A DNA stretch of 64,000 nt, from assembly GCF_040958095.1 (NCBI RefSeq), contig NC_091175.1, forward strand, positions 23,221,179 through 23,285,178, read 5' to 3'. The position numbers and the translations under genes were made by a program. This DNA is from Procambarus clarkii (lineage: Eukaryota > Arthropoda > Malacostraca > Decapoda > Cambaridae). Shown here piece by piece: positions 1 through 64,000 of this stretch. The notes below the pieces were generated by a model, which saw nothing but the letters and a program-made list of their open reading frames with translations, was not told the DNA's origin and ran no database searches. The number at the start of each line of letters is the position of its first letter. Within the stretch, counting starts at the first letter, position 1.

Positions 1-873
1 CCTCAGACACATAACATTCTCGGCAACACTCTCTCTCGCTACTAACACTTGCAGCTGATCCCGGGCGTCAACGATGGCATAGAAAATATTACTGTTGATG
101 GTCAAGAACTTCTTAGCTCGCGTCAATGCCGCATAAAGTATCCACCGTTCATCTATTTCTGAAGGTAAGCGGATGAAATTGACGACATCTTTCAATATAA
201 CCCAGTCCCATTCTAGGCCCTTGGCCATACCAATTGTACTGAAGGTAATGTCTGCCTCAGATGCCTCTGTGCCGCACCTCTGAGTGAGCAGAGCTAAGTG
301 ATTGGGTGTCCGACTCCCACTGTAAAGGAACATCATAATTTTGGAATGTAGATCCTGGTCTTCAAGATCTGCAGCAAACGTTGATAGTGTGCCTACTGTT
401 TTGAACTTGGCCACTAATGGGTTCTGAATATTTACTGTTTCTCTCGTGGCGAGCCCCTCCTGAATTAGATATAAATTATATATGTCCATAACACCGTCAT
501 ATCCGTACTTACTAATCCCACCAGCAAATGTCATGGATGCTGCTATATACTCACAATCCTCACATATTTTCGTGGCAATTTGATAAAGTTCATAATTTGA
601 CTTTGCTATGTAAGCCCTTTTGAGTTTTGAATTTGGATCAAAAACTCGAGGATCTGGAGCATGGACAAATGAGTCCTTTATTCTTGCTCCGGCCACAATC
701 CGGTTGCGAACCCCATAGATATACTCCAGAACACACTGTGCCACATACGACACCTCGGGGCCGAACCTGAAGGACGTGCTGAGGTAAAACTTGTGAGTGG
801 GTGTCACCTTATCGAAGGAGCTGACTGTCCCTAGGGAGGGGCCCAGATGCTGGTAAGAGTCTCCCACAAACAC
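1..873 (-). CDS. FBH1: FBH1-like helicase, C-terminal helicase exon (continues past left edge)
   Basis: Reading leftward from an AG acceptor just above 873, this block is open for all 291 codons to the window edge. It encodes the second half of a UvrD/Rep-type SF1 helicase. In order it shows VFVGDSYQ (motif III region), STSFRFG (motif IV), STIGMAKGLEWDWV (motif V) and DERWILYAALTRAKK (motif VI, with the arginine expected to contact ATP). The layout follows FBH1 (F-box DNA helicase 1, also FBXO18), which known biology places at Rad51 filaments and stalled forks in the nucleus. It joins the 4650-4522 exon in phase 0. Motif III lacks the usual QxIYxFRG stretch, and motif V has GMAKG where HKAKG is usual, so the protein is diverged. 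It has no own start codon. Assignment is from remembered family sequence, not a search. Confidence 0.9.
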   Translation of the reverse strand, partial: MFVGDSYQHLGPSLGTVSSFDKVTPTHKFYLSTSFRFGPEVSYVAQCVLEYIYGVRNRIVAGARIKDSFVHAPDPRVFDPNSKLKRAYIAKSNYELYQIATKICEDCEYIAASMTFAGGISKYGYDGVMDIYNLYLIQEGLATRETVNIQNPLVAKFKTVGTLSTFAADLEDQDLHSKIMMFLYSGSRTPNHLALLTQRCGTEASEADITFSTIGMAKGLEWDWVILKDVVNFIRLPSEIDERWILYAALTRAKKFLTINSNIFYAIVDARDQLQVLVARESVAENVMCLR

Positions 874-954
874 CTGAAACATAAACAACAACACAGTTCA
901 ATAACAACTGTCAAGGGATGACAGCATGCGCACAGAAAATTTATGTGAGATTTC
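874..954. other. Intron start next to helicase exon
   Basis: Short unique stretch carrying the AG acceptor of the 873-1 exon and a T-rich tract when read on the minus strand. The minisatellites of this 3.6-kb intron begin just above it. Unlike other exons here, no copy of this acceptor is seen in the neighbouring array. Confidence 0.5.
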
Positions 955-2085
955 AGCCGGCCCCTCGTAAGGGAAGGGTGACGAAATGTAAGGTAGAGGG
1001 CATCCAGCACCACATAAGGGAAGGGTGACGAAGTGTAGGGTAGAGGGCATCCAGCACCACATAAGGGAAGGGTGACGAAGTGTAGGGTAGAGGGCATCCA
1101 GCACCACATAAGGGAAGAGTGACAAAGTGTAGGGTAGACGGCATCCAGCACCACATAAGGGAAGGGTGACGAGGTGTAGGGTAGACGGCAGCCATCACAA
1201 CATAAGGGAAGTGTGACGATGTGTAGTTTAGAGGGCAGCCTGCACCACATAAACAAAAGATGACAAAATGTAGGGTAGAGGGCATCCAGTACAACATAAG
1301 GGAAGGGTGACGAAGTGTAGGGTAGAGGGCAGGCAGCCCCAAATAAGTGAAGGGTGACAAAGTGTAGGGTAGAGGGCAGCCTGCACAACGTAAAGAAAGG
1401 GTGACAAAGTGTAGAGAAGAAGGCATCCAACACCACATAAAGGGAGGCGTGACAAAGTGTATGGTAGAGGCGAGCCAACAAAACATAAAGGAGGCGTGAC
1501 GAAGTGTAAGGTAGATGGCAGCCAACACCACATAAAGGAGGCGTGACGAAGTGTAAGGTAGATGGCAGCCAACACCACATAAAGGAGGCGTGACGAAGTG
1601 TAAGGCAGATGGCAGCCAACACCACATAAAGGAGGCGTGACGAAGTGTAGGGTAGATGGCAGCCAACACCACATAAAGGAGGCGTGACGAAGTGTAAGGT
1701 AGATGGCAGCCAACACCACATAAAGGAGGCGTGACGAAGTGTAAGGCAGATGGCAGCCAACACCACATAAAGGAGGCGTGACGAAGTGTAAGGTAGATGG
1801 CAGCCAACACCACATAAGAGAGGGGTAACGAAATGTAGGGTTGAGGGCAGCCAGCACAACATAAGGGAAGGGTGAGGAGGTGTAGGGTAGACGGCAGCCA
1901 GTGCCATATAAGGGAAGGATGACGTAGTGTAAGGAAGAGGGCAGCTAGCAACATGTAAAGGAAGGGTGATGGAGTGAACATTTCTGGGCATCCAACATCA
2001 CGTAGGATAAGTATGACGGAGTGTAAGGTAGATGGCAATTAGCATCATATAAGAGAAGGATGACAGAGTGTAGAGTAGAGGGCAG
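955..2085. repeat. 47-bp minisatellite in host intron
   Basis: About 24 head-to-tail units of roughly 47 bp with a shared GGCATCCAGCACCACATAA-type core; the middle units (about 1440-1810) form a homogeneous subfamily with the GGAGGCGTGACGAAGTGTAA variant. All three minus frames stay open for long distances, which produces spurious repeat proteins. It shares the GCAGCCAGCACCA core with the next array, so the two likely arose from one seed. Confidence 0.9.
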
Positions 2086-2114
2086 TCACCATAACGTAAA
2101 ACAAGGGGGGGGGG

Positions 2115-2950
2115 ATCTGTACGGTAGAGAGCAGCCAGCACCACGTAGGAGGGTGTGTGAGTGCATGGTAGTGGGCAGCCAGCACCACGAAGGAGGGTGT
2201 GTGAGTGCATGGTAGTGGGCAGCCAGCACCACGTAGGAGGGTGTGTGAGTGCAGTGTTGTGGGCAGCCAGCACCATATAGGAGGGTGTGCGAGTGCATGG
2301 TAGTGGGCAGCCAGCACCACGTAGGAGGGTGTGTGAGTGCAGTGTTGTGGGCAGCCAGCACCATATAGGAGGGTGTGCGAGTGCATGGTAGTGGGCAGCC
2401 AGCACCACGAAGGAGGGTGTGTGAGTGCATGGTAGTGGGCAGCCAGCACCATATAGGAGGGTGTGCGAGTGCATGGTAGTGGGCAGCCAGCACCATATAG
2501 GAGGGTGTGCGAGTGCATGGTAGTGGGCAGCCAGCACCATATAGGAGGGTGTGCGAGTGCATGGTAGTGGGCAGCCAGCACCATATAGGAGGGTGTGCGA
2601 GTGCATGGTAGTGGGCAGCCAGCACCATATAAGAGGGTGTGCGAGTGCATGGTAGTGGGCAGCCAGAACCATGTAGGAGGGTGTGCGAGTGCATGGTAGT
2701 GGGCAGCCAGCACCATATAGGAGGGTGTGCGAGTGCATGGTAGTGGGCAGCCAGCACCATATAGGAGGGTGTGCGAGTGCATGGTAGTGGGCAGCCAGCA
2801 CCATATAGGAGGGTGTGCGAGTGCATGGTAGTGGGCAGCCAGAACCATATAGGAGGGTGTGCGAGTGCATGGTAGTGGGCAGCCAGCACCATATAGGAGG
2901 GTGTGCGAGTGCATGGTAGAGGGCAGCCAGCACCACGTAAGTGGGTGTGT
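2115..2950. repeat. 44-bp minisatellite in host intron
   Basis: About 19 units of 44 bp (for example GCAGCCAGCACC starts 44 bp apart at 2483 and 2527), highly uniform between 2440 and 2900. It is preceded by a G-run near 2105. The period is not a multiple of three, so the long reading frames over it are chance. Confidence 0.9.
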
Positions 2951-3364
2951 GGTAGCGGGTTCTGTTATGAACCCCATAGAGCCTTTGACCTCGGGTCTGC
3001 AGCAATGTGAGAGTTAGTCTTTACTCGGGCCTACAGAATCTCCAAATAAATGTTTAAGTATAGTTCGCAGAGTAAAATCCACTGCTGGATATTACAGAAG
3101 AGACATTGTCGAGTCATTAAGGCGATACTGACCAACTTTATGGGAGCAGGAAGATATATTAAACGTAATTAAAACGTGCCCAAAACAATGAATTGTCGTT
3201 TTTAGAACCTTTAGTAGGCGCAAAAATGTTTGGTGGATAGCAGGTTAAATATTAAAATACAGTGCACTTTATTATTAAAATAAAGTTAAATAAAGTAAAT
3301 AATACAGATGTCGACAGTACATAGATTCCTCTAGGCAAACAGGACGACGTCATCTATAGTGTTG
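2951..3364. other. Intron sequence without recognisable feature
   Basis: AT-rich unique sequence between two minisatellites; no coding potential, RNA gene or known repeat was recognised on either strand. Confidence 0.4.
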
Positions 3365-3965
3365 TGTGCAGAGATGAAGTCATCGCTGGTGACGGGACGT
3401 ATGCAGAGATGACGTCATCGCTGGTGACGGGACGTGTGCAGAGATGACGTCATCGCTGGTGACGGGACGTGTGCAGAGATGACGTCATCGCTGGTGACGG
3501 GACGTGTGCAGAGATGACGTCATCACTGGTGACGGGACGTGTGCAGAGATGACGTCATCGCTGGTGACGGGACGTGTGCAGAGATGACGTCATCGCTGGT
3601 GACGGGACGTTTGCAGAGATGACGTCATCGCTGGTGACGTGACGTGTGCAGAGATGACGTCATCACTGGTGACGGGACGTGTGCAGAGATGACGTCATCA
3701 CTGGTGACGGGACGTGTGCAGAGATGACGTCATCACTGGTGACGGGACGTGTGCAGAGATGACGTCATCGCTGGTGACGGGACGTGTGCAGAGATGACGT
3801 CATCGCTGGTGACGGGACGTGTGCAGAGATGACGTCATCGCTGGTGACGGGACGTGTGCAGAGATGACGTCATCGCTGGTGACGGGACGTGTGCAGAGAT
3901 AACGTCATCGCTGGTGACGGGACGTGTGCAGTGATGACGTCATCACTGGTGACGGGACGAGTGCA
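3365..3965. repeat. 35-bp minisatellite carrying CRE palindromes
   Basis: About 17 units of 35 bp. Fifteen contain an exact TGACGTCA, the consensus cAMP response element bound by CREB/ATF bZIP factors, spaced at 35 bp (first exact copy near 3412, last near 3937); two more are one base off. Units are nearly identical, which points to recent homogenisation. It lies in the intron between the 4650-4522 and 873-1 exons. Confidence 0.9.
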
Positions 3966-4219
3966 AAGGGTTTTCGAAGTCACTTGCCAGCGAAAGGTCA
4001 AGGAGAGAGGGAGAGCGCAATCCGCCACATATTGGAAAAGAAGACTAATGCGTTTTGGTGAGGAATCTGTAGTTATCTGCTACTGAAGCAAGAAGATTGT
4101 GGTTTGTGGCGATTGTAGCGTTCGTCTCGACTTGTGGAACCAGAAGGAATGTCTGAAGCCAAGGGGTGATCGCACCCTGGTAGTTAACTGTCGTAGACCT
4201 AAGAAGAGGTCTGTTTTCC

Positions 4220-4521
4220 TCAGCAGTTTTCCAACTATTCCCCCCCCCCCCCCTCTATATAGCGCCCTCGTTCACAGCCCACACCCCTCCTTTCTCAGTC
4301 ATCCCTCTACTGCTCTCTCTCCCCAGGCCACACATTGCCGACTATTAATGTACGTGCCAACTCATGAGTGGCTTAATCTTCATCAATCAGGCCACACACC
4401 TTTCCCCCCTCTCTCACCAGCCCACTCCCACTCTTTACTCTCTCTACTCTCCCATCTCCCTTTTCTCCCCTGCTACTCTACCCACTTCCTTCTCTCCCCT
4501 GCTGCTCTCGACTCTGCTGAC
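4220..4521. repeat. C/T-rich low-complexity intron tract
   Basis: Pyrimidine-rich plus strand (purine-rich in the sense of the host gene) with a C-run near 4240 and repeated CTCTCCCCTGCT-type blocks, directly downstream of the donor of the 4650-4522 exon. Plus-strand reading frames over it are compositional. Confidence 0.6.
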
Positions 4522-4650
4522 CTTGGCAAAGTGTTGGCTGAGGAAGATGTCTAAGACGACAACACTGACGTCCTCAGCTCCGTCGAACAACATCACGTCA
4601 TAACCTTGGATTCGAGGCTTGGTCAGCTGCCAGGCCTTCACCACTCCATC
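4522..4650 (-). CDS. FBH1: FBH1-like helicase, Walker B exon
   Basis: A 43-codon phase 0/0 exon with acceptor CAACAG and donor AAG/GTCAGC. It begins DGVVKAWQL and runs through YDVMLFDGAEDVS to LSQHFAK, matching the FBH1 segment that holds helicase motif II. In FBH1 and UvrD relatives this motif is DEAQD; here it reads DGAED, so the catalytic glutamate position holds glycine while the metal-binding aspartate is kept. That would be expected to impair ATP hydrolysis unless the following acidic residues compensate (inference). Upstream it follows the 29926-29852 exon across a 25-kb intron holding the Polinton; downstream is the 873-1 exon. Confidence 0.9.
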
Positions 4651-4699
4651 CTGTTGACAACACAGCCGTTACCAGTGTTCTCACTACATCATTTATATC

Positions 4700-5745
4700 A
4701 ATGGAATACATGCCATCTATCAGATAAGAAATCATGGAAAATATTTTATCTATTAGATGTGTAACAATGTAAAATTTGCAATCTATCAGGTATGTAAAAA
4801 TGGAAAATATGCCATGTATCAGATGTGTTACCTTGGAATATATGCGATTTATAAGATGAGTAGCAATGTAAAAAAATGAGATCTATTAGGTGGAGCAACA
4901 ATGGGAAATATGTGATCTATCAGATATGTAGCAATGAAAAATATGAGACCTATCAGATGTGTAACACTTGAAAATAGGCGATCTATCAGATGTGTAATAA
5001 TGGAAAATATGCGATCTATTATGAACATACGAACATAAGAATGAAGGTAATTGCAGAAGGCCTATTGATTACGAGGTAGGTTCTATTCATATCCACCCAA
5101 ACTCCTTCATATGAGTCAAACCTATGCTTGAAACAATCAAGGGTTCCTACTTCTATTATGTTACACGGTAATTGATTCCACAAATCAACAACCCTGTTAC
5201 CAAACCAGTAAAGATGAGTAACAACAGAAAATATGCGAACTATTAGATGAGTAACAACAGAAAATATGCGAACTATTATATATGTAACAATATAAAATAT
5301 ACGAACTATTGGATATGTAACAATAGAAAATATACGAACTATTAGATATGTAACAATAGAATATATGCGAACATGTAACATGCAACAATTGAAAGAAAGT
5401 GAACTATTATATATGTAACAATAGAAAATATCCAAGCTATTGGATATGTAACATTAGAAAGAACGCGAACTATTATATATGTAACAATAGAAAATATATG
5501 AACTATTAGATATGCAACAATAGAAAATATGAACTATTAGATATGCAACAATTGAAAAATATGCAAACTATTAGATATGTAACAATAGATAAAATGTGAA
5601 CTATTAGATATATAACGATAGAAAATATGTGAACTATTAGATATGCAACAATATAAAATTAATTAACTATTAGATAAGTAACAATTAAAAACATCTCATC
5701 TATCAGATGAGTAACAATGGAAAAATATACCATCTATCAGATGTG
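4700..5745. repeat. AT-rich 30-40 bp minisatellite (left part)
   Basis: Degenerate tandem units around TCTATCAGATGTGTAACAATG and GAAAATATGCGA. The same unit resumes at 29465-29510, right after the composite insertion, so the array looks like the ancestral intron sequence that was split. A CR1-like 3' tail has landed inside it at 5023-5210. Confidence 0.85.
5023..5210 (-). mobile_element. CR1-like LINE, 3'-terminal fragment
   Basis: Minus-strand copy of the last ~190 bp of the CR1-like LINE seen complete in its 3' half at 40707-42381, recognisable by AACATAAG-type 8-bp tail repeats followed by GCAGAAGGCCTATTG and the CAAATCAACAACCCTGTTAC block. It is diverged and extremely 5' truncated, as expected of old LINE copies, and interrupts the surrounding minisatellite. 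Confidence 0.85.
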
Positions 5746-6260
5746 ATTACCAAACCACACACCAGAAGTTGAAGAAACGACGACGTTTCGGTTCGTCGAG
5801 CTCCAACTCACCGGACTTTATCTTAGAGCATATAGGATTTGTGGCCCCTCTTATCTAGAAGCCGAACTTTTATAAGATTTGTTTTGGAGTTTAGGTTATA
5901 GCTCCTGGTTCACTGAAAAAGCACACAGTAAAACAAAAGGCGTACTTTACACTAAAACTGGAAGACGGCCTTGGAATCCAGAGCAGAAAATATTTTTGAA
6001 ATTGCCATATAATCCTCTTTTAAATAAACTGACCTATAACGTAATTGATACAAGACGTAAAATCCTTTTCAATTACCCATACACAATTAGAGAAAGGGTT
6101 TTTAACAATATAGTAGGAGATGATAGAAATCCGGGAGGTGTAAATATATTACTTTGTAGAGAATTGTCTATGTCGGGGAAACAGAGTGAAAACTTGAGAT
6201 CGGATTTAAAGAACACAAGGAAGCATGTAGAATCGAGGCTGCTAACAGTGCTGTAGCAAA
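5745..6260 (+). mobile_element. Penelope-like element fragment (pLTR piece and C-terminal coding remnant)
   Basis: Starts with ACGACGACGTTTCGG, the block that also precedes the Penelope-like element at 53.43 kb, then a reading frame at 5879-6256. Its end resembles the GIY-YIG endonuclease tail of such elements (a GVxxLxC stretch followed by a KNTRKHVESR-like helix). Much of the reverse transcriptase is absent, so this is a remnant. The left edge falls in the minisatellite at CATCTATCAGATGTG, a 15-mer also found at the right edge of the composite (near 29470); it may be a target duplication but could equally be minisatellite units. Confidence 0.55.
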
Positions 6261-6623
6261 CCAGAGTTGGAGAAAAAGAATAACAATATAGATATAAAGA
6301 AGTGTAAAATAGTCTATAAAAATAATAATATAAAATAATAATACAATAATAATAATAATAATAAATCATATAAAAAAGAAGGATAGTAGAAGGGGGTTAT
6401 AATAAATATTCTGAATACTTTCGCTGGTAACAAAGGCTATACATCGGAAAATAGTTTTACTAGACAAATGATTCTAATTGAATTTAAATTATATCCTTAA
6501 AGTGGATGAATGTAAGTAGTCCCATTAGCCTTGTTCCTTTGGGTATGGAGAGGGATAACATCCAGATGAACACCTCTATTAATAACAACGCCAGTTCTCA
6601 GAATATCAGGAATACAGAAAGGA
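6261..6623. other. AT-rich sequence with (AAT)n, no recognised gene
   Basis: Contains an ATAATAATA-type tract around 6310-6365 and then unique sequence up to the Polinton target site. No coding or RNA feature could be supported. Confidence 0.4.
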
Positions 6624-6629
6624 CACCTG
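6624..6629. repeat. Polinton target-site duplication, left (CACCTG)
   Basis: CACCTG abuts the left end of the inverted repeat and is repeated exactly at 26495-26500. Six bases is the target duplication length typical of Polinton integrases. Confidence 0.95.
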
Positions 6630-6640
6630 AGTAGTGTAAA

Positions 6641-6724
6641 GTGCGACTAGAACCGCGCGCACCACCTGCCCAGGTGGCTCTATAGAGTCAGCTGGGCAGG
6701 TGGTGCGCAGGTGTCTAGTCGCAC
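6641..6724. promoter_or_regulatory. Subterminal palindrome of Polinton left arm
   Basis: The outer stem GTGCGACTAGA pairs with TCTAGTCGCAC, and the inner stem GCGCACCACCTGCCCAG pairs with its complement, around a loop with CTCTATAGAG. It begins 11 bp from the element tip and is mirrored at 26400-26483. A hairpin this close to the end could serve as a replication or integration signal (inference). Confidence 0.85.
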
Positions 6725-6734
6725 AGGGTTTTTG

Positions 6735-6760
6735 GGGGGATTTTCCCGGAAGTTTGGCGC
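6735..6760 (+). promoter_or_regulatory. kappaB/ETS/E2F-like module 1 in Polinton TIR
   Basis: GGGGATTTTCCC (NF-kappaB/Rel type), overlapping CCGGAAGT (ETS core) and TTTGGCGC (E2F core) follow one another without gaps. The same order recurs at 6894-6918 and, inverted, in the right arm. Binding is inferred from consensus only. Confidence 0.55.
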
Positions 6761-6893
6761 GTTTCGGACGCGTGTGAGCGTCCTGTGTTATGGTATGTGG
6801 TCAGGAAAGAGAGTAAGTCATGTTGTTGTTGTTGTTGTTGATGGGTGCCAGGTGGTGGGCGTCGTCGTCGTCGTAGTCGCAGAGGGTTTGGGA

Positions 6894-6918
6894 GGGGAAT
6901 TTCCCGGAAGTTTGGCGT
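6894..6918 (+). promoter_or_regulatory. kappaB/ETS/E2F-like module 2 in Polinton TIR
   Basis: GGGGAATTTCCC, then CCGGAAGT, then TTTGGCGT, with the same spacing as module 1. The mirrored copies in the right arm are near 26187-26212 and 26363-26388. Confidence 0.55.
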
Positions 6919-7514
6919 GTGTCAGACGCGGTCTTGAGTGGTGGGTGAGCAGGTGTATCGTGTCGCTCTAGTCACAAGGGGAATTACTGGGAAGACGTAT
7001 GAAAATACAATGATAAGAGTGGAATATGAGGAAGGAGTAAATGAATATGTGTGTGTTTGTCATAGACTTAATCCTGAGTGGCGATAATAGTTTGATGATC
7101 GTGAGTAGAGGTCGAGGGGATCCAACATAGTGGTTATGTTGTTTGGGGAGGGAGAGGAGAACCCCCATACTTGAGAGGAAAGCCTGGACGTCCATTAGCT
7201 CCCCCCTACAGGAAGTCGTAAGTGTCGAGGGTAAGAGAGCGAGAGAGCACCCTCCTGCGGAAGTGGGGCCATTTGTCTTAAAGGGTTTTCGTTGTCTTCA
7301 GAGTGGAGCTGTTCATCCCACGGTGGGCCCCCATACACTGCGTTTCCGTTAAGAAGGAGCGAGGTACATACTCCTGCCGACAGACAGACCCACACCTGTC
7401 AGCCATCAATCACTTCTCATTTGACCCGGGCATTTCACTCCCCTCACACACAAACGCGCCGCCAGTTCCCTGCGAGACTTCATCCGCTACACACACACCA
7501 TACAGCTCCATGTC

Positions 7515-8256
7515 ATGGAAAGGCGAAGCTCTACAGCATGCATGAAATGCGGAGTGTTTTATATTCCATCACCAAATCAACTGTGTCGGTTGCAATGCCC
7601 AAGCTGTGAAAAACCGCCCCTAGGACATTACGACATCAAATGCAAGCGATGTCAGCAGATTTTCTGTGATAACCGTGAGTGTTATTATTATTTAATATTC
7701 CACAGTTCATTTTATGGCATCCACAGGTGAAATATCGCGTGTAAACTACTATAGTGTGAGAATATTTACTCATTCGGGCTATTACATTCCACACAGTTAA
7801 ATATGTTCTTTCCAATTTCAGTTTACAAAACCGTGAAGTGTCCTTATTGCTCACCTGCCCTGCGAGGAGGACATCGCCGGAATGAAACTTCACATAAACG
7901 TAGGTAGCATATAAAATACACTTCTCATATCTGTATTTTATCCACTTGCAAGTGAACACACACGCATAATAAACATATTTTTCCCCATTCACCCATGCTG
8001 AATATCATTTGTTTCATTTCAGGTTATAATCCATACTTCAATCGACGGAGTGACCAGATCGACGCAATCGAGCCTATACCCCATTCCTCACACACTGAGC
8101 TAAGGAGAGCAGATCTCACTCGCGGGCACCCCCCGCCCCTTCATCAGGCTCAGCCACGCCGCCAGATGGGGGGCTACGAGACCATATCTCATCCTGTTAA
8201 CATGATGTTACGAATTCATACCCACTCACCTGCTCAACCCCTTCACCAAGACATAA
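7515..8256 (+). CDS. Polinton 5' zinc-knuckle exons (spliced leader part of polymerase gene)
   Basis: Three open blocks (7515-7674, 7822-7899, 8023-8256) are separated by short AT-rich intervals that begin GTGAGT or GTAGGT and end in TTTCAG. All three blocks end in splice phase 1, and a GTAAGT donor follows the third. The first two carry CxxC pairs (CMKC, CPSC, CKRC, CPYC), as in a zinc-ribbon domain, and the third is Pro/His/Arg rich. The next acceptor in the same phase opens the polymerase region at 14737, so these are probably its 5' exons, with the tandem array lying in the intron between. The alternative is a separate small zinc-binding protein. The start ATG follows the inner edge of the left inverted repeat. 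Confidence 0.6.
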
Positions 8257-8327
8257 GTAAGTTAATACTGTCCTATTTCAGTCTATTTCCTAAACATATT
8301 AATTCCCACTAGACTGTTCCCTTACCT

Positions 8328-8328
8328 C

Positions 8329-8365
<37 letters not shown>
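8328..8365. repeat. (TA)n tract at left edge of tRNA-like array
   Basis: Simple TA repeat; a longer one bounds the array on the right (14573-14665). (TA)n tails recur beside other tRNA-like repeats in the window. Confidence 0.9.
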
Positions 8366-8368
<3 letters not shown>

Positions 8369-10054
8369 TATACTTGCATAAACCACAAGTGAAGATAAAC
8401 AATCTTTGGACAACACCCACCAGTGGGACTCGAACCCAGAAAGCACAACTACCTTCCAGTAGCTGGCATAACTAGTATGCTTTAACCCACTACGCCATCA
8501 GACCTTACAAAAGAAGTAGATAGTTCGAGATATATATATCTCAAACATCTCTACCTCCCGAAGGCACCAGATGAGTGAGGGGTCAGTCTGCAATTTTCGT
8601 CAAGCCACTGTCAATGTGAGAGAACTCGTGTCCAGCTTATAAGCCTATACTTGCATAAACCACAAGTGAAGATAAACAATCTTTGGACAACACCCACCAG
8701 TGGGACTCGAACCCAGAAAGCACAACTACCTTCCAGTAGCTGGCATAACTAGTATGCTTTAACCCACTACGCCATCAGACCTTACAAAAGAAGTAGATAG
8801 TTCGAGATATATATATCTCAAACATCTCTACCTCCCGAAGGCACCAGATGAGTGAGGGGTCAGTCTGCAATTTTCGTCAAGCCACTGTCAATGTGAGAGA
8901 ACTCGTGTCCAGCTTATAAGCCTATACTTGCATAAACCACAAGTGAAGATAAACAATCTTTGGACAACACCCACCAGTGGGACTCGAACCCAGAAAGCAC
9001 AACTACCTTCCAGTAGCTGGCATAACTAGTATGCTTTAACCCACTACGCCATCAGACCTTACAAAAGAAGTAGATAGTTCGAGATATATATATCTCAAAC
9101 ATCTCTACCTCCCGAAGGCACCAGATGAGTGAGGGGTCAGTCTGCAATTTTCGTCAAGCCACTGTCAATGTGAGAGAACTCGTGTCCAGCTTATAAGCCT
9201 ATACTTGCATAAACCACAAGTGAAGATAAACAATCTTTGGACAACACCCACCAGTGGGACTCGAACCCAGAAAGCACAACTACCTTCCAGTAGCTGGCAT
9301 AACTAGTATGCTTTAACCCACTACGCCATCAGACCTTACAAAAGAAGTAGATAGTTCGAGATATATATATCTCAAACATCTCTACCTCCCGAAGGCACCA
9401 GATGAGTGAGGGGTCAGTCTGCAATTTTCGTCAAGCCACTGTCAATGTGAGAGAACTCGTGTCCAGCTTATAAGCCTATACTTGCATAAACCACAAGTGA
9501 AGATAAACAATCTTTGGACAACACCCACCAGTGGGACTCGAACCCAGAAAGCACAACTACCTTCCAGTAGCTGGCATAACTAGTATGCTTTAACCCACTA
9601 CGCCATCAGACCTTACAAAAGAAGTAGATAGTTCGAGATATATATATCTCAAACATCTCTACCTCCCGAAGGCACCAGATGAGTGAGGGGTCAGTCTGCA
9701 ATTTTCGTCAAGCCACTGTCAATGTGAGAGAACTCGTGTCCAGCTTATAAGCCTATACTTGCATAAACCACAAGTGAAGATAAACAATCTTTGGACAACA
9801 CCCACCAGTGGGACTCGAACCCAGAAAGCACAACTACCTTCCAGTAGCTGGCATAACTAGTATGCTTTAACCCACTACGCCATCAGACCTTACAAAAGAA
9901 GTAGATAGTTCGAGATATATATATCTCAAACATCTCTACCTCCCGAAGGCACCAGATGAGTGAGGGGTCAGTCTGCAATTTTCGTCAAGCCACTGTCAAT
10001 GTGAGAGAACTCGTGTCCAGCTTATAAGCCTATACTTGCATAAACCACAAGTGA
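8366..10054 (-). repeat. 277-bp tRNA-like tandem array, minus-oriented arm
   Basis: Six complete and one partial unit, each starting GCCTATACTTGCATAAACC at 8366, 8643, 8920, 9197, 9474, 9751 and 10028 (exact 277-bp steps), with no differences seen by eye. Each unit on the minus strand has box A TGGCGTAGTGGG and box B GGTTCGAGTCC, both matching the Pol III type 2 promoter consensus. The arm meets the opposite arm at AACTAGCATACTAGTT. Confidence 0.95.
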
Positions 10055-13000
10055 ACTAGCATACTAGTTATGCCAGCTACTGGAAGGTAGTTGTGCTTTC
10101 TGGGTTCGAGTCCCACTGGTGGGTGTTGTCCAAAGATTGTTTATCTTCACTTGTGGTTTATGCAAGTATAGGCTTATAAGCTGGACACGAGTTCTCTCAC
10201 ATTGACAGTGGCTTGACGAAAATTGCAGACTGACCCCTCACTCATCTGGTGCCTTCGGGAGGTAGAGATGTTTGAGATATATATATCTCGAACTATCTAC
10301 TTCTTTTGTAAGGTCTGATGGCGTAGTGGGTTAAAGCATACTAGTTATGCCAGCTACTGGAAGGTAGTTGTGCTTTCTGGGTTCGAGTCCCACTGGTGGG
10401 TGTTGTCCAAAGATTGTTTATCTTCACTTGTGGTTTATGCAAGTATAGGCTTATAAGCTGGACACGAGTTCTCTCACATTGACAGTGGCTTGACGAAAAT
10501 TGCAGACTGACCCCTCACTCATCTGGTGCCTTCGGGAGGTAGAGATGTTTGAGATATATATATCTCGAACTATCTACTTCTTTTGTAAGGTCTGATGGCG
10601 TAGTGGGTTAAAGCATACTAGTTATGCCAGCTACTGGAAGGTAGTTGTGCTTTCTGGGTTCGAGTCCCACTGGTGGGTGTTGTCCAAAGATTGTTTATCT
10701 TCACTTGTGGTTTATGCAAGTATAGGCTTATAAGCTGGACACGAGTTCTCTCACATTGACAGTGGCTTGACGAAAATTGCAGACTGACCCCTCACTCATC
10801 TGGTGCCTTCGGGAGGTAGAGATGTTTGAGATATATATATCTCGAACTATCTACTTCTTTTGTAAGGTCTGATGGCGTAGTGGGTTAAAGCATACTAGTT
10901 ATGCCAGCTACTGGAAGGTAGTTGTGCTTTCTGGGTTCGAGTCCCACTGGTGGGTGTTGTCCAAAGATTGTTTATCTTCACTTGTGGTTTATGCAAGTAT
11001 AGGCTTATAAGCTGGACACGAGTTCTCTCACATTGACAGTGGCTTGACGAAAATTGCAGACTGACCCCTCACTCATCTGGTGCCTTCGGGAGGTAGAGAT
11101 GTTTGAGATATATATATCTCGAACTATCTACTTCTTTTGTAAGGTCTGATGGCGTAGTGGGTTAAAGCATACTAGTTATGCCAGCTACTGGAAGGTAGTT
11201 GTGCTTTCTGGGTTCGAGTCCCACTGGTGGGTGTTGTCCAAAGATTGTTTATCTTCACTTGTGGTTTATGCAAGTATAGGCTTATAAGCTGGACACGAGT
11301 TCTCTCACATTGACAGTGGCTTGACGAAAATTGCAGACTGACCCCTCACTCATCTGGTGCCTTCGGGAGGTAGAGATGTTTGAGATATATATATCTCGAA
11401 CTATCTACTTCTTTTGTAAGGTCTGATGGCGTAGTGGGTTAAAGCATACTAGTTATGCCAGCTACTGGAAGGTAGTTGTGCTTTCTGGGTTCGAGTCCCA
11501 CTGGTGGGTGTTGTCCAAAGATTGTTTATCTTCACTTGTGGTTTATGCAAGTATAGGCTTATAAGCTGGACACGAGTTCTCTCACATTGACAGTGGCTTG
11601 ACGAAAATTGCAGACTGACCCCTCACTCATCTGGTGCCTTCGGGAGGTAGAGATGTTTGAGATATATATATCTCGAACTATCTACTTCTTTTGTAAGGTC
11701 TGATGGCGTAGTGGGTTAAAGCATACTAGTTATGCCAGCTACTGGAAGGTAGTTGTGCTTTCTGGGTTCGAGTCCCACTGGTGGGTGTTGTCCAAAGATT
11801 GTTTATCTTCACTTGTGGTTTATGCAAGTATAGGCTTATAAGCTGGACACGAGTTCTCTCACATTGACAGTGGCTTGACGAAAATTGCAGACTGACCCCT
11901 CACTCATCTGGTGCCTTCGGGAGGTAGAGATGTTTGAGATATATATATCTCGAACTATCTACTTCTTTTGTAAGGTCTGATGGCGTAGTGGGTTAAAGCA
12001 TACTAGTTATGCCAGCTACTGGAAGGTAGTTGTGCTTTCTGGGTTCGAGTCCCACTGGTGGGTGTTGTCCAAAGATTGTTTATCTTCACTTGTGGTTTAT
12101 GCAAGTATAGGCTTATAAGCTGGACACGAGTTCTCTCACATTGACAGTGGCTTGACGAAAATTGCAGACTGACCCCTCACTCATCTGGTGCCTTCGGGAG
12201 GTAGAGATGTTTGAGATATATATATCTCGAACTATCTACTTCTTTTGTAAGGTCTGATGGCGTAGTGGGTTAAAGCATACTAGTTATGCCAGCTACTGGA
12301 AGGTAGTTGTGCTTTCTGGGTTCGAGTCCCACTGGTGGGTGTTGTCCAAAGATTGTTTATCTTCACTTGTGGTTTATGCAAGTATAGGCTTATAAGCTGG
12401 ACACGAGTTCTCTCACATTGACAGTGGCTTGACGAAAATTGCAGACTGACCCCTCACTCATCTGGTGCCTTCGGGAGGTAGAGATGTTTGAGATATATAT
12501 ATCTCGAACTATCTACTTCTTTTGTAAGGTCTGATGGCGTAGTGGGTTAAAGCATACTAGTTATGCCAGCTACTGGAAGGTAGTTGTGCTTTCTGGGTTC
12601 GAGTCCCACTGGTGGGTGTTGTCCAAAGATTGTTTATCTTCACTTGTGGTTTATGCAAGTATAGGCTTATAAGCTGGACACGAGTTCTCTCACATTGACA
12701 GTGGCTTGACGAAAATTGCAGACTGACCCCTCACTCATCTGGTGCCTTCGGGAGGTAGAGATGTTTGAGATATATATATCTCGAACTATCTACTTCTTTT
12801 GTAAGGTCTGATGGCGTAGTGGGTTAAAGCATACTAGTTATGCCAGCTACTGGAAGGTAGTTGTGCTTTCTGGGTTCGAGTCCCACTGGTGGGTGTTGTC
12901 CAAAGATTGTTTATCTTCACTTGTGGTTTATGCAAGTATAGGCTTATAAGCTGGACACGAGTTCTCTCACATTGACAGTGGCTTGACGAAAATTGCAGAC

Positions 13001-14570
13001 TGACCCCTCACTCATCTGGTGCCTTCGGGAGGTAGAGATGTTTGAGATATATATATCTCGAACTATCTACTTCTTTTGTAAGGTCTGATGGCGTAGTGGG
13101 TTAAAGCATACTAGTTATGCCAGCTACTGGAAGGTAGTTGTGCTTTCTGGGTTCGAGTCCCACTGGTGGGTGTTGTCCAAAGATTGTTTATCTTCACTTG
13201 TGGTTTATGCAAGTATAGGCTTATAAGCTGGACACGAGTTCTCTCACATTGACAGTGGCTTGACGAAAATTGCAGACTGACCCCTCACTCATCTGGTGCC
13301 TTCGGGAGGTAGAGATGTTTGAGATATATATATCTCGAACTATCTACTTCTTTTGTAAGGTCTGATGGCGTAGTGGGTTAAAGCATACTAGTTATGCCAG
13401 CTACTGGAAGGTAGTTGTGCTTTCTGGGTTCGAGTCCCACTGGTGGGTGTTGTCCAAAGATTGTTTATCTTCACTTGTGGTTTATGCAAGTATAGGCTTA
13501 TAAGCTGGACACGAGTTCTCTCACATTGACAGTGGCTTGACGAAAATTGCAGACTGACCCCTCACTCATCTGGTGCCTTCGGGAGGTAGAGATGTTTGAG
13601 ATATATATATCTCGAACTATCTACTTCTTTTGTAAGGTCTGATGGCGTAGTGGGTTAAAGCATACTAGTTATGCCAGCTACTGGAAGGTAGTTGTGCTTT
13701 CTGGGTTCGAGTCCCACTGGTGGGTGTTGTCCAAAGATTGTTTATCTTCACTTGTGGTTTATGCAAGTATAGGCTTATAAGCTGGACACGAGTTCTCTCA
13801 CATTGACAGTGGCTTGACGAAAATTGCAGACTGACCCCTCACTCATCTGGTGCCTTCGGGAGGTAGAGATGTTTGAGATATATATATCTCGAACTATCTA
13901 CTTCTTTTGTAAGGTCTGATGGCGTAGTGGGTTAAAGCATACTAGTTATGCCAGCTACTGGAAGGTAGTTGTGCTTTCTGGGTTCGAGTCCCACTGGTGG
14001 GTGTTGTCCAAAGATTGTTTATCTTCACTTGTGGTTTATGCAAGTATAGGCTTATAAGCTGGACACGAGTTCTCTCACATTGACAGTGGCTTGACGAAAA
14101 TTGCAGACTGACCCCTCACTCATCTGGTGCCTTCGGGAGGTAGAGATGTTTGAGATATATATATCTCGAACTATCTACTTCTTTTGTAAGGTCTGATGGC
14201 GTAGTGGGTTAAAGCATACTAGTTATGCCAGCTACTGGAAGGTAGTTGTGCTTTCTGGGTTCGAGTCCCACTGGTGGGTGTTGTCCAAAGATTGTTTATC
14301 TTCACTTGTGGTTTATGCAAGTATAGGCTTATAAGCTGGACACGAGTTCTCTCACATTGACAGTGGCTTGACGAAAATTGCAGACTGACCCCTCACTCAT
14401 CTGGTGCCTTCGGGAGGTAGAGATGTTTGAGATATATATATCTCGAACTATCTACTTCTTTTGTAAGGTCTGATGGCGTAGTGGGTTAAAGCATACTAGT
14501 TATGCCAGCTACTGGAAGGTAGTTGTGCTTTCTGGGTTCGAGTCCCACTGGTGGGTGTTGTCCAAAGATT

Positions 14571-14572
<2 letters not shown>
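10055..14572 (+). repeat. 277-bp tRNA-like tandem array, plus-oriented arm
   Basis: About 16.3 units in the opposite orientation (GTTATGCCAGC at 10066 and then every 277 bp to 14498). Box A and box B are as in the other arm. The tRNA-like part does not close a normal acceptor stem, so this is a tRNA-derived SINE-like unit turned into a satellite, not a set of tRNA genes. The first T-run in the sense direction is about 200 bp past box B, so a transcript could cover most of a unit. The whole array lies between a GTAAGT donor (8257) and a TTACAG acceptor (14736) of the Polinton. Confidence 0.95.

Positions 14573-14665
<93 letters not shown>
14573..14665. repeat. (TA)n microsatellite
   Basis: About 46 TA units at the right edge of the array, just ahead of the pyrimidine tract of the polymerase acceptor. 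Tyr/Ile-repeat reading frames across it are spurious. Confidence 0.97.
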
Positions 14666-14666
<1 letters not shown>

Positions 14667-14736
14667 GCTTTCATTCTTTCTAGAGATATATATGCTTCAT
14701 TCTTTCTAGAGATAATATGTTTTTCTTATTTTACAG

Positions 14737-17700
14737 ACGACACACCGCTGTGCATAGATTTGGCATCCAGCAGCAGGAGTGGTTGTGAGAGTGACACAGC
14801 AGGGCGGACAGTGGTGGGCACTGTCCGCCCTGCTGTCCGCCCTGCTTCCGGCTCTCACAGGGAGGGGAGGACTCGTTCACGCGCTCACTCAACCCCCCGT
14901 TCCTCCCCCAGCCCCATACCCCAATCAATCAGCGACAGCTATGACAGCAACAGCAGCAGCAGCATCAGCAGCAGCAGCAGCAGCAGCAGTGGTGAGAACC
15001 GTACCATTTTCATCACAGACAGTGACTCAGACGACAGCTCAGCAGACCGTGACCTTGACCCGCAAGCGTCTGTCAATTCTGACTTGTTAGCACCGTCTGG
15101 CGTAATAGCTGACCAGGCACTCTCCCCCATTCATGTCAGAGGGGGTGGGTTATCACCACCCCCCACCCCTCCCAGCCCTCTCCCATCACCCCCTCTCTCA
15201 CCCTCTCCCCCACCTGCCCTAGAAATTCAACCTCAGCTGCTGGATCGAATTGATAACAATAACGGCAGTTATGTCCGGCTTTCATTCTCCATACCAGAAC
15301 ATGTTAACACCTCCCCAGGAGTATATCTGAGAACATACAGGGATTTTTTCATTAATGAGGTTCGATCCCTTTTCTCCCCACAACACCCATTCCTCCTAAT
15401 TTACCCAGACGTCACTCTAATTGTGCGGAATTTAAATGTACAAGACGGGGAGGATAATCTATTGGATCCTATAAATAACGACGGCTTTCCCATACGAGGT
15501 GAGGGGCGAAGAATTACTCTAGAGGAAGTAGAAACTCTTATTGATTTTTGGGCTGATGAATTGACAGAGAAAATATCCCAGTACCTGGAAGCGAAGGAAG
15601 GCTCCAATGTCTTGGTTGAGCGGCTCACCGGGTTTTACATTAACTGTGGTCAGATTGAACATCCGATAAGATTAGGCTCGCATGTAGACTATCCTGAAGG
15701 CTTGCGTGGGAAAAAATTGGTTTTCAATCCAGAGGGAGAGGCTGATATTTGCCTTATGCAGTGTGTTGCCGCTTATAAATGTCTAGCTAAGGGGATGCAT
15801 CTAGATAATATTCGCGCTAGATCTGTGAATGCTAGTTGGTGTCTCAGACACATGAAATGGCCAGCTGATGTCAATTCTGCAGTAACATTCGAGGATATTC
15901 ACAAGGTAGAGAAAATGAATAAAGTCAGTATATTCATCTATTCACTAGAAAGAGATGAAAATGCTAGACGACAACGACACTACATTACACTAGCTAGGAA
16001 GGGAAGAGGAGGATATACAGATGTCATACCATTGCTGATGTTGGAAGCTCAACACTTAGTATTAATTAAGGATTTTAACCAATATGTACGTAATATGCGA
16101 GATCATGGAGATCGCATCCCAAGTCATCAGAGCTTTTGTCATTGTTGTTTGATATCACTCCCAGCAGATAGCATGCAGAGTCATGAAAGTACATGCAAAG
16201 TACATCAGACTCTCAAATTCTACCCACCAGAGAGGAAGATTACTTTCCGTAACTATGGACGGGGATATGGTCCTAGTCACATGTGCTTTTATGACTTTGA
16301 GTGCATGTTAGACCGCTCGAACCCTAAGGGAATGATAGAAACACGTCACAACGCAGTGGCGTATGCGTACATCATCATTGACAGACAGAAGAATATTGTT
16401 GAGAAAGATACTTATTTGGGTAAAGATGCGGCCAATCACTTTATAACCACGCTAGAAGCGTCATGGGCTAGAATCAAGAAGGGGTTAGTATCCTATGAAC
16501 TTCACATGTCTCAGCAACAGCAGGCGATATTTGAGACAAAAACAGCCTGTGAACTCTGTGATGTACCTTTTAACGGAGAAGATGTAATCAAAGTCCGTCA
16601 TCACGACCACACAGTAAGATTCCACAATTATCAAGCAGCTTACTGTGATAGATGTAATTTGCAATGTATAAATTCATACAAGTTCCTATACACTTTTTCA
16701 CACAACGCTTCCTATGATTTAGGAGTAATCCTAAACGAGATGAGAGATAGACCAGGAAGTGAAATAGATATATTAGCCAAGGACGGATTTAAATTTATGA
16801 AAGTTGATGTGAACAACTTAAGATTTTTGGATAGTTTAGCCCTTCTCAACGGCTCGCTGGGAAGAATAGCTAAGGATCATATTGATAGTGGGAAACCTAC
16901 CACATTCACTTTGGCTATGTTAAAAGGGGTGAATAAAGCGGCCATCCCAAAACTGTTGAAGGGTAAACAATCATTCTGCTATGATTATTTATCCTCTATG
17001 GCTGTGTTAGATGAACCACACCTTCCTTCTCGTGATAAGTTTTACAATACACTAAAAGACGAAGAGTTGTCAGAAACAGATTATAAACAAGCCTTAGAAA
17101 TTTTAGATTTGGCTAAAAGTCGCAACATAGGGGAGTATCTACTCCTTTACCTCAAAGTGGACACAGGATTGCTAGCTGATGTGTTCACAGTCTGGCGAGA
17201 CACCATGCTTGCTCTCTACAAATTAGACATTTCACACTACATTTCTTTACCCTCATTTGCTTGGGATGCGTTCTTGCTTAAATCGAAACTTCAACTTGAT
17301 GTTGTGTCAGACCCATTGTTATATGATTTACTTCGTCAGCATCTCCGAGGTGGGTTCACCAGTGTGACGAGACAGTACACGAATGTGGAGAACAGGCACA
17401 CAGGCTTAGATCTAGGGGAAGATAGTAGCTACATCATTTACTTAGATTTTAATAGTCTTTACGGGGCGTGTATGACTGAACTGCTCCCTCGGGGCGGGAT
17501 CCGGAAACTGACACACGATGAGCGTGACGTACTGCTAGAGCAAGGCTTGGAGAATATCCCATGTGACGGGACCAAGGGATATTGGGTGTTGTGTGATACA
17601 CTGCAGGTCCGACCGGAGGTAGCTAGGTATACAGATGAACTGCCCCTTGTTCTTTCCCATACTTGCATTACAGAGGAACACATTTCACCATACAGTAAGA

Positions 17701-18886
17701 ATATTCTTACAGAAGAAAGTCGTGGGCTGCCTAAAAACAACACTAAATTAATTGCTTCTCATCTTCCTCAGAAAGACTACCTCGTTAGTCTGGACTTGTT
17801 ACAGTTGCTCATGCGCATTGGATTAGAAGTAGCTAAAGTTCACGACATCTACGAATTCGAGCAGGAGAGTTACCTTAAAGACTTCATTGAAACCAATGTT
17901 CGTGAACGTGCCAGTACCAAATGCGCGATAAAAAAAAGGCTTTTAAACTCGTATCAAACTCTATATATGGAAAGAGTCTCACAGATGTATCTAAATATGG
18001 GAACAAATACTATTTGGTCACAGATCGTAGTCATTTCCTGAAACATGCTCGTAACAAATTCTTCAAGCGGCGTCTTTTGTTAAGTAAGGATCGTGTGATA
18101 TGTACTATCAAGCAGAAGTCTCTCCTAGTCAACACTCCTACCTATCTGGGTTATCATATACTTCAAATTGCTAAGAGGCGACTCTATGACTTCTGGTATG
18201 ATGTTGTCAAACCTGCGTATGGGGATAAAGCGAGTCTGTTATATACAGACACAGACTCTTTCATCATTAAACTGGACTGTCAGGATGTGTTTGAAGAGTT
18301 GAATAAGTCTCCTCTCTTCGACTGTATGGATTTTAGTAATTTTAATGACACACATCCATCCTACTCTAAAGCGCGAGAAGGTGAACTAGGATTGCTCAAG
18401 TCTGAAATAGGCTCTAAGATTATTAACCAGTTAATTGCTCTCAGACCTAAAACATATTCGTTCACCACTCATGATGGGGAGCACACTTGCAAGTGTAAGG
18501 GCGTACCATACCATCTACAAGAGAAACTCTCACATGACTCGTTTCAACACACTCTTGAAACAAACACTTCAATCAGGTATGTGTCGAGATCTATACGCAA
18601 CGTGCAAGGAAAGATTTGTACATGTCGCAGTACCTGCAGAGGATTGTCAGCATTTGACGATAAACGCTACATTTTAAGCCCCACACAGTCCCTAGCGTAT
18701 GGTCATCCTGATATTCCCAATAACAATGATGATGAGATGGATGTAGAAGTGAGAGAGGATGAGGAGCTGGAAGAAGTGTTTATGGAGGAGGAGGAGGAAG
18801 TAGAGCAAGCACAGAGACTCTACCCAATATTCCATCCCTGGAGCAAACGCGATGCTACAGCTCAGAAACTATTCAACCCTCGCTAG
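14737..18886 (+). pseudogene. Polinton DNA polymerase B (protein-primed type)
   Basis: Replicative polymerase of the element. After a TTACAG acceptor comes a Ser/Pro-rich, probably disordered stretch (about 14740-15230), then the family-specific N-terminal region. Next is a 3'-5' exonuclease domain (DFE near 16297, a HHDH...CDRC..C zinc-binding cluster near 16600-16660, YDLG near 16710) and the palm domain with motif A LDFNSLYG (near 17443), motif B NSIYGKS (near 17957) and motif C YTDTDS (near 18243). An acidic tail rich in Glu ends the protein. This order is that of Polinton pPolB. The region is broken, about one break, and otherwise looks whole. It is probably spliced to the zinc-knuckle exons upstream. 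Confidence 0.93.
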
Positions 18887-18954
18887 ATTTTATGTTGTAC
18901 AATTGTTAGGTAATATTAAGATGGATGCCCCATATGACTAGAACTTTGTATACT

Positions 18955-19075
18955 AAATGAATAGGATGTTTAATATTATTGTTTGTGAACTGTAAGAAGT
19001 ATGATTAGTTTTAAAATATGATGTTTAATATTATTGTTTGTGAACTGTAAGAACTATGTTTAGTTTTAAAAATGA
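18955..19075 (+). repeat. ~57-bp tandem duplication between polymerase and ATPase genes
   Basis: ATGTTTAATATTATTGTTTG and the following bases occur twice in tandem with few changes. It lies in the 3' flank of the polymerase gene. Confidence 0.8.
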
Positions 19076-19098
19076 TATTGCTGTACATAAAATATGTG

Positions 19099-19134
19099 AA
19101 TAAACACCTGTAAATGACTATGTTTGTATAAATA
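19099..19134 (+). promoter_or_regulatory. Polyadenylation signal and TATA box back to back
   Basis: AATAAA (19099-19104) would end the polymerase transcript; TATAAATA (19127-19134) starts only 23 bp later and lies about 50 bp ahead of the ATPase ATG. Function is inferred from motif and position. Confidence 0.5.
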
Positions 19135-19180
19135 CCACCTCAGTTCCTTAGTTTTTAGCAGTCTTAACGAAGCATTAATC

Positions 19181-19834
19181 ATGGACAGTTCCTATGATAT
19201 AATCCATGCGGAACATCTAGATATTTTCAGAGAACCATCTCGTGTTATTATTGCTGGTTATTCAAACAGCGGAAAATCCTACTTGTGCAGTAAACTTGTA
19301 AGGAAGTATCAACACAAGTTCTCCTCAATAATCATATGCGGAGGAGGTTACTCTGAATTACGATCAGATCCACAAATTAAAGGGAAGCTGATCGAGCATT
19401 CAACCATTATTGATCCTGTGGAAGAGCGAGTAGATAATGACTCGCATATCTTAGTAATCTATGACGACCTTTTTACAGAGTCTGCGAATTCAAAAATCGT
19501 ATCAGACATGTTTACTAGGGGCAGACATTTCACGGTTTCCGTCATATTGATTACTCAAAATATATTTTTTCCTGGTAAATATTCTAGGAATATTAGTTTA
19601 AATGCTTCTCATTTCATATTGGTTAAATCACGAGACCTGTCACAAATTGAAACACTCGGACGACAAATATTTGGGAAAGTGGATTCAAAGAAATTTGTAG
19701 AGTTATATAAGCAAGTTATTAGCCAGCCCTACGGCTATTTGCTAGTAGATCTGGGCTCGAACACTCCATCTACGATAACATTACGCGGTAATATTGTTCA
19801 CGAACCGCCCTATGAGATAGCTTACCAATGGTGA
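19181..19834 (+). CDS. Polinton packaging ATPase (FtsK/HerA, A32-like)
   Basis: A 217-residue P-loop ATPase: Walker A GYSNSGKS near residue 30 and Walker B ILVIYDDL near residue 90, followed by a sensor-like RGRHFTVSVILITQN stretch. In Polintons and related viruses this family is thought to drive genome packaging into the capsid. The ATG at 19181 is preferred over upstream in-frame non-ATG codons because it follows a TATA box at a sensible distance. Its stop overlaps the integrase start (ATGGTGA), suggesting a shared transcript. The length is usual for the family, and it looks whole. Confidence 0.93.
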   Translation: MDSSYDIIHAEHLDIFREPSRVIIAGYSNSGKSYLCSKLVRKYQHKFSSIIICGGGYSELRSDPQIKGKLIEHSTIIDPVEERVDNDSHILVIYDDLFTESANSKIVSDMFTRGRHFTVSVILITQNIFFPGKYSRNISLNASHFILVKSRDLSQIETLGRQIFGKVDSKKFVELYKQVISQPYGYLLVDLGSNTPSTITLRGNIVHEPPYEIAYQW

Positions 19835-20940
19835 GCAAGAAAGATATACTGGAACGAGTATATAACGACCCCTCATCTAGCGGAGGGCTTGGAGGGGTAC
19901 AGAGATTGTATAAGGCCGCCAAATTAATTAACTCTAGTATAACTCTAGCCGATGTAAAGGACTATCTGAAAAGCTCTGACTCCTATACGTTGCATTATTT
20001 ACAACCACATAAATTCCCTCGGCGTCGGGTGTTAAGCCCTAAACCACGACTATTTCAAGCTATAGACTTGGCCGAGATGAGTTTATTGGACAAACATAAT
20101 GATGGAGTGAAATATTTACTCGTGTGTGTAGATATTTTCTCCAGGTATGCCCAAGTAGTACCCCTACGCGCTAAGGATGGGAAAAGCACCACTAATGCTC
20201 TAGCTTTAATTCTAGATTCACCTCATTCTCAGGGAGTGCGCAAAATTAATTCTGATCGAGGTGGAGAATTTTATAACGCCACTATGAAAAAAATGCTGGC
20301 AGCAAGGAAAGTACGGTTATATAGCGTATTTTCTCAGGAGACTAAAGCTTCAATCGCTGAGCGGTTCATACGTACTTTAAAAGGTAAACTTTACAAGTTT
20401 ATGACGGCGCGCAACACTTTAAAATACATGCAGGCTCTACCAGATATTGTGAAAACATATAATTTAACCCCACACTGAGGATTGAAGGGGAAGACACCTG
20501 CGGAGGTGCACGCTCTATCCTCGCCCAGCGAACACGCCAAACAATTTGATTTAATGTATAAAAGCCCGAGCAAATCAAAGAGAGCTGTCATTCCTCGATT
20601 GAGTGTTGGTGATACAGTACGCATCACTCTATCTGATCGCATTTCCAAGTTTAAGAAAGGGTTTAAGCAGCAGAACACCCGAGAGATCTTTACAGTTACA
20701 CGTATTGACCGGAGACAACACATCCCTTTATACTTTCTAAAAGATCTGAATGGGGAAGAAATTGATGGTGGCTTCTATAAACAAGAATTAACACCAACAC
20801 ATTTACCTCAAACCTTTAATATTGAGAAGGTATTGGGACAACGCAGAGTCTCTGGCAAACTCCAGTATAAAGTTAGGTACGCAGGTTATGATCGATCATT
20901 CGATCAATGGATTGATGCTGCTGAGATATTACATTTATAA
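19828..20940 (+). pseudogene. Polinton integrase (rve) with C-terminal chromodomain
   Basis: Retroviral-type integrase that inserts the element and makes the 6-bp duplication. It shows an N-terminal zinc/HTH-like part, a catalytic core with the first Asp in AIDLAEM (near 20065), the second in NSDRGGEF (near 20252) and the Glu in AERFIRT (near 20358), an SH3-like segment, and a chromodomain (FNIEKVLGQRR... through YDRSFDQWI) at the end. Chromodomains in such integrases can steer insertion to marked chromatin. The start overlaps the ATPase stop. The region is broken, about one break; all domains are present. Confidence 0.92.
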
Positions 20941-21274
20941 TGAAGAAGCCCTTAGTTTATAAATACACGGAATTGATCCAACTATTATCAAAACTTCAGT
21001 ATTCCTCGAGAAAGCAGTTGATTGAAAAATTGAAGAAACAACATATAAATTGTTTATCAGAAATTTTTAATAACTTTAAAAAAAAAAATTGCCCGTGCCT
21101 GACAAGGTCGTTAAAAAGTTGAAAAAATATAAATTGCTTATTCGGTCACTAGCCTGTAAGAAACCTTCTGTGTCAACTAAGAAACGGATATTAACCAGCA
21201 AACGAGGAGGCAGTATTTTATCCATTATTTTACCAATAGCAGCTAGTTTAATTACACGGTTGTTCAGTAAGTAA
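20940..21274 (+). pseudogene. Polinton small basic late-protein region
   Basis: Directly follows the integrase (its ATG overlaps the integrase stop). The region encodes short, very Lys-rich sequence, then KRGGSILSI and a hydrophobic, amphipathic segment ending TRLFSK. The character resembles core or membrane-active minor virion proteins of adenovirus-like viruses (pX or pVI type), but no specific homologue is recognised. It may be one small gene with about one break, or two small genes. Confidence 0.5.
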
Positions 21275-21279
21275 GTAAA

Positions 21280-21789
21280 ATGAAAGCCTTTTATCTTGTA
21301 CCGCGTAAAATAGTGGACAACCGGAAAGCTGCACACAGCCCTGCTTACCCCACTGTGAAAGCTGTTGCTCGTCATCTTACTGTCAAACCACCACCTCCTC
21401 CTCCTCAGTTGCATACCAACCCTTCCATAAAACATTTAATAGATTTGAAGTTGAAAGTGAGAGATCACGAATATGCGAGATCCTTGCTAAACCATTATGA
21501 TGCTACTGGAATCGTTCGTTGGGATCTGAATGGAAATGTATTGGCTCCAGTATCTGGCATACATATAATTAATGACATTATACATAAAATGACTGTGCTT
21601 AAATCTGTTTTTTTACCGGATAAACTCCCCATTGCTCAACTGTTTTTCACACTAACATCTACATCACGAGATTTATTCCGTAATACTACGGCAAGCAGTC
21701 AAGTGTATGAGCCTCCATCTGTTAAGAGAAAGGCAACTGTCAAGATTGATCCTCACAGTAAAAGGAATGCTTCCTGGATCGTATATTAA
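21280..21789 (+). CDS. Conserved Polinton late protein, role unknown
   Basis: 169 residues starting MKAFYLVPR, with a poly-proline stretch near residue 38 and a compact C-terminal domain (RDHEYARSLLNHYDATGIVRW, then NDIIHKM). The position between integrase and penton-like protein fits the Polinton PX/PY/PW group of family-restricted genes. I do not recognise a fold. It may be a virion or assembly protein by context alone. Confidence 0.6.
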   Translation: MKAFYLVPRKIVDNRKAAHSPAYPTVKAVARHLTVKPPPPPPQLHTNPSIKHLIDLKLKVRDHEYARSLLNHYDATGIVRWDLNGNVLAPVSGIHIINDIIHKMTVLKSVFLPDKLPIAQLFFTLTSTSRDLFRNTTASSQVYEPPSVKRKATVKIDPHSKRNASWIVY

Positions 21790-21866
21790 CAGGTGAGTGT
21801 ATAGATATGAGCGTGTAATGTGTAGATGGCTTTACTAGACAAAAAGCAGTCTAAGGAGATAGAGCG

Positions 21867-22763
21867 ATGGACACTCACGTGATATACGCCACCAGCATAT
21901 CAGATACGCATTTATTCCCCAATAACATCCCCGCATCTTTCCAAAATCGATTGTTTAACCAGCTAGAATTAGATCCCAGGAGGAGTTATGAAATGTGTCT
22001 ACAAAAATTACTCCTCCCTACTTCACATTACGTTATTAAGCGTGATAATCCCGAGGCATATATACGTGTAGGCGTTACGTATGAGAAAGTGAGCGAGGGG
22101 AAATACATGCATTCAAAGCATTTATTATCATCTGATGTTTTAGCCGGAACTATAAAAGAAATTAATACCACGATTAATACAGAAATAGTGGCCATATTTT
22201 CAAGTAGTGCTAAACTGAGTTTTTTAGGAAAGTCATTAAAACAATTTTCAGCTAAATATGGAACGCATTTTATTAAATATGATTCTTCCTCCAATCGAAA
22301 CAAGTTCACTACTGTGATTAGTGATGAGAATATTAGCTCTGCAACGGGGCATAAAAACATCAGTAGAGTTACATTATCATTTGGAACCGCTTTTGGGAAA
22401 GTGTTGGGCGTAGTTCCAGAAATAGAATATGACATATTCGCAAAACGTCAGTATGCCTCGAGTGTAGTTAACACATGTCTATTCCCGCCAATGCCTAGAG
22501 GAGGAGTTGATATTCTGTGTGTTTATTGCGATAGAATCTCTTCTACTAGATATGGAAACCAGTCTGTAAATATTTTGGATGTAATCTCCCTAAATGGAAG
22601 TGATAACAGCAACAATAAAAAACTATATGTGCGTCTTAACACTAACATGATAGACAGCGTTAGCATCACTATTAGGGATCAAGATAGCAACCCAATACAT
22701 TTTGATGAACGTGGGTGCACCATAGCAGTCTTGCATGTACGTCCCGTTGCAGGAGGTATATAA
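21867..22763 (+). CDS. Polinton penton-like minor capsid protein
   Basis: 298 residues, beta-rich, without signal peptide or membrane segment. The C-terminal end (SVSITIRDQDSNPIHFDERG... then VLHVRPV) has the strand pattern of the single jelly-roll minor capsid protein described for Polintons, which is thought to form the fivefold vertices. It sits two genes ahead of the major capsid gene, as is usual. It looks whole. The assignment rests on position and C-terminal pattern. Confidence 0.8.
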   Translation: MDTHVIYATSISDTHLFPNNIPASFQNRLFNQLELDPRRSYEMCLQKLLLPTSHYVIKRDNPEAYIRVGVTYEKVSEGKYMHSKHLLSSDVLAGTIKEINTTINTEIVAIFSSSAKLSFLGKSLKQFSAKYGTHFIKYDSSSNRNKFTTVISDENISSATGHKNISRVTLSFGTAFGKVLGVVPEIEYDIFAKRQYASSVVNTCLFPPMPRGGVDILCVYCDRISSTRYGNQSVNILDVISLNGSDNSNNKKLYVRLNTNMIDSVSITIRDQDSNPIHFDERGCTIAVLHVRPVAGGI

Positions 22764-22811
22764 CACCAATGCTTTCCCACCACTCCTCATTCGTCTGAAA
22801 CAAGCGGAGAA

Positions 22812-23216
22812 ATGCGTGTCCACTTTATTCCCCCCTCTGTTGAGGAATTATACATTCTGTTAACCCCTCCTAGAGGTGGTGGGACTGATGATATACGGAT
22901 TTTCAACAGCAGTAGACGTTATACGCGAGGAGGAGGAATATTTTCCTTTTTAAGCGGAATAGCGCGTCGAGCAGCGCCCTTTATCATGAGGACTCTGGCC
23001 CCGGCTGCGCTTAGCTTGGGGCAGAACGTACTAGACGACATTAATAATGACAAACAAACTTTCAAACAATCTCTTAAGAAACGCGGAATTGAAACATTGA
23101 AAGGAGTGGGGAAGCAAATGATAGGTGGAAGAGTGCAGAAAAAGAATAAACAAACAAAAAAATTAGTAAACATCAAACGTCAAACTAAAGCGAAATATAA
23201 TGATGTGTTGTCATAA
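22812..23216 (+). CDS. Polinton basic amphipathic virion-type protein (pVI/pX-like)
   Basis: 134 residues. After MRVHFIPPSVEEL come two RGGG motifs (PPRGGGTDD and YTRGGGIFS), then an amphipathic helix rich in Ala/Arg (SGIARRAAPFIMRTLAPAAL) and a Lys-rich tail. Gly-Gly sites of this kind are the general style cut by adenain-type proteases, one of which is encoded downstream. This suggests a processed minor capsid or membrane-lytic protein (inference). Confidence 0.7.
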   Translation: MRVHFIPPSVEELYILLTPPRGGGTDDIRIFNSSRRYTRGGGIFSFLSGIARRAAPFIMRTLAPAALSLGQNVLDDINNDKQTFKQSLKKRGIETLKGVGKQMIGGRVQKKNKQTKKLVNIKRQTKAKYNDVLS

Positions 23217-23254
23217 CTTCTTCTCACTCGGCTGGTGTTGTCTAAAGCGCGAAC

Positions 23255-24592
23255 ATGGCTGGATATAACGCTCTGGGCCTCCAGATGCCATTAGAACACT
23301 ATACAGCCGCTGTTAGTGAAGCCTTTCCTAAAGTATTTTCCCCTCGATTGGTAGAATCAACAATTGCCAGCAGACAAACGGTGGATGTATTACCTGTGAA
23401 TTCTGGGGTCAATAATAAGTTTACAGACACTTATCTGGAATTCATCATCAAGGGAGTGAATGGCCAACTGGTGGATTTATCATCTATAGCTTTGGAGTTG
23501 TCTATTGATCTAACCGAAGAAGATGGAATAACGCCTTTAGGAGACGCTAAAAACGCATCGTTGGTGAATGGATTATCGCAAACTCTATTCAAATCCGCTA
23601 TTGTGTATTTAAACGAAACAGTAGTTGAAACCAGCTCATTATTCTCATTCTGGTCATACGTAAAGTTATTATCTACGATTTCTGGGTGTAAGGCTAACCG
23701 CTATGATAAACTGTCACAGTTTTTTAACCGAGTCGATCCTGGTAAAATTGAAGCTGGTTATTTCACTAACGCCTCGGCTGGTGAGAAGCAACGGATGACT
23801 GATATGAAAACGAGTGGTGTGAATACTTGTTTTAAACTAATGCTGGATGTCACATCCGTTAGTGAATACGTTTTGGATAATGTGGACATCAGGGTGAGGC
23901 TCGAACTTCAACCTGATAAGTGGCTTATACTCAGCGATAATGAACACGCTAATTTTAAATACAATATCAAGTCTACACGTCTATGGGTGGATCGGGTATT
24001 GCCATACCCTGAAGGATTAGTAGCCATTAATAAAGCCATGGTGCAGAACAACTCTCCTATTACGTATACTTTTAATAAAACTTTATACAAAACGTATATA
24101 TTGGGCACAGGTCAGCGCTCTATAACAATGGACCAGCCGTGGGGGACTGTTATACCTGAACATTTATATATGATCATCCTTGATATGGAGTCTGTGTCTG
24201 GTGCATATAATCGCAACCCGCTTTATTTGGAAAACTGCGAGCTTAGTAAAGTATTAATATCGCAGAATAGCACTAATATTGTCAATATTGGGTGTGACTT
24301 CCCTCATAACTGCGCCAAGTTGTATTACACAGCATTACAAGCCTTAGGCTTCGATAAAGACAATATATTATCTTATGACACATATGTGAATGGTGGAACC
24401 ATACTGGCCTTTAATTTACAACCTGAGGATATCGATGACACCATCCCGATTGAAAAAAGTGGTAATCTGAGGATCGCTTTGGAATTTAAACGCGGAGTGG
24501 CTAGAAATAAAGTCATTCTAGTTTACGGCTCTACAACAGGTGTGATCAGCATTAACGCGGATCGTCGCGTTATTTGCGATACGCGAGGATAA
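23255..24592 (+). CDS. Polinton major capsid protein (double jelly-roll)
   Basis: 445 residues starting MAGYNALGLQMPLEHY. Its length, beta-rich character and place just before the protease match the double jelly-roll major capsid protein recognised in Polintons, related to those of adenoviruses and virophages, which would form pseudo-hexameric capsomers. It ends TTGVISINADRRVICDTRG. No signal peptide. It looks whole. The fold is inferred from the family, as no structure comparison could be run. Confidence 0.9.
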   Translation: MAGYNALGLQMPLEHYTAAVSEAFPKVFSPRLVESTIASRQTVDVLPVNSGVNNKFTDTYLEFIIKGVNGQLVDLSSIALELSIDLTEEDGITPLGDAKNASLVNGLSQTLFKSAIVYLNETVVETSSLFSFWSYVKLLSTISGCKANRYDKLSQFFNRVDPGKIEAGYFTNASAGEKQRMTDMKTSGVNTCFKLMLDVTSVSEYVLDNVDIRVRLELQPDKWLILSDNEHANFKYNIKSTRLWVDRVLPYPEGLVAINKAMVQNNSPITYTFNKTLYKTYILGTGQRSITMDQPWGTVIPEHLYMIILDMESVSGAYNRNPLYLENCELSKVLISQNSTNIVNIGCDFPHNCAKLYYTALQALGFDKDNILSYDTYVNGGTILAFNLQPEDIDDTIPIEKSGNLRIALEFKRGVARNKVILVYGSTTGVISINADRRVICDTRG

Positions 24593-24601
24593 AATACTAA
24601 T

Positions 24602-25180
24602 ATGAATTGTTTGGAAATAAATGAGGCTATCAGAAGTAATTTAGGTGCTAGGGTAGACTATCTAGGATGTTTCCTAGCTGATGACGTACGGAAAATACGG
24701 ATAAAAATACATAAAAAAAGACCTGTGGTGTTCATAATCAACACTCTGGAGTCTGGTTCACGTAATAAAATGGGCCATTGGATAACATTCTATGTAAATA
24801 AGGATGAAGGTAGAAGCGAGATAGTTATACTAGACAGCTATGCCAATCCTGCAATAGGATCTTATTCAAGATATTTCGAAGAGTTTATGTCTTACTTCCA
24901 AGACTATACCCTATATATTATGAAGAAAAGGATTCAATCCTTGAATAGTTACTTCTGTGGGAATTACGCCGTTTATTTTGCATATCATTTTTGCAGACTA
25001 GGCTTAGAGCCCGCCCTGCTTCACTTTGATGAAGCGTTTAAATATGGTCAATTTCGCAAGAATGATGAAAAAGTGTTGAAATTCAATTACGCTCAGATGA
25101 AAATGCCTGTGTGTAAGCAAACATTCTGCTTAAACGGTAGTGATGCTGAGTGTGAAACGCTGTGTGACGAAGTTGGCTAG
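24602..25180 (+). CDS. Polinton adenain-like cysteine protease
   Basis: 192 residues with the Ulp1/adenain catalytic layout: His in MGHWITFYV, Asp in VILDSYANP, Gln in RIQSLNSYFCGNYAV and the nucleophile Cys in the same stretch. In adenoviruses this class cleaves capsid and core precursors at Gly-rich sites during maturation. It starts 9 bp after the capsid stop region, so it is likely co-expressed. The C-terminus is unusually Cys-rich (CKQTFC, CETLCDE). It looks whole. Confidence 0.93.
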   Translation: MNCLEINEAIRSNLGARVDYLGCFLADDVRKIRIKIHKKRPVVFIINTLESGSRNKMGHWITFYVNKDEGRSEIVILDSYANPAIGSYSRYFEEFMSYFQDYTLYIMKKRIQSLNSYFCGNYAVYFAYHFCRLGLEPALLHFDEAFKYGQFRKNDEKVLKFNYAQMKMPVCKQTFCLNGSDAECETLCDEVG

Positions 25181-25294
25181 GATGATAGTGTGGTGAGTAA
25201 TACTTTATGTTAGGATTGAATGATGAACATAATAATGTCTGTATTTATGTTTACAACATTGACAACAACAGAACTTATAACCTTTTCCCCTTTC

Positions 25295-25440
25295 TACAGA
25301 TTGACTGATTGACTAGCGTGTCGGGAAGGATCGTTGGAGTGGATGAATGACTCCCAATTGGTCTGTCTACTACCTAAACCCGTTCTACAGATTGGCTGGT
25401 TGACTAGCGTGCCTGGAAGGTTCGATGGACTGAATGAAAG
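25295..25440 (+). repeat. Imperfect duplication in Polinton 3' flank
   Basis: TTCTACAGATTG..TG.TTGACTAGCGTG occurs twice about 85 bp apart downstream of the protease gene. Confidence 0.7.
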
Positions 25441-25522
25441 CCTTTCTACATCTGTCTGCTAGCTAAACCACCAAGAAGAAGTCTTATTATTATTATTATC
25501 GTTGTAAATCGCTTAAGTGTTT

Positions 25523-25536
25523 AATAAAGAAATAAA
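25523..25536 (+). terminator. Tandem AATAAA signals for Polinton late transcript
   Basis: Two AATAAA hexamers (25523 and 25531) about 340 bp after the protease stop and ahead of the right inverted repeat. Confidence 0.6.
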
Positions 25537-25680
25537 TTTATATATAATGTGTTTACTTTACCCTCGTTTATTGCTCTCACCATGATGATCACGTTACGAT
25601 ATAGCTTACACATACTAAAAGGGATTGCACAGAATAATGGTTGATGGTATGGGAGCGGTGGGGGGTTGAGGGGTGGGAGT

Positions 25681-26494
25681 GATTGCTGGTTGGCAGGTGC
25701 TGGTCTGTCTGTCGGCAGGAGTATGTACCTCGCTCCTCCTTAACGGAAACGCAGTGTATGGGGGCCCACCGTGGGATGAACAGCTCCACTCTGAAGACAA
25801 CGAAAACCCTTTAAGACAAATGGCCCCACTTCCGCAGGAGGGTGCTCTCTCGTTCTCTTACCCTCGACACTTACGACTTCCTGTAGGGGGGAGCTAATGG
25901 ACGTCCAGGCTTTCCTCTCAAGTATGGGGGTTCTCCTCTCCCTCCCCCCTCCCCCTCCCCAAACAACATAACCACTATGTTGGATCCCCTCGACCTCTAC
26001 TCACGATCATCAAACTATTATCGCCACTCAGGATTAAGTCTATGACAAACACACACATATTCATTTACTCCTTCCTCATATTCCACTCATATCATTGTAT
26101 TTTCATACGTCTTCCCAGTAATTCCCCTTGTGACCAGAGCGACACGATACACCTGCTCACCCACCACTCAAGACTGCGTCCGACACACGCCAAACTTCCG
26201 GGAAATTCCCCTCCCAAACCCTCTGCGACTACGACGACGCGCTGCGACGACGACGACGCATACCACCTGGCACCCATCAACAACAACAACAACAACAACA
26301 ACATGACTTACTCTCTTTCCTGACCACATACCATAACACAGGACGCTCACACGCGTCCGAAACGCGCCAAACTTCCGGGAAAATCCCCCCAAAAACCCTG
26401 TGCGACTAGACACCTGCGCACCACCTGCCCAGCTGACTCTATAGAGCCACCTGGGCAGGTGGTGCGCGCGGTTCTAGTCGCACTTTACACTACT
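25681..26494 (-). repeat. Polinton right terminal inverted repeat
   Basis: Reverse complement of 6630-7412, including the subterminal palindrome (26400-26483) and both kappaB/ETS/E2F-like modules. It is about 30 bp longer, through simple-repeat expansions (CAA, CGA, C-rich). Confidence 0.95.
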
Positions 26495-26500
26495 CACCTG
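26495..26500. repeat. Polinton target-site duplication, right (CACCTG)
   Basis: Exact copy of 6624-6629 directly after the right tip. Confidence 0.95.
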
Positions 26501-26559
26501 ATCATAATTCCATAGAAGACATCACTGCAGGTGCATTGGCAGTCGGAAGTAGAGGTGAC

Positions 26560-29000
26560 ATGGTCAGGAGATCAAGAAGGATAAGAGGATTGAATCCCGG
26601 GTAGCAACCAACCTCCTCAAAGTGGTTGGAAAATGGGACTCCGCAGGGAGAAATACTAAGCCCATTCCTCTTCATCTGTCTCATGGAACAATTCATGAAG
26701 CTACCAAACGCCAAACTATCTAACTATGCAGACGACTTTGTGGTCATTATCAATGTCAAAGGCACTAGGAATTATGCACAAAAATGCCTAGACATCGTCA
26801 GCAGGGAAACGGAACGCAAAGTGGTAAAAATAAACAACAATAAAACCAAAGCAATGGCCGTTAAAATGAGAACTCAAGACATCAGACTCGCAATACAAGG
26901 GCATGATATTGAGTGGGTTACCTTTTTTCAATACCTTGGAGTCATAATAGACAGCTATTTGAAATTCACGCAAGAAATTGAATATCTTTGGCAACGTTGC
27001 AAAGCCAGAAACACAGTTTTGCGTTCCCTGACAAGTCTTGGAAATAGTGCAACTATACCAGTACTCAAAATGTACTACGTTCAAGCAGTTAGGTCACTCA
27101 TTGACTGCCACTGCTCTTACATCCTTCTATGATAACCAAGGGGAGAAACTTGAAGTGTCACAAAATTATGCCCCCAGAGCAATGCTGGGAGTATCTATAT
27201 GGACACGTCGAGAGAATTTAAGAATGGAAACCAACTAACCAGACTTAGGAAACATGATCAAACAAAGAATAGCCACTATAACAGCAAAACTTGTTGGAAC
27301 CATCTCCAGACTGTCAATCAAAGATAGCATACATAGATCGTTTCACAGAAACCTTCAATATAGAACAAGTGCATGGACGGATAATCTGGTCAAGATTCTA
27401 GGGAAAGTGGACTTGAAACGGACCAGTATTTCACAGATTAATGAGGAAAATCAAGAAGAAAATGCTCATGTCTATCAAAAGTCCCCACAGAGCCAAAGTA
27501 GCTGAAGGAAGATCCACTGCGATGTGGTACGAGCAAGCTACTGGGTACTACTCTCTCAAGCTTGGCAAAAAGATATCCAGAGATATTGCAGTAGCCATAC
27601 ACAGACTACGACTTTGTTACAAGTGCTTGTTACGAACCCGGATCCAGCGTCCGAGCCTGGAGCAGTGACAACCACGCCATCTGTGGGTCAGCTCCCGAAA
27701 CCCCCGCCAAGCGGACGACGACACCTGGTGAGGACAGCGTGTACTGGCCTCGAGGACCAGTTTCCAGTCTGGTTCAGCGCTCAACACCGCCGCTCCTGAC
27801 CTCTGGTGAGGTGGTGCTCCGACGACAGCGCCATCTATGGACTGGATACGTCAGGTGTTTGTGCCCGAGCCCGTAAGTGAGGTGTATTAGTGTCCCGGTT
27901 ATTGATGACGTGTCTGCTTACAGAGCCGACCTGGGACCACTGTGATGGAAGTGGAGTCAGTCTACCCGAGGCAGCCAGTTTCCATACCTTGAACGTTGCT
28001 GCAGCTGTTGTGAAGTCGTCCCCCCGGAAGAACACTGTGGTGTGTTAGCCTGCCAGTGGAGTGGCAGTAAAAGGATTTACCCGGGACCGACTGTTGGAGA
28101 CGATCATCCACTGGGGTACTGAAGACAGGAGAGTGACTTGTGTTGTCACACGAGGCTCCTGTCTAGGGCGTTCCCCTTTTATCGTTCGTGGAGTGGCCGT
28201 ACCAGCCTTGTTGGCTCAGAACCTGCCAGCAGACCAGCTGGACGTGTGGTTGACGGCCTCCACGGCGGTGCCCCCAGTGGACCCGTGTTTTGGCTGACCT
28301 GTGGCCCGGGTAGGCTCGGCATTCTCAGAGGACACGTCATGAGGCCACGAAGAAAGCACCAAGGACTCAGCACCGAGAGTTGTAGCACCAGCGTCTTCAG
28401 CAGAAGACAACGATTATGGATTAATCCCCTTGTATAGTGTTAACACCCCCCCTCCTTGTGTAACCGTTTTATATATTATTTATTGGTGACGGACATTATA
28501 TAATATTAAGTTCTTAACTTTCTTTCCCTACTCCCTTTAAGTTACTTGCGTCACGGATCTCATCCCTTGATAGCCACTACTGGCTTGGGAACGGATACAT
28601 TATATCTTCCTCTAACAACATCAAAGTAAGGACCCCGTTGCGTCCCGAGAGGGCCGTAACAGTGCTGCTGGTTGATAATAAACCCAATAGTGAAAGAGTG
28701 TCATATCTGTGGAACAGATATAGAGGCGCCACTATTGCATTACTTACTGGATTGTGATGCAACTGAATCCTTGCGCATCAAACTCAACATTAATCCCACG
28801 ACAGCAGCTGCATTAGATGCAAATTCCACTCCGACTACAATGATTAAAAAACGAGTTGAAGAATGGGACACAGTAGTGTGCCTCTACATCCGCCATGAAG
28901 ATTATACTACTAAAACAAGACTAAAATCAGTCCGCTAAAACAGAAGCGAAAATGATACCAGGGAAAAGAAGGAACCACCTCCATTTAAAACTTTGACCCA
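26560..29000 (+). mobile_element. I/Jockey-like LINE fragment, interrupted by a solo LTR
   Basis: Plus-strand reverse transcriptase remnant. ENGTPQGEILSP (motif B) and NYADDFVV (catalytic motif C) lie at about 26626-26745, followed by thumb-like sequence to 27130 and further degraded coding to 27620. After the LTR (27628-28661) coding sense resumes with a CxxC...H....C zinc knuckle (CHICGTDIEAPLLHYLLDC near 28690-28746), typical of the end of I-clade LINE ORF2 proteins. There is a stop at 27130 and others beyond, so the copy is dead. The 5' half is missing. Confidence 0.8.
27628..28661 (+). mobile_element. Solo LTR of an LTR retrotransposon
   Basis: A 1034-bp unit with TGTTACG...CGTAACA ends, flanked by a 5-bp duplication GTGCT (27623-27627 and 28662-28666). 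It has no internal coding and matches the inverted copy at 50423-51449 along its length. TG/CA ends, a 5-bp duplication and lack of internal genes identify a solo LTR (Ty3/Gypsy or BEL type cannot be told apart). The orientation given is relative to the other copy only. Confidence 0.9.
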
Positions 29001-29239
29001 AATATCACAGTAACAAAATTATCGCAAATAACCGAACTCAATTATGGGCTCACTGTAGCCCATGCTACATGGACATTTCGTTCGGAGTAGCTAAATCTAA
29101 ACACCAACAACAAAACTCTCTTCTTTATCAAATTCACCCCAAACATCTACCACACCAGTTGCAACCCTGGTCCTATGCCAGATAAGTCCACTACAGGATC
29201 CCAATAGCCCGTTACTACTTGGAACTTTTTTGAACTAGC

Positions 29240-29465
29240 TGAATCTGAAACAACAAACAACATCTACTTCTGTTGGTAGATGTTGTTTGTTATTTTAGAT
29301 GTGCGGGCATCCGTGCCATCTCTGAGGTGGCATAATTTTCAACAATTAATCTCTTCTTTTATAGGACTTGATAATGGTCCAAGAAGGACCGAAATGTCAT
29401 CGTTTCTCCATATTCTGATGTGTGAATTGCTCATTATATCTCCGGCCACGTTATTGTGACTCTTC
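29240..29465 (-). mobile_element. Penelope-like pLTR fragment
   Basis: Read on the minus strand it carries the GAAACGATGACATTTCGGTCC...GGACCATTATCAAGTC block that also precedes the Penelope-like element at 53.43 kb. It forms the right edge of the composite insertion, and the split minisatellite resumes immediately after it. An inverted TAGATGTTGTTTGTT pair lies at 29254-29295. Confidence 0.65.
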
Positions 29466-29515
29466 GTCTGCATCTATCAGATGTGTAACAATGAAAAATA
29501 TGTCAGATGCATTTA
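29466..29515. repeat. AT-rich minisatellite (right part of the split array)
   Basis: TCTATCAGATGTGTAACAATG matches the units at 4700-5745, marking where the ancestral intron continues. Confidence 0.8.
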
Positions 29516-29589
29516 CAATATACCAGTAAACGTCTCCGGGCAAGTAACTTTCAACTTGATGAAAATGTGATACAACACTGTCCATGATC

Positions 29590-29851
29590 GACACACCTGT
29601 GTCATGGACACCTGCAGCCTGGCCGAGCACCTGTTACAACACTGTCCATAACCCCACTCACCTGTGTCATGGACACCTGCATCCTGGCCGAGCACCTGTT
29701 ACAACACTGTCCATAACCCACTCACCTGTGTCATGGACACCTGCAGCCTGGCCGAGCATCTGTTACAACACTGTCCATAACCCACTCACCTGTCATGGAC
29801 ACCTGCAGCCTGGCCGAGCATCTGTTACAACACTATCCATAACCCACTCAC
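29590..29851 (-). repeat. Minisatellite of partial exon copies (62-65 bp unit)
   Basis: Four tandem units directly downstream of the 29926-29852 exon donor. Each repeats the last ~33 bases of that exon in diverged form (GCTCGGCCAGGCTGC...CCATGACACAG), its GTGAGT donor, the next bases of intron, and a TTGTAACAG acceptor-like end. Every unit is therefore a potential 34-nt micro-exon. Confidence 0.85.
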
Positions 29852-29926
29852 CTGTGTCATGGGGATTAGCTGCCTCTCCGAGCACCTGTTCATCTCCTTC
29901 CACAGTGACTCGGCATCTGACAGGAT
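29852..29926 (-). CDS. FBH1: FBH1-like helicase, 25-codon exon
   Basis: Acceptor ATTGTCAG and donor CAG/GTGAGT enclose 75 nt in phase 0/0, encoding ILSDAESLWKEM to LIPMTQ. It connects the 36261-36129 exon to DGVVKAW of the 4650-4522 exon and corresponds to the vertebrate FBH1 stretch with LW..M......C......MTH ahead of DGYLKLWQL (from memory). Its 3' half has been tandemly copied into the downstream intron. The downstream intron is 25.2 kb and contains the Polinton; without the nested insertions it would be about 1.5 kb. Confidence 0.87.
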
Positions 29927-30029
29927 CTGACAATATAAAGTTAAATTATAAACACAAAGTACTTTGTTGGTCAGTTATCGTCACTGTGTCTTCCTTCCAG
30001 GTACAGCGTAACATACTGTAATATTTCTG

Positions 30030-30310
30030 GACTTGACCTTGCATCGATGTGTGAAATTAAGGGAAACTTTTCTAGAGAGCGCTTAGGGAAAAAATTCTTC
30101 CTTAGTGCTTAAGGGAAAGCATGTTTCTCTAGAGACTAAGTTATTGCATATACATCTAGCGTATACTAGTATGCTCCTTCATCCCTTAAAGGAAAGTATG
30201 CTCCACTAGTGATTAAGGGAAAATATGCTACTCAATTCAGGGTAAATATACTTCACCATCGCTCCAAGGGTAAGTGTACTTCACCAGTGCTTCTGGGTAC
30301 ACCACAGATA
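30030..30310. repeat. Degenerate repeat with AAGGGAAAGTATGCT-type units
   Basis: Loose tandem copies of a 30-35 bp unit (AAGGGAAA...GCTTC/CTCTAG). Poorly conserved. Confidence 0.5.
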
Positions 30311-31260
30311 GAGTATGACATGTCTGAGTTACATGGTCTAAGAGAGAAATAATGGCTCATGTGTAGCTATTTATAGAATAAAGCCAAACCCTACCAGGAT
30401 ACAGAGAATGTCTAGTAAGTAAATGACCACCATTTTGAAGACAACACCCCAGGGAGGAGTCTGTAATGGGTTCCATACAAAGATATGAAATTAAATCCAA
30501 TAGCTATAAGTATATTATGGTAATCCTCTAAAATAAATATATAATCATTAAATGATTGTTTAATCAGAAAAGTTTGGTTAACGATTGTATTAAGCGGTAT
30601 TTAAAACAGGTTGGGTGCCTATACCCGCCTTCGTGGGGATTTAACTAGTGTCTAGACTCTGCCGCTAGAGTAAACACTCTAGCACCACAACAAAGGTAAA
30701 CCACTGTTATATACACTGAGTTTCTGCCGTTTTATATATCCATGGACCTTTGTATGGTGGTGTAAACTACACATATAAGTGGATAAACATTAAGACTCAC
30801 TGTTTAAAGAGACTAAAGTGTGTGTCTTGCTAGAAACTGTGAGTGAAAAGTGATGTCACACCGGCGCAACTCGAGCTGAAGGAGCCAGACACAATAATAA
30901 ATCCTATACCACCACAACGGTAGTTAACAACACTACACTACTGAGCATCGGGTCTGCATTCACATAAAATAATACGATTAAGAGTTTGATGAAATAAGCT
31001 AGATACTGTGGGTCCACTTTTCTGGTAGGTCTTTGCTATAATCCTTTTTTCCTCTGCAAACTCGTTATGCCGTTACGAGCCCATCTTAGTAAGGTAATTA
31101 CTTGCCACTTAGGTGCAAGGACGTGTCGTGTGTAGAGGCTCTGTGCTTGGTGAAGATGTCACATACAAGTGAGAAGTCGGAGAGGTCACATGCAACTCAT
31201 CGCTACTTGGAGAAAGGTGTAGCTCTACAAGTTCTGCCAGGTAAAAGAGGGCATTTGTCC
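30311..31260. other. Intron sequence without recognised gene
   Basis: Unique-looking, AT-rich. A TGTAATGGGTTC near 30462 and GAGCCCATCTTA near 31077 could be the ends of a ~0.6-kb non-autonomous transposon, but the match is weak. No coding potential was recognised. Confidence 0.35.
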
Positions 31261-31261
31261 A

Positions 31262-31425
31262 ATATGGCAACACCAACATATTGGACTAACCCTCTACATG
31301 GACAGAAGCTTCACATTATATTATAGATTCAACAACATTTTTGACTAACCCCCTACTTGGACTGAACCTAATCATTATGTTACAAATTCAACAACATATT
31401 GGACTAACCCTCTACTCATTGTGAA
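31262..31425 (-). repeat. Distal part of the 36.1-kb exon donor-derived minisatellite
   Basis: Three ~60-bp units (CAACATATTGGACTAACC... TCTAC.TGGACTGAACC) of the same family as 35745-36128. The array appears to have been split by the sequence in between. Confidence 0.8.
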
Positions 31426-32165
31426 TCCCAGTGGCCTCGTGACCTATAATCTTCCTTGGGTGGGAATTATTCCCCATCCAAACATAATATTGACTGAAAA
31501 CTGATGTATAGTGTGGTCTGTAGAATAAACTAGAGTCGCATGAGAGAGAAGAGACAGGTTTTGAGGGCATTTATGTATGTTACTGAGTAACATATTAAGT
31601 GAGCAGGAAGGTGGCGACATGGGAATTTCCCAAGGAGACAGGAATTTGATGATGTCGTCATTGGCCATTGAGGGAGGAGCCAAGCTGTGACGCATCACGA
31701 ACAGAGGCTGTCATTGGTTAAGACATCACTTGCAAGTGTGGGGTTGGTGAGGTCACACACAACTCGTCACTACTTTATGAACGGTACAGTTCTGTTGTCT
31801 TGGTGAAGGAAGAAGAACTTGTTCCATGACAGGAACAAGTTCTATCAGTTAGGAGGGCGACTGCGGTGTCAACCTCAATCAGTGGCCAGGAGTGACGTTC
31901 AGAAGGCAATGAGAGTGGAGCGAGTATAAGGTTTACTCGCTATCTGTAGTGAGTAAACTTATACTCGCTATAAGAGTGACTATACTTTGGTGTCATACGT
32001 GGTAACCTACAAGTGGTTTTATTTGCCCCAGGTGAGGACAGTGTGACAGGTTAACCAGAGTGGATGCTTGCGTCTGACCCCCCACAAGCAAGCCAGGAAC
32101 AGAAAATTCGACAGTGGCATTCGAGAAGGGAGTTGTGGACGACCTGGGGGAAGGTAGACCCTAGG
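31426..32165. other. Intron sequence, loose duplications only
   Basis: Contains a diverged ~100-bp duplication of the 31140-31240 block (GTCACA...CAACTC.TC.CTACTT at about 31700-31770) and a short TATACTCGCTAT inverted motif near 31925-31970. No gene was recognised. Confidence 0.35.
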
Positions 32166-32850
32166 TACCATCTTGATTTGTGGAGACAAGCGTCGTCTCA
32201 CCTTGAGTGTGGAGACAAGCGTCGTCGCACCTTGAGTGTGGAGACAAGCGTCGTCGCACCTTGAGTGTGGAGACAAGCGTCGTCGCACCTTGAGTGTGGA
32301 GACAAGCGTCGTCTCACCTTGAGTGTGGAGACAAGCGTCGTCTCACCTTGAGTGTGGAGACAAGCGTCGTCTCACCTTGAGTGTGGAGACAAGCGTCGTC
32401 TCACCTTGAGTGTGGAGACAAGCGTCGTCTCACCTTGAGTGTGGAGACAAGCGTCGTCTCACCTTGAGTGTGGAGACAAGCGTCGTCTCACCTTGAGTGT
32501 GGAGACAAGCGTCGTCTCACCTTGAGTGTGGAGACAAGCGTCGTCTCACCTTGAGTGTGGAGACAAGCGTCGTCTCACCTTGAGTGTGGAGACAAGCGTC
32601 GTCGCACCATAAATGTCGAGACAAGCGTTGTTGTACAATGAGTGTGAAGACAAGCGTCGTCGCCACCATGAGTGTGGAGACACGCGTCGTCGTACCATGA
32701 GTGTGTGAAGACAAGCGTCGTTGTACAATAAGTGTGAAGACAAGCGTCGTTGTACAATAAGTGTGAAGACAAGCGTCGTTGTACAATAAGTGTGAAGACA
32801 AGCGTCGTCGTACCATGAGTGTGAAGACAAGCATCGTCGCCACCAATCCA
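32166..32850. repeat. 29-bp minisatellite with donor-like motif
   Basis: About 23 units of 29 bp around GGAGACAAGCGTCGTCTCAC. On the minus strand each early unit reads CTCAAG/GTGAGAC, a close match to a 5' splice site. Units above 32620 are diverged, with GTTGTACAATAAG replacing the donor. Confidence 0.9.
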
Positions 32851-33540
32851 CTTAGCAGAGCTGAGATTGCCATATCTGCCAACAATGGTGTGTGGGGAGT
32901 TTTGGTGAAAAGTTTTTTTTAATATATATGATAGTTGTTTGTAGAGGAGGATTATTTTTGTTATATGTGAAATTACAGGTTCGTGTGTGGTAGATGAGAG
33001 CTATTTTCGTCTGGCGACCAGTCAGTTGGTGGTACTTCTGTTGACCTATAGAGAATAATTCGTCAAAGAGAACATCCACCCTACAGCCAGCAGATAATTA
33101 TTTTACTAGAGAAAAGAATCTAACACCTTAGCCTGAGATATTCCAAGACATTCGAAGCTATTTGATGTGTAAGGTGTATGAGGCTGTAATTTAGAGCCTA
33201 AATGTTGAGGATTCTTCCGTCAAGGCATAATTTTTTTGTGTATTGTATATCCTTTAATAAATTCTTGTTAAAGGATTTGTTTCCTATTGTTCTCTGTGAG
33301 GATTTTATTGAAAAAGAGATAACTTGAAAACAACACTGAGCGGTCATCGGGAGCAGACGTGTCCACTGTGCTAGACATCACGATCACGAGCGCTTTATTC
33401 TTGTAGGTCTGCCCCACTCCCAGTCTGGTTTCTTATACCGGGAAGAGATGGAAGGCCTTCTTCAATAATGAGAAGAGTAAACCAGCCGGCCGTACTCTCA
33501 GTGAGAAAGTGTTTTCTTCCATCTTCCATCAACACTCCCT
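32851..33540. other. Intron sequence without recognised feature
   Basis: AT-rich to mixed composition; no RNA gene, repeat family or convincing coding block was seen. Confidence 0.35.
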
Positions 33541-34230
33541 TGGTAAGCTGATTGCCTTGGTCGAGCTGCCCTATAGGTCACAAACGCTTCAAGGTCCGGG
33601 GTACTCCCCACCACGAGCCTCCGTTCTCCAAGACATACCTCCTGAAACTCTTTAAAAAAGTCGGTGATGTAACACCTTTCAACATCGGCCAAGATGGCAC
33701 GGACATCGTTTTCTACTTCTCGAGCGAGGAGGACCTCGACACACTGCTGCAAAGCGTCTACAAACTTCGCGAGAAGCACATATTTCTCCACTACCCAAGT
33801 CAGTACCTTGCTGCCCGACCAGTCTTTGTCAGTAGCCTCAGCCAATGGATCGTGGAACAGATCCGAGAATCACATATACTGAACAACATCGAGGAATCAA
33901 ACCTGGGCATGGTGTTATTCTGTATTCTGCAACTATCACACCTTGAAGCTCACATTCACTTCGGTAGCTGGGGCTTCCCTGGCTGCCAAGAACGTCGCGC
34001 TTACTTCTACCACGTACTGCCAACAGCTGCAACGCCCGCTCCTGCTGCAACTGTATCGCAAGCCACCCAGGCTCCGACGACTTCTCATTCTCATCTATCG
34101 ACATCTGCCACTGTTCCACCTCTCGTGTGTGCACCCACACAACTCTACATCTGCTGCAGGACCTGCGGTGATTACTCAACCTGCAAGAACTCAACCCTCA
34201 ACCAAACCATGGGAATAGTAAAGCATGCCA
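33540..34230 (+). mobile_element. LINE ORF1-like remnant (RRM-like)
   Basis: An open stretch beginning near 33552 encodes KRFKVRGTP ... GTDIVFYFSSEEDLDTLL ... RPVFVSSLSQWIVEQIRES. The beta-alpha-beta pattern with an RNP-like GTDIVFYF fits the RRM fold of some LINE ORF1 proteins that coat the RNA. After about 33900 the frame is unrelated low-complexity sequence. It lies just upstream of LINE reverse transcriptase C-terminal remnants on the same strand, which supports a LINE origin. The family is not certain. Confidence 0.5.
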
Positions 34231-34830
34231 GTACCTTCAAGGGAAAGAAAAAAAATATTGATGAAGGTAACTGCAGAAAGCTTATTGGCACATTCGAGGC
34301 AGTTCCTATTTATAACCACCCAATGAAAAGAAAGATGTCGTTCAACTGTGAAAGTCTCTGGTGCGCCCCACCTGAATTATTGCATCCATGCATGGAGACC
34401 TCATCACCAAAAGACATAGCTGCGCTTGAGAACATGCATCACAGGGCAACAAAGATCATATCAGATCTTAGTCATTTCTCATGACGGAAACGGTTGAGGG
34501 GCCACGGGGCTAACAATATTGCAGACCAGGCATGACAGGGCGAATTTAATAGAAATCTTCAAAATAATACACCATTTGGACGCTGTCGATCCCGACACTT
34601 TCTTCAAAAGGTAAGAAAGGTTCCTCGTTCCACGAACGAGGAACAACGGGTTCAAGCTCAACATGCCACAATGTAGGACAGAAAACAGGAGATGCTTTTT
34701 CACTCATAGGGTTGTAAACCCGGGGTTGTAAACTTTCTCGCCGAAGCCATAATCGCTAAAACTCTGCTGGGTTTTAAAATACAGATTGAAAAGATCATCC
34801 GGGCAAATGGGGGGAACCTTTGACAAGCCG
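34230..34830 (+). mobile_element. LINE ORF2 C-terminal remnant with inserted tail fragment
   Basis: Frames read ALENMHHRATKIISDLSHFS, then VDPDTFF, then FFHS..VNP.., then AKTLLGFK.QI.KII, the usual order of conserved blocks at the C-terminus of CR1/Jockey-type ORF2, with several stops and frame changes. Near 34255-34325 is a minus-strand copy of the CR1-like 3' tail (GCAGAAAGCTTATTGGC). Confidence 0.7.
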
Positions 34831-35744
34831 CCAGCTTCCTGTCATCGCTGAGGCCACTATTATTAGTGGACCTCGGGTAAATTCAAGATTCATCACCTCT
34901 GCTATTGAGTCAGCTGATTCATGGGATGGGGAAGTCTCGGCTAGATCAACATCTCCTCCATGGAAGTGCCCCTACACAATTGAAGCTTTCCTTCTGGACA
35001 CTACCTCCAACGACAGCACCACCATGACAACATGTAGTCAGACCAACAGACCAGCCAGGAAGCCCAGGAAAAAGAAGACCAACGATCCGAGCCTGATGAA
35101 ATCATCAATAAAAAAAAAAGGCAATTGACGAAATGTAGAAACGAAGAACACCAGAACTGTGACGAGATGCCCGGCCTCCTGCAAGACACATCAGCGAGAA
35201 ACCATGAGAATTCCACCCTAACACCAAACCACAGCATCAGCTGCAAGTCTTATTATCTACGGTGGTTAAGTCACTGATCTTTTTCTCCCCTTTTCAACTT
35301 GTCTCCAGTTCCTAGATCAAGATTTCTGCATCCTCCCCTGCCTTCCTTCCCCTGCTTACCTGCTCTAGGGGCCTCTAGGAGCGTGGAGGTGATCTGCCAG
35401 TTAATTAATGTGTAAGGTTAAATGCAAGATTTGCCAGTTAATTAATGAAGATAGATAACGAGGGAACTGTGTGACAGGACACCTGAATAATGTGAGGGAA
35501 AGATTGAGTCACCTATAGCTCAATTTGGGGTGTGATGTCATGATGACAGGTGAGTGCCCCAGTCTGTAGTTCTCGAATCTGTGACGTGCAACTTCTCCCT
35601 CACAATTAAATACGAATCCGGGTGATTCCTTACTGAGGGTACTGGTATTGTCATGGTGTCAGCAAAGGTGGCAGCAATGGGGGTGTCTGCTAGTTTTTTT
35701 TTAATTATCTGAATAGTTTGGCAATTTAGAGGTCTAAAACGTGG
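34831..35744. other. Intron sequence, no supported feature
   Basis: Possibly further LINE decay at the left, then unique sequence with a TTAATTAATG duplicate near 35405-35445. No exon of the host gene was found here. Confidence 0.35.
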
Positions 35745-36128
35745 TAACTTGTACATTATATTACAGACTCACCACCATATATGAATAATCCTATACATGG
35801 ACTGAACCTACACATTATATTATAAACTCACCAATATATTGGTATAACCCTCTACATGGACTGAACATGAACATATTACAGACTCAACACATATTAGAAT
35901 TACACTATATATGGACTGAACCTACACATTATATTACCAACTCACCAACATATTGGACTAACCTTCTATATGGACTGAACATGCACATTATATTACAGAC
36001 TCCTCAACATATTGGACAAACACTCAACATACACACTACATTACACACTCACCAACATATTGGGCAAACACTCAACAAGGACTCAACATACACACTACAT
36101 TACACACTCACCAACATATTGAACTAAC
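35745..36128 (-). repeat. Minisatellite built from the 36261-36129 exon donor
   Basis: About seven ~60-bp units ending exactly at the exon's donor. The genuine junction reads GGAAG/GTTAGTTCAATATG on the minus strand, and units repeat it as AGAAG/GTTAGTCCAATATG followed by TTGGTGAGT, so each unit carries one or two donor-like sites. Confidence 0.85.
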
Positions 36129-36261
36129 CTTCCATTTATATTCGTCCGTGACCAGATATTTTTTATTGTCAGTGTCGGGGACGTGGTGCAGGGTGATGTA
36201 CTCGTCTGTACCACTCATGAAGCAATTAACTGTTCTTCTTACTAAGTCAGCCCTCCAATAA
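36129..36261 (-). CDS. FBH1: FBH1-like helicase, central exon
   Basis: 133 nt between acceptor AACTTGCAG and donor GGAAG/GTTAGT, entry phase 2, exit phase 0. It encodes YWRADLVRRTVNCFMSG ... YITLHHVP ... DEYKWK, matching the FBH1 block FIRAKLVCKTLENFFASAD...LTIDHVP (from memory). This region lies between helicase motifs Ia and II. Both sides of the exon are bordered, without a gap, by minisatellites derived from its own acceptor and donor. The frame is uninterrupted. Confidence 0.9.
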
Positions 36262-36885
36262 CTGCAAGTTGTTGGGAAAATGTACATTAGTTATTGAGAG
36301 TGTGTTCACAAGTTATTGGAAGAGTGTACACAAACTATTCTGAGGTTTACACAAGTTATTGGGAGAACCTGCACTTGTTATTAAAAAGGTGTACAGCAGT
36401 TACTGGGAGAGTGTATATAAGTTATTATGAGTGTACTTAAGTTATTAAGAGAGCATGGAAAAGTTATTGGAGGAGAGTAGACAAGTTATTGGGAGTGTCG
36501 ACAAGATATAAGGATAGTGTACCCAAGTTATTGGGAGTGTATAAAAGTTATAGGAAGAATGAACACAAGTTATTAGGAGAGTATACATAAGATATTGGGA
36601 TGGTGTACAAGTTATTGGAAAAGTGGAGAAAATTTATTGAGTTTATATATGTGTTTAGGAAAGTGTACTCAGTTTCTTAGGAGGATGTACACAAGTCATT
36701 AAGAGAGTGTACACAAGTTATTAAGAGGGTGAACAAAGTTATTACGAGGGTATATATAAGTTAGTGTAAGGATTTACAAAAGTTGCGAGGGTGTATGCAA
36801 ATTATTGAGATGATGTACACAACTTGTTTGGAACTTGTACACAAGTTATTGGGAGGGTGTACATAAGTTATTGAGAAGTACACAA
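36262..36885 (-). repeat. Minisatellite built from the 36261-36129 exon acceptor
   Basis: About 27 degenerate units of 20-24 bp (AAGTTATTGGGAGAGTGTACA). The first unit, AAGTTGTTGGGAAAATGTACA, is the complement of the exon's polypyrimidine tract and acceptor-proximal sequence, so the array grows directly out of the 3' splice site. Confidence 0.8.
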
Positions 36886-36899
36886 TTTACTTCCAATGT

Positions 36900-38285
36900 T
36901 TTATGTTCTATGGTGTGTTATTTAATATCTCCCTTGTTATACCCATTAAACACTTGTTATACTTGAACACTTTAATCTAGTCATTCCTAAATCTTCGCCT
37001 ATCAGATAGAATGTAAATTGTTCCTTTATAATTTCTCTTCATATGGGTTTTGAAATCCCGGGATTAACCTTGTCATCCATCGCTGAACGCGTTCAGTTAA
37101 ATTTTTGTGGATTCTGTGTACCGGTGACACACTAAATGTTTTATTGCTACCGCTTCCAGAAATAAAACCCAGTGTCCTAATATAGTTTCGTTTCTTTCCA
37201 TAACACAGGAACTCTTTTATATTTACCAACATATTATTTTCTGTAGCTCATTGAAGGGCCTGATTTGCATAGGATTGGAGTTTGTTCTGCCCTCTGTATT
37301 GTCTATTCCCATGAAAATCCTAATGTCATGTTCTAAGGTTGATACGGAGCAATAGTTTGTGTCTCTATGTCCGATATGAGGATGGAAAAAAGTACTCGAA
37401 CAGGCATAATACCCTGGTTGACAAAGCACTACACGGTGGATTTGTGAATTTTATGTTCAATAAAACAATGATCACGCGTGTTAGCTTTCACGAAATCTGA
37501 GTATATTATATTTGCATTTGGTTTGTCTTCCGTGGCGTCTAAGACCATGTCATAGCGGTCTACCAACTGAGAGATGCAGAAGCTCCCTGTTCTGAACCCA
37601 TGTTTTCCAGTATTATGTAAACGCTTTAAGTCCTTGTGCTTTGTGATCTTACTTCCTAGCACTCAGAGTTTTTATAATGATTTGTTATCGGTCAATAATT
37701 TTTTGGTAGCTGCTTTACTACCTCCTTTGGGGAGTGGGGCTATCTCTGCTATGTTAAGCATGTCGGGGATGACACCATTATCTAGGTTGTGTCCAAATAA
37801 TATCTAGGATCTATGATAGTGGTTTTTTGCAAGATTCTCGGTACTCTATGAATATTGAGTACCGGAAATCTGGTCCAAGTGCAGTGTGTGTGGGCATACT
37901 GAGTGGTTAAAGTCCAATGGGGTTAGGGTGGCATCTGATGTATGATTTGATGTTGGTATCAAGTTCATGATGTATTTTGTTTGAATTATCGTTCTTCACC
38001 ATGTTCATTACCTGTGAAAACAGAAACCTACTGCATCTTAAGTATTTAAAGATTTCTTTAAATAGTTAAAGAAAATTCCATCTACCTTGCGTAAGGGTTA
38101 AATGCTTGATAACGTTTTTGGTCTAGTTTTCGCATACGATAAAAAGTATTGACCTTTCACTAATCTTTGCCTCGCCTGAATATTATACGATTCTTTTATC
38201 TTTAGCACCATCGTTTCTAATTCTCTACACCGCCTTCCTTGTCGCTCTTAGGATAAGGTGGAGTGTTTCACTTCATCTGCTATTT
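36900..38285 (-). mobile_element. Old LINE fragment (minus strand)
   Basis: Minus-strand remnants read HGFRTGSFCISQLVDRYDMVLDATEDK (37430-37640, RT motif 1-2 region with DFVKA for DFxKAF), then LEHDIRIFMG and a C-terminal block RTLGFISGSGSNKTF ... LTERVQRWMTRLIPG near 37040-37200. Stops and frame changes are frequent. It is related to, but clearly distinct from, the CR1-like family next to it. Confidence 0.7.
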
Positions 38286-38289
38286 GATT

Positions 38290-39435
38290 TACATAAGAAC
38301 ATAAGAACAAAGGCAACTGCAGAAGGCCTATCGGCCCATTCGAGGAAGCTCCTATCTATAACCACACAATCCCACTCATATACATGTCCAACCCGCGCTT
38401 GAAATAATCGAGGGACCCCAACCTCCACCACGTTACGCGGTAATTGGTTCCATAATTCAACAACCCCGATACTCTACTACTCATTTTTTACCCAAGTATT
38501 TACCCAAGTCTTTCCTAAATCTAAACTTATCCAATTTATACACATTGTTTCGTGTTCTGTCTTGTGTTGATACTTTTAATACCATATTAATATCCCTTTG
38601 TTATGTCCATTCATCCACTTGTAAACCTCAATCATGTCACCCTTAACTCTTCGCAGTTCCAGTGAATGCAATTTAAGCTTTGTTAATCTTTCTTCATATG
38701 AAAGATTTCTAATTTAGGGAATTAACTCTTTCATCCTGCGCTGGATACGTTCAAGTGAACTTATATCCATTTTATAGAAAGGCGACCAAAACTGAACTGC
38801 ATAATCTAAATGGGGCCTAATCAGAGCAAGAAATAGCTGAAGAACAACACCAGGTGTCTTGTTACTAACGATTCGATTAATAAATCTCAGTGTCCTATTT
38901 GCCTTATTACGAACATTCATGCATTGTAAATTCTTACTAATCATAACTCCCAGATCGCTTTCGCAATCCGACTTCGCAAACGCAACACCATCTAGCTCAT
39001 ATCTTGTAACTCTATCATCCTTACCTAGCCTCAGAACTTTACATTAAACAGCATTATACTGCATCTGTCAATCTTTTGACCATTTCAAAAACCTGTTTAT
39101 ATACACTTGTAGTGATAGTGAGTCTTCTTCAGTGTTAATTTCCTTACCGATTTTTGTATCATCTGCAAATTTGCAAATGTTGCTACTCAAACCTGAATCT
39201 AAATCATTTATATATATTATAAACAACATAGGTCCCAAGACAGAGCCTTGAGGATCTCCACTTACAACATTTTCCTACTCTGACTTAACCCCATTTATAA
39301 TAACTCTGTTTACTTTTGTATAGCCATGCCCTAATCCAACTTAATATAGCACCCCCAATACCATGAGCCTCTCTCTTTTTAATCAATCTTTCATGTGGCA
39401 CTGTATCAAAAGCTTTGCTAAAGTATATCGATAAT
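38290..39435 (-). mobile_element. CR1-like LINE copy, 5' truncated
   Basis: Starts at its 3' end with the ACATAAGAACATAAGAAC tail and runs back through the same ORF2 C-terminus, thumb and palm as the 40707-42381 copy (NKANRTLRFINR, DFSKAFDTVPHERL), with stops and small indels. It ends inside the palm, where a plus-strand fragment of the same family begins. Confidence 0.85.
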
Positions 39436-39439
39436 CGAT

Positions 39440-39778
39440 AATTGCAAATAAAATTCGTCTTCATCTTGAAAAACATAAATTAATAATTGTGTCGCAACAT
39501 GGTTTTATAAATGGCCGTTCATGTTTAACAAATTTCTTATCTTTTTATTCTAGCATAGTTGAGCACAGTTGATAGTGGTAAGGATTGTGATGTTGTGTAC
39601 CTTGACTTTAGCAAAGCTTTTGATACAGTGCCACATGAAAGACTGATTAAAAAAATAGAGGCTCATGGTATTGGGGGTGCTATATTAAGCTGGATTAGGG
39701 CATGGCTATACCAAAGGAAACAGAGAGTTAGTATAAATGGAGTCAAGTCAGAGTGGGAAAGTGTTGTAAGTGTTGTGT
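39440..39778 (+). mobile_element. CR1-like LINE fragment, inverted relative to neighbour
   Basis: Plus-strand piece of RT ([49 protein letters not shown]), cut at GTGTTGTGTTG before (TA)n. It overlaps the neighbouring minus copy in sequence content by about 150 bp, so it is not a clean twin-priming inversion. Confidence 0.8.
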
Positions 39779-39781
39779 TGT

Positions 39782-39945
<164 letters not shown>

Positions 39946-40065
39946 AAATATGACCGAAAAAGTAAGATTAATAATTCTAACACGAATTTCTCAATCTTTC
40001 GTACATTACGCTTCACTGTTGGAGGTAAATCAAAAATCACTTCTCCAAAATTCATTTTTATTTCT

Positions 40066-40118
40066 AGTCTGACGCGACACGGGCGCGTTTCATAAAACTT
40101 ATTACATTTTCAAAGACT
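40066..40118 (-). ncRNA. Hammerhead-like ribozyme fold (minus arm, degenerate core)
   Basis: Counterpart of 46074-46126, with one change next to GAAA that weakens stem II. See that entry for the fold. Confidence 0.35.
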
Positions 40119-40706
40119 TCACAAATACACAACTGATTAGAACTTACGTCTCTCTGATATTATATCTACATTTGAGTGAGGTGGGAAGGGTGATGTGGCA
40201 TTAACACAAGACAGAACAGGAGGGGATATTAATAGGGTATTAAAAGTATCAACACAAGACAGAACAGAAACAATGGGTATTGAATAGAAGTGTTTGTAGA
40301 AAGCCTATTGGTCCATATTTCTTGATGCTTCTATATTGGAGCGGAGTCTTGAGGTGGGTAGAATATAGTTGTGCAATAATTGGCTGTTGATTGCTGGTGT
40401 TGACTTCTTGATGTGTAGTGCCTCGCAAACGTCAAGCCGCCTGCTATCGCTGTATCTATCGATGATTTCTGTGTTGTTTACTAGGATTTCTCTGGCGATG
40501 GTTTGGTTATGGGAAGAGATTATATGTTCCTTAATGGAGCCCTGTTGCTTATGCATCGTTAAACGCTTAGAAAGAGATGTTGTTGTCTTGCCTATATACT
40601 GGGTTTTTTGGAGCTTACAGTCCCCAAGTGGGCATTTGAAGGCATAGACGACGTTAGTCTCTTTTAAAGCGTTCTGTTTTGTGTCTGGAGAGTTTCTCAT
40701 GAGTAG

Positions 40707-42381
40707 AACATAAGAACATAAGAACAAAGGTAACTGCAGAAGGCCTATTGGCCCATACGAGGCAGCTCCTATTCTATAACCACCCAATCCCACTCATATA
40801 CTTGTCCAACCCGTGCTTGAAACAATCGAGGGACCCCACCTCCACAATGTTACGCGGCAATTGGTTCCACAAATCAACAACCCTGTTACTGAACCAGTAT
40901 TTACCCAAGTCTTTCCTAAATCTAAACTTATCCAATTTATATCCATTGTTTCGTGTTCTGTCCTGTGTTGATACTTTTAATACCCTATTAATATCCCCCC
41001 GGTTATGTCCATTCATCCACTTGTAAACCTCTATCATGTCACCCCTAACTCTTCGCCTTTCCAGTGAATGCAACTTAAGCTTTGTTAATCTTTCTTCATA
41101 TGAAAGATTTCTAATTTGGGGAATTAACTTAGTCATCCTACGCTGGACACGTTCAAGTGAATTTATATCCATTCTATAATATGGCGACCAAAACTGAACT
41201 GCATAATCTAAATGGGGCCTAACTAGAGCAAGATATAGCTTGAGAACCACACCAGGTGTCTTGTTACTAACGCTGCGATTAATAAATCCAAGTGTCCGAT
41301 TTGCCTTATTACGAACATTTATGCATTGATCCTTTTGTTTTAAATTCTTACTAATCATAACTCCCAGATCCCTTTCGCAATCCGACTTCGCAATCACAAC
41401 ACCATCTAGCTCGTATCTTGTAACTCTATCATCATTACCTAACCTCAGAACTTTACATTTATCAGCATTAAACTGCATCTGCCAATCCTTTGACCATTTC
41501 AAAACCCTATCTAGATCAACTTGAAGTGATAGTGAGTCCTCCTCCGAATTAATTTCCCTACCGATTTTCGTATCATCGGCAAATTTGCAAATGTTGCTAC
41601 TCAAACCTGAATCTAAATCATTTATATATATTATAAACAACAGAGGTCCCAGGACAGAGCCTTGAGGCACTCCACTTACAACATTTTCCCACTCTGACTT
41701 GATTCCATTTATACTAACTCTCTGTTTCCTTTGGTATAGCCATGCCCTAATCCAGCTTAATATAGCACCCCCAATACCATGAGACTCTATTTTTTTAATC
41801 AGTCTTTCATGTGGCACTGTATCAAAAGCTTTGCTAAAGTCAAGGTATACAACATCGCAATCCTTACCACTATCAACTGCCTCAACAATGCTAGAATAAA
41901 AAGATAACAAATTTGTTAAACATGAACGGCCATTTATAAAACCATGTTGCGACTCAATTATTAATTTATGTTTTTCAAGATGAAGACGAATTTTATTTGC
42001 TATTATAGATTCGAGTAACTTTCCCACAATAGACGTTAGGCTAATTGGTCGATAGTTAGACGCAAGTGATCTATCTCCTTTCTTAAAAACTGGTATCACA
42101 TTAGCAACTTTCCAAAACTCTGGCACTCTGCCTGACTCTATTGATTTATTAAATATGGTTGACAGTGGGTCACAAAGCTCCTCTTTGCATTCTTTAAGCA
42201 CCCTAGCAAACACTTCATCCGGCCCTGGGGATTTGTTTGGTTTGAGTTTTACTATTTGTTTAAGAACATCCTCCCTGGTAACTGCTAAACTCGTCAACCT
42301 GTCCTCGTCCCCACCCACATAGACTTGTTCGGCTGAAGGCATATTGTTAAGTTCTTCTTTAGTAAATACAGATACAAAATG
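40707..42381 (-). mobile_element. CR1-like LINE inserted in Penelope-like element
   Basis: 5'-truncated copy with an open frame at 42342-40774 (about 520 codons) covering RT: PNKSPGPDEV, NYRPISLTSIVGK, HGFINGRSC, LDFSKAFDTVPHERL, GVPQGSVLGPLLF, FADDTKI, then thumb and C-terminus (LERVQRRMTKLIP, DLWNQLPRNIVE). The 3' end has 8-bp ACATAAGA-type repeats. The endonuclease domain is absent by truncation. Its edges restore an uninterrupted Penelope sequence with no target duplication (compare the empty site near 45488), a habit known for CR1 elements. This is the best preserved copy in the window. Confidence 0.93.
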
Positions 42382-43999
42382 GCTGGCCGTTTTTCTGGTT
42401 TTATAGTAAATCGTCAGTTTATCCTCTGATTCTTGTCTGTAGGGATAACGTTTCTATTAACAATATCTTTCAGGACCCTTTCCTCCGTTTTATGAGCTGT
42501 GGAAAAGAAGTTCCTGTAAAATAGTCTAATAGGGGGTATAGGTGTTGTGTTAGTTGTCTCTTCAGAGGTTGCATGGCTTTTCACTTTCCTTCTTATGATG
42601 TCTTCGATGAAACCATTGGAGAAGCCGTTATTGACTAGGACCTGCCTTACCCTACAGAGTTCTTCGTCGACTTGCTTCCATTCTGAGCTGTGGCTGAGAG
42701 CACGGTCGACGTATGCGTTAACAACACTCCTCTTGTACCTGTCGGGGCAGTCGCTGTTGGCATTTAGGCACATTCCTATGTTTGTTTCCTTAGTGTAGAC
42801 TGCAGTGTGGAAACCTCCGCCCTTTTCCATGACTGTTACATCTAGAAAAGGCAGCTTCCCATCCTTTTCCGTCTCGTAAGTGAAACGCAGCACGGAACTC
42901 TGCTCAAATGCCTCCTTCAGCTCCTGCAGATGTCTGACATCAGGTACCTGTGTAAAAATGTCGTCAACATACCTGCAGTATATGGCCGGTTTCAAGTTCA
43001 TGTCGACTAAGACTTTTTGCTCGACGGTACCCATGTAGAAGTTTGCAAACAGGACACCTAGGGGAGAACCCATGGCCACCCCATCTACTTGCTTATACAT
43101 GTGCCCATCCGGGCTCAAGAAGGGTGCCTCTTTAGTACAAGCTTGGAGTAGTTTCCTCAGAATACTTTCTGGCATGTCAAGAGGAGTACAGGCTGGATCA
43201 CGATACACTCTGTCGGCTATCATTCCGATTGTCTCGTCCACAGGTACGTTGGTAAACAGCGATTCTACGTCCAACGAGGCTCTTATCCCTGTGGCCCGTG
43301 TGCCCCGCAGTAAGTCCACAAATTCCTTTGGAGACTTCAGGCTGAAGCCGCAAGGAACATAAGGAGTCAGCAGGCCGTTGAGTCGCTTCGCCAGTCTGTA
43401 CGTGGGTGTGGGTATCTGGCTAATGATTGGCCGAAATGGGTTTCCAGGCTTGTGCGTCTTGACATTTCCATACGCATATCCAGGTTTATATTCCCCAATG
43501 ATCTTTGGCAGGTGGAGTCCGGATTTCTTGGCGTTCACAGTTTCGATCAGTTTGTTGACCTTTGCTTTTAATTCGGCTGTAGTGTCCTTCGTTACCCTTT
43601 GGAACTTAGTTTGGTCAGAGAGTATGATGTTCATTTTCGCCAGATATTCGTCTTTTTTAAGAATGACATATATTGGCGACTTGTCACCTCTCCTGACAAC
43701 TATCTCCTTGTTCTCACGAAGGCTTTTAGCTGCCGCTTTAAGCTCGGGGGACAGTATGGTGCTTCTGTAGTTGCCTCGATTCTTTCCTCCTTCTGCAATA
43801 AGTTCTGCTTGTAAGGTATCTTTGGTAGTGACCTTCTTTTGTGTCTCGAGGTCGAATATGTCGTCCAACAGAATTTCCAACTCTACTTTCCGGGCCATTT
43901 CACTCGGTCTGGACATAACATGACAGTTTATGCCCAGATTTAGGAGAGTGACTTGGTCCTCAGTGAGGTTAATTCCTCACTATGACGAATATGTCGTCT

Positions 44000-46395
<2,396 letters not shown>

Positions 46396-46423
46396 TATAA
46401 CCTAACCAACTCTACCTAATCTC

Positions 46424-46836
<413 letters not shown>

Positions 46837-47164
46837 ACCTATCTTTATAGGTTAGGTTAGGTTAGGTAGCCGAAAAAGTTAGGTTAGGTTAGGTTAGGTT
46901 AGGTTAGGTAGGTTAGGTAGCCGAAAAACAATTAATTCAGGAAAACTTGGCTTATTATGTTCCCTGTTCATACCAGTTGCGTTGCTCCTGGCAGTATGGG
47001 TTCGAGTCACTTCTGGGGTGTGAGTTTTCAGTTGTATATAGTCCTGGGGACCATTCAGGCTTGTTTGCATTTGTGTTCCTCACGTGTGCCCCAATGAATG
47101 AGGTGATTTAATAAAATGCTATGCCCAAGATTACCATCCGAGTGCCGGCGGGGAAGTGGTTCAA

Positions 47165-47326
47165 ATAGCTTCGGCTATCACTTCCTTATGTCCGGTCGTG
47201 ATGGTCAAGCGGATTAAGGCGTCCCTGTACATACCAGTTGCGTTGCTCCTGGCAGTATGGGTTCGAGTCACTTCTGGGGTGTGAGTTTTCAGTTGTATAT
47301 AGTCCTGGGGACCATTCAGGCTTGTT

Positions 47327-47331
<5 letters not shown>
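47165..47331 (+). mobile_element. tRNA-like SINE copy beside (TA)n
   Basis: Same family as 46699-46836, plus orientation, with CTTCGGCTATCACTTCC at the head and CAGGCTTGTTTGCA at the tail, running into (TA)n (47332-47412). Confidence 0.7.

Positions 47332-47412
<81 letters not shown>
47332..47412. repeat. (TA)n microsatellite
   Basis: About 40 TA units forming the tail of the preceding tRNA-like copy. Confidence 0.97.
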
Positions 47413-47418
<6 letters not shown>

Positions 47419-47659
47419 ACCTAGTAGCCAGAACGTCGTACTCGGCCTACTATGCAAGGCCCGATTTGCCTAATAAGACAAGTTTTCCCGAATTAATATA
47501 TTTTCTCTAATTGTTTTCTTATGAAATGATAAAGCTACCCATTTCTATATGTATGAGGTCAATTTTTTTTTATTGGAGCTAAAATTAACGCAGATATATG
47601 ACCGTACCTAACCAACCCTACCTAACCTATCTTTATAGGTTAGGTTAGGTTAGGTACAC

Positions 47660-49312
47660 TTCAACCTAGTACACTCTCAATTTCGATGTCATTAATCTGT
47701 GTTTCCTTGTTGGTTAACACTAAATCTAAAATATAATTTTCCCGCATTGGTTCCTTAATGTGTTGCGTAAGAAAGCTATCGTTAATTAATTCTATAAAAT
47801 CTTCTGTTTCGTTATTCCTTGTTCTGTTAATCCAGTTTATTCCACTAAAGTTAAAGTCACCCATGACACGAATACTTTTAAACCTAGATGCTTTAGATTT
47901 TTCATCCCATAGATGCTTTGCTTTCATTCTGTCTAAATTTGGTGGCCTATATATATATATATATAGGCCACCAAATAACTTTTATTATAAGATTATTTAC
48001 TTTTTCGTTTAATTCTTTCCAAATAGCTTCTGTGTTTGGCTTAGTTTGGATTCCCTCTTTGAGACTACATTTAAAATTATCCCTAACATATATGGCTACT
48101 CCCCCTCCTCGTCTAATATATCTATCTGTGTGAAATAGTTTAAATCCATTTATCTGATATTCAGCTAATAGTTCTCTATTTTCTACATTCATCCACGTTT
48201 CGATAAGTGTAACAATATCTATTTTTTCTGTGGAGACAAAAGCGTTTAATTCGTTTATTTTGTTACTTAGACTTCTACTGCACCCCATCCCGAGCGTAAA
48301 TTTGGGGGAGCCGGTCTGCCGAGCGGACAGCACGCTGGACTTATGATCCTGTCGTCCCGGGTTCGATCCCGGGCGCCGGCGAGAAACAATGGGCAGAGTT
48401 TCTTTCACCCTATGCCCTTGTTACCTAGCAGTAAAATAGGTACCTGGGTGTTAGTTAGCTGTCGCGGGCTGCTTCCTGGGGGTGGAGGCCTGGTCGAGAA
48501 CCGGGCCGCGGGGACAACAAAGCCCCGAAATCATCTCAAGATAACCTCAAGATATACATTTCATTTCTTTCATAGAAGTGTTCCCAGTTATCTACGAAAG
48601 ATATTTCATTTGATTTGCAATATCTTTCCTGCCGGCAATAGACACCAATTGCCCTCAACAACCATTCATGTCAAACTCTCTTCCTTGGAAGATTGTCACA
48701 TATGATCGGGATTCCTCCCTTGCTTCTAACTAATTCTAAGGCTGTTTTATACCTCTGAATCAGTTCCTCATTCCTAACTCGATCAACATCATTTCCTCCT
48801 GCGCTAATACAAATAATGGGATTATTCCTATTTCTAGCCATTATATCGTTCATATTGTTTATAATATCACAAATTTCAGCTCCCGGATAGCATATCCTTA
48901 ACCTGTTCCCCTTATCTCTAGCACAAAACGTTCTATCCAAATACCTTATCTGGGAATCTCCCACAACCAAAATTCACTTAGGTGCCTCCTTTACTTTCTG
49001 AGAACTTTGAGGGGCCTGCGCTTCGTTGATTCCCTTTCGAATGAACTGCAAGCTCACCACAGCACTCGTCTTCCAACACGGCAAATGAATTTGAAGTCTT
49101 TAGGGCGTCTGTAGGCGGCATTGCCAAGGTCTTCTTAAGACCCCTGTCCTTTAAGACTTTCCCCGACGAGGTCTTTTTAATACTGGTCTCCTCCTTCGTT
49201 TCTTCTCGATTTTGTTTCAGCTGTCGTACCTCCTCCCGTAGGAACCCATCTCTGCTCTCAGAGCTCCAACTAGGTTCATCAGTTCCTTCACCACACCTTC
49301 CATTATTGCAAT
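47660..49312 (-). mobile_element. CR1-like LINE 5' part: ORF1 esterase and ORF2 endonuclease remnants
   Basis: Read on the minus strand from about 49312: MEGVVKELMNL with a charged helix, then an SGNH/GDSL esterase-like domain (VVGDSQIRYLD, CYPGAEICDI, ISAGGNDV; 48970-48671), as in CR1 ORF1 proteins. Past a SINE (48302-48555) comes an APE-type endonuclease (IDIVTLIETW, HTDRYIRRGGGVAIYV; 48289-47960, then GDFNFSGINW and DLVLTNKE; about 47880-47661). Frames are broken, with a (TA)n hairpin near 47948-47968. This is the 5' end of the family whose 3' end recurs elsewhere in the window, or a close relative. Confidence 0.78.
48302..48555 (+). mobile_element. tRNA-derived SINE
   Basis: The head folds like a tRNA (GCCGG...CCGGC acceptor arms, box A-like CTGCCGAGCGGACAG, box B GGTTCGATCCC), followed by a body (AGTAAAATAGGTACCTGGGT, CGGGCTGCTTCCTGG) and a tail of ATCTCAAGATAACCTCAAG. 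Inserted in the CR1 remnant. Two diverged relatives are on the minus strand at 52090-52345 and 57238-57530. Confidence 0.88.
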
Positions 49313-49684
49313 GATAATATTTCTAAAATCGGAGTTCTTGCTAACACACCCTCTCACTGTGACTGTCGACATGAGTTTACGATGCTCTGCTCTTACTTTT
49401 ACGACATTAGTTACGAAAGTCTGCTCTCACACTTACGATAATAGTTATTCATATAATAAATTCAAAGGAAATTGTTATAGTGTCCTAACACTAAAAACAT
49501 GATCAACAGGAAAATCAATTATAATAAACTTTCACATAACAAAACTAGTGTTTGCTGACCAACAGTTAAATCAGGTTATTGGTTGAGAGCAATAATGTAT
49601 TAAAATGACCATATTGGTTGAGAGTAATAATGTATTACAATGACTATATCACATCTTGCTGTTCATTACAATTGTTGGTCTTAC
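49313..49684. other. Intron sequence with a 37-bp duplication
   Basis: TATTGGTTGAGAG.AATAATG occurs twice (about 49573-49645). Otherwise unique AT-rich sequence downstream of the 49774-49685 exon donor. Confidence 0.5.
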
Positions 49685-49774
49685 CCTCTTAATGGGTCTT
49701 CATGCCTTGGGTCGATGAAATCGACTATCTCTTCGGGATCAAATCCTTCCTCCAGTTTATTAATTGATGAAAAT
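49685..49774 (-). CDS. FBH1: FBH1-like helicase, 90-nt exon
   Basis: Acceptor GGTTTTCAG and donor GAGG/GTAAGA; entry and exit in phase 2, so it links the 53041-52848 exon (ending in CG) and the 36261-36129 exon (starting with T) in one frame. It encodes FSSINKLEEGFDPEEIVDFI and DPRHEDPLR. This linker follows SMAFAHIGRR, where family members vary most, so support comes mainly from splice signals, phase and position rather than residue matches. Confidence 0.78.
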
Positions 49775-50222
49775 CTGAAAACCAAAAGAACAAAATATGT
49801 TGGAACGACAATTTCTTTCACACCAAACATTAAGATTTTTGCTGTTTAATTTCTTACAAGCAAAAGGGTTTTACATTACATAGAAATACATAAAGAAAAG
49901 ATATTTAGGAATCTTATGAAAATATTTTCTTGCAAACACTGGACCGGAAGTTTTACAAAAATATCGATGAGGACTGTGGGGCAGGAGAATAGTTTCATTA
50001 TGAACCTGGATATCTGTAGGAGGGTCATTCAATACAACTGGCAACAACTGTAGTTTTGGGAAGTTAAAATTAACAATTACAATTCGGCAGCCAAACAGGA
50101 AGACGATCAGACACTCGACATCTTTGCTGAGTGTGTGTGGTTAAGAACATGTACCACCAACACCAGAGCTGAAGTGTGATGCTGTAGAGTGAGTGTAACT
50201 ACAGAGCAAATATTTATTGTCA
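49775..50222. other. Intron sequence without recognised feature
   Basis: AT-rich on the left, mixed on the right; nothing recognised. Confidence 0.4.
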
Positions 50223-50227
50223 TGGCA

Positions 50228-52085
50228 GCTCAACTTACAGTCTGCCCACAATGGTCGCAACCCAACTTACCGTCTGCCAACAATCGTCGGACTTAAACTT
50301 ACCGTCTGCCAACAATGGTCGCAACCCAACTTACCGTCTGCCAACAATCGTCGGACTTAAACTTACCGTCTGCCTACAATGGTCGGAGCCCAACTTACCG
50401 TCTGCCAACAATGGTCGCAACCTGTTACGGCCCTCTCGGGACGCAACGGGGTCCTTACTCTGATGTTGTTAGAGGAAGTTATATCCGACCCCAAGCCAGC
50501 AGTGGCTTTCAAGGGATGCGATCCGTGACGCAAGTAACTTAAAGGGAGTAGGGAAAGAAAGCTAAGAACTTAATATAATATAATGTCCGTCACCAATAAA
50601 TAATATATAAAACGGTTACACAAAGGGGGGGGGTATTAACACTAGACAAGGGGATTAATCCACAAATTAGTCTTCTTCTGAAGACTCTGGAGCCAGAAGC
50701 TAGGTGCTGAGTCCGCGGTGCTTTCTTCGTGGCCTCACGACGTGTCCTCTGAGAATGCCGAGCCTACCCTGGCCACAGGTCAGCCAAAACACAGGTCCAC
50801 TGAGGGCACCGTCGTGGAGGCCGTCAACCACACGTCCAGCTGGTCTGCTGGCAGGTACTGAGCCACCAAGGCTGGTACGGCCACTCCACGAACGATATAA
50901 GGGGTACGCCCTAGACAGGAGTCTCGTGTGATATCACAAATCACCCTCCTGTCCTCAATACCCCAGTGGATGATCGTCTCCAACAGTCGGTCCCGGGTAA
51001 ATCCTTTCACTGCCACTCCACTGGCAGGCTAACACACTACAGTGTTCTTCCGGGGGGACGACGTCACAACAGCTGCAGCAAGGTTCAAGGTATGGAGACT
51101 GGCTGCCTCGGGTAGACTGACTCCACTTCCATCACAGTGGTCCCAGGTCGGCTCTGTAAGCAGACACGTCATCAATAACCGGGACACTAATACACCTCAC
51201 TTACGGACTCGGGCACAAACACCTGACGTATCCAGTCCATAGATGGCGCTGTCGTCGGAGCACCACCTCACCAGAGGTCAGGAGCGGCGGTGTTGAGCGC
51301 TGAACCAGACTGGAAACTGGTCCTCGAGGCCAGTACACGCTGTCCTCACCCGGTGTCGTCGTTCGTTTGGCGGGGGTTTCGGGAGCTGACCCACAGATGG
51401 CGTAGTCGTTACTACTCCGTGCTCGGATGCTGGATCCGGGTTCGTAACACAACCCAACTTACCGTCTGCCAACAATCGTCGGACTTAAACTTACCGTCTG
51501 CCTACAATGGTCGGGGCCCAACTTACCGTCTGCCAACAATGGTCGGAACCCAACTTACCGTCTGCCAACAATGGTCGGAGCCCAACTTACCGTCTGCCAA
51601 CAATGGTCGGAGCTCAACTTACCGTCTGCCAGTGATGGTCGGAGCCCAACTTACCGTCTGCCCACAATAGTGGCAGCACGCCTTACCGTCTGCCAATAAT
51701 GGTCGGAGCTCAACTTACCGTCTGCCAACAATGGTGACAGCACTACTTACCGTCTGCCAACAATGGTGGCAGCACGACTTACCGTCTGCCAACAATGGTG
51801 GCAGCACTACTTACCGTCTGCCAACAATGGTGGCAGCACGACTTACCGTCTGCCAACAATGGTGGCAGCACGACTTACCGTCTGCCAACAATGGTAGCAG
51901 CACGACTTACCGTCTGCCAACAATGGTGGCAGCACGACTTACCGTCTGCCAACAATGGTGGCAGCACGACTTACCGTCTGCCAACAATGGTGGCAGCACG
52001 ACTTACCGTCTGCCAACGATGTTCGGAACTCAACTTACCGTCTGCCAACAATGGTCCGACCCCAACTTACCATCTGTCAACAATA
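50228..52085 (-). repeat. 32-bp minisatellite of exon donor copies (interrupted by solo LTR)
   Basis: Units of 32 bp carrying CAACTTACCGTCTGCCAACA. On the minus strand this is TTGGCAGACG/GTAAGTTG, the exact exon-intron junction of the 53041-52848 exon. Together with 52346-52847 there are about 42 units, in TGG-, GGAGCC- and GGCAGCACG-type subfamilies. A solo LTR (50423-51449) and a SINE (from 52090) are inserted. Confidence 0.92.
50423..51449 (-). mobile_element. Solo LTR, second copy (inverted)
   Basis: A 1027-bp unit, reverse complement of 27628-28661, with TGTTACGG...TTCGTAACA ends and a perfect 5-bp duplication CAACC (50418-50422 and 51450-51454). It has no internal genes. It sits inside the 32-bp minisatellite, so it is younger than the array. 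The two copies are similar throughout with scattered differences, hence of moderate age. Confidence 0.9.
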
Positions 52086-52089
52086 CTTA

Positions 52090-52345
52090 TCTAATCTTGA
52101 GTTGATTTCGGGGCTTAACGTGCCCGCGGCCCGGTCCTCGACCAGTCCTCCTTTTGTTACACTCCCCCCACCCCCCAGGAAGCAGCCCGTAGCAGCTGTC
52201 TAACTCTCAAGAACCTATTTGCTGCTAGGTAACAAGGGCATCAGGGTGAAAGAAACATTCTGCCCATTTGTCTCCGCCTCCACCGGGAATCGAAACCGGA
52301 ACCTCAGAACTACGAATCCGAAGAGCTGTCCACTCAGTTGTCAGG
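52090..52345 (-). mobile_element. tRNA-derived SINE (minus strand) inside minisatellite
   Basis: Minus-strand relative of the SINE at 48302: the tail TTGAGTTGATTTCGGGGC is at the left, the body CCAGGAAGCAGCCCG, then CGGTTTCGATTCCCGG (box B-like) and a diverged head near 52345. Units of the 32-bp array continue on both sides. Confidence 0.82.
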
Positions 52346-52847
52346 AGCCCTACAATGGTTGGAGCCCAGCTTACCGTCTGCCAACCATGGTCGAAGCCCA
52401 ACTTACCGTCTGCCAACAATGGTTAGAGCCAAATTTACCATTTGCCAAAAATGGTCGGAGTCCAACTTACCATCTACCAACAAGGGTCCGACCTCCCCAA
52501 CTTACCATCTGTAATCAATGGTTGGAGCCCAGCTTACCGTCTCCCCACAATGGTTGGGGATCAACTTACTATCTGCCAACAATGGTCGAAGCCCAACTTA
52601 TCGACTGCCGACAATGGTGGTAGCACAACTTAGTGTCAACAATAGTGGCAGAACAACTTACAGTGTCAACAATAATGGCAGCCCAACCTACAATCTGCCA
52701 ACAATGGTCGAAGCCCAATTTACCGTCTGCCAACAATGGTGGCAAAACAACTTACAGTGTCAACAATGGTGGCAGAACAACTTACAGTGTCAACAATGGT
52801 GGCAGCCCAACCTACAGTCTGCCAATAATGGAGGCAGCACAACTTAC
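52346..52847 (-). repeat. 32-bp minisatellite of exon donor copies, proximal part
   Basis: Diverged units continue right up to the genuine donor at 52848, where CAACTTAC/CGTCTGCCAA is the real exon junction. Near the exon, some units are shortened and have AGTGTCAACAATGG instead. Confidence 0.88.
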
Positions 52848-53041
52848 CGTCTGCCAATGTGGGCAAAAGCCATGGACCGAACAGTCTTTACTGTAACATT
52901 GATGGGGAATGTTTGTGAACATTGTTCCTGGAGTGACTCTGAGGGGACGAGCAGGAGAAACTTGGTGTGTGGTCGCTCCTGGCAGAACCGGCGCAAGGTT
53001 GTAGTCTTGCCCGTTCCTGCAAAGGCGTTAATCTTCACGAC
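52848..53041 (-). CDS. FBH1: FBH1-like helicase, Walker A exon
   Basis: 194 nt from acceptor ATTTCCAG to donor GACG/GTAAGT, entry phase 0, exit phase 2. It encodes VVKINAFAGTGKTTTL (helicase motif I, P-loop intact), then FLLLVPSESLQEQ (motif Ia region) and VKTVRSMAFAHIGR, closely following FBH1 (VVKIMAFAGTGKTSTL ... KTFHSMAYGHIGR, from memory). This is the strongest single match of the gene. Both splice sites have been expanded into minisatellites in the adjoining introns. Confidence 0.94.
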
Positions 53042-53410
53042 CTGGAAATAATTATATCATTCACAAGCTGGACAACCAATTATATTATCATTCACAACCT
53101 AGATAGCTATTATAACATCATTCACAACCTTGACAACTATTATAAAATCTTTCACAACCTGGATAACTATTAAAACCTCGTTCATAACCTTGAAAGTTAT
53201 GACAAGACAAGAATTATAACCATCATTCTCAGCCTGGATAACAATTATAGTATCGGTCACAACAAAGAAAATATTTATAACATCATCCACAAATAAGATA
53301 GCAATTATAACATAGTTCAGTCTGTAAAATAAGATTTACATCAGCCACAACAGGACAAAAATTACAAAATAATTCACAACAATGATAATAATTATATAAT
53401 CATTCACATG
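53042..53410 (-). repeat. Minisatellite built from the 53041-52848 exon acceptor
   Basis: About 12 units of ~31 bp around CATTCACAACCTGGATAACTATTATAA. The first is the acceptor-proximal intron itself (CCTGGAAATAATTATATCATT, which on the other strand ends in the TTTCCAG acceptor). Confidence 0.8.
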
Positions 53411-55075
53411 CAGGCGATGAGTCACAATAACGTGGCTAAAGTATGATGACCAGACCACACACTTGAATGTGAAGGGACGACGACGTTTCGGTCCGTCCTG
53501 GACCATTCTCAAGTCAGTTGTGATGAGGAAGATTGATTGATTGCTCTCTGACTCTCGAACTTATGCTCCTCTGACTTCTAACCCTTTGGATCGCCTCAAA
53601 ACTTCCTTTAACCGCAAACTAAGACACCTCTCTAGTTTTTGTCCTCCTGACTTTGATCTCATTAAACGTTTCCGTGTCATCTGCCCTTCTCTTCCTAATT
53701 TCTATGGTCTTCCTAAGACTCATAAACCTGGTGTTCCTCTTCGTCCTATCATTTCTTCACGGGGCTCTGTCAGCTATCCTCTTGCCTCCTGGCTCGCTAA
53801 AACCCTGACGCCTTACCTTGGCACTTTTTCCCCTGCCCACCTTCGTCATTCTCAGGACTTCATAGAAAGACTGCGCCTGCAACCCTCTTGTAAGATGCTT
53901 AGTCTTGATGTCGACTCTCTGTTTACTAATGTTCTGCTCGATGACGTTCTCTCTTTCCTTCGACAGAAAGCGTCTGAGGGCCTTCTTCCTCTCCCGCTTC
54001 CCACTGACGTTTTCCTCGACCTCATTAGACTCTGTGTTGACTCTAACTCTTTCTCTTTCAACGGTAAATATTACACTCAAACTTTCGGTGTCGCTATGGG
54101 TTCCCCTCTCTCCCCTGTTCTTGCTAATTTCTACATGGAATACTTCGAAACTGTTCTTCTTCCTTCTATTGATACTCGTCCCTCTCTCTGGCTTCGCTAG
54201 GTTGATGACATTTTTGCTTCATGGCCTCATGACCTTAGTCTTTTCCAGCCTTTCCTCTCCTCTCTTAACAATCTGGCTCCTTCTATTCATTTCAAAGTTG
54301 AGTGGGAATCTAATTCTCTCCTTCCTTTTCTTGACGTTCACGTTCACAGCTGTGTCCGGGTTCTCTTTCTCTGTCTACCGCAAACCCATGCACAGTGGCA
54401 TGTACATTCACTTCTTTTCCTACCATCCTCCTTCTGTTAAGAAAAGTGTCCTCGTCTCTCTCTTCCTCCGCGCTCTACGCATCAGCGACCCTCAGTTTCT
54501 TGATTCTGAAATTGTCTTTATCTACAAATCATTCTCTCGCCTTGGTTACCCTTTGCATTTCATCTACTGTGCCTACTCTCAAGCTAAACGAAATTTCTTT
54601 CATCCTAAACCTACTTCCACCACTAGTAGCACTGTACTATGCCTTCCCTTCATATCTGAACTCAAAACTTTTACCAATACCTTTCGTCCTCTTGACATTA
54701 AACTCGCCTTTCGACAAACTAACACACTTCGTAGCAATCTAGTTCACACTGCTCCTCCTGCTTCTAATGCTGCTGGTGTCTACTCTATTTCCTGTTCGTC
54801 TTGTCCTCTCCAATACTTTGGCGAAACTGGCGTACACTGAATGACAGACTTAAAGAACACAAGAGAAGTGTTAAGTCTGCAGACACAAACAATGCTCTCT
54901 TCTGCCATGTGAGGGATTCTAATCATCCCATTGATTGGTCTTCCTTCAAAATAATCTTTCCTGCCTCTACTCTACACAGACGCCGTCTTGTTGAATCGGC
55001 TTTAATACACAATGTACCCAATATGAACTTGAGTCCTGGCTTTGTTGCTGTGGACTCTTCCCTTTCACAGTATAT

Positions 55076-56093
55076 AAGAACATAAGAACATAAGAACAAA
55101 GGCAACTGCAGAAGGCCTATTGGCCCATACGAGGCAGCTCCTATTTATAACCCCCCAATCCCACTCATATACATGTCCATCCCATGCTTGAAACAATCGA
55201 GGGACCCCACCTCCACAATGTTACGCGGCAATTGGTTCCACAAATCAACAACCCTGTTACTGAACCAGTATTTACCCAAGTCTTTCCTAAATCTAAACTT
55301 ATCCAATTTATACCCATTGTTTCGTGTCCTGTCTTGTGTTGATACTTTTAATACCATATTAATATCCCCTTTGTTATGTCCATTCACCCACTTGTAAACC
55401 TCTATTATGTCACCCCTAACTCTTCGCCTTTCCAGTGAATGCAACTTAAGCTTTGTTAATCTTTCTTCATATGAAAGATTTCTAATTTGGGGAATTAACT
55501 TAGTCATCCTACGCTGGACACGTTCAAGTGAATTTATATCCATTCTATAATATGGCGACCAAAACTGAACTGCATAATCTAAATGGGGCCTAACTAGAGC
55601 AAGATATAGCTTGAGAACCACACCAGGTGTCTTGTTACTAACGCTGCGATTAATAAATCCAAGTGTCCGATTTGCCTTATTACGAACATTTATGCATTGA
55701 TCCTTTTGTTTTGAATTCTTACTAATCATAACTCCCAGATCCCTTTCGCAATTCGACTTCGCAATCTCAACACCATCTAGCTCGTATCTTGTAACCCTAT
55801 CATCATTACCTAACCTCAGAACTTTACATTTATCAGAATTAAACTGCATCTGCCAATCCTTCAACCATTTCAAAACCCTATCTAGATCAACTTGAAGTGA
55901 TAGTGAGTCCTCCTCCGAATTAATTTCCTTAGCGATTTTCGTATCATCGGCAAATTTGCAAATGTTGCTACTCAAACCTGAATCTAAATCATTTATATAT
56001 ATTATAAACAACAGAGGGCCCAGGACAGAGCCCTGAGGCACCCCACTTACAACATTTTCCCACTCTGACTTGACTCCATTTATACTAGCTCTG
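55076..56093 (-). mobile_element. CR1-like LINE copy inserted in Penelope-like element
   Basis: 5'-truncated copy with the ACATAAGAACATAAGAAC tail at 55076 and ORF2 open from GSVLGPLLF (about 56036) through FADDTKIAKEI to MSGIGGL (55145). It is nearly identical to the matching part of 40707-42381. It starts just 5' of PQGSVLG, so it covers only the last third of RT and the C-terminus. Confidence 0.92.
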
Positions 56094-56236
56094 TTTCAAA
56101 TACTCTAATCTTTCTAACATACGTGACCTTACATAAGCTTACCCTTTCCATTTACCTTTCTTTCTCTTTTCTCTTTTTTTCTGTTCATTGTCTTCTCCTA
56201 CGTCCCCTCACTTTTCTCTTCTCATAATTTTCTCCT

Positions 56237-56300
56237 TCTCTTTCGGTGGTTATAATAGGAACTGCCTCGTATGGGCCAATAGGCCCTCTGCAGTTCCTAC
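56237..56300 (+). repeat. Tail motif shared by Penelope-like and CR1-like elements
   Basis: ATAGGAACTGCCTCGTATGG and GCCAATAGGCCCTCTGCAG match the sense 3' end of the CR1-like LINE, but lie in the 3' part of the Penelope-like element, opposite in orientation to the adjacent CR1 copy. Confidence 0.75.
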
Positions 56301-56563
56301 TACTAGCCCCTCTACTACACCTTACGTTGCTCCTCATCTCTCGTGCCTATTTATTGCATGTCTCTACTTCCTCATTTGGGTTTGGAGAGTGAGTTGAGGT
56401 AGGGGGAAGATTTAGGACTAAGGAAGTTTAGATTGTGAACAGATTAGGACAGACAATTCGGTCAGAATGTTGAGTTACTTATTTGATTTTTTTTTAATTT
56501 AACACGTAGAAACGTTACTTACATGACTGGCAGTAAATAGACATATATTCTGAAATAACTTAC

Positions 56564-57158
56564 ATGACTGGCTTCTATTTTGTGGTTGATTATTCTTAGT
56601 TGTTCATGAGTAAGATGAAGAGTCTCGCTTTGGATGACTTTCTTTGTTGTCTGATGACCCACAGACACCTGCTGGTGTAGTTGACGCACAGACACCTGCT
56701 GGAGTTGACCCACAGACACCTGCTGGAGCTGTTGAACCACAGACACCTGCTGATGCAGTTGACCCACAGACACCTGCTGGAGCTGTTGACCCACAGACAA
56801 CTGCTGGAGTTGTTGATCCACAGACACCTGCTGGAGTTGTTGACCCACAGACACCTGCTGGAGCTGTTGACCCACAGACACCTGCTGGAGCTGTTGACCC
56901 ACAGACACCTGCTGATGCAGTTGACCCACAGACACCTGCTGGAGCTGTTGACCCACAGACAACTGCTGGAGTTGTTGATCCACAGACAACTGCTGGAGTT
57001 GTTGATCCACAGACAACTGCTGGAGTTGTTGATCCACAGACAACTGCTGGAGTTGTTGATCCACAGACACCTGCTGGAGATCGTTGGGATGATATGTTCC
57101 TGCAGTTCTCCATTTGTTCTCATACAGTTTCAGTGTATAATACACCAGATAGTGGTAC
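56564..57158 (-). CDS. FBH1: FBH1-like helicase exon with in-frame 27-bp repeat expansion
   Basis: 595 nt from acceptor CCTTACAG to donor TCAT/GTAAGT, entry phase 2, exit phase 0, open throughout. It begins YHYLVYYTLKLYENKW, which resembles vertebrate FBH1 HYNIFYCLYLQENS (from memory), and ends LHLTHEQLRIINHKIEASH, matching LTHEQQLILNHKM just before the Walker A exon. Between these conserved ends about 15 repeats of nine residues (QQLQQVSVG/D) are encoded by a 27-bp minisatellite. In the family this is a short linker between the F-box part and the helicase core. The repeat could instead be bypassed by an internal acceptor, but no pyrimidine-rich one is evident. Confidence 0.82.
56660..57090 (-). 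repeat. 27-bp coding minisatellite
   Basis: About 15 units (plus strand CAGACACCTGCTGGAGCTGT and seven more bases), inside the exon above. The period is a multiple of three and no frame on either strand has a stop, so length changes keep the frame. Confidence 0.92.
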
Positions 57159-57235
57159 CTGTAAGGTTATCATAGAGGTAGATTGGATAATACACTATAT
57201 GGTGGTACCTGTAATATTATCATATACGTAGATTG
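57159..57235 (-). repeat. Tandem duplication of the 57158-56564 exon acceptor
   Basis: GTGGTACCTGTAA occurs at 57153 (true junction) and 57202, giving a second ATTACAG/GTACCAC acceptor 49 bp upstream in the gene's sense. Confidence 0.75.
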
Positions 57236-57237
57236 TA

Positions 57238-57530
57238 ATCACCTAGTTGTGTTTGCAGGGGTTGAGCTCTGATCTTTCGGCCCGCCTCTCAACTGTCAAT
57301 TAATCAAGTGTTGCTAACTACTCACTACTTTTTTTTCTGGGGGTGTCACACACTCCATGAAGCAGCCGTAGCAACTGTCTAACTCCCAGATACCTATTTA
57401 CTGCTATTTAACAGGCGCATCAGGGTGAAGGAAACTCTGCCCCATTTGTTTTTCCGGCTGTGCCGGGGGAATGAACCCCGGTCCCTAGGACCACAAGTCT
57501 AGAGCGCTGTCCACTCAGCCACCACCCAAT
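57238..57530 (-). mobile_element. tRNA-derived SINE (minus strand)
   Basis: Minus strand reads GTGGCTGAGTGGACAGCG (box A), GGGGTTCATTCCCCC (box B region), the body GCAGTAAATAGGTATCTGGG and GGCTGCTTCATGGAG, with a tail at about 57240. Older than the copy at 48302. Confidence 0.83.
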
Positions 57531-57699
57531 GAATGTTGTCATTCTGGATGGGTGTTGTGTATAATACAATATCTGGTGTATTGTATAATATATCAGATGG
57601 TATTACATGTAATATTATCATAATTAAATAATTATTTTTGCCGGGGCACAGGCAGCCAATTTATACATACAGTACATGTTAGGCATATAATGAACCGCG

Positions 57700-58865
57700 A
57701 AGTTATACAACTGTATACAGTCTGACTATCCTGTGTCTCCATATGATTCAACTGAATAAAGACTGACTACTGGGACTCGTCACTTGATACGACTGTATAG
57801 ATTGACCACTGTAACTCTCCATTTGATATATCTGTATAGGGTGACAACTATGACTCTCCCCATGATACAACTGTATACAGACTGATCTGGGTGACTATTC
57901 ACTTGATACAACTGTCTCCATTCTGACGTTTGTTGTACCCTGCTTGTTTTAGCTATTTTCAGATAGATCCGGCTGACACAACATTTGTTACAACTGCCAT
58001 TAATCTCCTCTGTGAGACTACTCAGAGTGACCCCTGCCACAATCCACGTGGCCCAATTGTACCCTGTGGTACAATATTTGTTATAACTGCTTGTAGTTAT
58101 AAGAATGTGGCTTCTTACTTCTTACAACTCTTCCTGGACTGAAGTGTCACTCCACATGTTATAATTGTCCTCAGCTATTCCCTTGTGACACTGCACTTGT
58201 TACAGTTATACTCAGACTAACTGCTACGACACTTTGCTCGTCTGCCAAACTGATGCCTATTTATTATAAGTGTTAAGTGTTCTGAGACTGAAATGTGGCT
58301 ATCAGCTTGTTATAACTGTCTACGGGCTGACCCCTGTGGCACTACATTAGTACATGTGTCCTCTAGCTGACCTGCGACACTTGTTACAACTGTCTCCTGA
58401 CTGATCTGCTGCATATAAATTATTGCACTTCTCTCCACACCGGCCTATGTTGCACTGCACATGTTTAAACCTTTCTAAGGAGTTACCAAGGTTACACTTC
58501 ACATGATACAGCTGTTGTCTTATTATGAATGTCCCAAGAAATTTTCTTTTGACACACCGCTTGTTACATCTGTACCCAGAATAAAAGTGACTTATTAGTT
58601 GTACCGAGACTGACCACTCTGCCCTTACACTTGTTACAACTTTTCTCAGACATACCCGTCATTACTGCCACTTGGTCCATGTGTCCCTACACCGACCCCA
58701 GTTGGGACTCACATGGCAGTACTGACCTCAGTAGAATAACTTGCTCCAGGTGTCCCAAGAAAGACCCCTGAGATGCTCTTCATGTTACAGCTCTCTACTG
58801 TTACATCTGTTCCAGACTGACCGCTGTCACACTCAACCTGATAAACAGTCTTCAGAGTAGCTCCT
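57700..58865. repeat. Degenerate ~45-bp tandem repeat
   Basis: Loose units around GACTGACC.CTGTGACAC...CTTGTTACAACTGT; periodicity is visible but strongly eroded. No exon of the host gene could be found in it, although the F-box part of FBH1 would be expected between 61 and 57 kb. Confidence 0.6.
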
Positions 58866-59175
58866 GTGCCTGACAAACTTGACTGAGTTGTATTACAAGA
58901 TTCTAAAATAAGACTGGAAAAAATAAGCCTTGTAGATTGAATTTTCCTAGATTGCCAAAAATCATTTTTTATTTTTTCTCGTTAGGTGACAAGTCGGTAT
59001 CTACACCATAATGGTAAGACAACTACAGGAATCTGAAAAAGAATAATAATTGGGAAATGTGATAGGATATAATTCCAACATTAACATCAGAAGCACACAT
59101 AAACAGAATAAAATCAACAGCTTACGTTCCATATCAGGAATCAGGAATCTTTCAAGACAATCTTTAGTCTTTGTT
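58866..59175. other. Intron sequence without recognised feature
   Basis: AT-rich unique sequence; nothing recognised. Confidence 0.35.
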
Positions 59176-59500
59176 AGACCAATACTGTAATAAACACTAT
59201 CAACCTGGAATCAGCACCTTATGAAACAAAACAAACAAAATTAAAATTGTATGAAGGTTTGCAAGAAAATTTGTGCCAGAGATTAGAGGGTTAAGCAATG
59301 AGGATAGGTTAATGGAAATGGACCTCACAACGCTAGAGGAGAAACAGTGGATATGATCATAGCATATAATAGAGCATACTTGGAGCATTCTCAGAAGGAA
59401 AGCAGACAAGGGGGGACAAGGAAAGCCTTTTCAACTGAGAGAAAGTATGATTAGAGGACACACGTAGAAGCTGGAAATTTAAAAAAATATTTTGCATTTG
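59176..59500 (+). mobile_element. LINE ORF2 C-terminal fragment
   Basis: Plus-strand remnant (LVPEIRGLSNEDRLMEMDLTTLEE), the conserved block after RT in Jockey/CR1-type LINEs, with stops. It precedes a longer fragment of a similar family in the same orientation. Confidence 0.6.
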
Positions 59501-59509
59501 CACACTTCA

Positions 59510-60760
59510 TATATCAAATATATACAGACTTTGCAAAGGCAATCGATAAATGTGACAATGGAGTGATAGTCCATAAAATTAAATCAATAGGAATAACGGG
59601 TAAAGTTGGGTACTGGATTTTCAACTTTCTGTCAAATAGAATGCAGAGAGTGACGGTTATTCAAATAATATCAATCGCAAGTATAGTGAAAGCTCTTTAC
59701 CCTAGGGCACAGTCCTTGCACCGCTGCTCTTTCTCATGCTTATCTCTGATATAGACAAAAATACTAGTCACAGATTCGTGTCATTCTTTGCAGAATATAT
59801 AAAAATCAGCATGAAAATGTCCTCCGTAGAAGATACTAAAAAACTTCAGGCAGATATTAATAAAGTCTTCGATTAGCCAACTAAAAATAACATGATGTTT
59901 AGTGGTGACAAGTTCCAGGTACTTAGGTATGGTGGAAACGAGGAACTGAAACGAAACACAGGGTACAAGACACAATTAGACCTACTCATTGAAGGAAAGC
60001 AATATGTAAAAGATCTGAGAATTTTGATGTCTGACGACCTGAAATTTAGTGAACATTACCGAGCAAATATAGCGGCGGCCAAGAAAATGATAGGATGGAT
60101 TATGAGAACGTTCAAATCCAGAGACACCTCAGAAATGCTAATACTATTTAAATCACTGGTGCTGTCCCGTCTTGAGTATTCCTCGGTACTCACATGCTCT
60201 TTCAGAGCGGGAGAGATTTCTGAATTAAAGGGACTAAAGAGAACATATACCGGACCCATAGAAACGATAAAGCATCTAAATTTATGGGACCGTCTCAAAG
60301 CTCTCAAAATGTACTCTTTGGAAATGAGACGAGAAAGGTATCAGATAATATATACATGGAAGATACTTGAAGGTCAGGTCCCAAATTTGCATGGCAGAAT
60401 AACAACATACTGGAGCGAAAGACACGGAAAGAAATGCAGGATAGAACCAATGAAGAGTAGAGGTGCCAGGGGGCACAATCAGAGAATACTGTCTGAACAT
60501 CAGAGGTCCCCAGCTGTTCAACACCCTCCCAGCAAGCATTAGAAATATTGCTGGAACAAAAATGGATGTATTCAACATGGCACTTAGATAAGTTCTTGCA
60601 AGAAATGCCTGACCAACCAGGCTGTAGTGGATATGTGGGCCTGTTGGACCTCTCCAAGCAACAGCCTATTGGACCAAATTATCACAAGTCGAGCCTGAGT
60701 TCAGGCCGGGCTCGGGGAGTAGAAGATCTCCCAGAACCCTCTCCAAGTATGCTCTAGGTA
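59510..60760 (+). mobile_element. Jockey/CR1-type LINE RT fragment
   Basis: Plus strand: DFAKAIDKCDNGVIVHKIKSIGI (motif A region), LLFLMLISDIDKN, FFAEYIKIS (for FADD), then an open frame at 59892-60542 covering FQVLRYG, YKTQLDLLIEGKQYVKDLRILMSD, LEYSSVLT and LKALKMYSLEMRRERYQIIYTWKILEGQVPN. It ends near a WNxLP-like block (FNTLPASIRNI) and AIGPN. Frames are broken and the 5' half is absent. Confidence 0.82.
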
Positions 60761-61069
60761 TGCAAATGTGTCGATTAAATATAAGTATATTCATACTCGT
60801 ATCTTGTGGGGGGGGGGGGTAACAAGTAGAACGCGTTATAAGAAGTTGCCGAAGCCACCTATATTAACAATTTTATGGCTAGTTTCGAAATAGAATTCAA
60901 GCGTCATAATAAATAAATTATAACGCAACCGGTAAAACAAGGACATTAGGCGAGGCGCTAAGAACTAGAGCTCAGTTCCACCGTAGTCACTGACTGGGAA
61001 GTAGTGATAGGTAAGCCCTTCAATTGCTGCAACTTTCCTCAGATTATCCTTCGAGACACTAGTTGTTAC
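60761..61069. other. Intron sequence with a G-run
   Basis: A run of 13 G at about 60809-60821, otherwise unique sequence on the donor side of the tentative 61252-61070 exon. Confidence 0.4.
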
Positions 61070-61252
61070 CTGCCCGTTCTCCTGAGTTGCTCAACGGACA
61101 AAATATGGAATCCGTTGAGAAAATCCACAAAGAAAACATGGATGTTTGTGAGAAGCAACTTTTCATAGTACTCCATATTTTGTGGGTTAGAGATCATAGC
61201 ATACACAATGCTGTGTATTATTTGAGAGGACAGACTGTTGTTACAGGTGTTC
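61070..61252 (-). CDS. Tentative upstream FBH1-like exon
   Basis: 183 nt between TGTAGCAG and GGGCAG/GTAACA, open, exit phase 2, which fits the entry phase of the 57158-56564 exon. It encodes SQIIHSIVYAMISNPQN, LLLTNIHVFFVDFLNG and ILSVEQLRRTG. The helical Leu-rich character suits the N-terminal half of FBH1 after the F-box, but residue matches are too weak to be sure, and about 40 residues expected before YHYLVYY are not accounted for. It could be an exon of this gene with another small exon missed between, or a chance frame. An alternative acceptor lies at 61235. Confidence 0.45.
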
Positions 61253-63110
61253 CTGCTACACTTCACTTGGTACATCGCACTTACCCAGACATACCCATAA
61301 CCAGTTGGAACGTAGGTTAATATGACACTACACATGGTACGTCAGGTCACTGTGACACTACACACATGGTACATCAGGTCACTGTGACATTACACATAGT
61401 ACGTCAAGTCATTGTGACACCACGCATGGTTCGTAGCGTCACTATGAAACTACACTTGGTTGGTCAGGACACTGTGACAATACATATGATACGTCAGGTC
61501 ACTATGACACTACAGTTGGTACATCAGGTCATTGTGACAATACACATGGTACATCAGGTCACTATGACATTACACTTGGTTGGTCAAGACACTGACTCTA
61601 AACTTGGTACATCAGGTCACTGTGACACTAATGTTGTTACGACAGGTCACTGTTACACTGTAAATGGTACATCAGGTCACTATGACACTGCACATGGTTC
61701 GTCAGGTCACCGTGACACTACTTATAGTACGTCAGGTCAATGTGACCCAACGCATGGTATGTCACATCACTGTGACACTACACATGGTATGTCACATCAC
61801 TGTGACAATACAGTGTCACGCCAGGTCAACAAGGCACTTAGATAAGTTCTTTTTAATGTGTGACAATACACATGGTACGTCTGGTCATTGTGACACTACA
61901 CATGGTACATCAGGTCTCTGTGATATTACACATGGTACGTCAGGAAACTGTGACGCTACACTTGGTACGTCAGGAAACTGTGACGCTACACTTGGTACGT
62001 CAGGTCCCTATAACACAACACATGATACATCAGGTCACTCTGACACTACAATTCCTACATCATGTCACTGAAACACGACACATGGTACGTCAGTTCACTG
62101 TGACACTACATATGGTACTTCAGGTCACTGTGACACTATTAATGGTACGTCATGTCACTGTAATACTACACATGGTACATTAGATCACTATGACCCTACA
62201 CATGGTACATCAGGTCACTATGACCCTACAAATGGTACATAAGGTCACTGTGACACTACATTTGGTTCATCAGATCACTGTGACCCTACACATGGTACAT
62301 CAGGTCACTGTGACCCTACACATGGTACATAAGGTCACTGTAACACTACATTTGGTTCATCATGTCACTGTGACACTACACTTGGTACATCAGTTCACTG
62401 TGAAACTACAGTTGGTACATCAGATCATTGTGATACTACACAATGGTTCGTCTGGTCACTGTGACACTACACATGGTTCGTCTGGTCACTGTGACACTAC
62501 ACATGGTTCGTCTGGTCACTGTGACACTACAGTTGTTACGTCATGTCACTGTGACACTACAGTTGTTACGTCATGTCACTGTGACACTACAGTTGTTACG
62601 TAAAGTCACTGTGACACTACACTTGGTTCATCAGGTCATTGTGACACTACACATGGTACATCAGGTCATTGTGACACTACACTTGGTACATCAGGTCATT
62701 GTGACACTACACATGGTACATCAGTTCACTGTGACACTACACATGGTACATCAGGTCATTGTGACACTACACATGATTCGTCAGGTCACTGTGACACTAC
62801 ACTTGGTACATCAGTTCACTGTGACAATACAGTTGGTACGTCACGTCATTGTGACACTACACATGGTACATCGGGTCACTGTGAATCTGTACATGGTACA
62901 GATTCACTGTGGCACTACACATGTGCTAAAGGACACTGTGACACTAAACTTGGTACATCAGGTCACTGTGACACTACACATGGTACGTCAGGTCACTGTG
63001 ACACTACACATGGTAAGTCACTGTGACACTACACTTGGTTCATCAGGTCACTGTGACACTACACATGGTACATCAGGTCATTGTGACACTACACTTGGTT
63101 CGTTAACCCA
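61253..63110. repeat. 30-bp minisatellite next to the tentative first exon
   Basis: About 60 units of 30 bp (GGTCACTGTGACACTACACATGG and seven more). The unit resembles the exon's acceptor-side sequence CTACACTTCACTTGGTACATC (61257-61277). Being 30 bp, all frames stay open over long runs, giving spurious His/Thr/Val repeat proteins. Many units hold the GTCACTGTGAC palindrome. Confidence 0.9.
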
Positions 63111-63310
63111 CACGTCTGTCAACATCTTGCTATTATGCCCTGGTAGCTGCCATGAACAGTTGTGCACTTTTATTTCAAGTTCACAAAATTGATACGATAC
63201 CATATGTGCCTGCTGGGTGGGGTACCCAGCGGTGCCCGTGTCGTTCCGGTGGTTAAATGGAGCTGGTGCTTTAGTCTACTTGGTATTTGAATTGCCCCCT
63301 TGTTTGAGTT
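63111..63310. other. Short unique stretch between minisatellites
   Basis: No feature recognised. Confidence 0.35.
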
Positions 63311-63319
63311 AAACCGGTG

Positions 63320-63770
63320 CCCTGATCAACCCAGTGCCCAGATCAACCCAGTGCCCAGGTCAACCAAGTCCCCAGATCAACCCAGTGACCACATCAACCC
63401 AGTGGCCAGATCAACCCAGTCCCCAGATCAACGCAGTGCCCAGATCAACCCAGTGACCACATCAACCCAGTGGCCAGATCATCCTAATGCACACATCAAC
63501 CCAGTGCCCTGATCAACCCAGTGCCCAGATCAACCTAGTGCTCAGATCAACCCAGTGCCCAGGTCAACCAAGTCCCCAGATCAACCCAGTGACCACATCA
63601 ACCCAGTGGCCAGATCAACCCAGTCCCCAGATCAACGCAGTGCCCAGATCAACCCAGTGACCACATCAACCCAGTGGCCAGATCATCCTAATGCACACAT
63701 CAACCCAGTGCCCTTATAAACCCAGTGTCCAGATCAACCCAGCCCTTGGACCTACCCATTGCCCAGATGA
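63320..63770. repeat. 17-bp minisatellite with 204-bp higher-order repeat
   Basis: Units CAGATCAACCCAGTGCC of 17 bp. A block of 12 variant units starting at CCCAGGTCAACCAAG (63354) recurs in the same order at 63558, exactly 204 bp later. Confidence 0.9.
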
Positions 63771-64000
63771 ACCCAGTGCCAAAATTAATCTGGTTCCCGG
63801 ATTGACCAAGTGCTTGATACGACTAGCATCATTCCACTACCAAACTTAGAAATAACGATAAAAACTTGAAAGGCTTCCCACCTAAAGTCAACAAAACCTA
63901 GAAACATGGCTGGGACTAGAAAATATTCTGTTGCCTCAGCAACATGTCTACCTTCAAACTATTGCAAGTAGAATACATATTTTGTCTATTTCCCTGACAT
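63771..64000. other. Unique sequence at right edge
   Basis: No feature recognised. Confidence 0.35.

Follow-up and report, generated by a model that had tools for sequence, protein, structure and literature searches.

Minisatellite-like tandem repeats that lie across exon–intron boundaries, at donors or at acceptors, have been described in amphioxus as 'mirages', in the genes Adh3, PGBD5 and troponin C and in the globins BflGb6 and BflGb9 (PMC3087553, PMC3902484). Their units measure 10–72 bp (Adh3) and 150–160 bp (globins), AG or GT is kept in many, not all, copies and the cluster boundaries are excluded from homogenisation (PMC3087553, PMC3902484). The crayfish arrays analysed here likewise span boundaries at both donors and acceptors, and their copies mostly, not always, keep AG or GT; measured against these accounts, they belong to this already known kind. 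They differ in coming from another phylum, in affecting five or more junctions within one gene, in array spans of as much as about 2.6 kb with insertions counted and in a minisatellite density that rises towards exons. Moreover, the amphioxus mirages are described with splicing and instability data, as leaving regular splicing intact and as polymorphic in length and somatically unstable, whereas the crayfish arrays are known from DNA sequence alone, from one gene in one genome (one haplotype). No arthropod mirage was found in our literature search; under that name, mirages were confined in the literature searched to isolated cases in lancelets. In a collection of viral contigs, no relatives were confirmed.

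Human variable internal tandem repeats also occur at exon–intron boundaries, where cryptic splice sites are said to be activated in some; the genes concerned belong to recent segmental duplications, roughly half of these repeats are coding and the boundary ones have been linked to novel introns (PMC2812944). The crayfish gene shares with them the minisatellite expansion at exon–intron borders, whereas the recent segmental duplications and the large coding share are, as reported there, features of the human repeats (PMC2812944). In potato RdRp, tandem duplication in the gene has been linked to intron gain (PMC4974935). The likeness lies in a tandem duplication within a gene that is tied to intron structure; on that study's account the potato intron was created, whereas in the crayfish existing junctions are multiplied within existing introns. 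The duplicated potato segment reportedly bears AGGT.

The window (the whole 64,000-nt stretch of Procambarus clarkii DNA that was analysed) carries on its minus strand an FBH1-like DNA-helicase gene, of which seven exons (one tentative) with 13 splice junctions were placed (Table 1). Two of them, E7 and E8, were missing from the original prediction. Joined via the predicted exon-proximal sites, the seven exons give a coding sequence of 2182 nt with 0 stops, and all six introns (3.5–25 kb) have GT–AG borders. The PDB chain 9xzj_F ('F-box DNA helicase 1') aligns to E3 and the end of E2, to E5 with E6 and to E8 (E=4.8e-46 against the joined translations of E1, the end of E2, E3, E5, E6 and E8). 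The alignment of the E5–E6 stretch is weak (11.1 bits, i-Evalue 1.1), and E5 alone was recovered by local tblastn using the letters of the 9xzj_F chain (6e-4). Both E7 (2e-8) and E8 were recovered with a piece of FBH1 as the query, and Pfam UvrD_C matches E8. For E1 no homology was found; this exon rests on phase compatibility with E2 and on GT–AG borders. A stretch matching positions 455–477 of 9xzj_F was not found in the window. The Walker A motif AFAGTGKT is present in E3. Not all helicase motifs are intact: GDPHQQIYTFRGA of the 9xzj_F chain is GDSYQHLGPSLGT here, and the helicase motif VDEAQD reads FDGAED. Judged by homology over the helicase region the gene is FBH1-like, and because of these two replacements it is named no more closely than that. 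E2 also holds an in-frame 27-bp coding repeat (56651–57079), which was omitted from the placement test described below.

Table 1 Exons, junction-associated arrays and an insertion in the window
Feature	Position in the window	Strand	Basis
E8 exon, UvrD-like C-terminal domain, runs off window	1..873	-	Pfam, 9xzj_F, match to FBH1 piece
E7 exon	4522..4650	-	match to FBH1 piece
E6 donor array, 64-bp unit, 5 copies	29571..29890	-	TRF, shuffle test
E6 exon, 75 nt	29852..29926	-	weak 9xzj_F alignment, open CDS
E5 donor array, 59-bp unit	35746..36129	-	TRF, shuffle test
E5 exon	36129..36261	-	9xzj_F alignment, tblastn
E5 acceptor-side array, about 22-bp unit	36262..36885	-	TRF 36265-36873
E3 donor array, 32-bp unit, about 42 copies, insertion-interrupted	50228..52857	-	TRF, shuffle test
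Solo-LTR-like insertion in E3 donor array	50423..51449	+ (strand arbitrary)	TGTTACG...CGTAACA, CAACC target-site duplication
E3 exon, Walker A	52848..53041	-	9xzj_F alignment
E3 acceptor array, 30-bp unit	53034..53410	-	TRF extent 53034-53193, degenerate copies beyond
E2 donor duplication, 15-nt identical stretch 41 nt downstream	56510..56574	-	p=0.09 vs shuffles
E2 exon	56564..57158	-	9xzj_F alignment at its end
E2 acceptor duplication, 2 copies, 50-bp unit incl. 22 exonic nt	57137..57235	-	TRF, shuffle test
E1, tentative exon	61070..61252	-	phase with E2, GT-AG
E1 acceptor array, 30-bp unit, about 60 copies	61253..63103	-	TRF, shuffle test

Arrays were called by TRF, and the distance to the nearest array edge was taken for each of the 13 junctions. 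An edge lay within 100 nt of 11 junctions (mean of random placements 1.80), within 50 nt of nine (1.03), within 25 nt of six (0.55) and within 10 nt of four (0.23); without the tentative E1, 10 of 11 junctions had an edge within 100 nt. These counts were reached in at most 3 per 10,000 random placements (in 0 of 20,000 at 50 and 100 nt) and were matched by 0.04–0.11% of circular shifts. The nearest edges were those at the E5 donor (0 nt), E5 acceptor (4 nt), E3 acceptor (7 nt) and E3 donor (9 nt), followed by the E7 donor (13 nt), E2 acceptor (21 nt), E6 acceptor (36 nt), E6 donor (38 nt), E7 acceptor (49 nt), E1 acceptor (71 nt) and E8 acceptor (99 nt); the E6 acceptor has no array of its own and is near one solely by virtue of the inner edge of the E6 donor array. 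The E1 donor (253 nt) and E2 donor (573 nt) are far from any edge. In a simple binomial test that assumes a uniform spread, the edges crowd the border even among the 11 near junctions, with four within 10 nt (p=0.019) and six within 25 nt (p=0.034).

Two further measurements agree with this placement. The ends of other long ORFs, with those more than 10% covered by arrays omitted, were near an array edge in 10 of 158 cases. Minisatellite coverage, with a 277-bp satellite set aside, is 56% in the 100 nt nearest to exons and declines steadily to 1.4% at distances above 5 kb; this satellite was dropped from the gradient after being seen, and keeping it raises the two farthest bins from 11.4% and 1.4% to 19.1% and 23.7%. 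The original prediction that arrays lie at exon borders beyond chance is thus supported, and the comparison of array-end to exon-end distances with random positions, which it had put forward as a check, gave enrichment in this gene. The same holds for the two exons that it had missed, E7 and E8, which have array edges within 100 nt.

Copies of the 13 junctions were sought in the adjacent introns against 100 dinucleotide shuffles each. At six junctions, three donors (E3, E5, E6) and three acceptors (E2, E3 and the tentative E1), the copies beat all 100 shuffles; without E1, this was so at five of 11. No copies in the adjacent intron were found at five junctions (E1 donor, E6 acceptor, E7 acceptor, E7 donor and E8 acceptor), and two (E5 acceptor, E2 donor) are doubtful, so that the claim that the units contain the exon's own splice site holds for the first six and fails at the five. 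A score of at least 15 was reached by eight of the 13 junctions and by none of 160 exon-interior control tests (maximum 14), whose points came mostly from E8 and E2, and not from the short E6. Naive self-similarity did not separate junctions from random positions, since tandem arrays take up roughly a quarter of the 64,000 nt and 21–37% of 1500 random positions self-match as strongly as the six positive junctions; edge placement and the exon-interior controls were therefore used instead. The donor GT is kept in 41 of 43 (E3), 6 of 7 (E5) and 5 of 5 (E6) aligned copies and the acceptor AG in 7 of 13 (E3) and 46 of 60 (E1), the authentic junction being included in each count.

The further claim that the arrays were seeded by the junctions finds its best support where exonic nucleotides lie in the array, at the E6 donor (39 nt), the E2 acceptor (22 nt) and the E3 donor (10 nt). 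These are the only three of 13 junctions at which the exon-side match alone, on the same strand, had an uncorrected p<0.05 (0.005, <0.005 and 0.025, respectively); inverted-strand exon-side tests were also low at the E7 donor (0.005) and E2 acceptor (0.02). At the E1 acceptor, E3 acceptor and E5 donor the exonic share of the match is not significant by itself, and seeding is correspondingly less certain there.

Both E3 arrays carry the exon's own splice site, as predicted, and their edges lie inside the exon, by 8 nt at the acceptor and by the 10 nt already mentioned at the donor. The donor unit carries cagacg|GTAAGTTG; one of its 43 aligned hits is probably spurious. Exon-proximal E3 copies score below distal ones. 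The exonic bases common to the array code for IGR, part of a HIGR stretch that is conserved in 9xzj_F, and this points to the exon as the source of the unit. The E6 donor array, also correctly predicted, has a unit made up of the last 39 exonic and 25 intronic nucleotides, with GTGAGT in four of five copies. Compared without gaps, the exon end agrees with four array copies at 27 (in a copy that carries a 2-nt deletion), 30, 30 and 31 of 39 positions, and the three full copies differ from one another at 1–3 positions. A diverged exon copy beside homogeneous array copies resembles the boundary exclusion in amphioxus, at E6 only.

At E5, the prediction stood for the donor, where the edge coincides with the junction and the unit holds a junction copy resembling GTTAGT as well as another site that resembles GTGAGT. 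It did not stand for the acceptor, where the array abuts the exon: the match has p=0.01 against shuffles, yet only 3 points of it are exonic and AG lies outside the unit. This array and the start of the exon share 10 identical bases in inverted orientation, a match no better than in shuffles (p=0.43), and an origin by inverted copying was rejected. The acceptor array that had been tentatively assigned to E1 shows junction copies (score 20, above 100 of 100 shuffles), with a degenerate copy at the junction and a TRF start at 61323; the exon itself remains tentative, placed by phase only. Of the supposed doubling of both E2 splice sites, the acceptor was upheld and the donor comes down to the short match in Table 1. 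The arrays at E7 (4699–5019, 49 nt upstream, and 4444–4509, 13 nt downstream) do not contain the junction, nor does the unit of the array 972–2949, which begins 99 nt upstream of E8. All three junctions are among the five without copies, and both exons were found independently of the original prediction.

We consider the most probable explanation, at roughly 60%, to be that the arrays are mirage-type minisatellites, grown from ordinary junction-spanning duplications and tolerated on the intron side. An ordinary tandem duplication (by slippage, end-joining fill-in or unequal exchange) would happen to span an exon–intron junction, and the duplicated segment would then grow into the intron. Such duplications would be tolerated because the exon-proximal authentic site, of a doubled donor as well as of a doubled acceptor (in the latter the last copy), would still yield the same mRNA. 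The copies would thus be hidden from selection, so that arrays could accumulate, lengthen and become homogenised within the intron while the conserved exon keeps them anchored, and they would carry many decoy splice sites. The anatomy of the arrays, their enrichment at borders and the junction copies are direct observations, from which we infer the duplication mechanism, the use of the authentic junctions and neutrality. Neutrality alone does not account for the thinning of arrays away from exons.

That thinning would be expected if minisatellites arose anywhere in introns and survived mainly near exons, deep-intron DNA being replaced by transposable elements or deletions and exon-adjacent DNA being kept because exon-touching deletions are purged; arrays growing towards an exon would halt there. 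The steady fall of coverage is in agreement with such survivorship, as are the E7 and E8 arrays near junctions that they do not contain and the array-poor middle of intron 3, which holds three reverse-transcriptase ORFs (two just below the Pfam cut-off). Survivorship does not, however, predict the exonic bases in the E6, E2 and E3 arrays or the crowding of edges right at the junction (p 0.02–0.03), and we regard it as unlikely.

Repeated donors might instead be selected, binding U1 snRNP and so aiding exon definition or suppressing premature polyadenylation in long introns, or serving as regulated decoys. The well-kept donor GT and the intron lengths found here would suit such a function, as would the strand of donor-like 9-mers of at least 10 bits (43 sense and 1 antisense in arrays, 6 and 6 outside). 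This bias, however, would follow from junction copying itself, which gives that orientation; the 43 sense sites are non-independent repeats of few arrays, and at 6 bits the arrays 972–2949 and 61323–63103 carry donor-like sites mostly antisense. Special conservation of the E3 donor window was not found (sixth among 32 windows, 36 ungapped copies), and the acceptor AG is retained in the modest proportions given above. A selected function is distinctly unlikely. We think it very unlikely that a border feature (nucleosome edge, R-loop, replication stalling or splicing-coupled breaks) raises the duplication rate at junctions: arrays coincide to the base with several junctions, on both sides of exons, and the units of different arrays are little alike, which would fit, but on one gene this is indistinguishable from neutral persistence. 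Coincidence by chance in a genome rich in minisatellites, for which the array content of the window and the self-similarity of random positions might speak, is exceedingly improbable given the random placements, circular shifts and exon-interior control.

If a second, distant lineage carries several mirages in a single gene, they would give rise to minisatellites and decoy splice sites more generally, and whether they originate by targeted birth or passive persistence could be tested genome-wide. In such genomes, splice-site predictors may be misled by numerous strong but false donors next to true exons. It is unlikely that in this crayfish, and perhaps in decapods generally, minisatellites are born chiefly at exon–intron junctions, with junction-directed duplication building decoy arrays genome-wide that feed intron growth and new splice sites. 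A single spreading family behind all junction arrays was rejected; the highest raw cross-scores between arrays were 130 (E7 acceptor array with 5218–5743), 79 (E5 donor array with 31274–31416) and 42 (3364–3965 with 32179–32840), and the remaining listed pairs had raw scores of 23–31.

Array edges lie at the exon borders of the FBH1-like gene far more often than chance would place them, as the original prediction had claimed. After the in-frame coding repeat of E2 had been excluded, 60 TRF rows were merged into 27 tandem-repeat arrays with a period of at least 9, covering 16,289 bases. An array edge was found within 10 nt of 4 of the 13 splice junctions, within 25 nt of 6, within 50 nt of 9 and within 100 nt of 11 (among these 11 is the E6 acceptor, whose only nearby edge is the inner one of the E6 donor array), compared with means of 0.23, 0.55, 1.03 and 1.80, respectively, in 20,000 trials of random exon placement. 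The observed counts were matched in at most 3 per 10,000 of these trials, and circular shifts of the entire exon set equalled them in 0.04–0.11% of shifts. Dropping the tentative E1 left 4 of 11 junctions within 10 nt and 10 of 11 within 100 nt. Of the 158 ends of 79 further ORFs (at least 90 aa, little array cover), which served as a negative control, 10 were near an array edge (≤100 nt). Array cover fell with the distance to the nearest exon from 55.7% (1–100 nt) through 45.8% (101–500 nt), 36.4% (501–1000 nt), 22.5% (1–2 kb) and 11.4% (2–5 kb) to 1.4% (>5 kb) when the 277-bp satellite (8361–14576) was excluded, a choice made after the fact; with the satellite included, cover was 19.1% at 2–5 kb and 23.7% beyond 5 kb.

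Exons of the FBH1-like gene placed in the window
Exon	Position	Strand	Basis
E1 (tentative)	61252-61070	-	phase compatible; homology none found
E2	57158-56564	-	exon end placed by local tblastn
E3	53041-52848	-	local tblastn; alone matches 9xzj_F at 3.8e-13
E5	36261-36129	-	local tblastn
E6	29926-29852	-	75-nt exon; in joined translation vs 9xzj_F
E7	4650-4522	-	found by local tblastn only
E8	873-<1	-	local tblastn; in joined translation vs 9xzj_F

The further claim that the array unit contains the splice site of its own exon was examined by junction-anchored alignment of 30 nt per side to the adjoining 1 kb of intron, in comparison with 100 dinucleotide shuffles. All 100 shuffles were exceeded at the acceptors of E1 (score 20), E2 (36) and E3 (19) and at the donors of E3 (34), E5 (29) and E6 (42), and at these six junctions the claim stands. 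It fails at the E5 acceptor (score 15, p = 0.01), where the unit lacks the acceptor AG and intronic bases contribute 12 of the 15 points. Both splice sites of E2 had been thought to be doubled; this holds for the acceptor, whereas the donor signal is weak (score 15, p = 0.09), consisting of a 15-nt identity 41 nt downstream. By the same comparison, copies were absent from the adjoining 1 kb at the E1 donor, E6 acceptor, E7 acceptor and donor, and E8 acceptor. The observation is real and was over-stated at some junctions. Exon-interior control points (106, of which 86 come from E2 and E8 and none from E6) reached a maximum score of 14 in 160 tests against their own introns. With exon-side sequence alone, uncorrected p < 0.05 was obtained on the same strand at the E2 acceptor, E3 donor (0.025) and E6 donor, and on the inverted strand in two tests (E7 donor and E2 acceptor).

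The E6 donor unit (64 bp) comprises the final 39 nt of the exon and 25 nt of the intron. Its five copies (authentic junction counted) all carry GT and four carry GTGAGT; the exon's own copy is identical to the array copies at 27, 30, 30 and 31 of 39 bases (ungapped; 27 refers to the copy with a 2-nt deletion), and among the three full copies there are 1–3 differences per pair. The 32-bp unit of the E3 donor array contains ggcagacg/GTAAGTTG, with GT in 41 of 43 aligned hits (one probably spurious; the authentic junction counted). The shared exonic bases code for IGR within HIGR, a stretch conserved in 9xzj_F (the chain that the PDB names F-box DNA helicase 1), which suggests that this unit was derived from the exon. 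Distal copies are less degenerate than several exon-proximal ones. A 1027-bp solo-LTR-like insertion with the target-site duplication CAACC interrupts this array, which therefore predates it. The 30-bp acceptor units of E3 (tatccag/GTTGTG) and E1 (tcacag/TGACC) keep AG in 7 of 13 and 46 of 60 copies, respectively, authentic junctions counted.

Most likely, duplications spanning a junction are tolerated and grow into the intron; in this account the anatomy, the copies and the enrichment are observed, and we infer the duplication mechanism, the splice choice and the neutrality. A tandem duplication across a donor would keep the exon-proximal donor, the use of which would leave the mRNA unchanged, and the exon-proximal copy of a duplicated acceptor would do likewise, so that duplications could accumulate freely on the intron side with the exon as an anchor. 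Unequal exchange would homogenise the inner copies and exclude the edge copy. If distal donors were used, the message would gain intron sequence carrying early stops, since the first in-frame stops begin 42 (E2), 1 (E3), 18 (E5) and 24 nt (E6) past the exon ends. Neutral tolerance accounts for the intron-side growth and the exonic bases in the unit but does not fully explain the steep drop of array density away from exons. This drop may come from turnover of deep introns by transposable elements, in line with reverse-transcriptase ORFs at 40.8–45.9 kb (two of three just below the Pfam cut-off) and 55.1–56.1 kb, or from a raised duplication rate at junctions. It is also conceivable that the arrays serve as U1-binding donor sites, but the donor window of the E3 unit ranks only sixth of 32 for conservation and AG decays in the acceptor copies. 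Inside arrays, donor-like sites of at least 10 bits numbered 43 in sense and 1 in antisense orientation, the 43 being repeats out of a few arrays, and outside arrays 6 and 6; at 6 bits or more, the window contained 238 sense and 183 antisense sites, and those in arrays 972–2949 and 61323–63103 were mainly antisense.

Arrays of this type are of a known but little-known kind, the mirages of amphioxus, minisatellites spanning exon–intron boundaries. These are described in globin genes (PMC3087553) and PGBD5, with troponin C named too (PMC3902484). Regular splicing, length instability, AG and GT retained by many units though not by all, and cluster boundaries excluded from homogenisation are described in PMC3087553, where the mechanism is called unclear. 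No crustacean or other case was recognised among the matches listed in our literature search, judged by titles and the beginnings of abstracts, and the words intron, exon and splice do not occur in the main text, as consulted, of a crayfish satellite paper (PMC13130569); this absence applies to the literature searched and is not proof of priority. The interest lies in the many cases within one gene and in the new lineage.

Most of one FBH1-like helicase gene is present, with introns of 3.5–25 kb. Seven exons were placed, the label E4 being reserved for a possible missing one; the local tblastn queries (for the end of E2, E3, E5, E7 and E8) were the 9xzj_F chain and FBH1 pieces. The joined reading frame is open across 2182 nt with GT–AG at all six introns. 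Joined translations (E1, E2 end, E3, E5, E6, E8) matched 9xzj_F at E = 4.8e-46, the E5–E6 portion being weak (11.1 bits). Within regions 4522–4650 and 1–873, FDGAED is found in place of the FBH1 motif VDEAQD, and GDSYQHLGPSLGT in place of GDPHQQIYTFRGA. Because these motifs appear degenerate relative to FBH1, the encoded helicase may be divergent or inactive. The coding repeat of E2 (56651–57079) is a 27-bp minisatellite whose roughly 16 copies specify 9-residue repeats rich in Gln.

Other repeats and frames were also observed. A 29-bp array deep in the E5–E6 intron (32179–32840), adjoining no known exon, has a strong sense donor (aag/GTGAGA) in its unit and 16 sense and no antisense donor-like sites of at least 6 bits; this array could be the relic of an exon that has been lost or has escaped recognition, or could have arisen by chance. 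In the same intron, 4.3 kb deeper than the E5 donor array, 2.4 copies of a unit resembling that of this array occur at 31274–31416. A plus-strand open frame of 1172 codons (14523–18038) is followed by more long frames on that strand up to about 25 kb; none of the four scanned had a Pfam match at E 0.001. The 277-bp satellite (about 22 copies, 99–100% matches) flips its orientation at about 10056, where the repeats are either truly inverted head to head or were joined so in the assembly. Upstream of E7, a 33-bp array (4699–5743) has like units flanking about 200 bp of different sequence.
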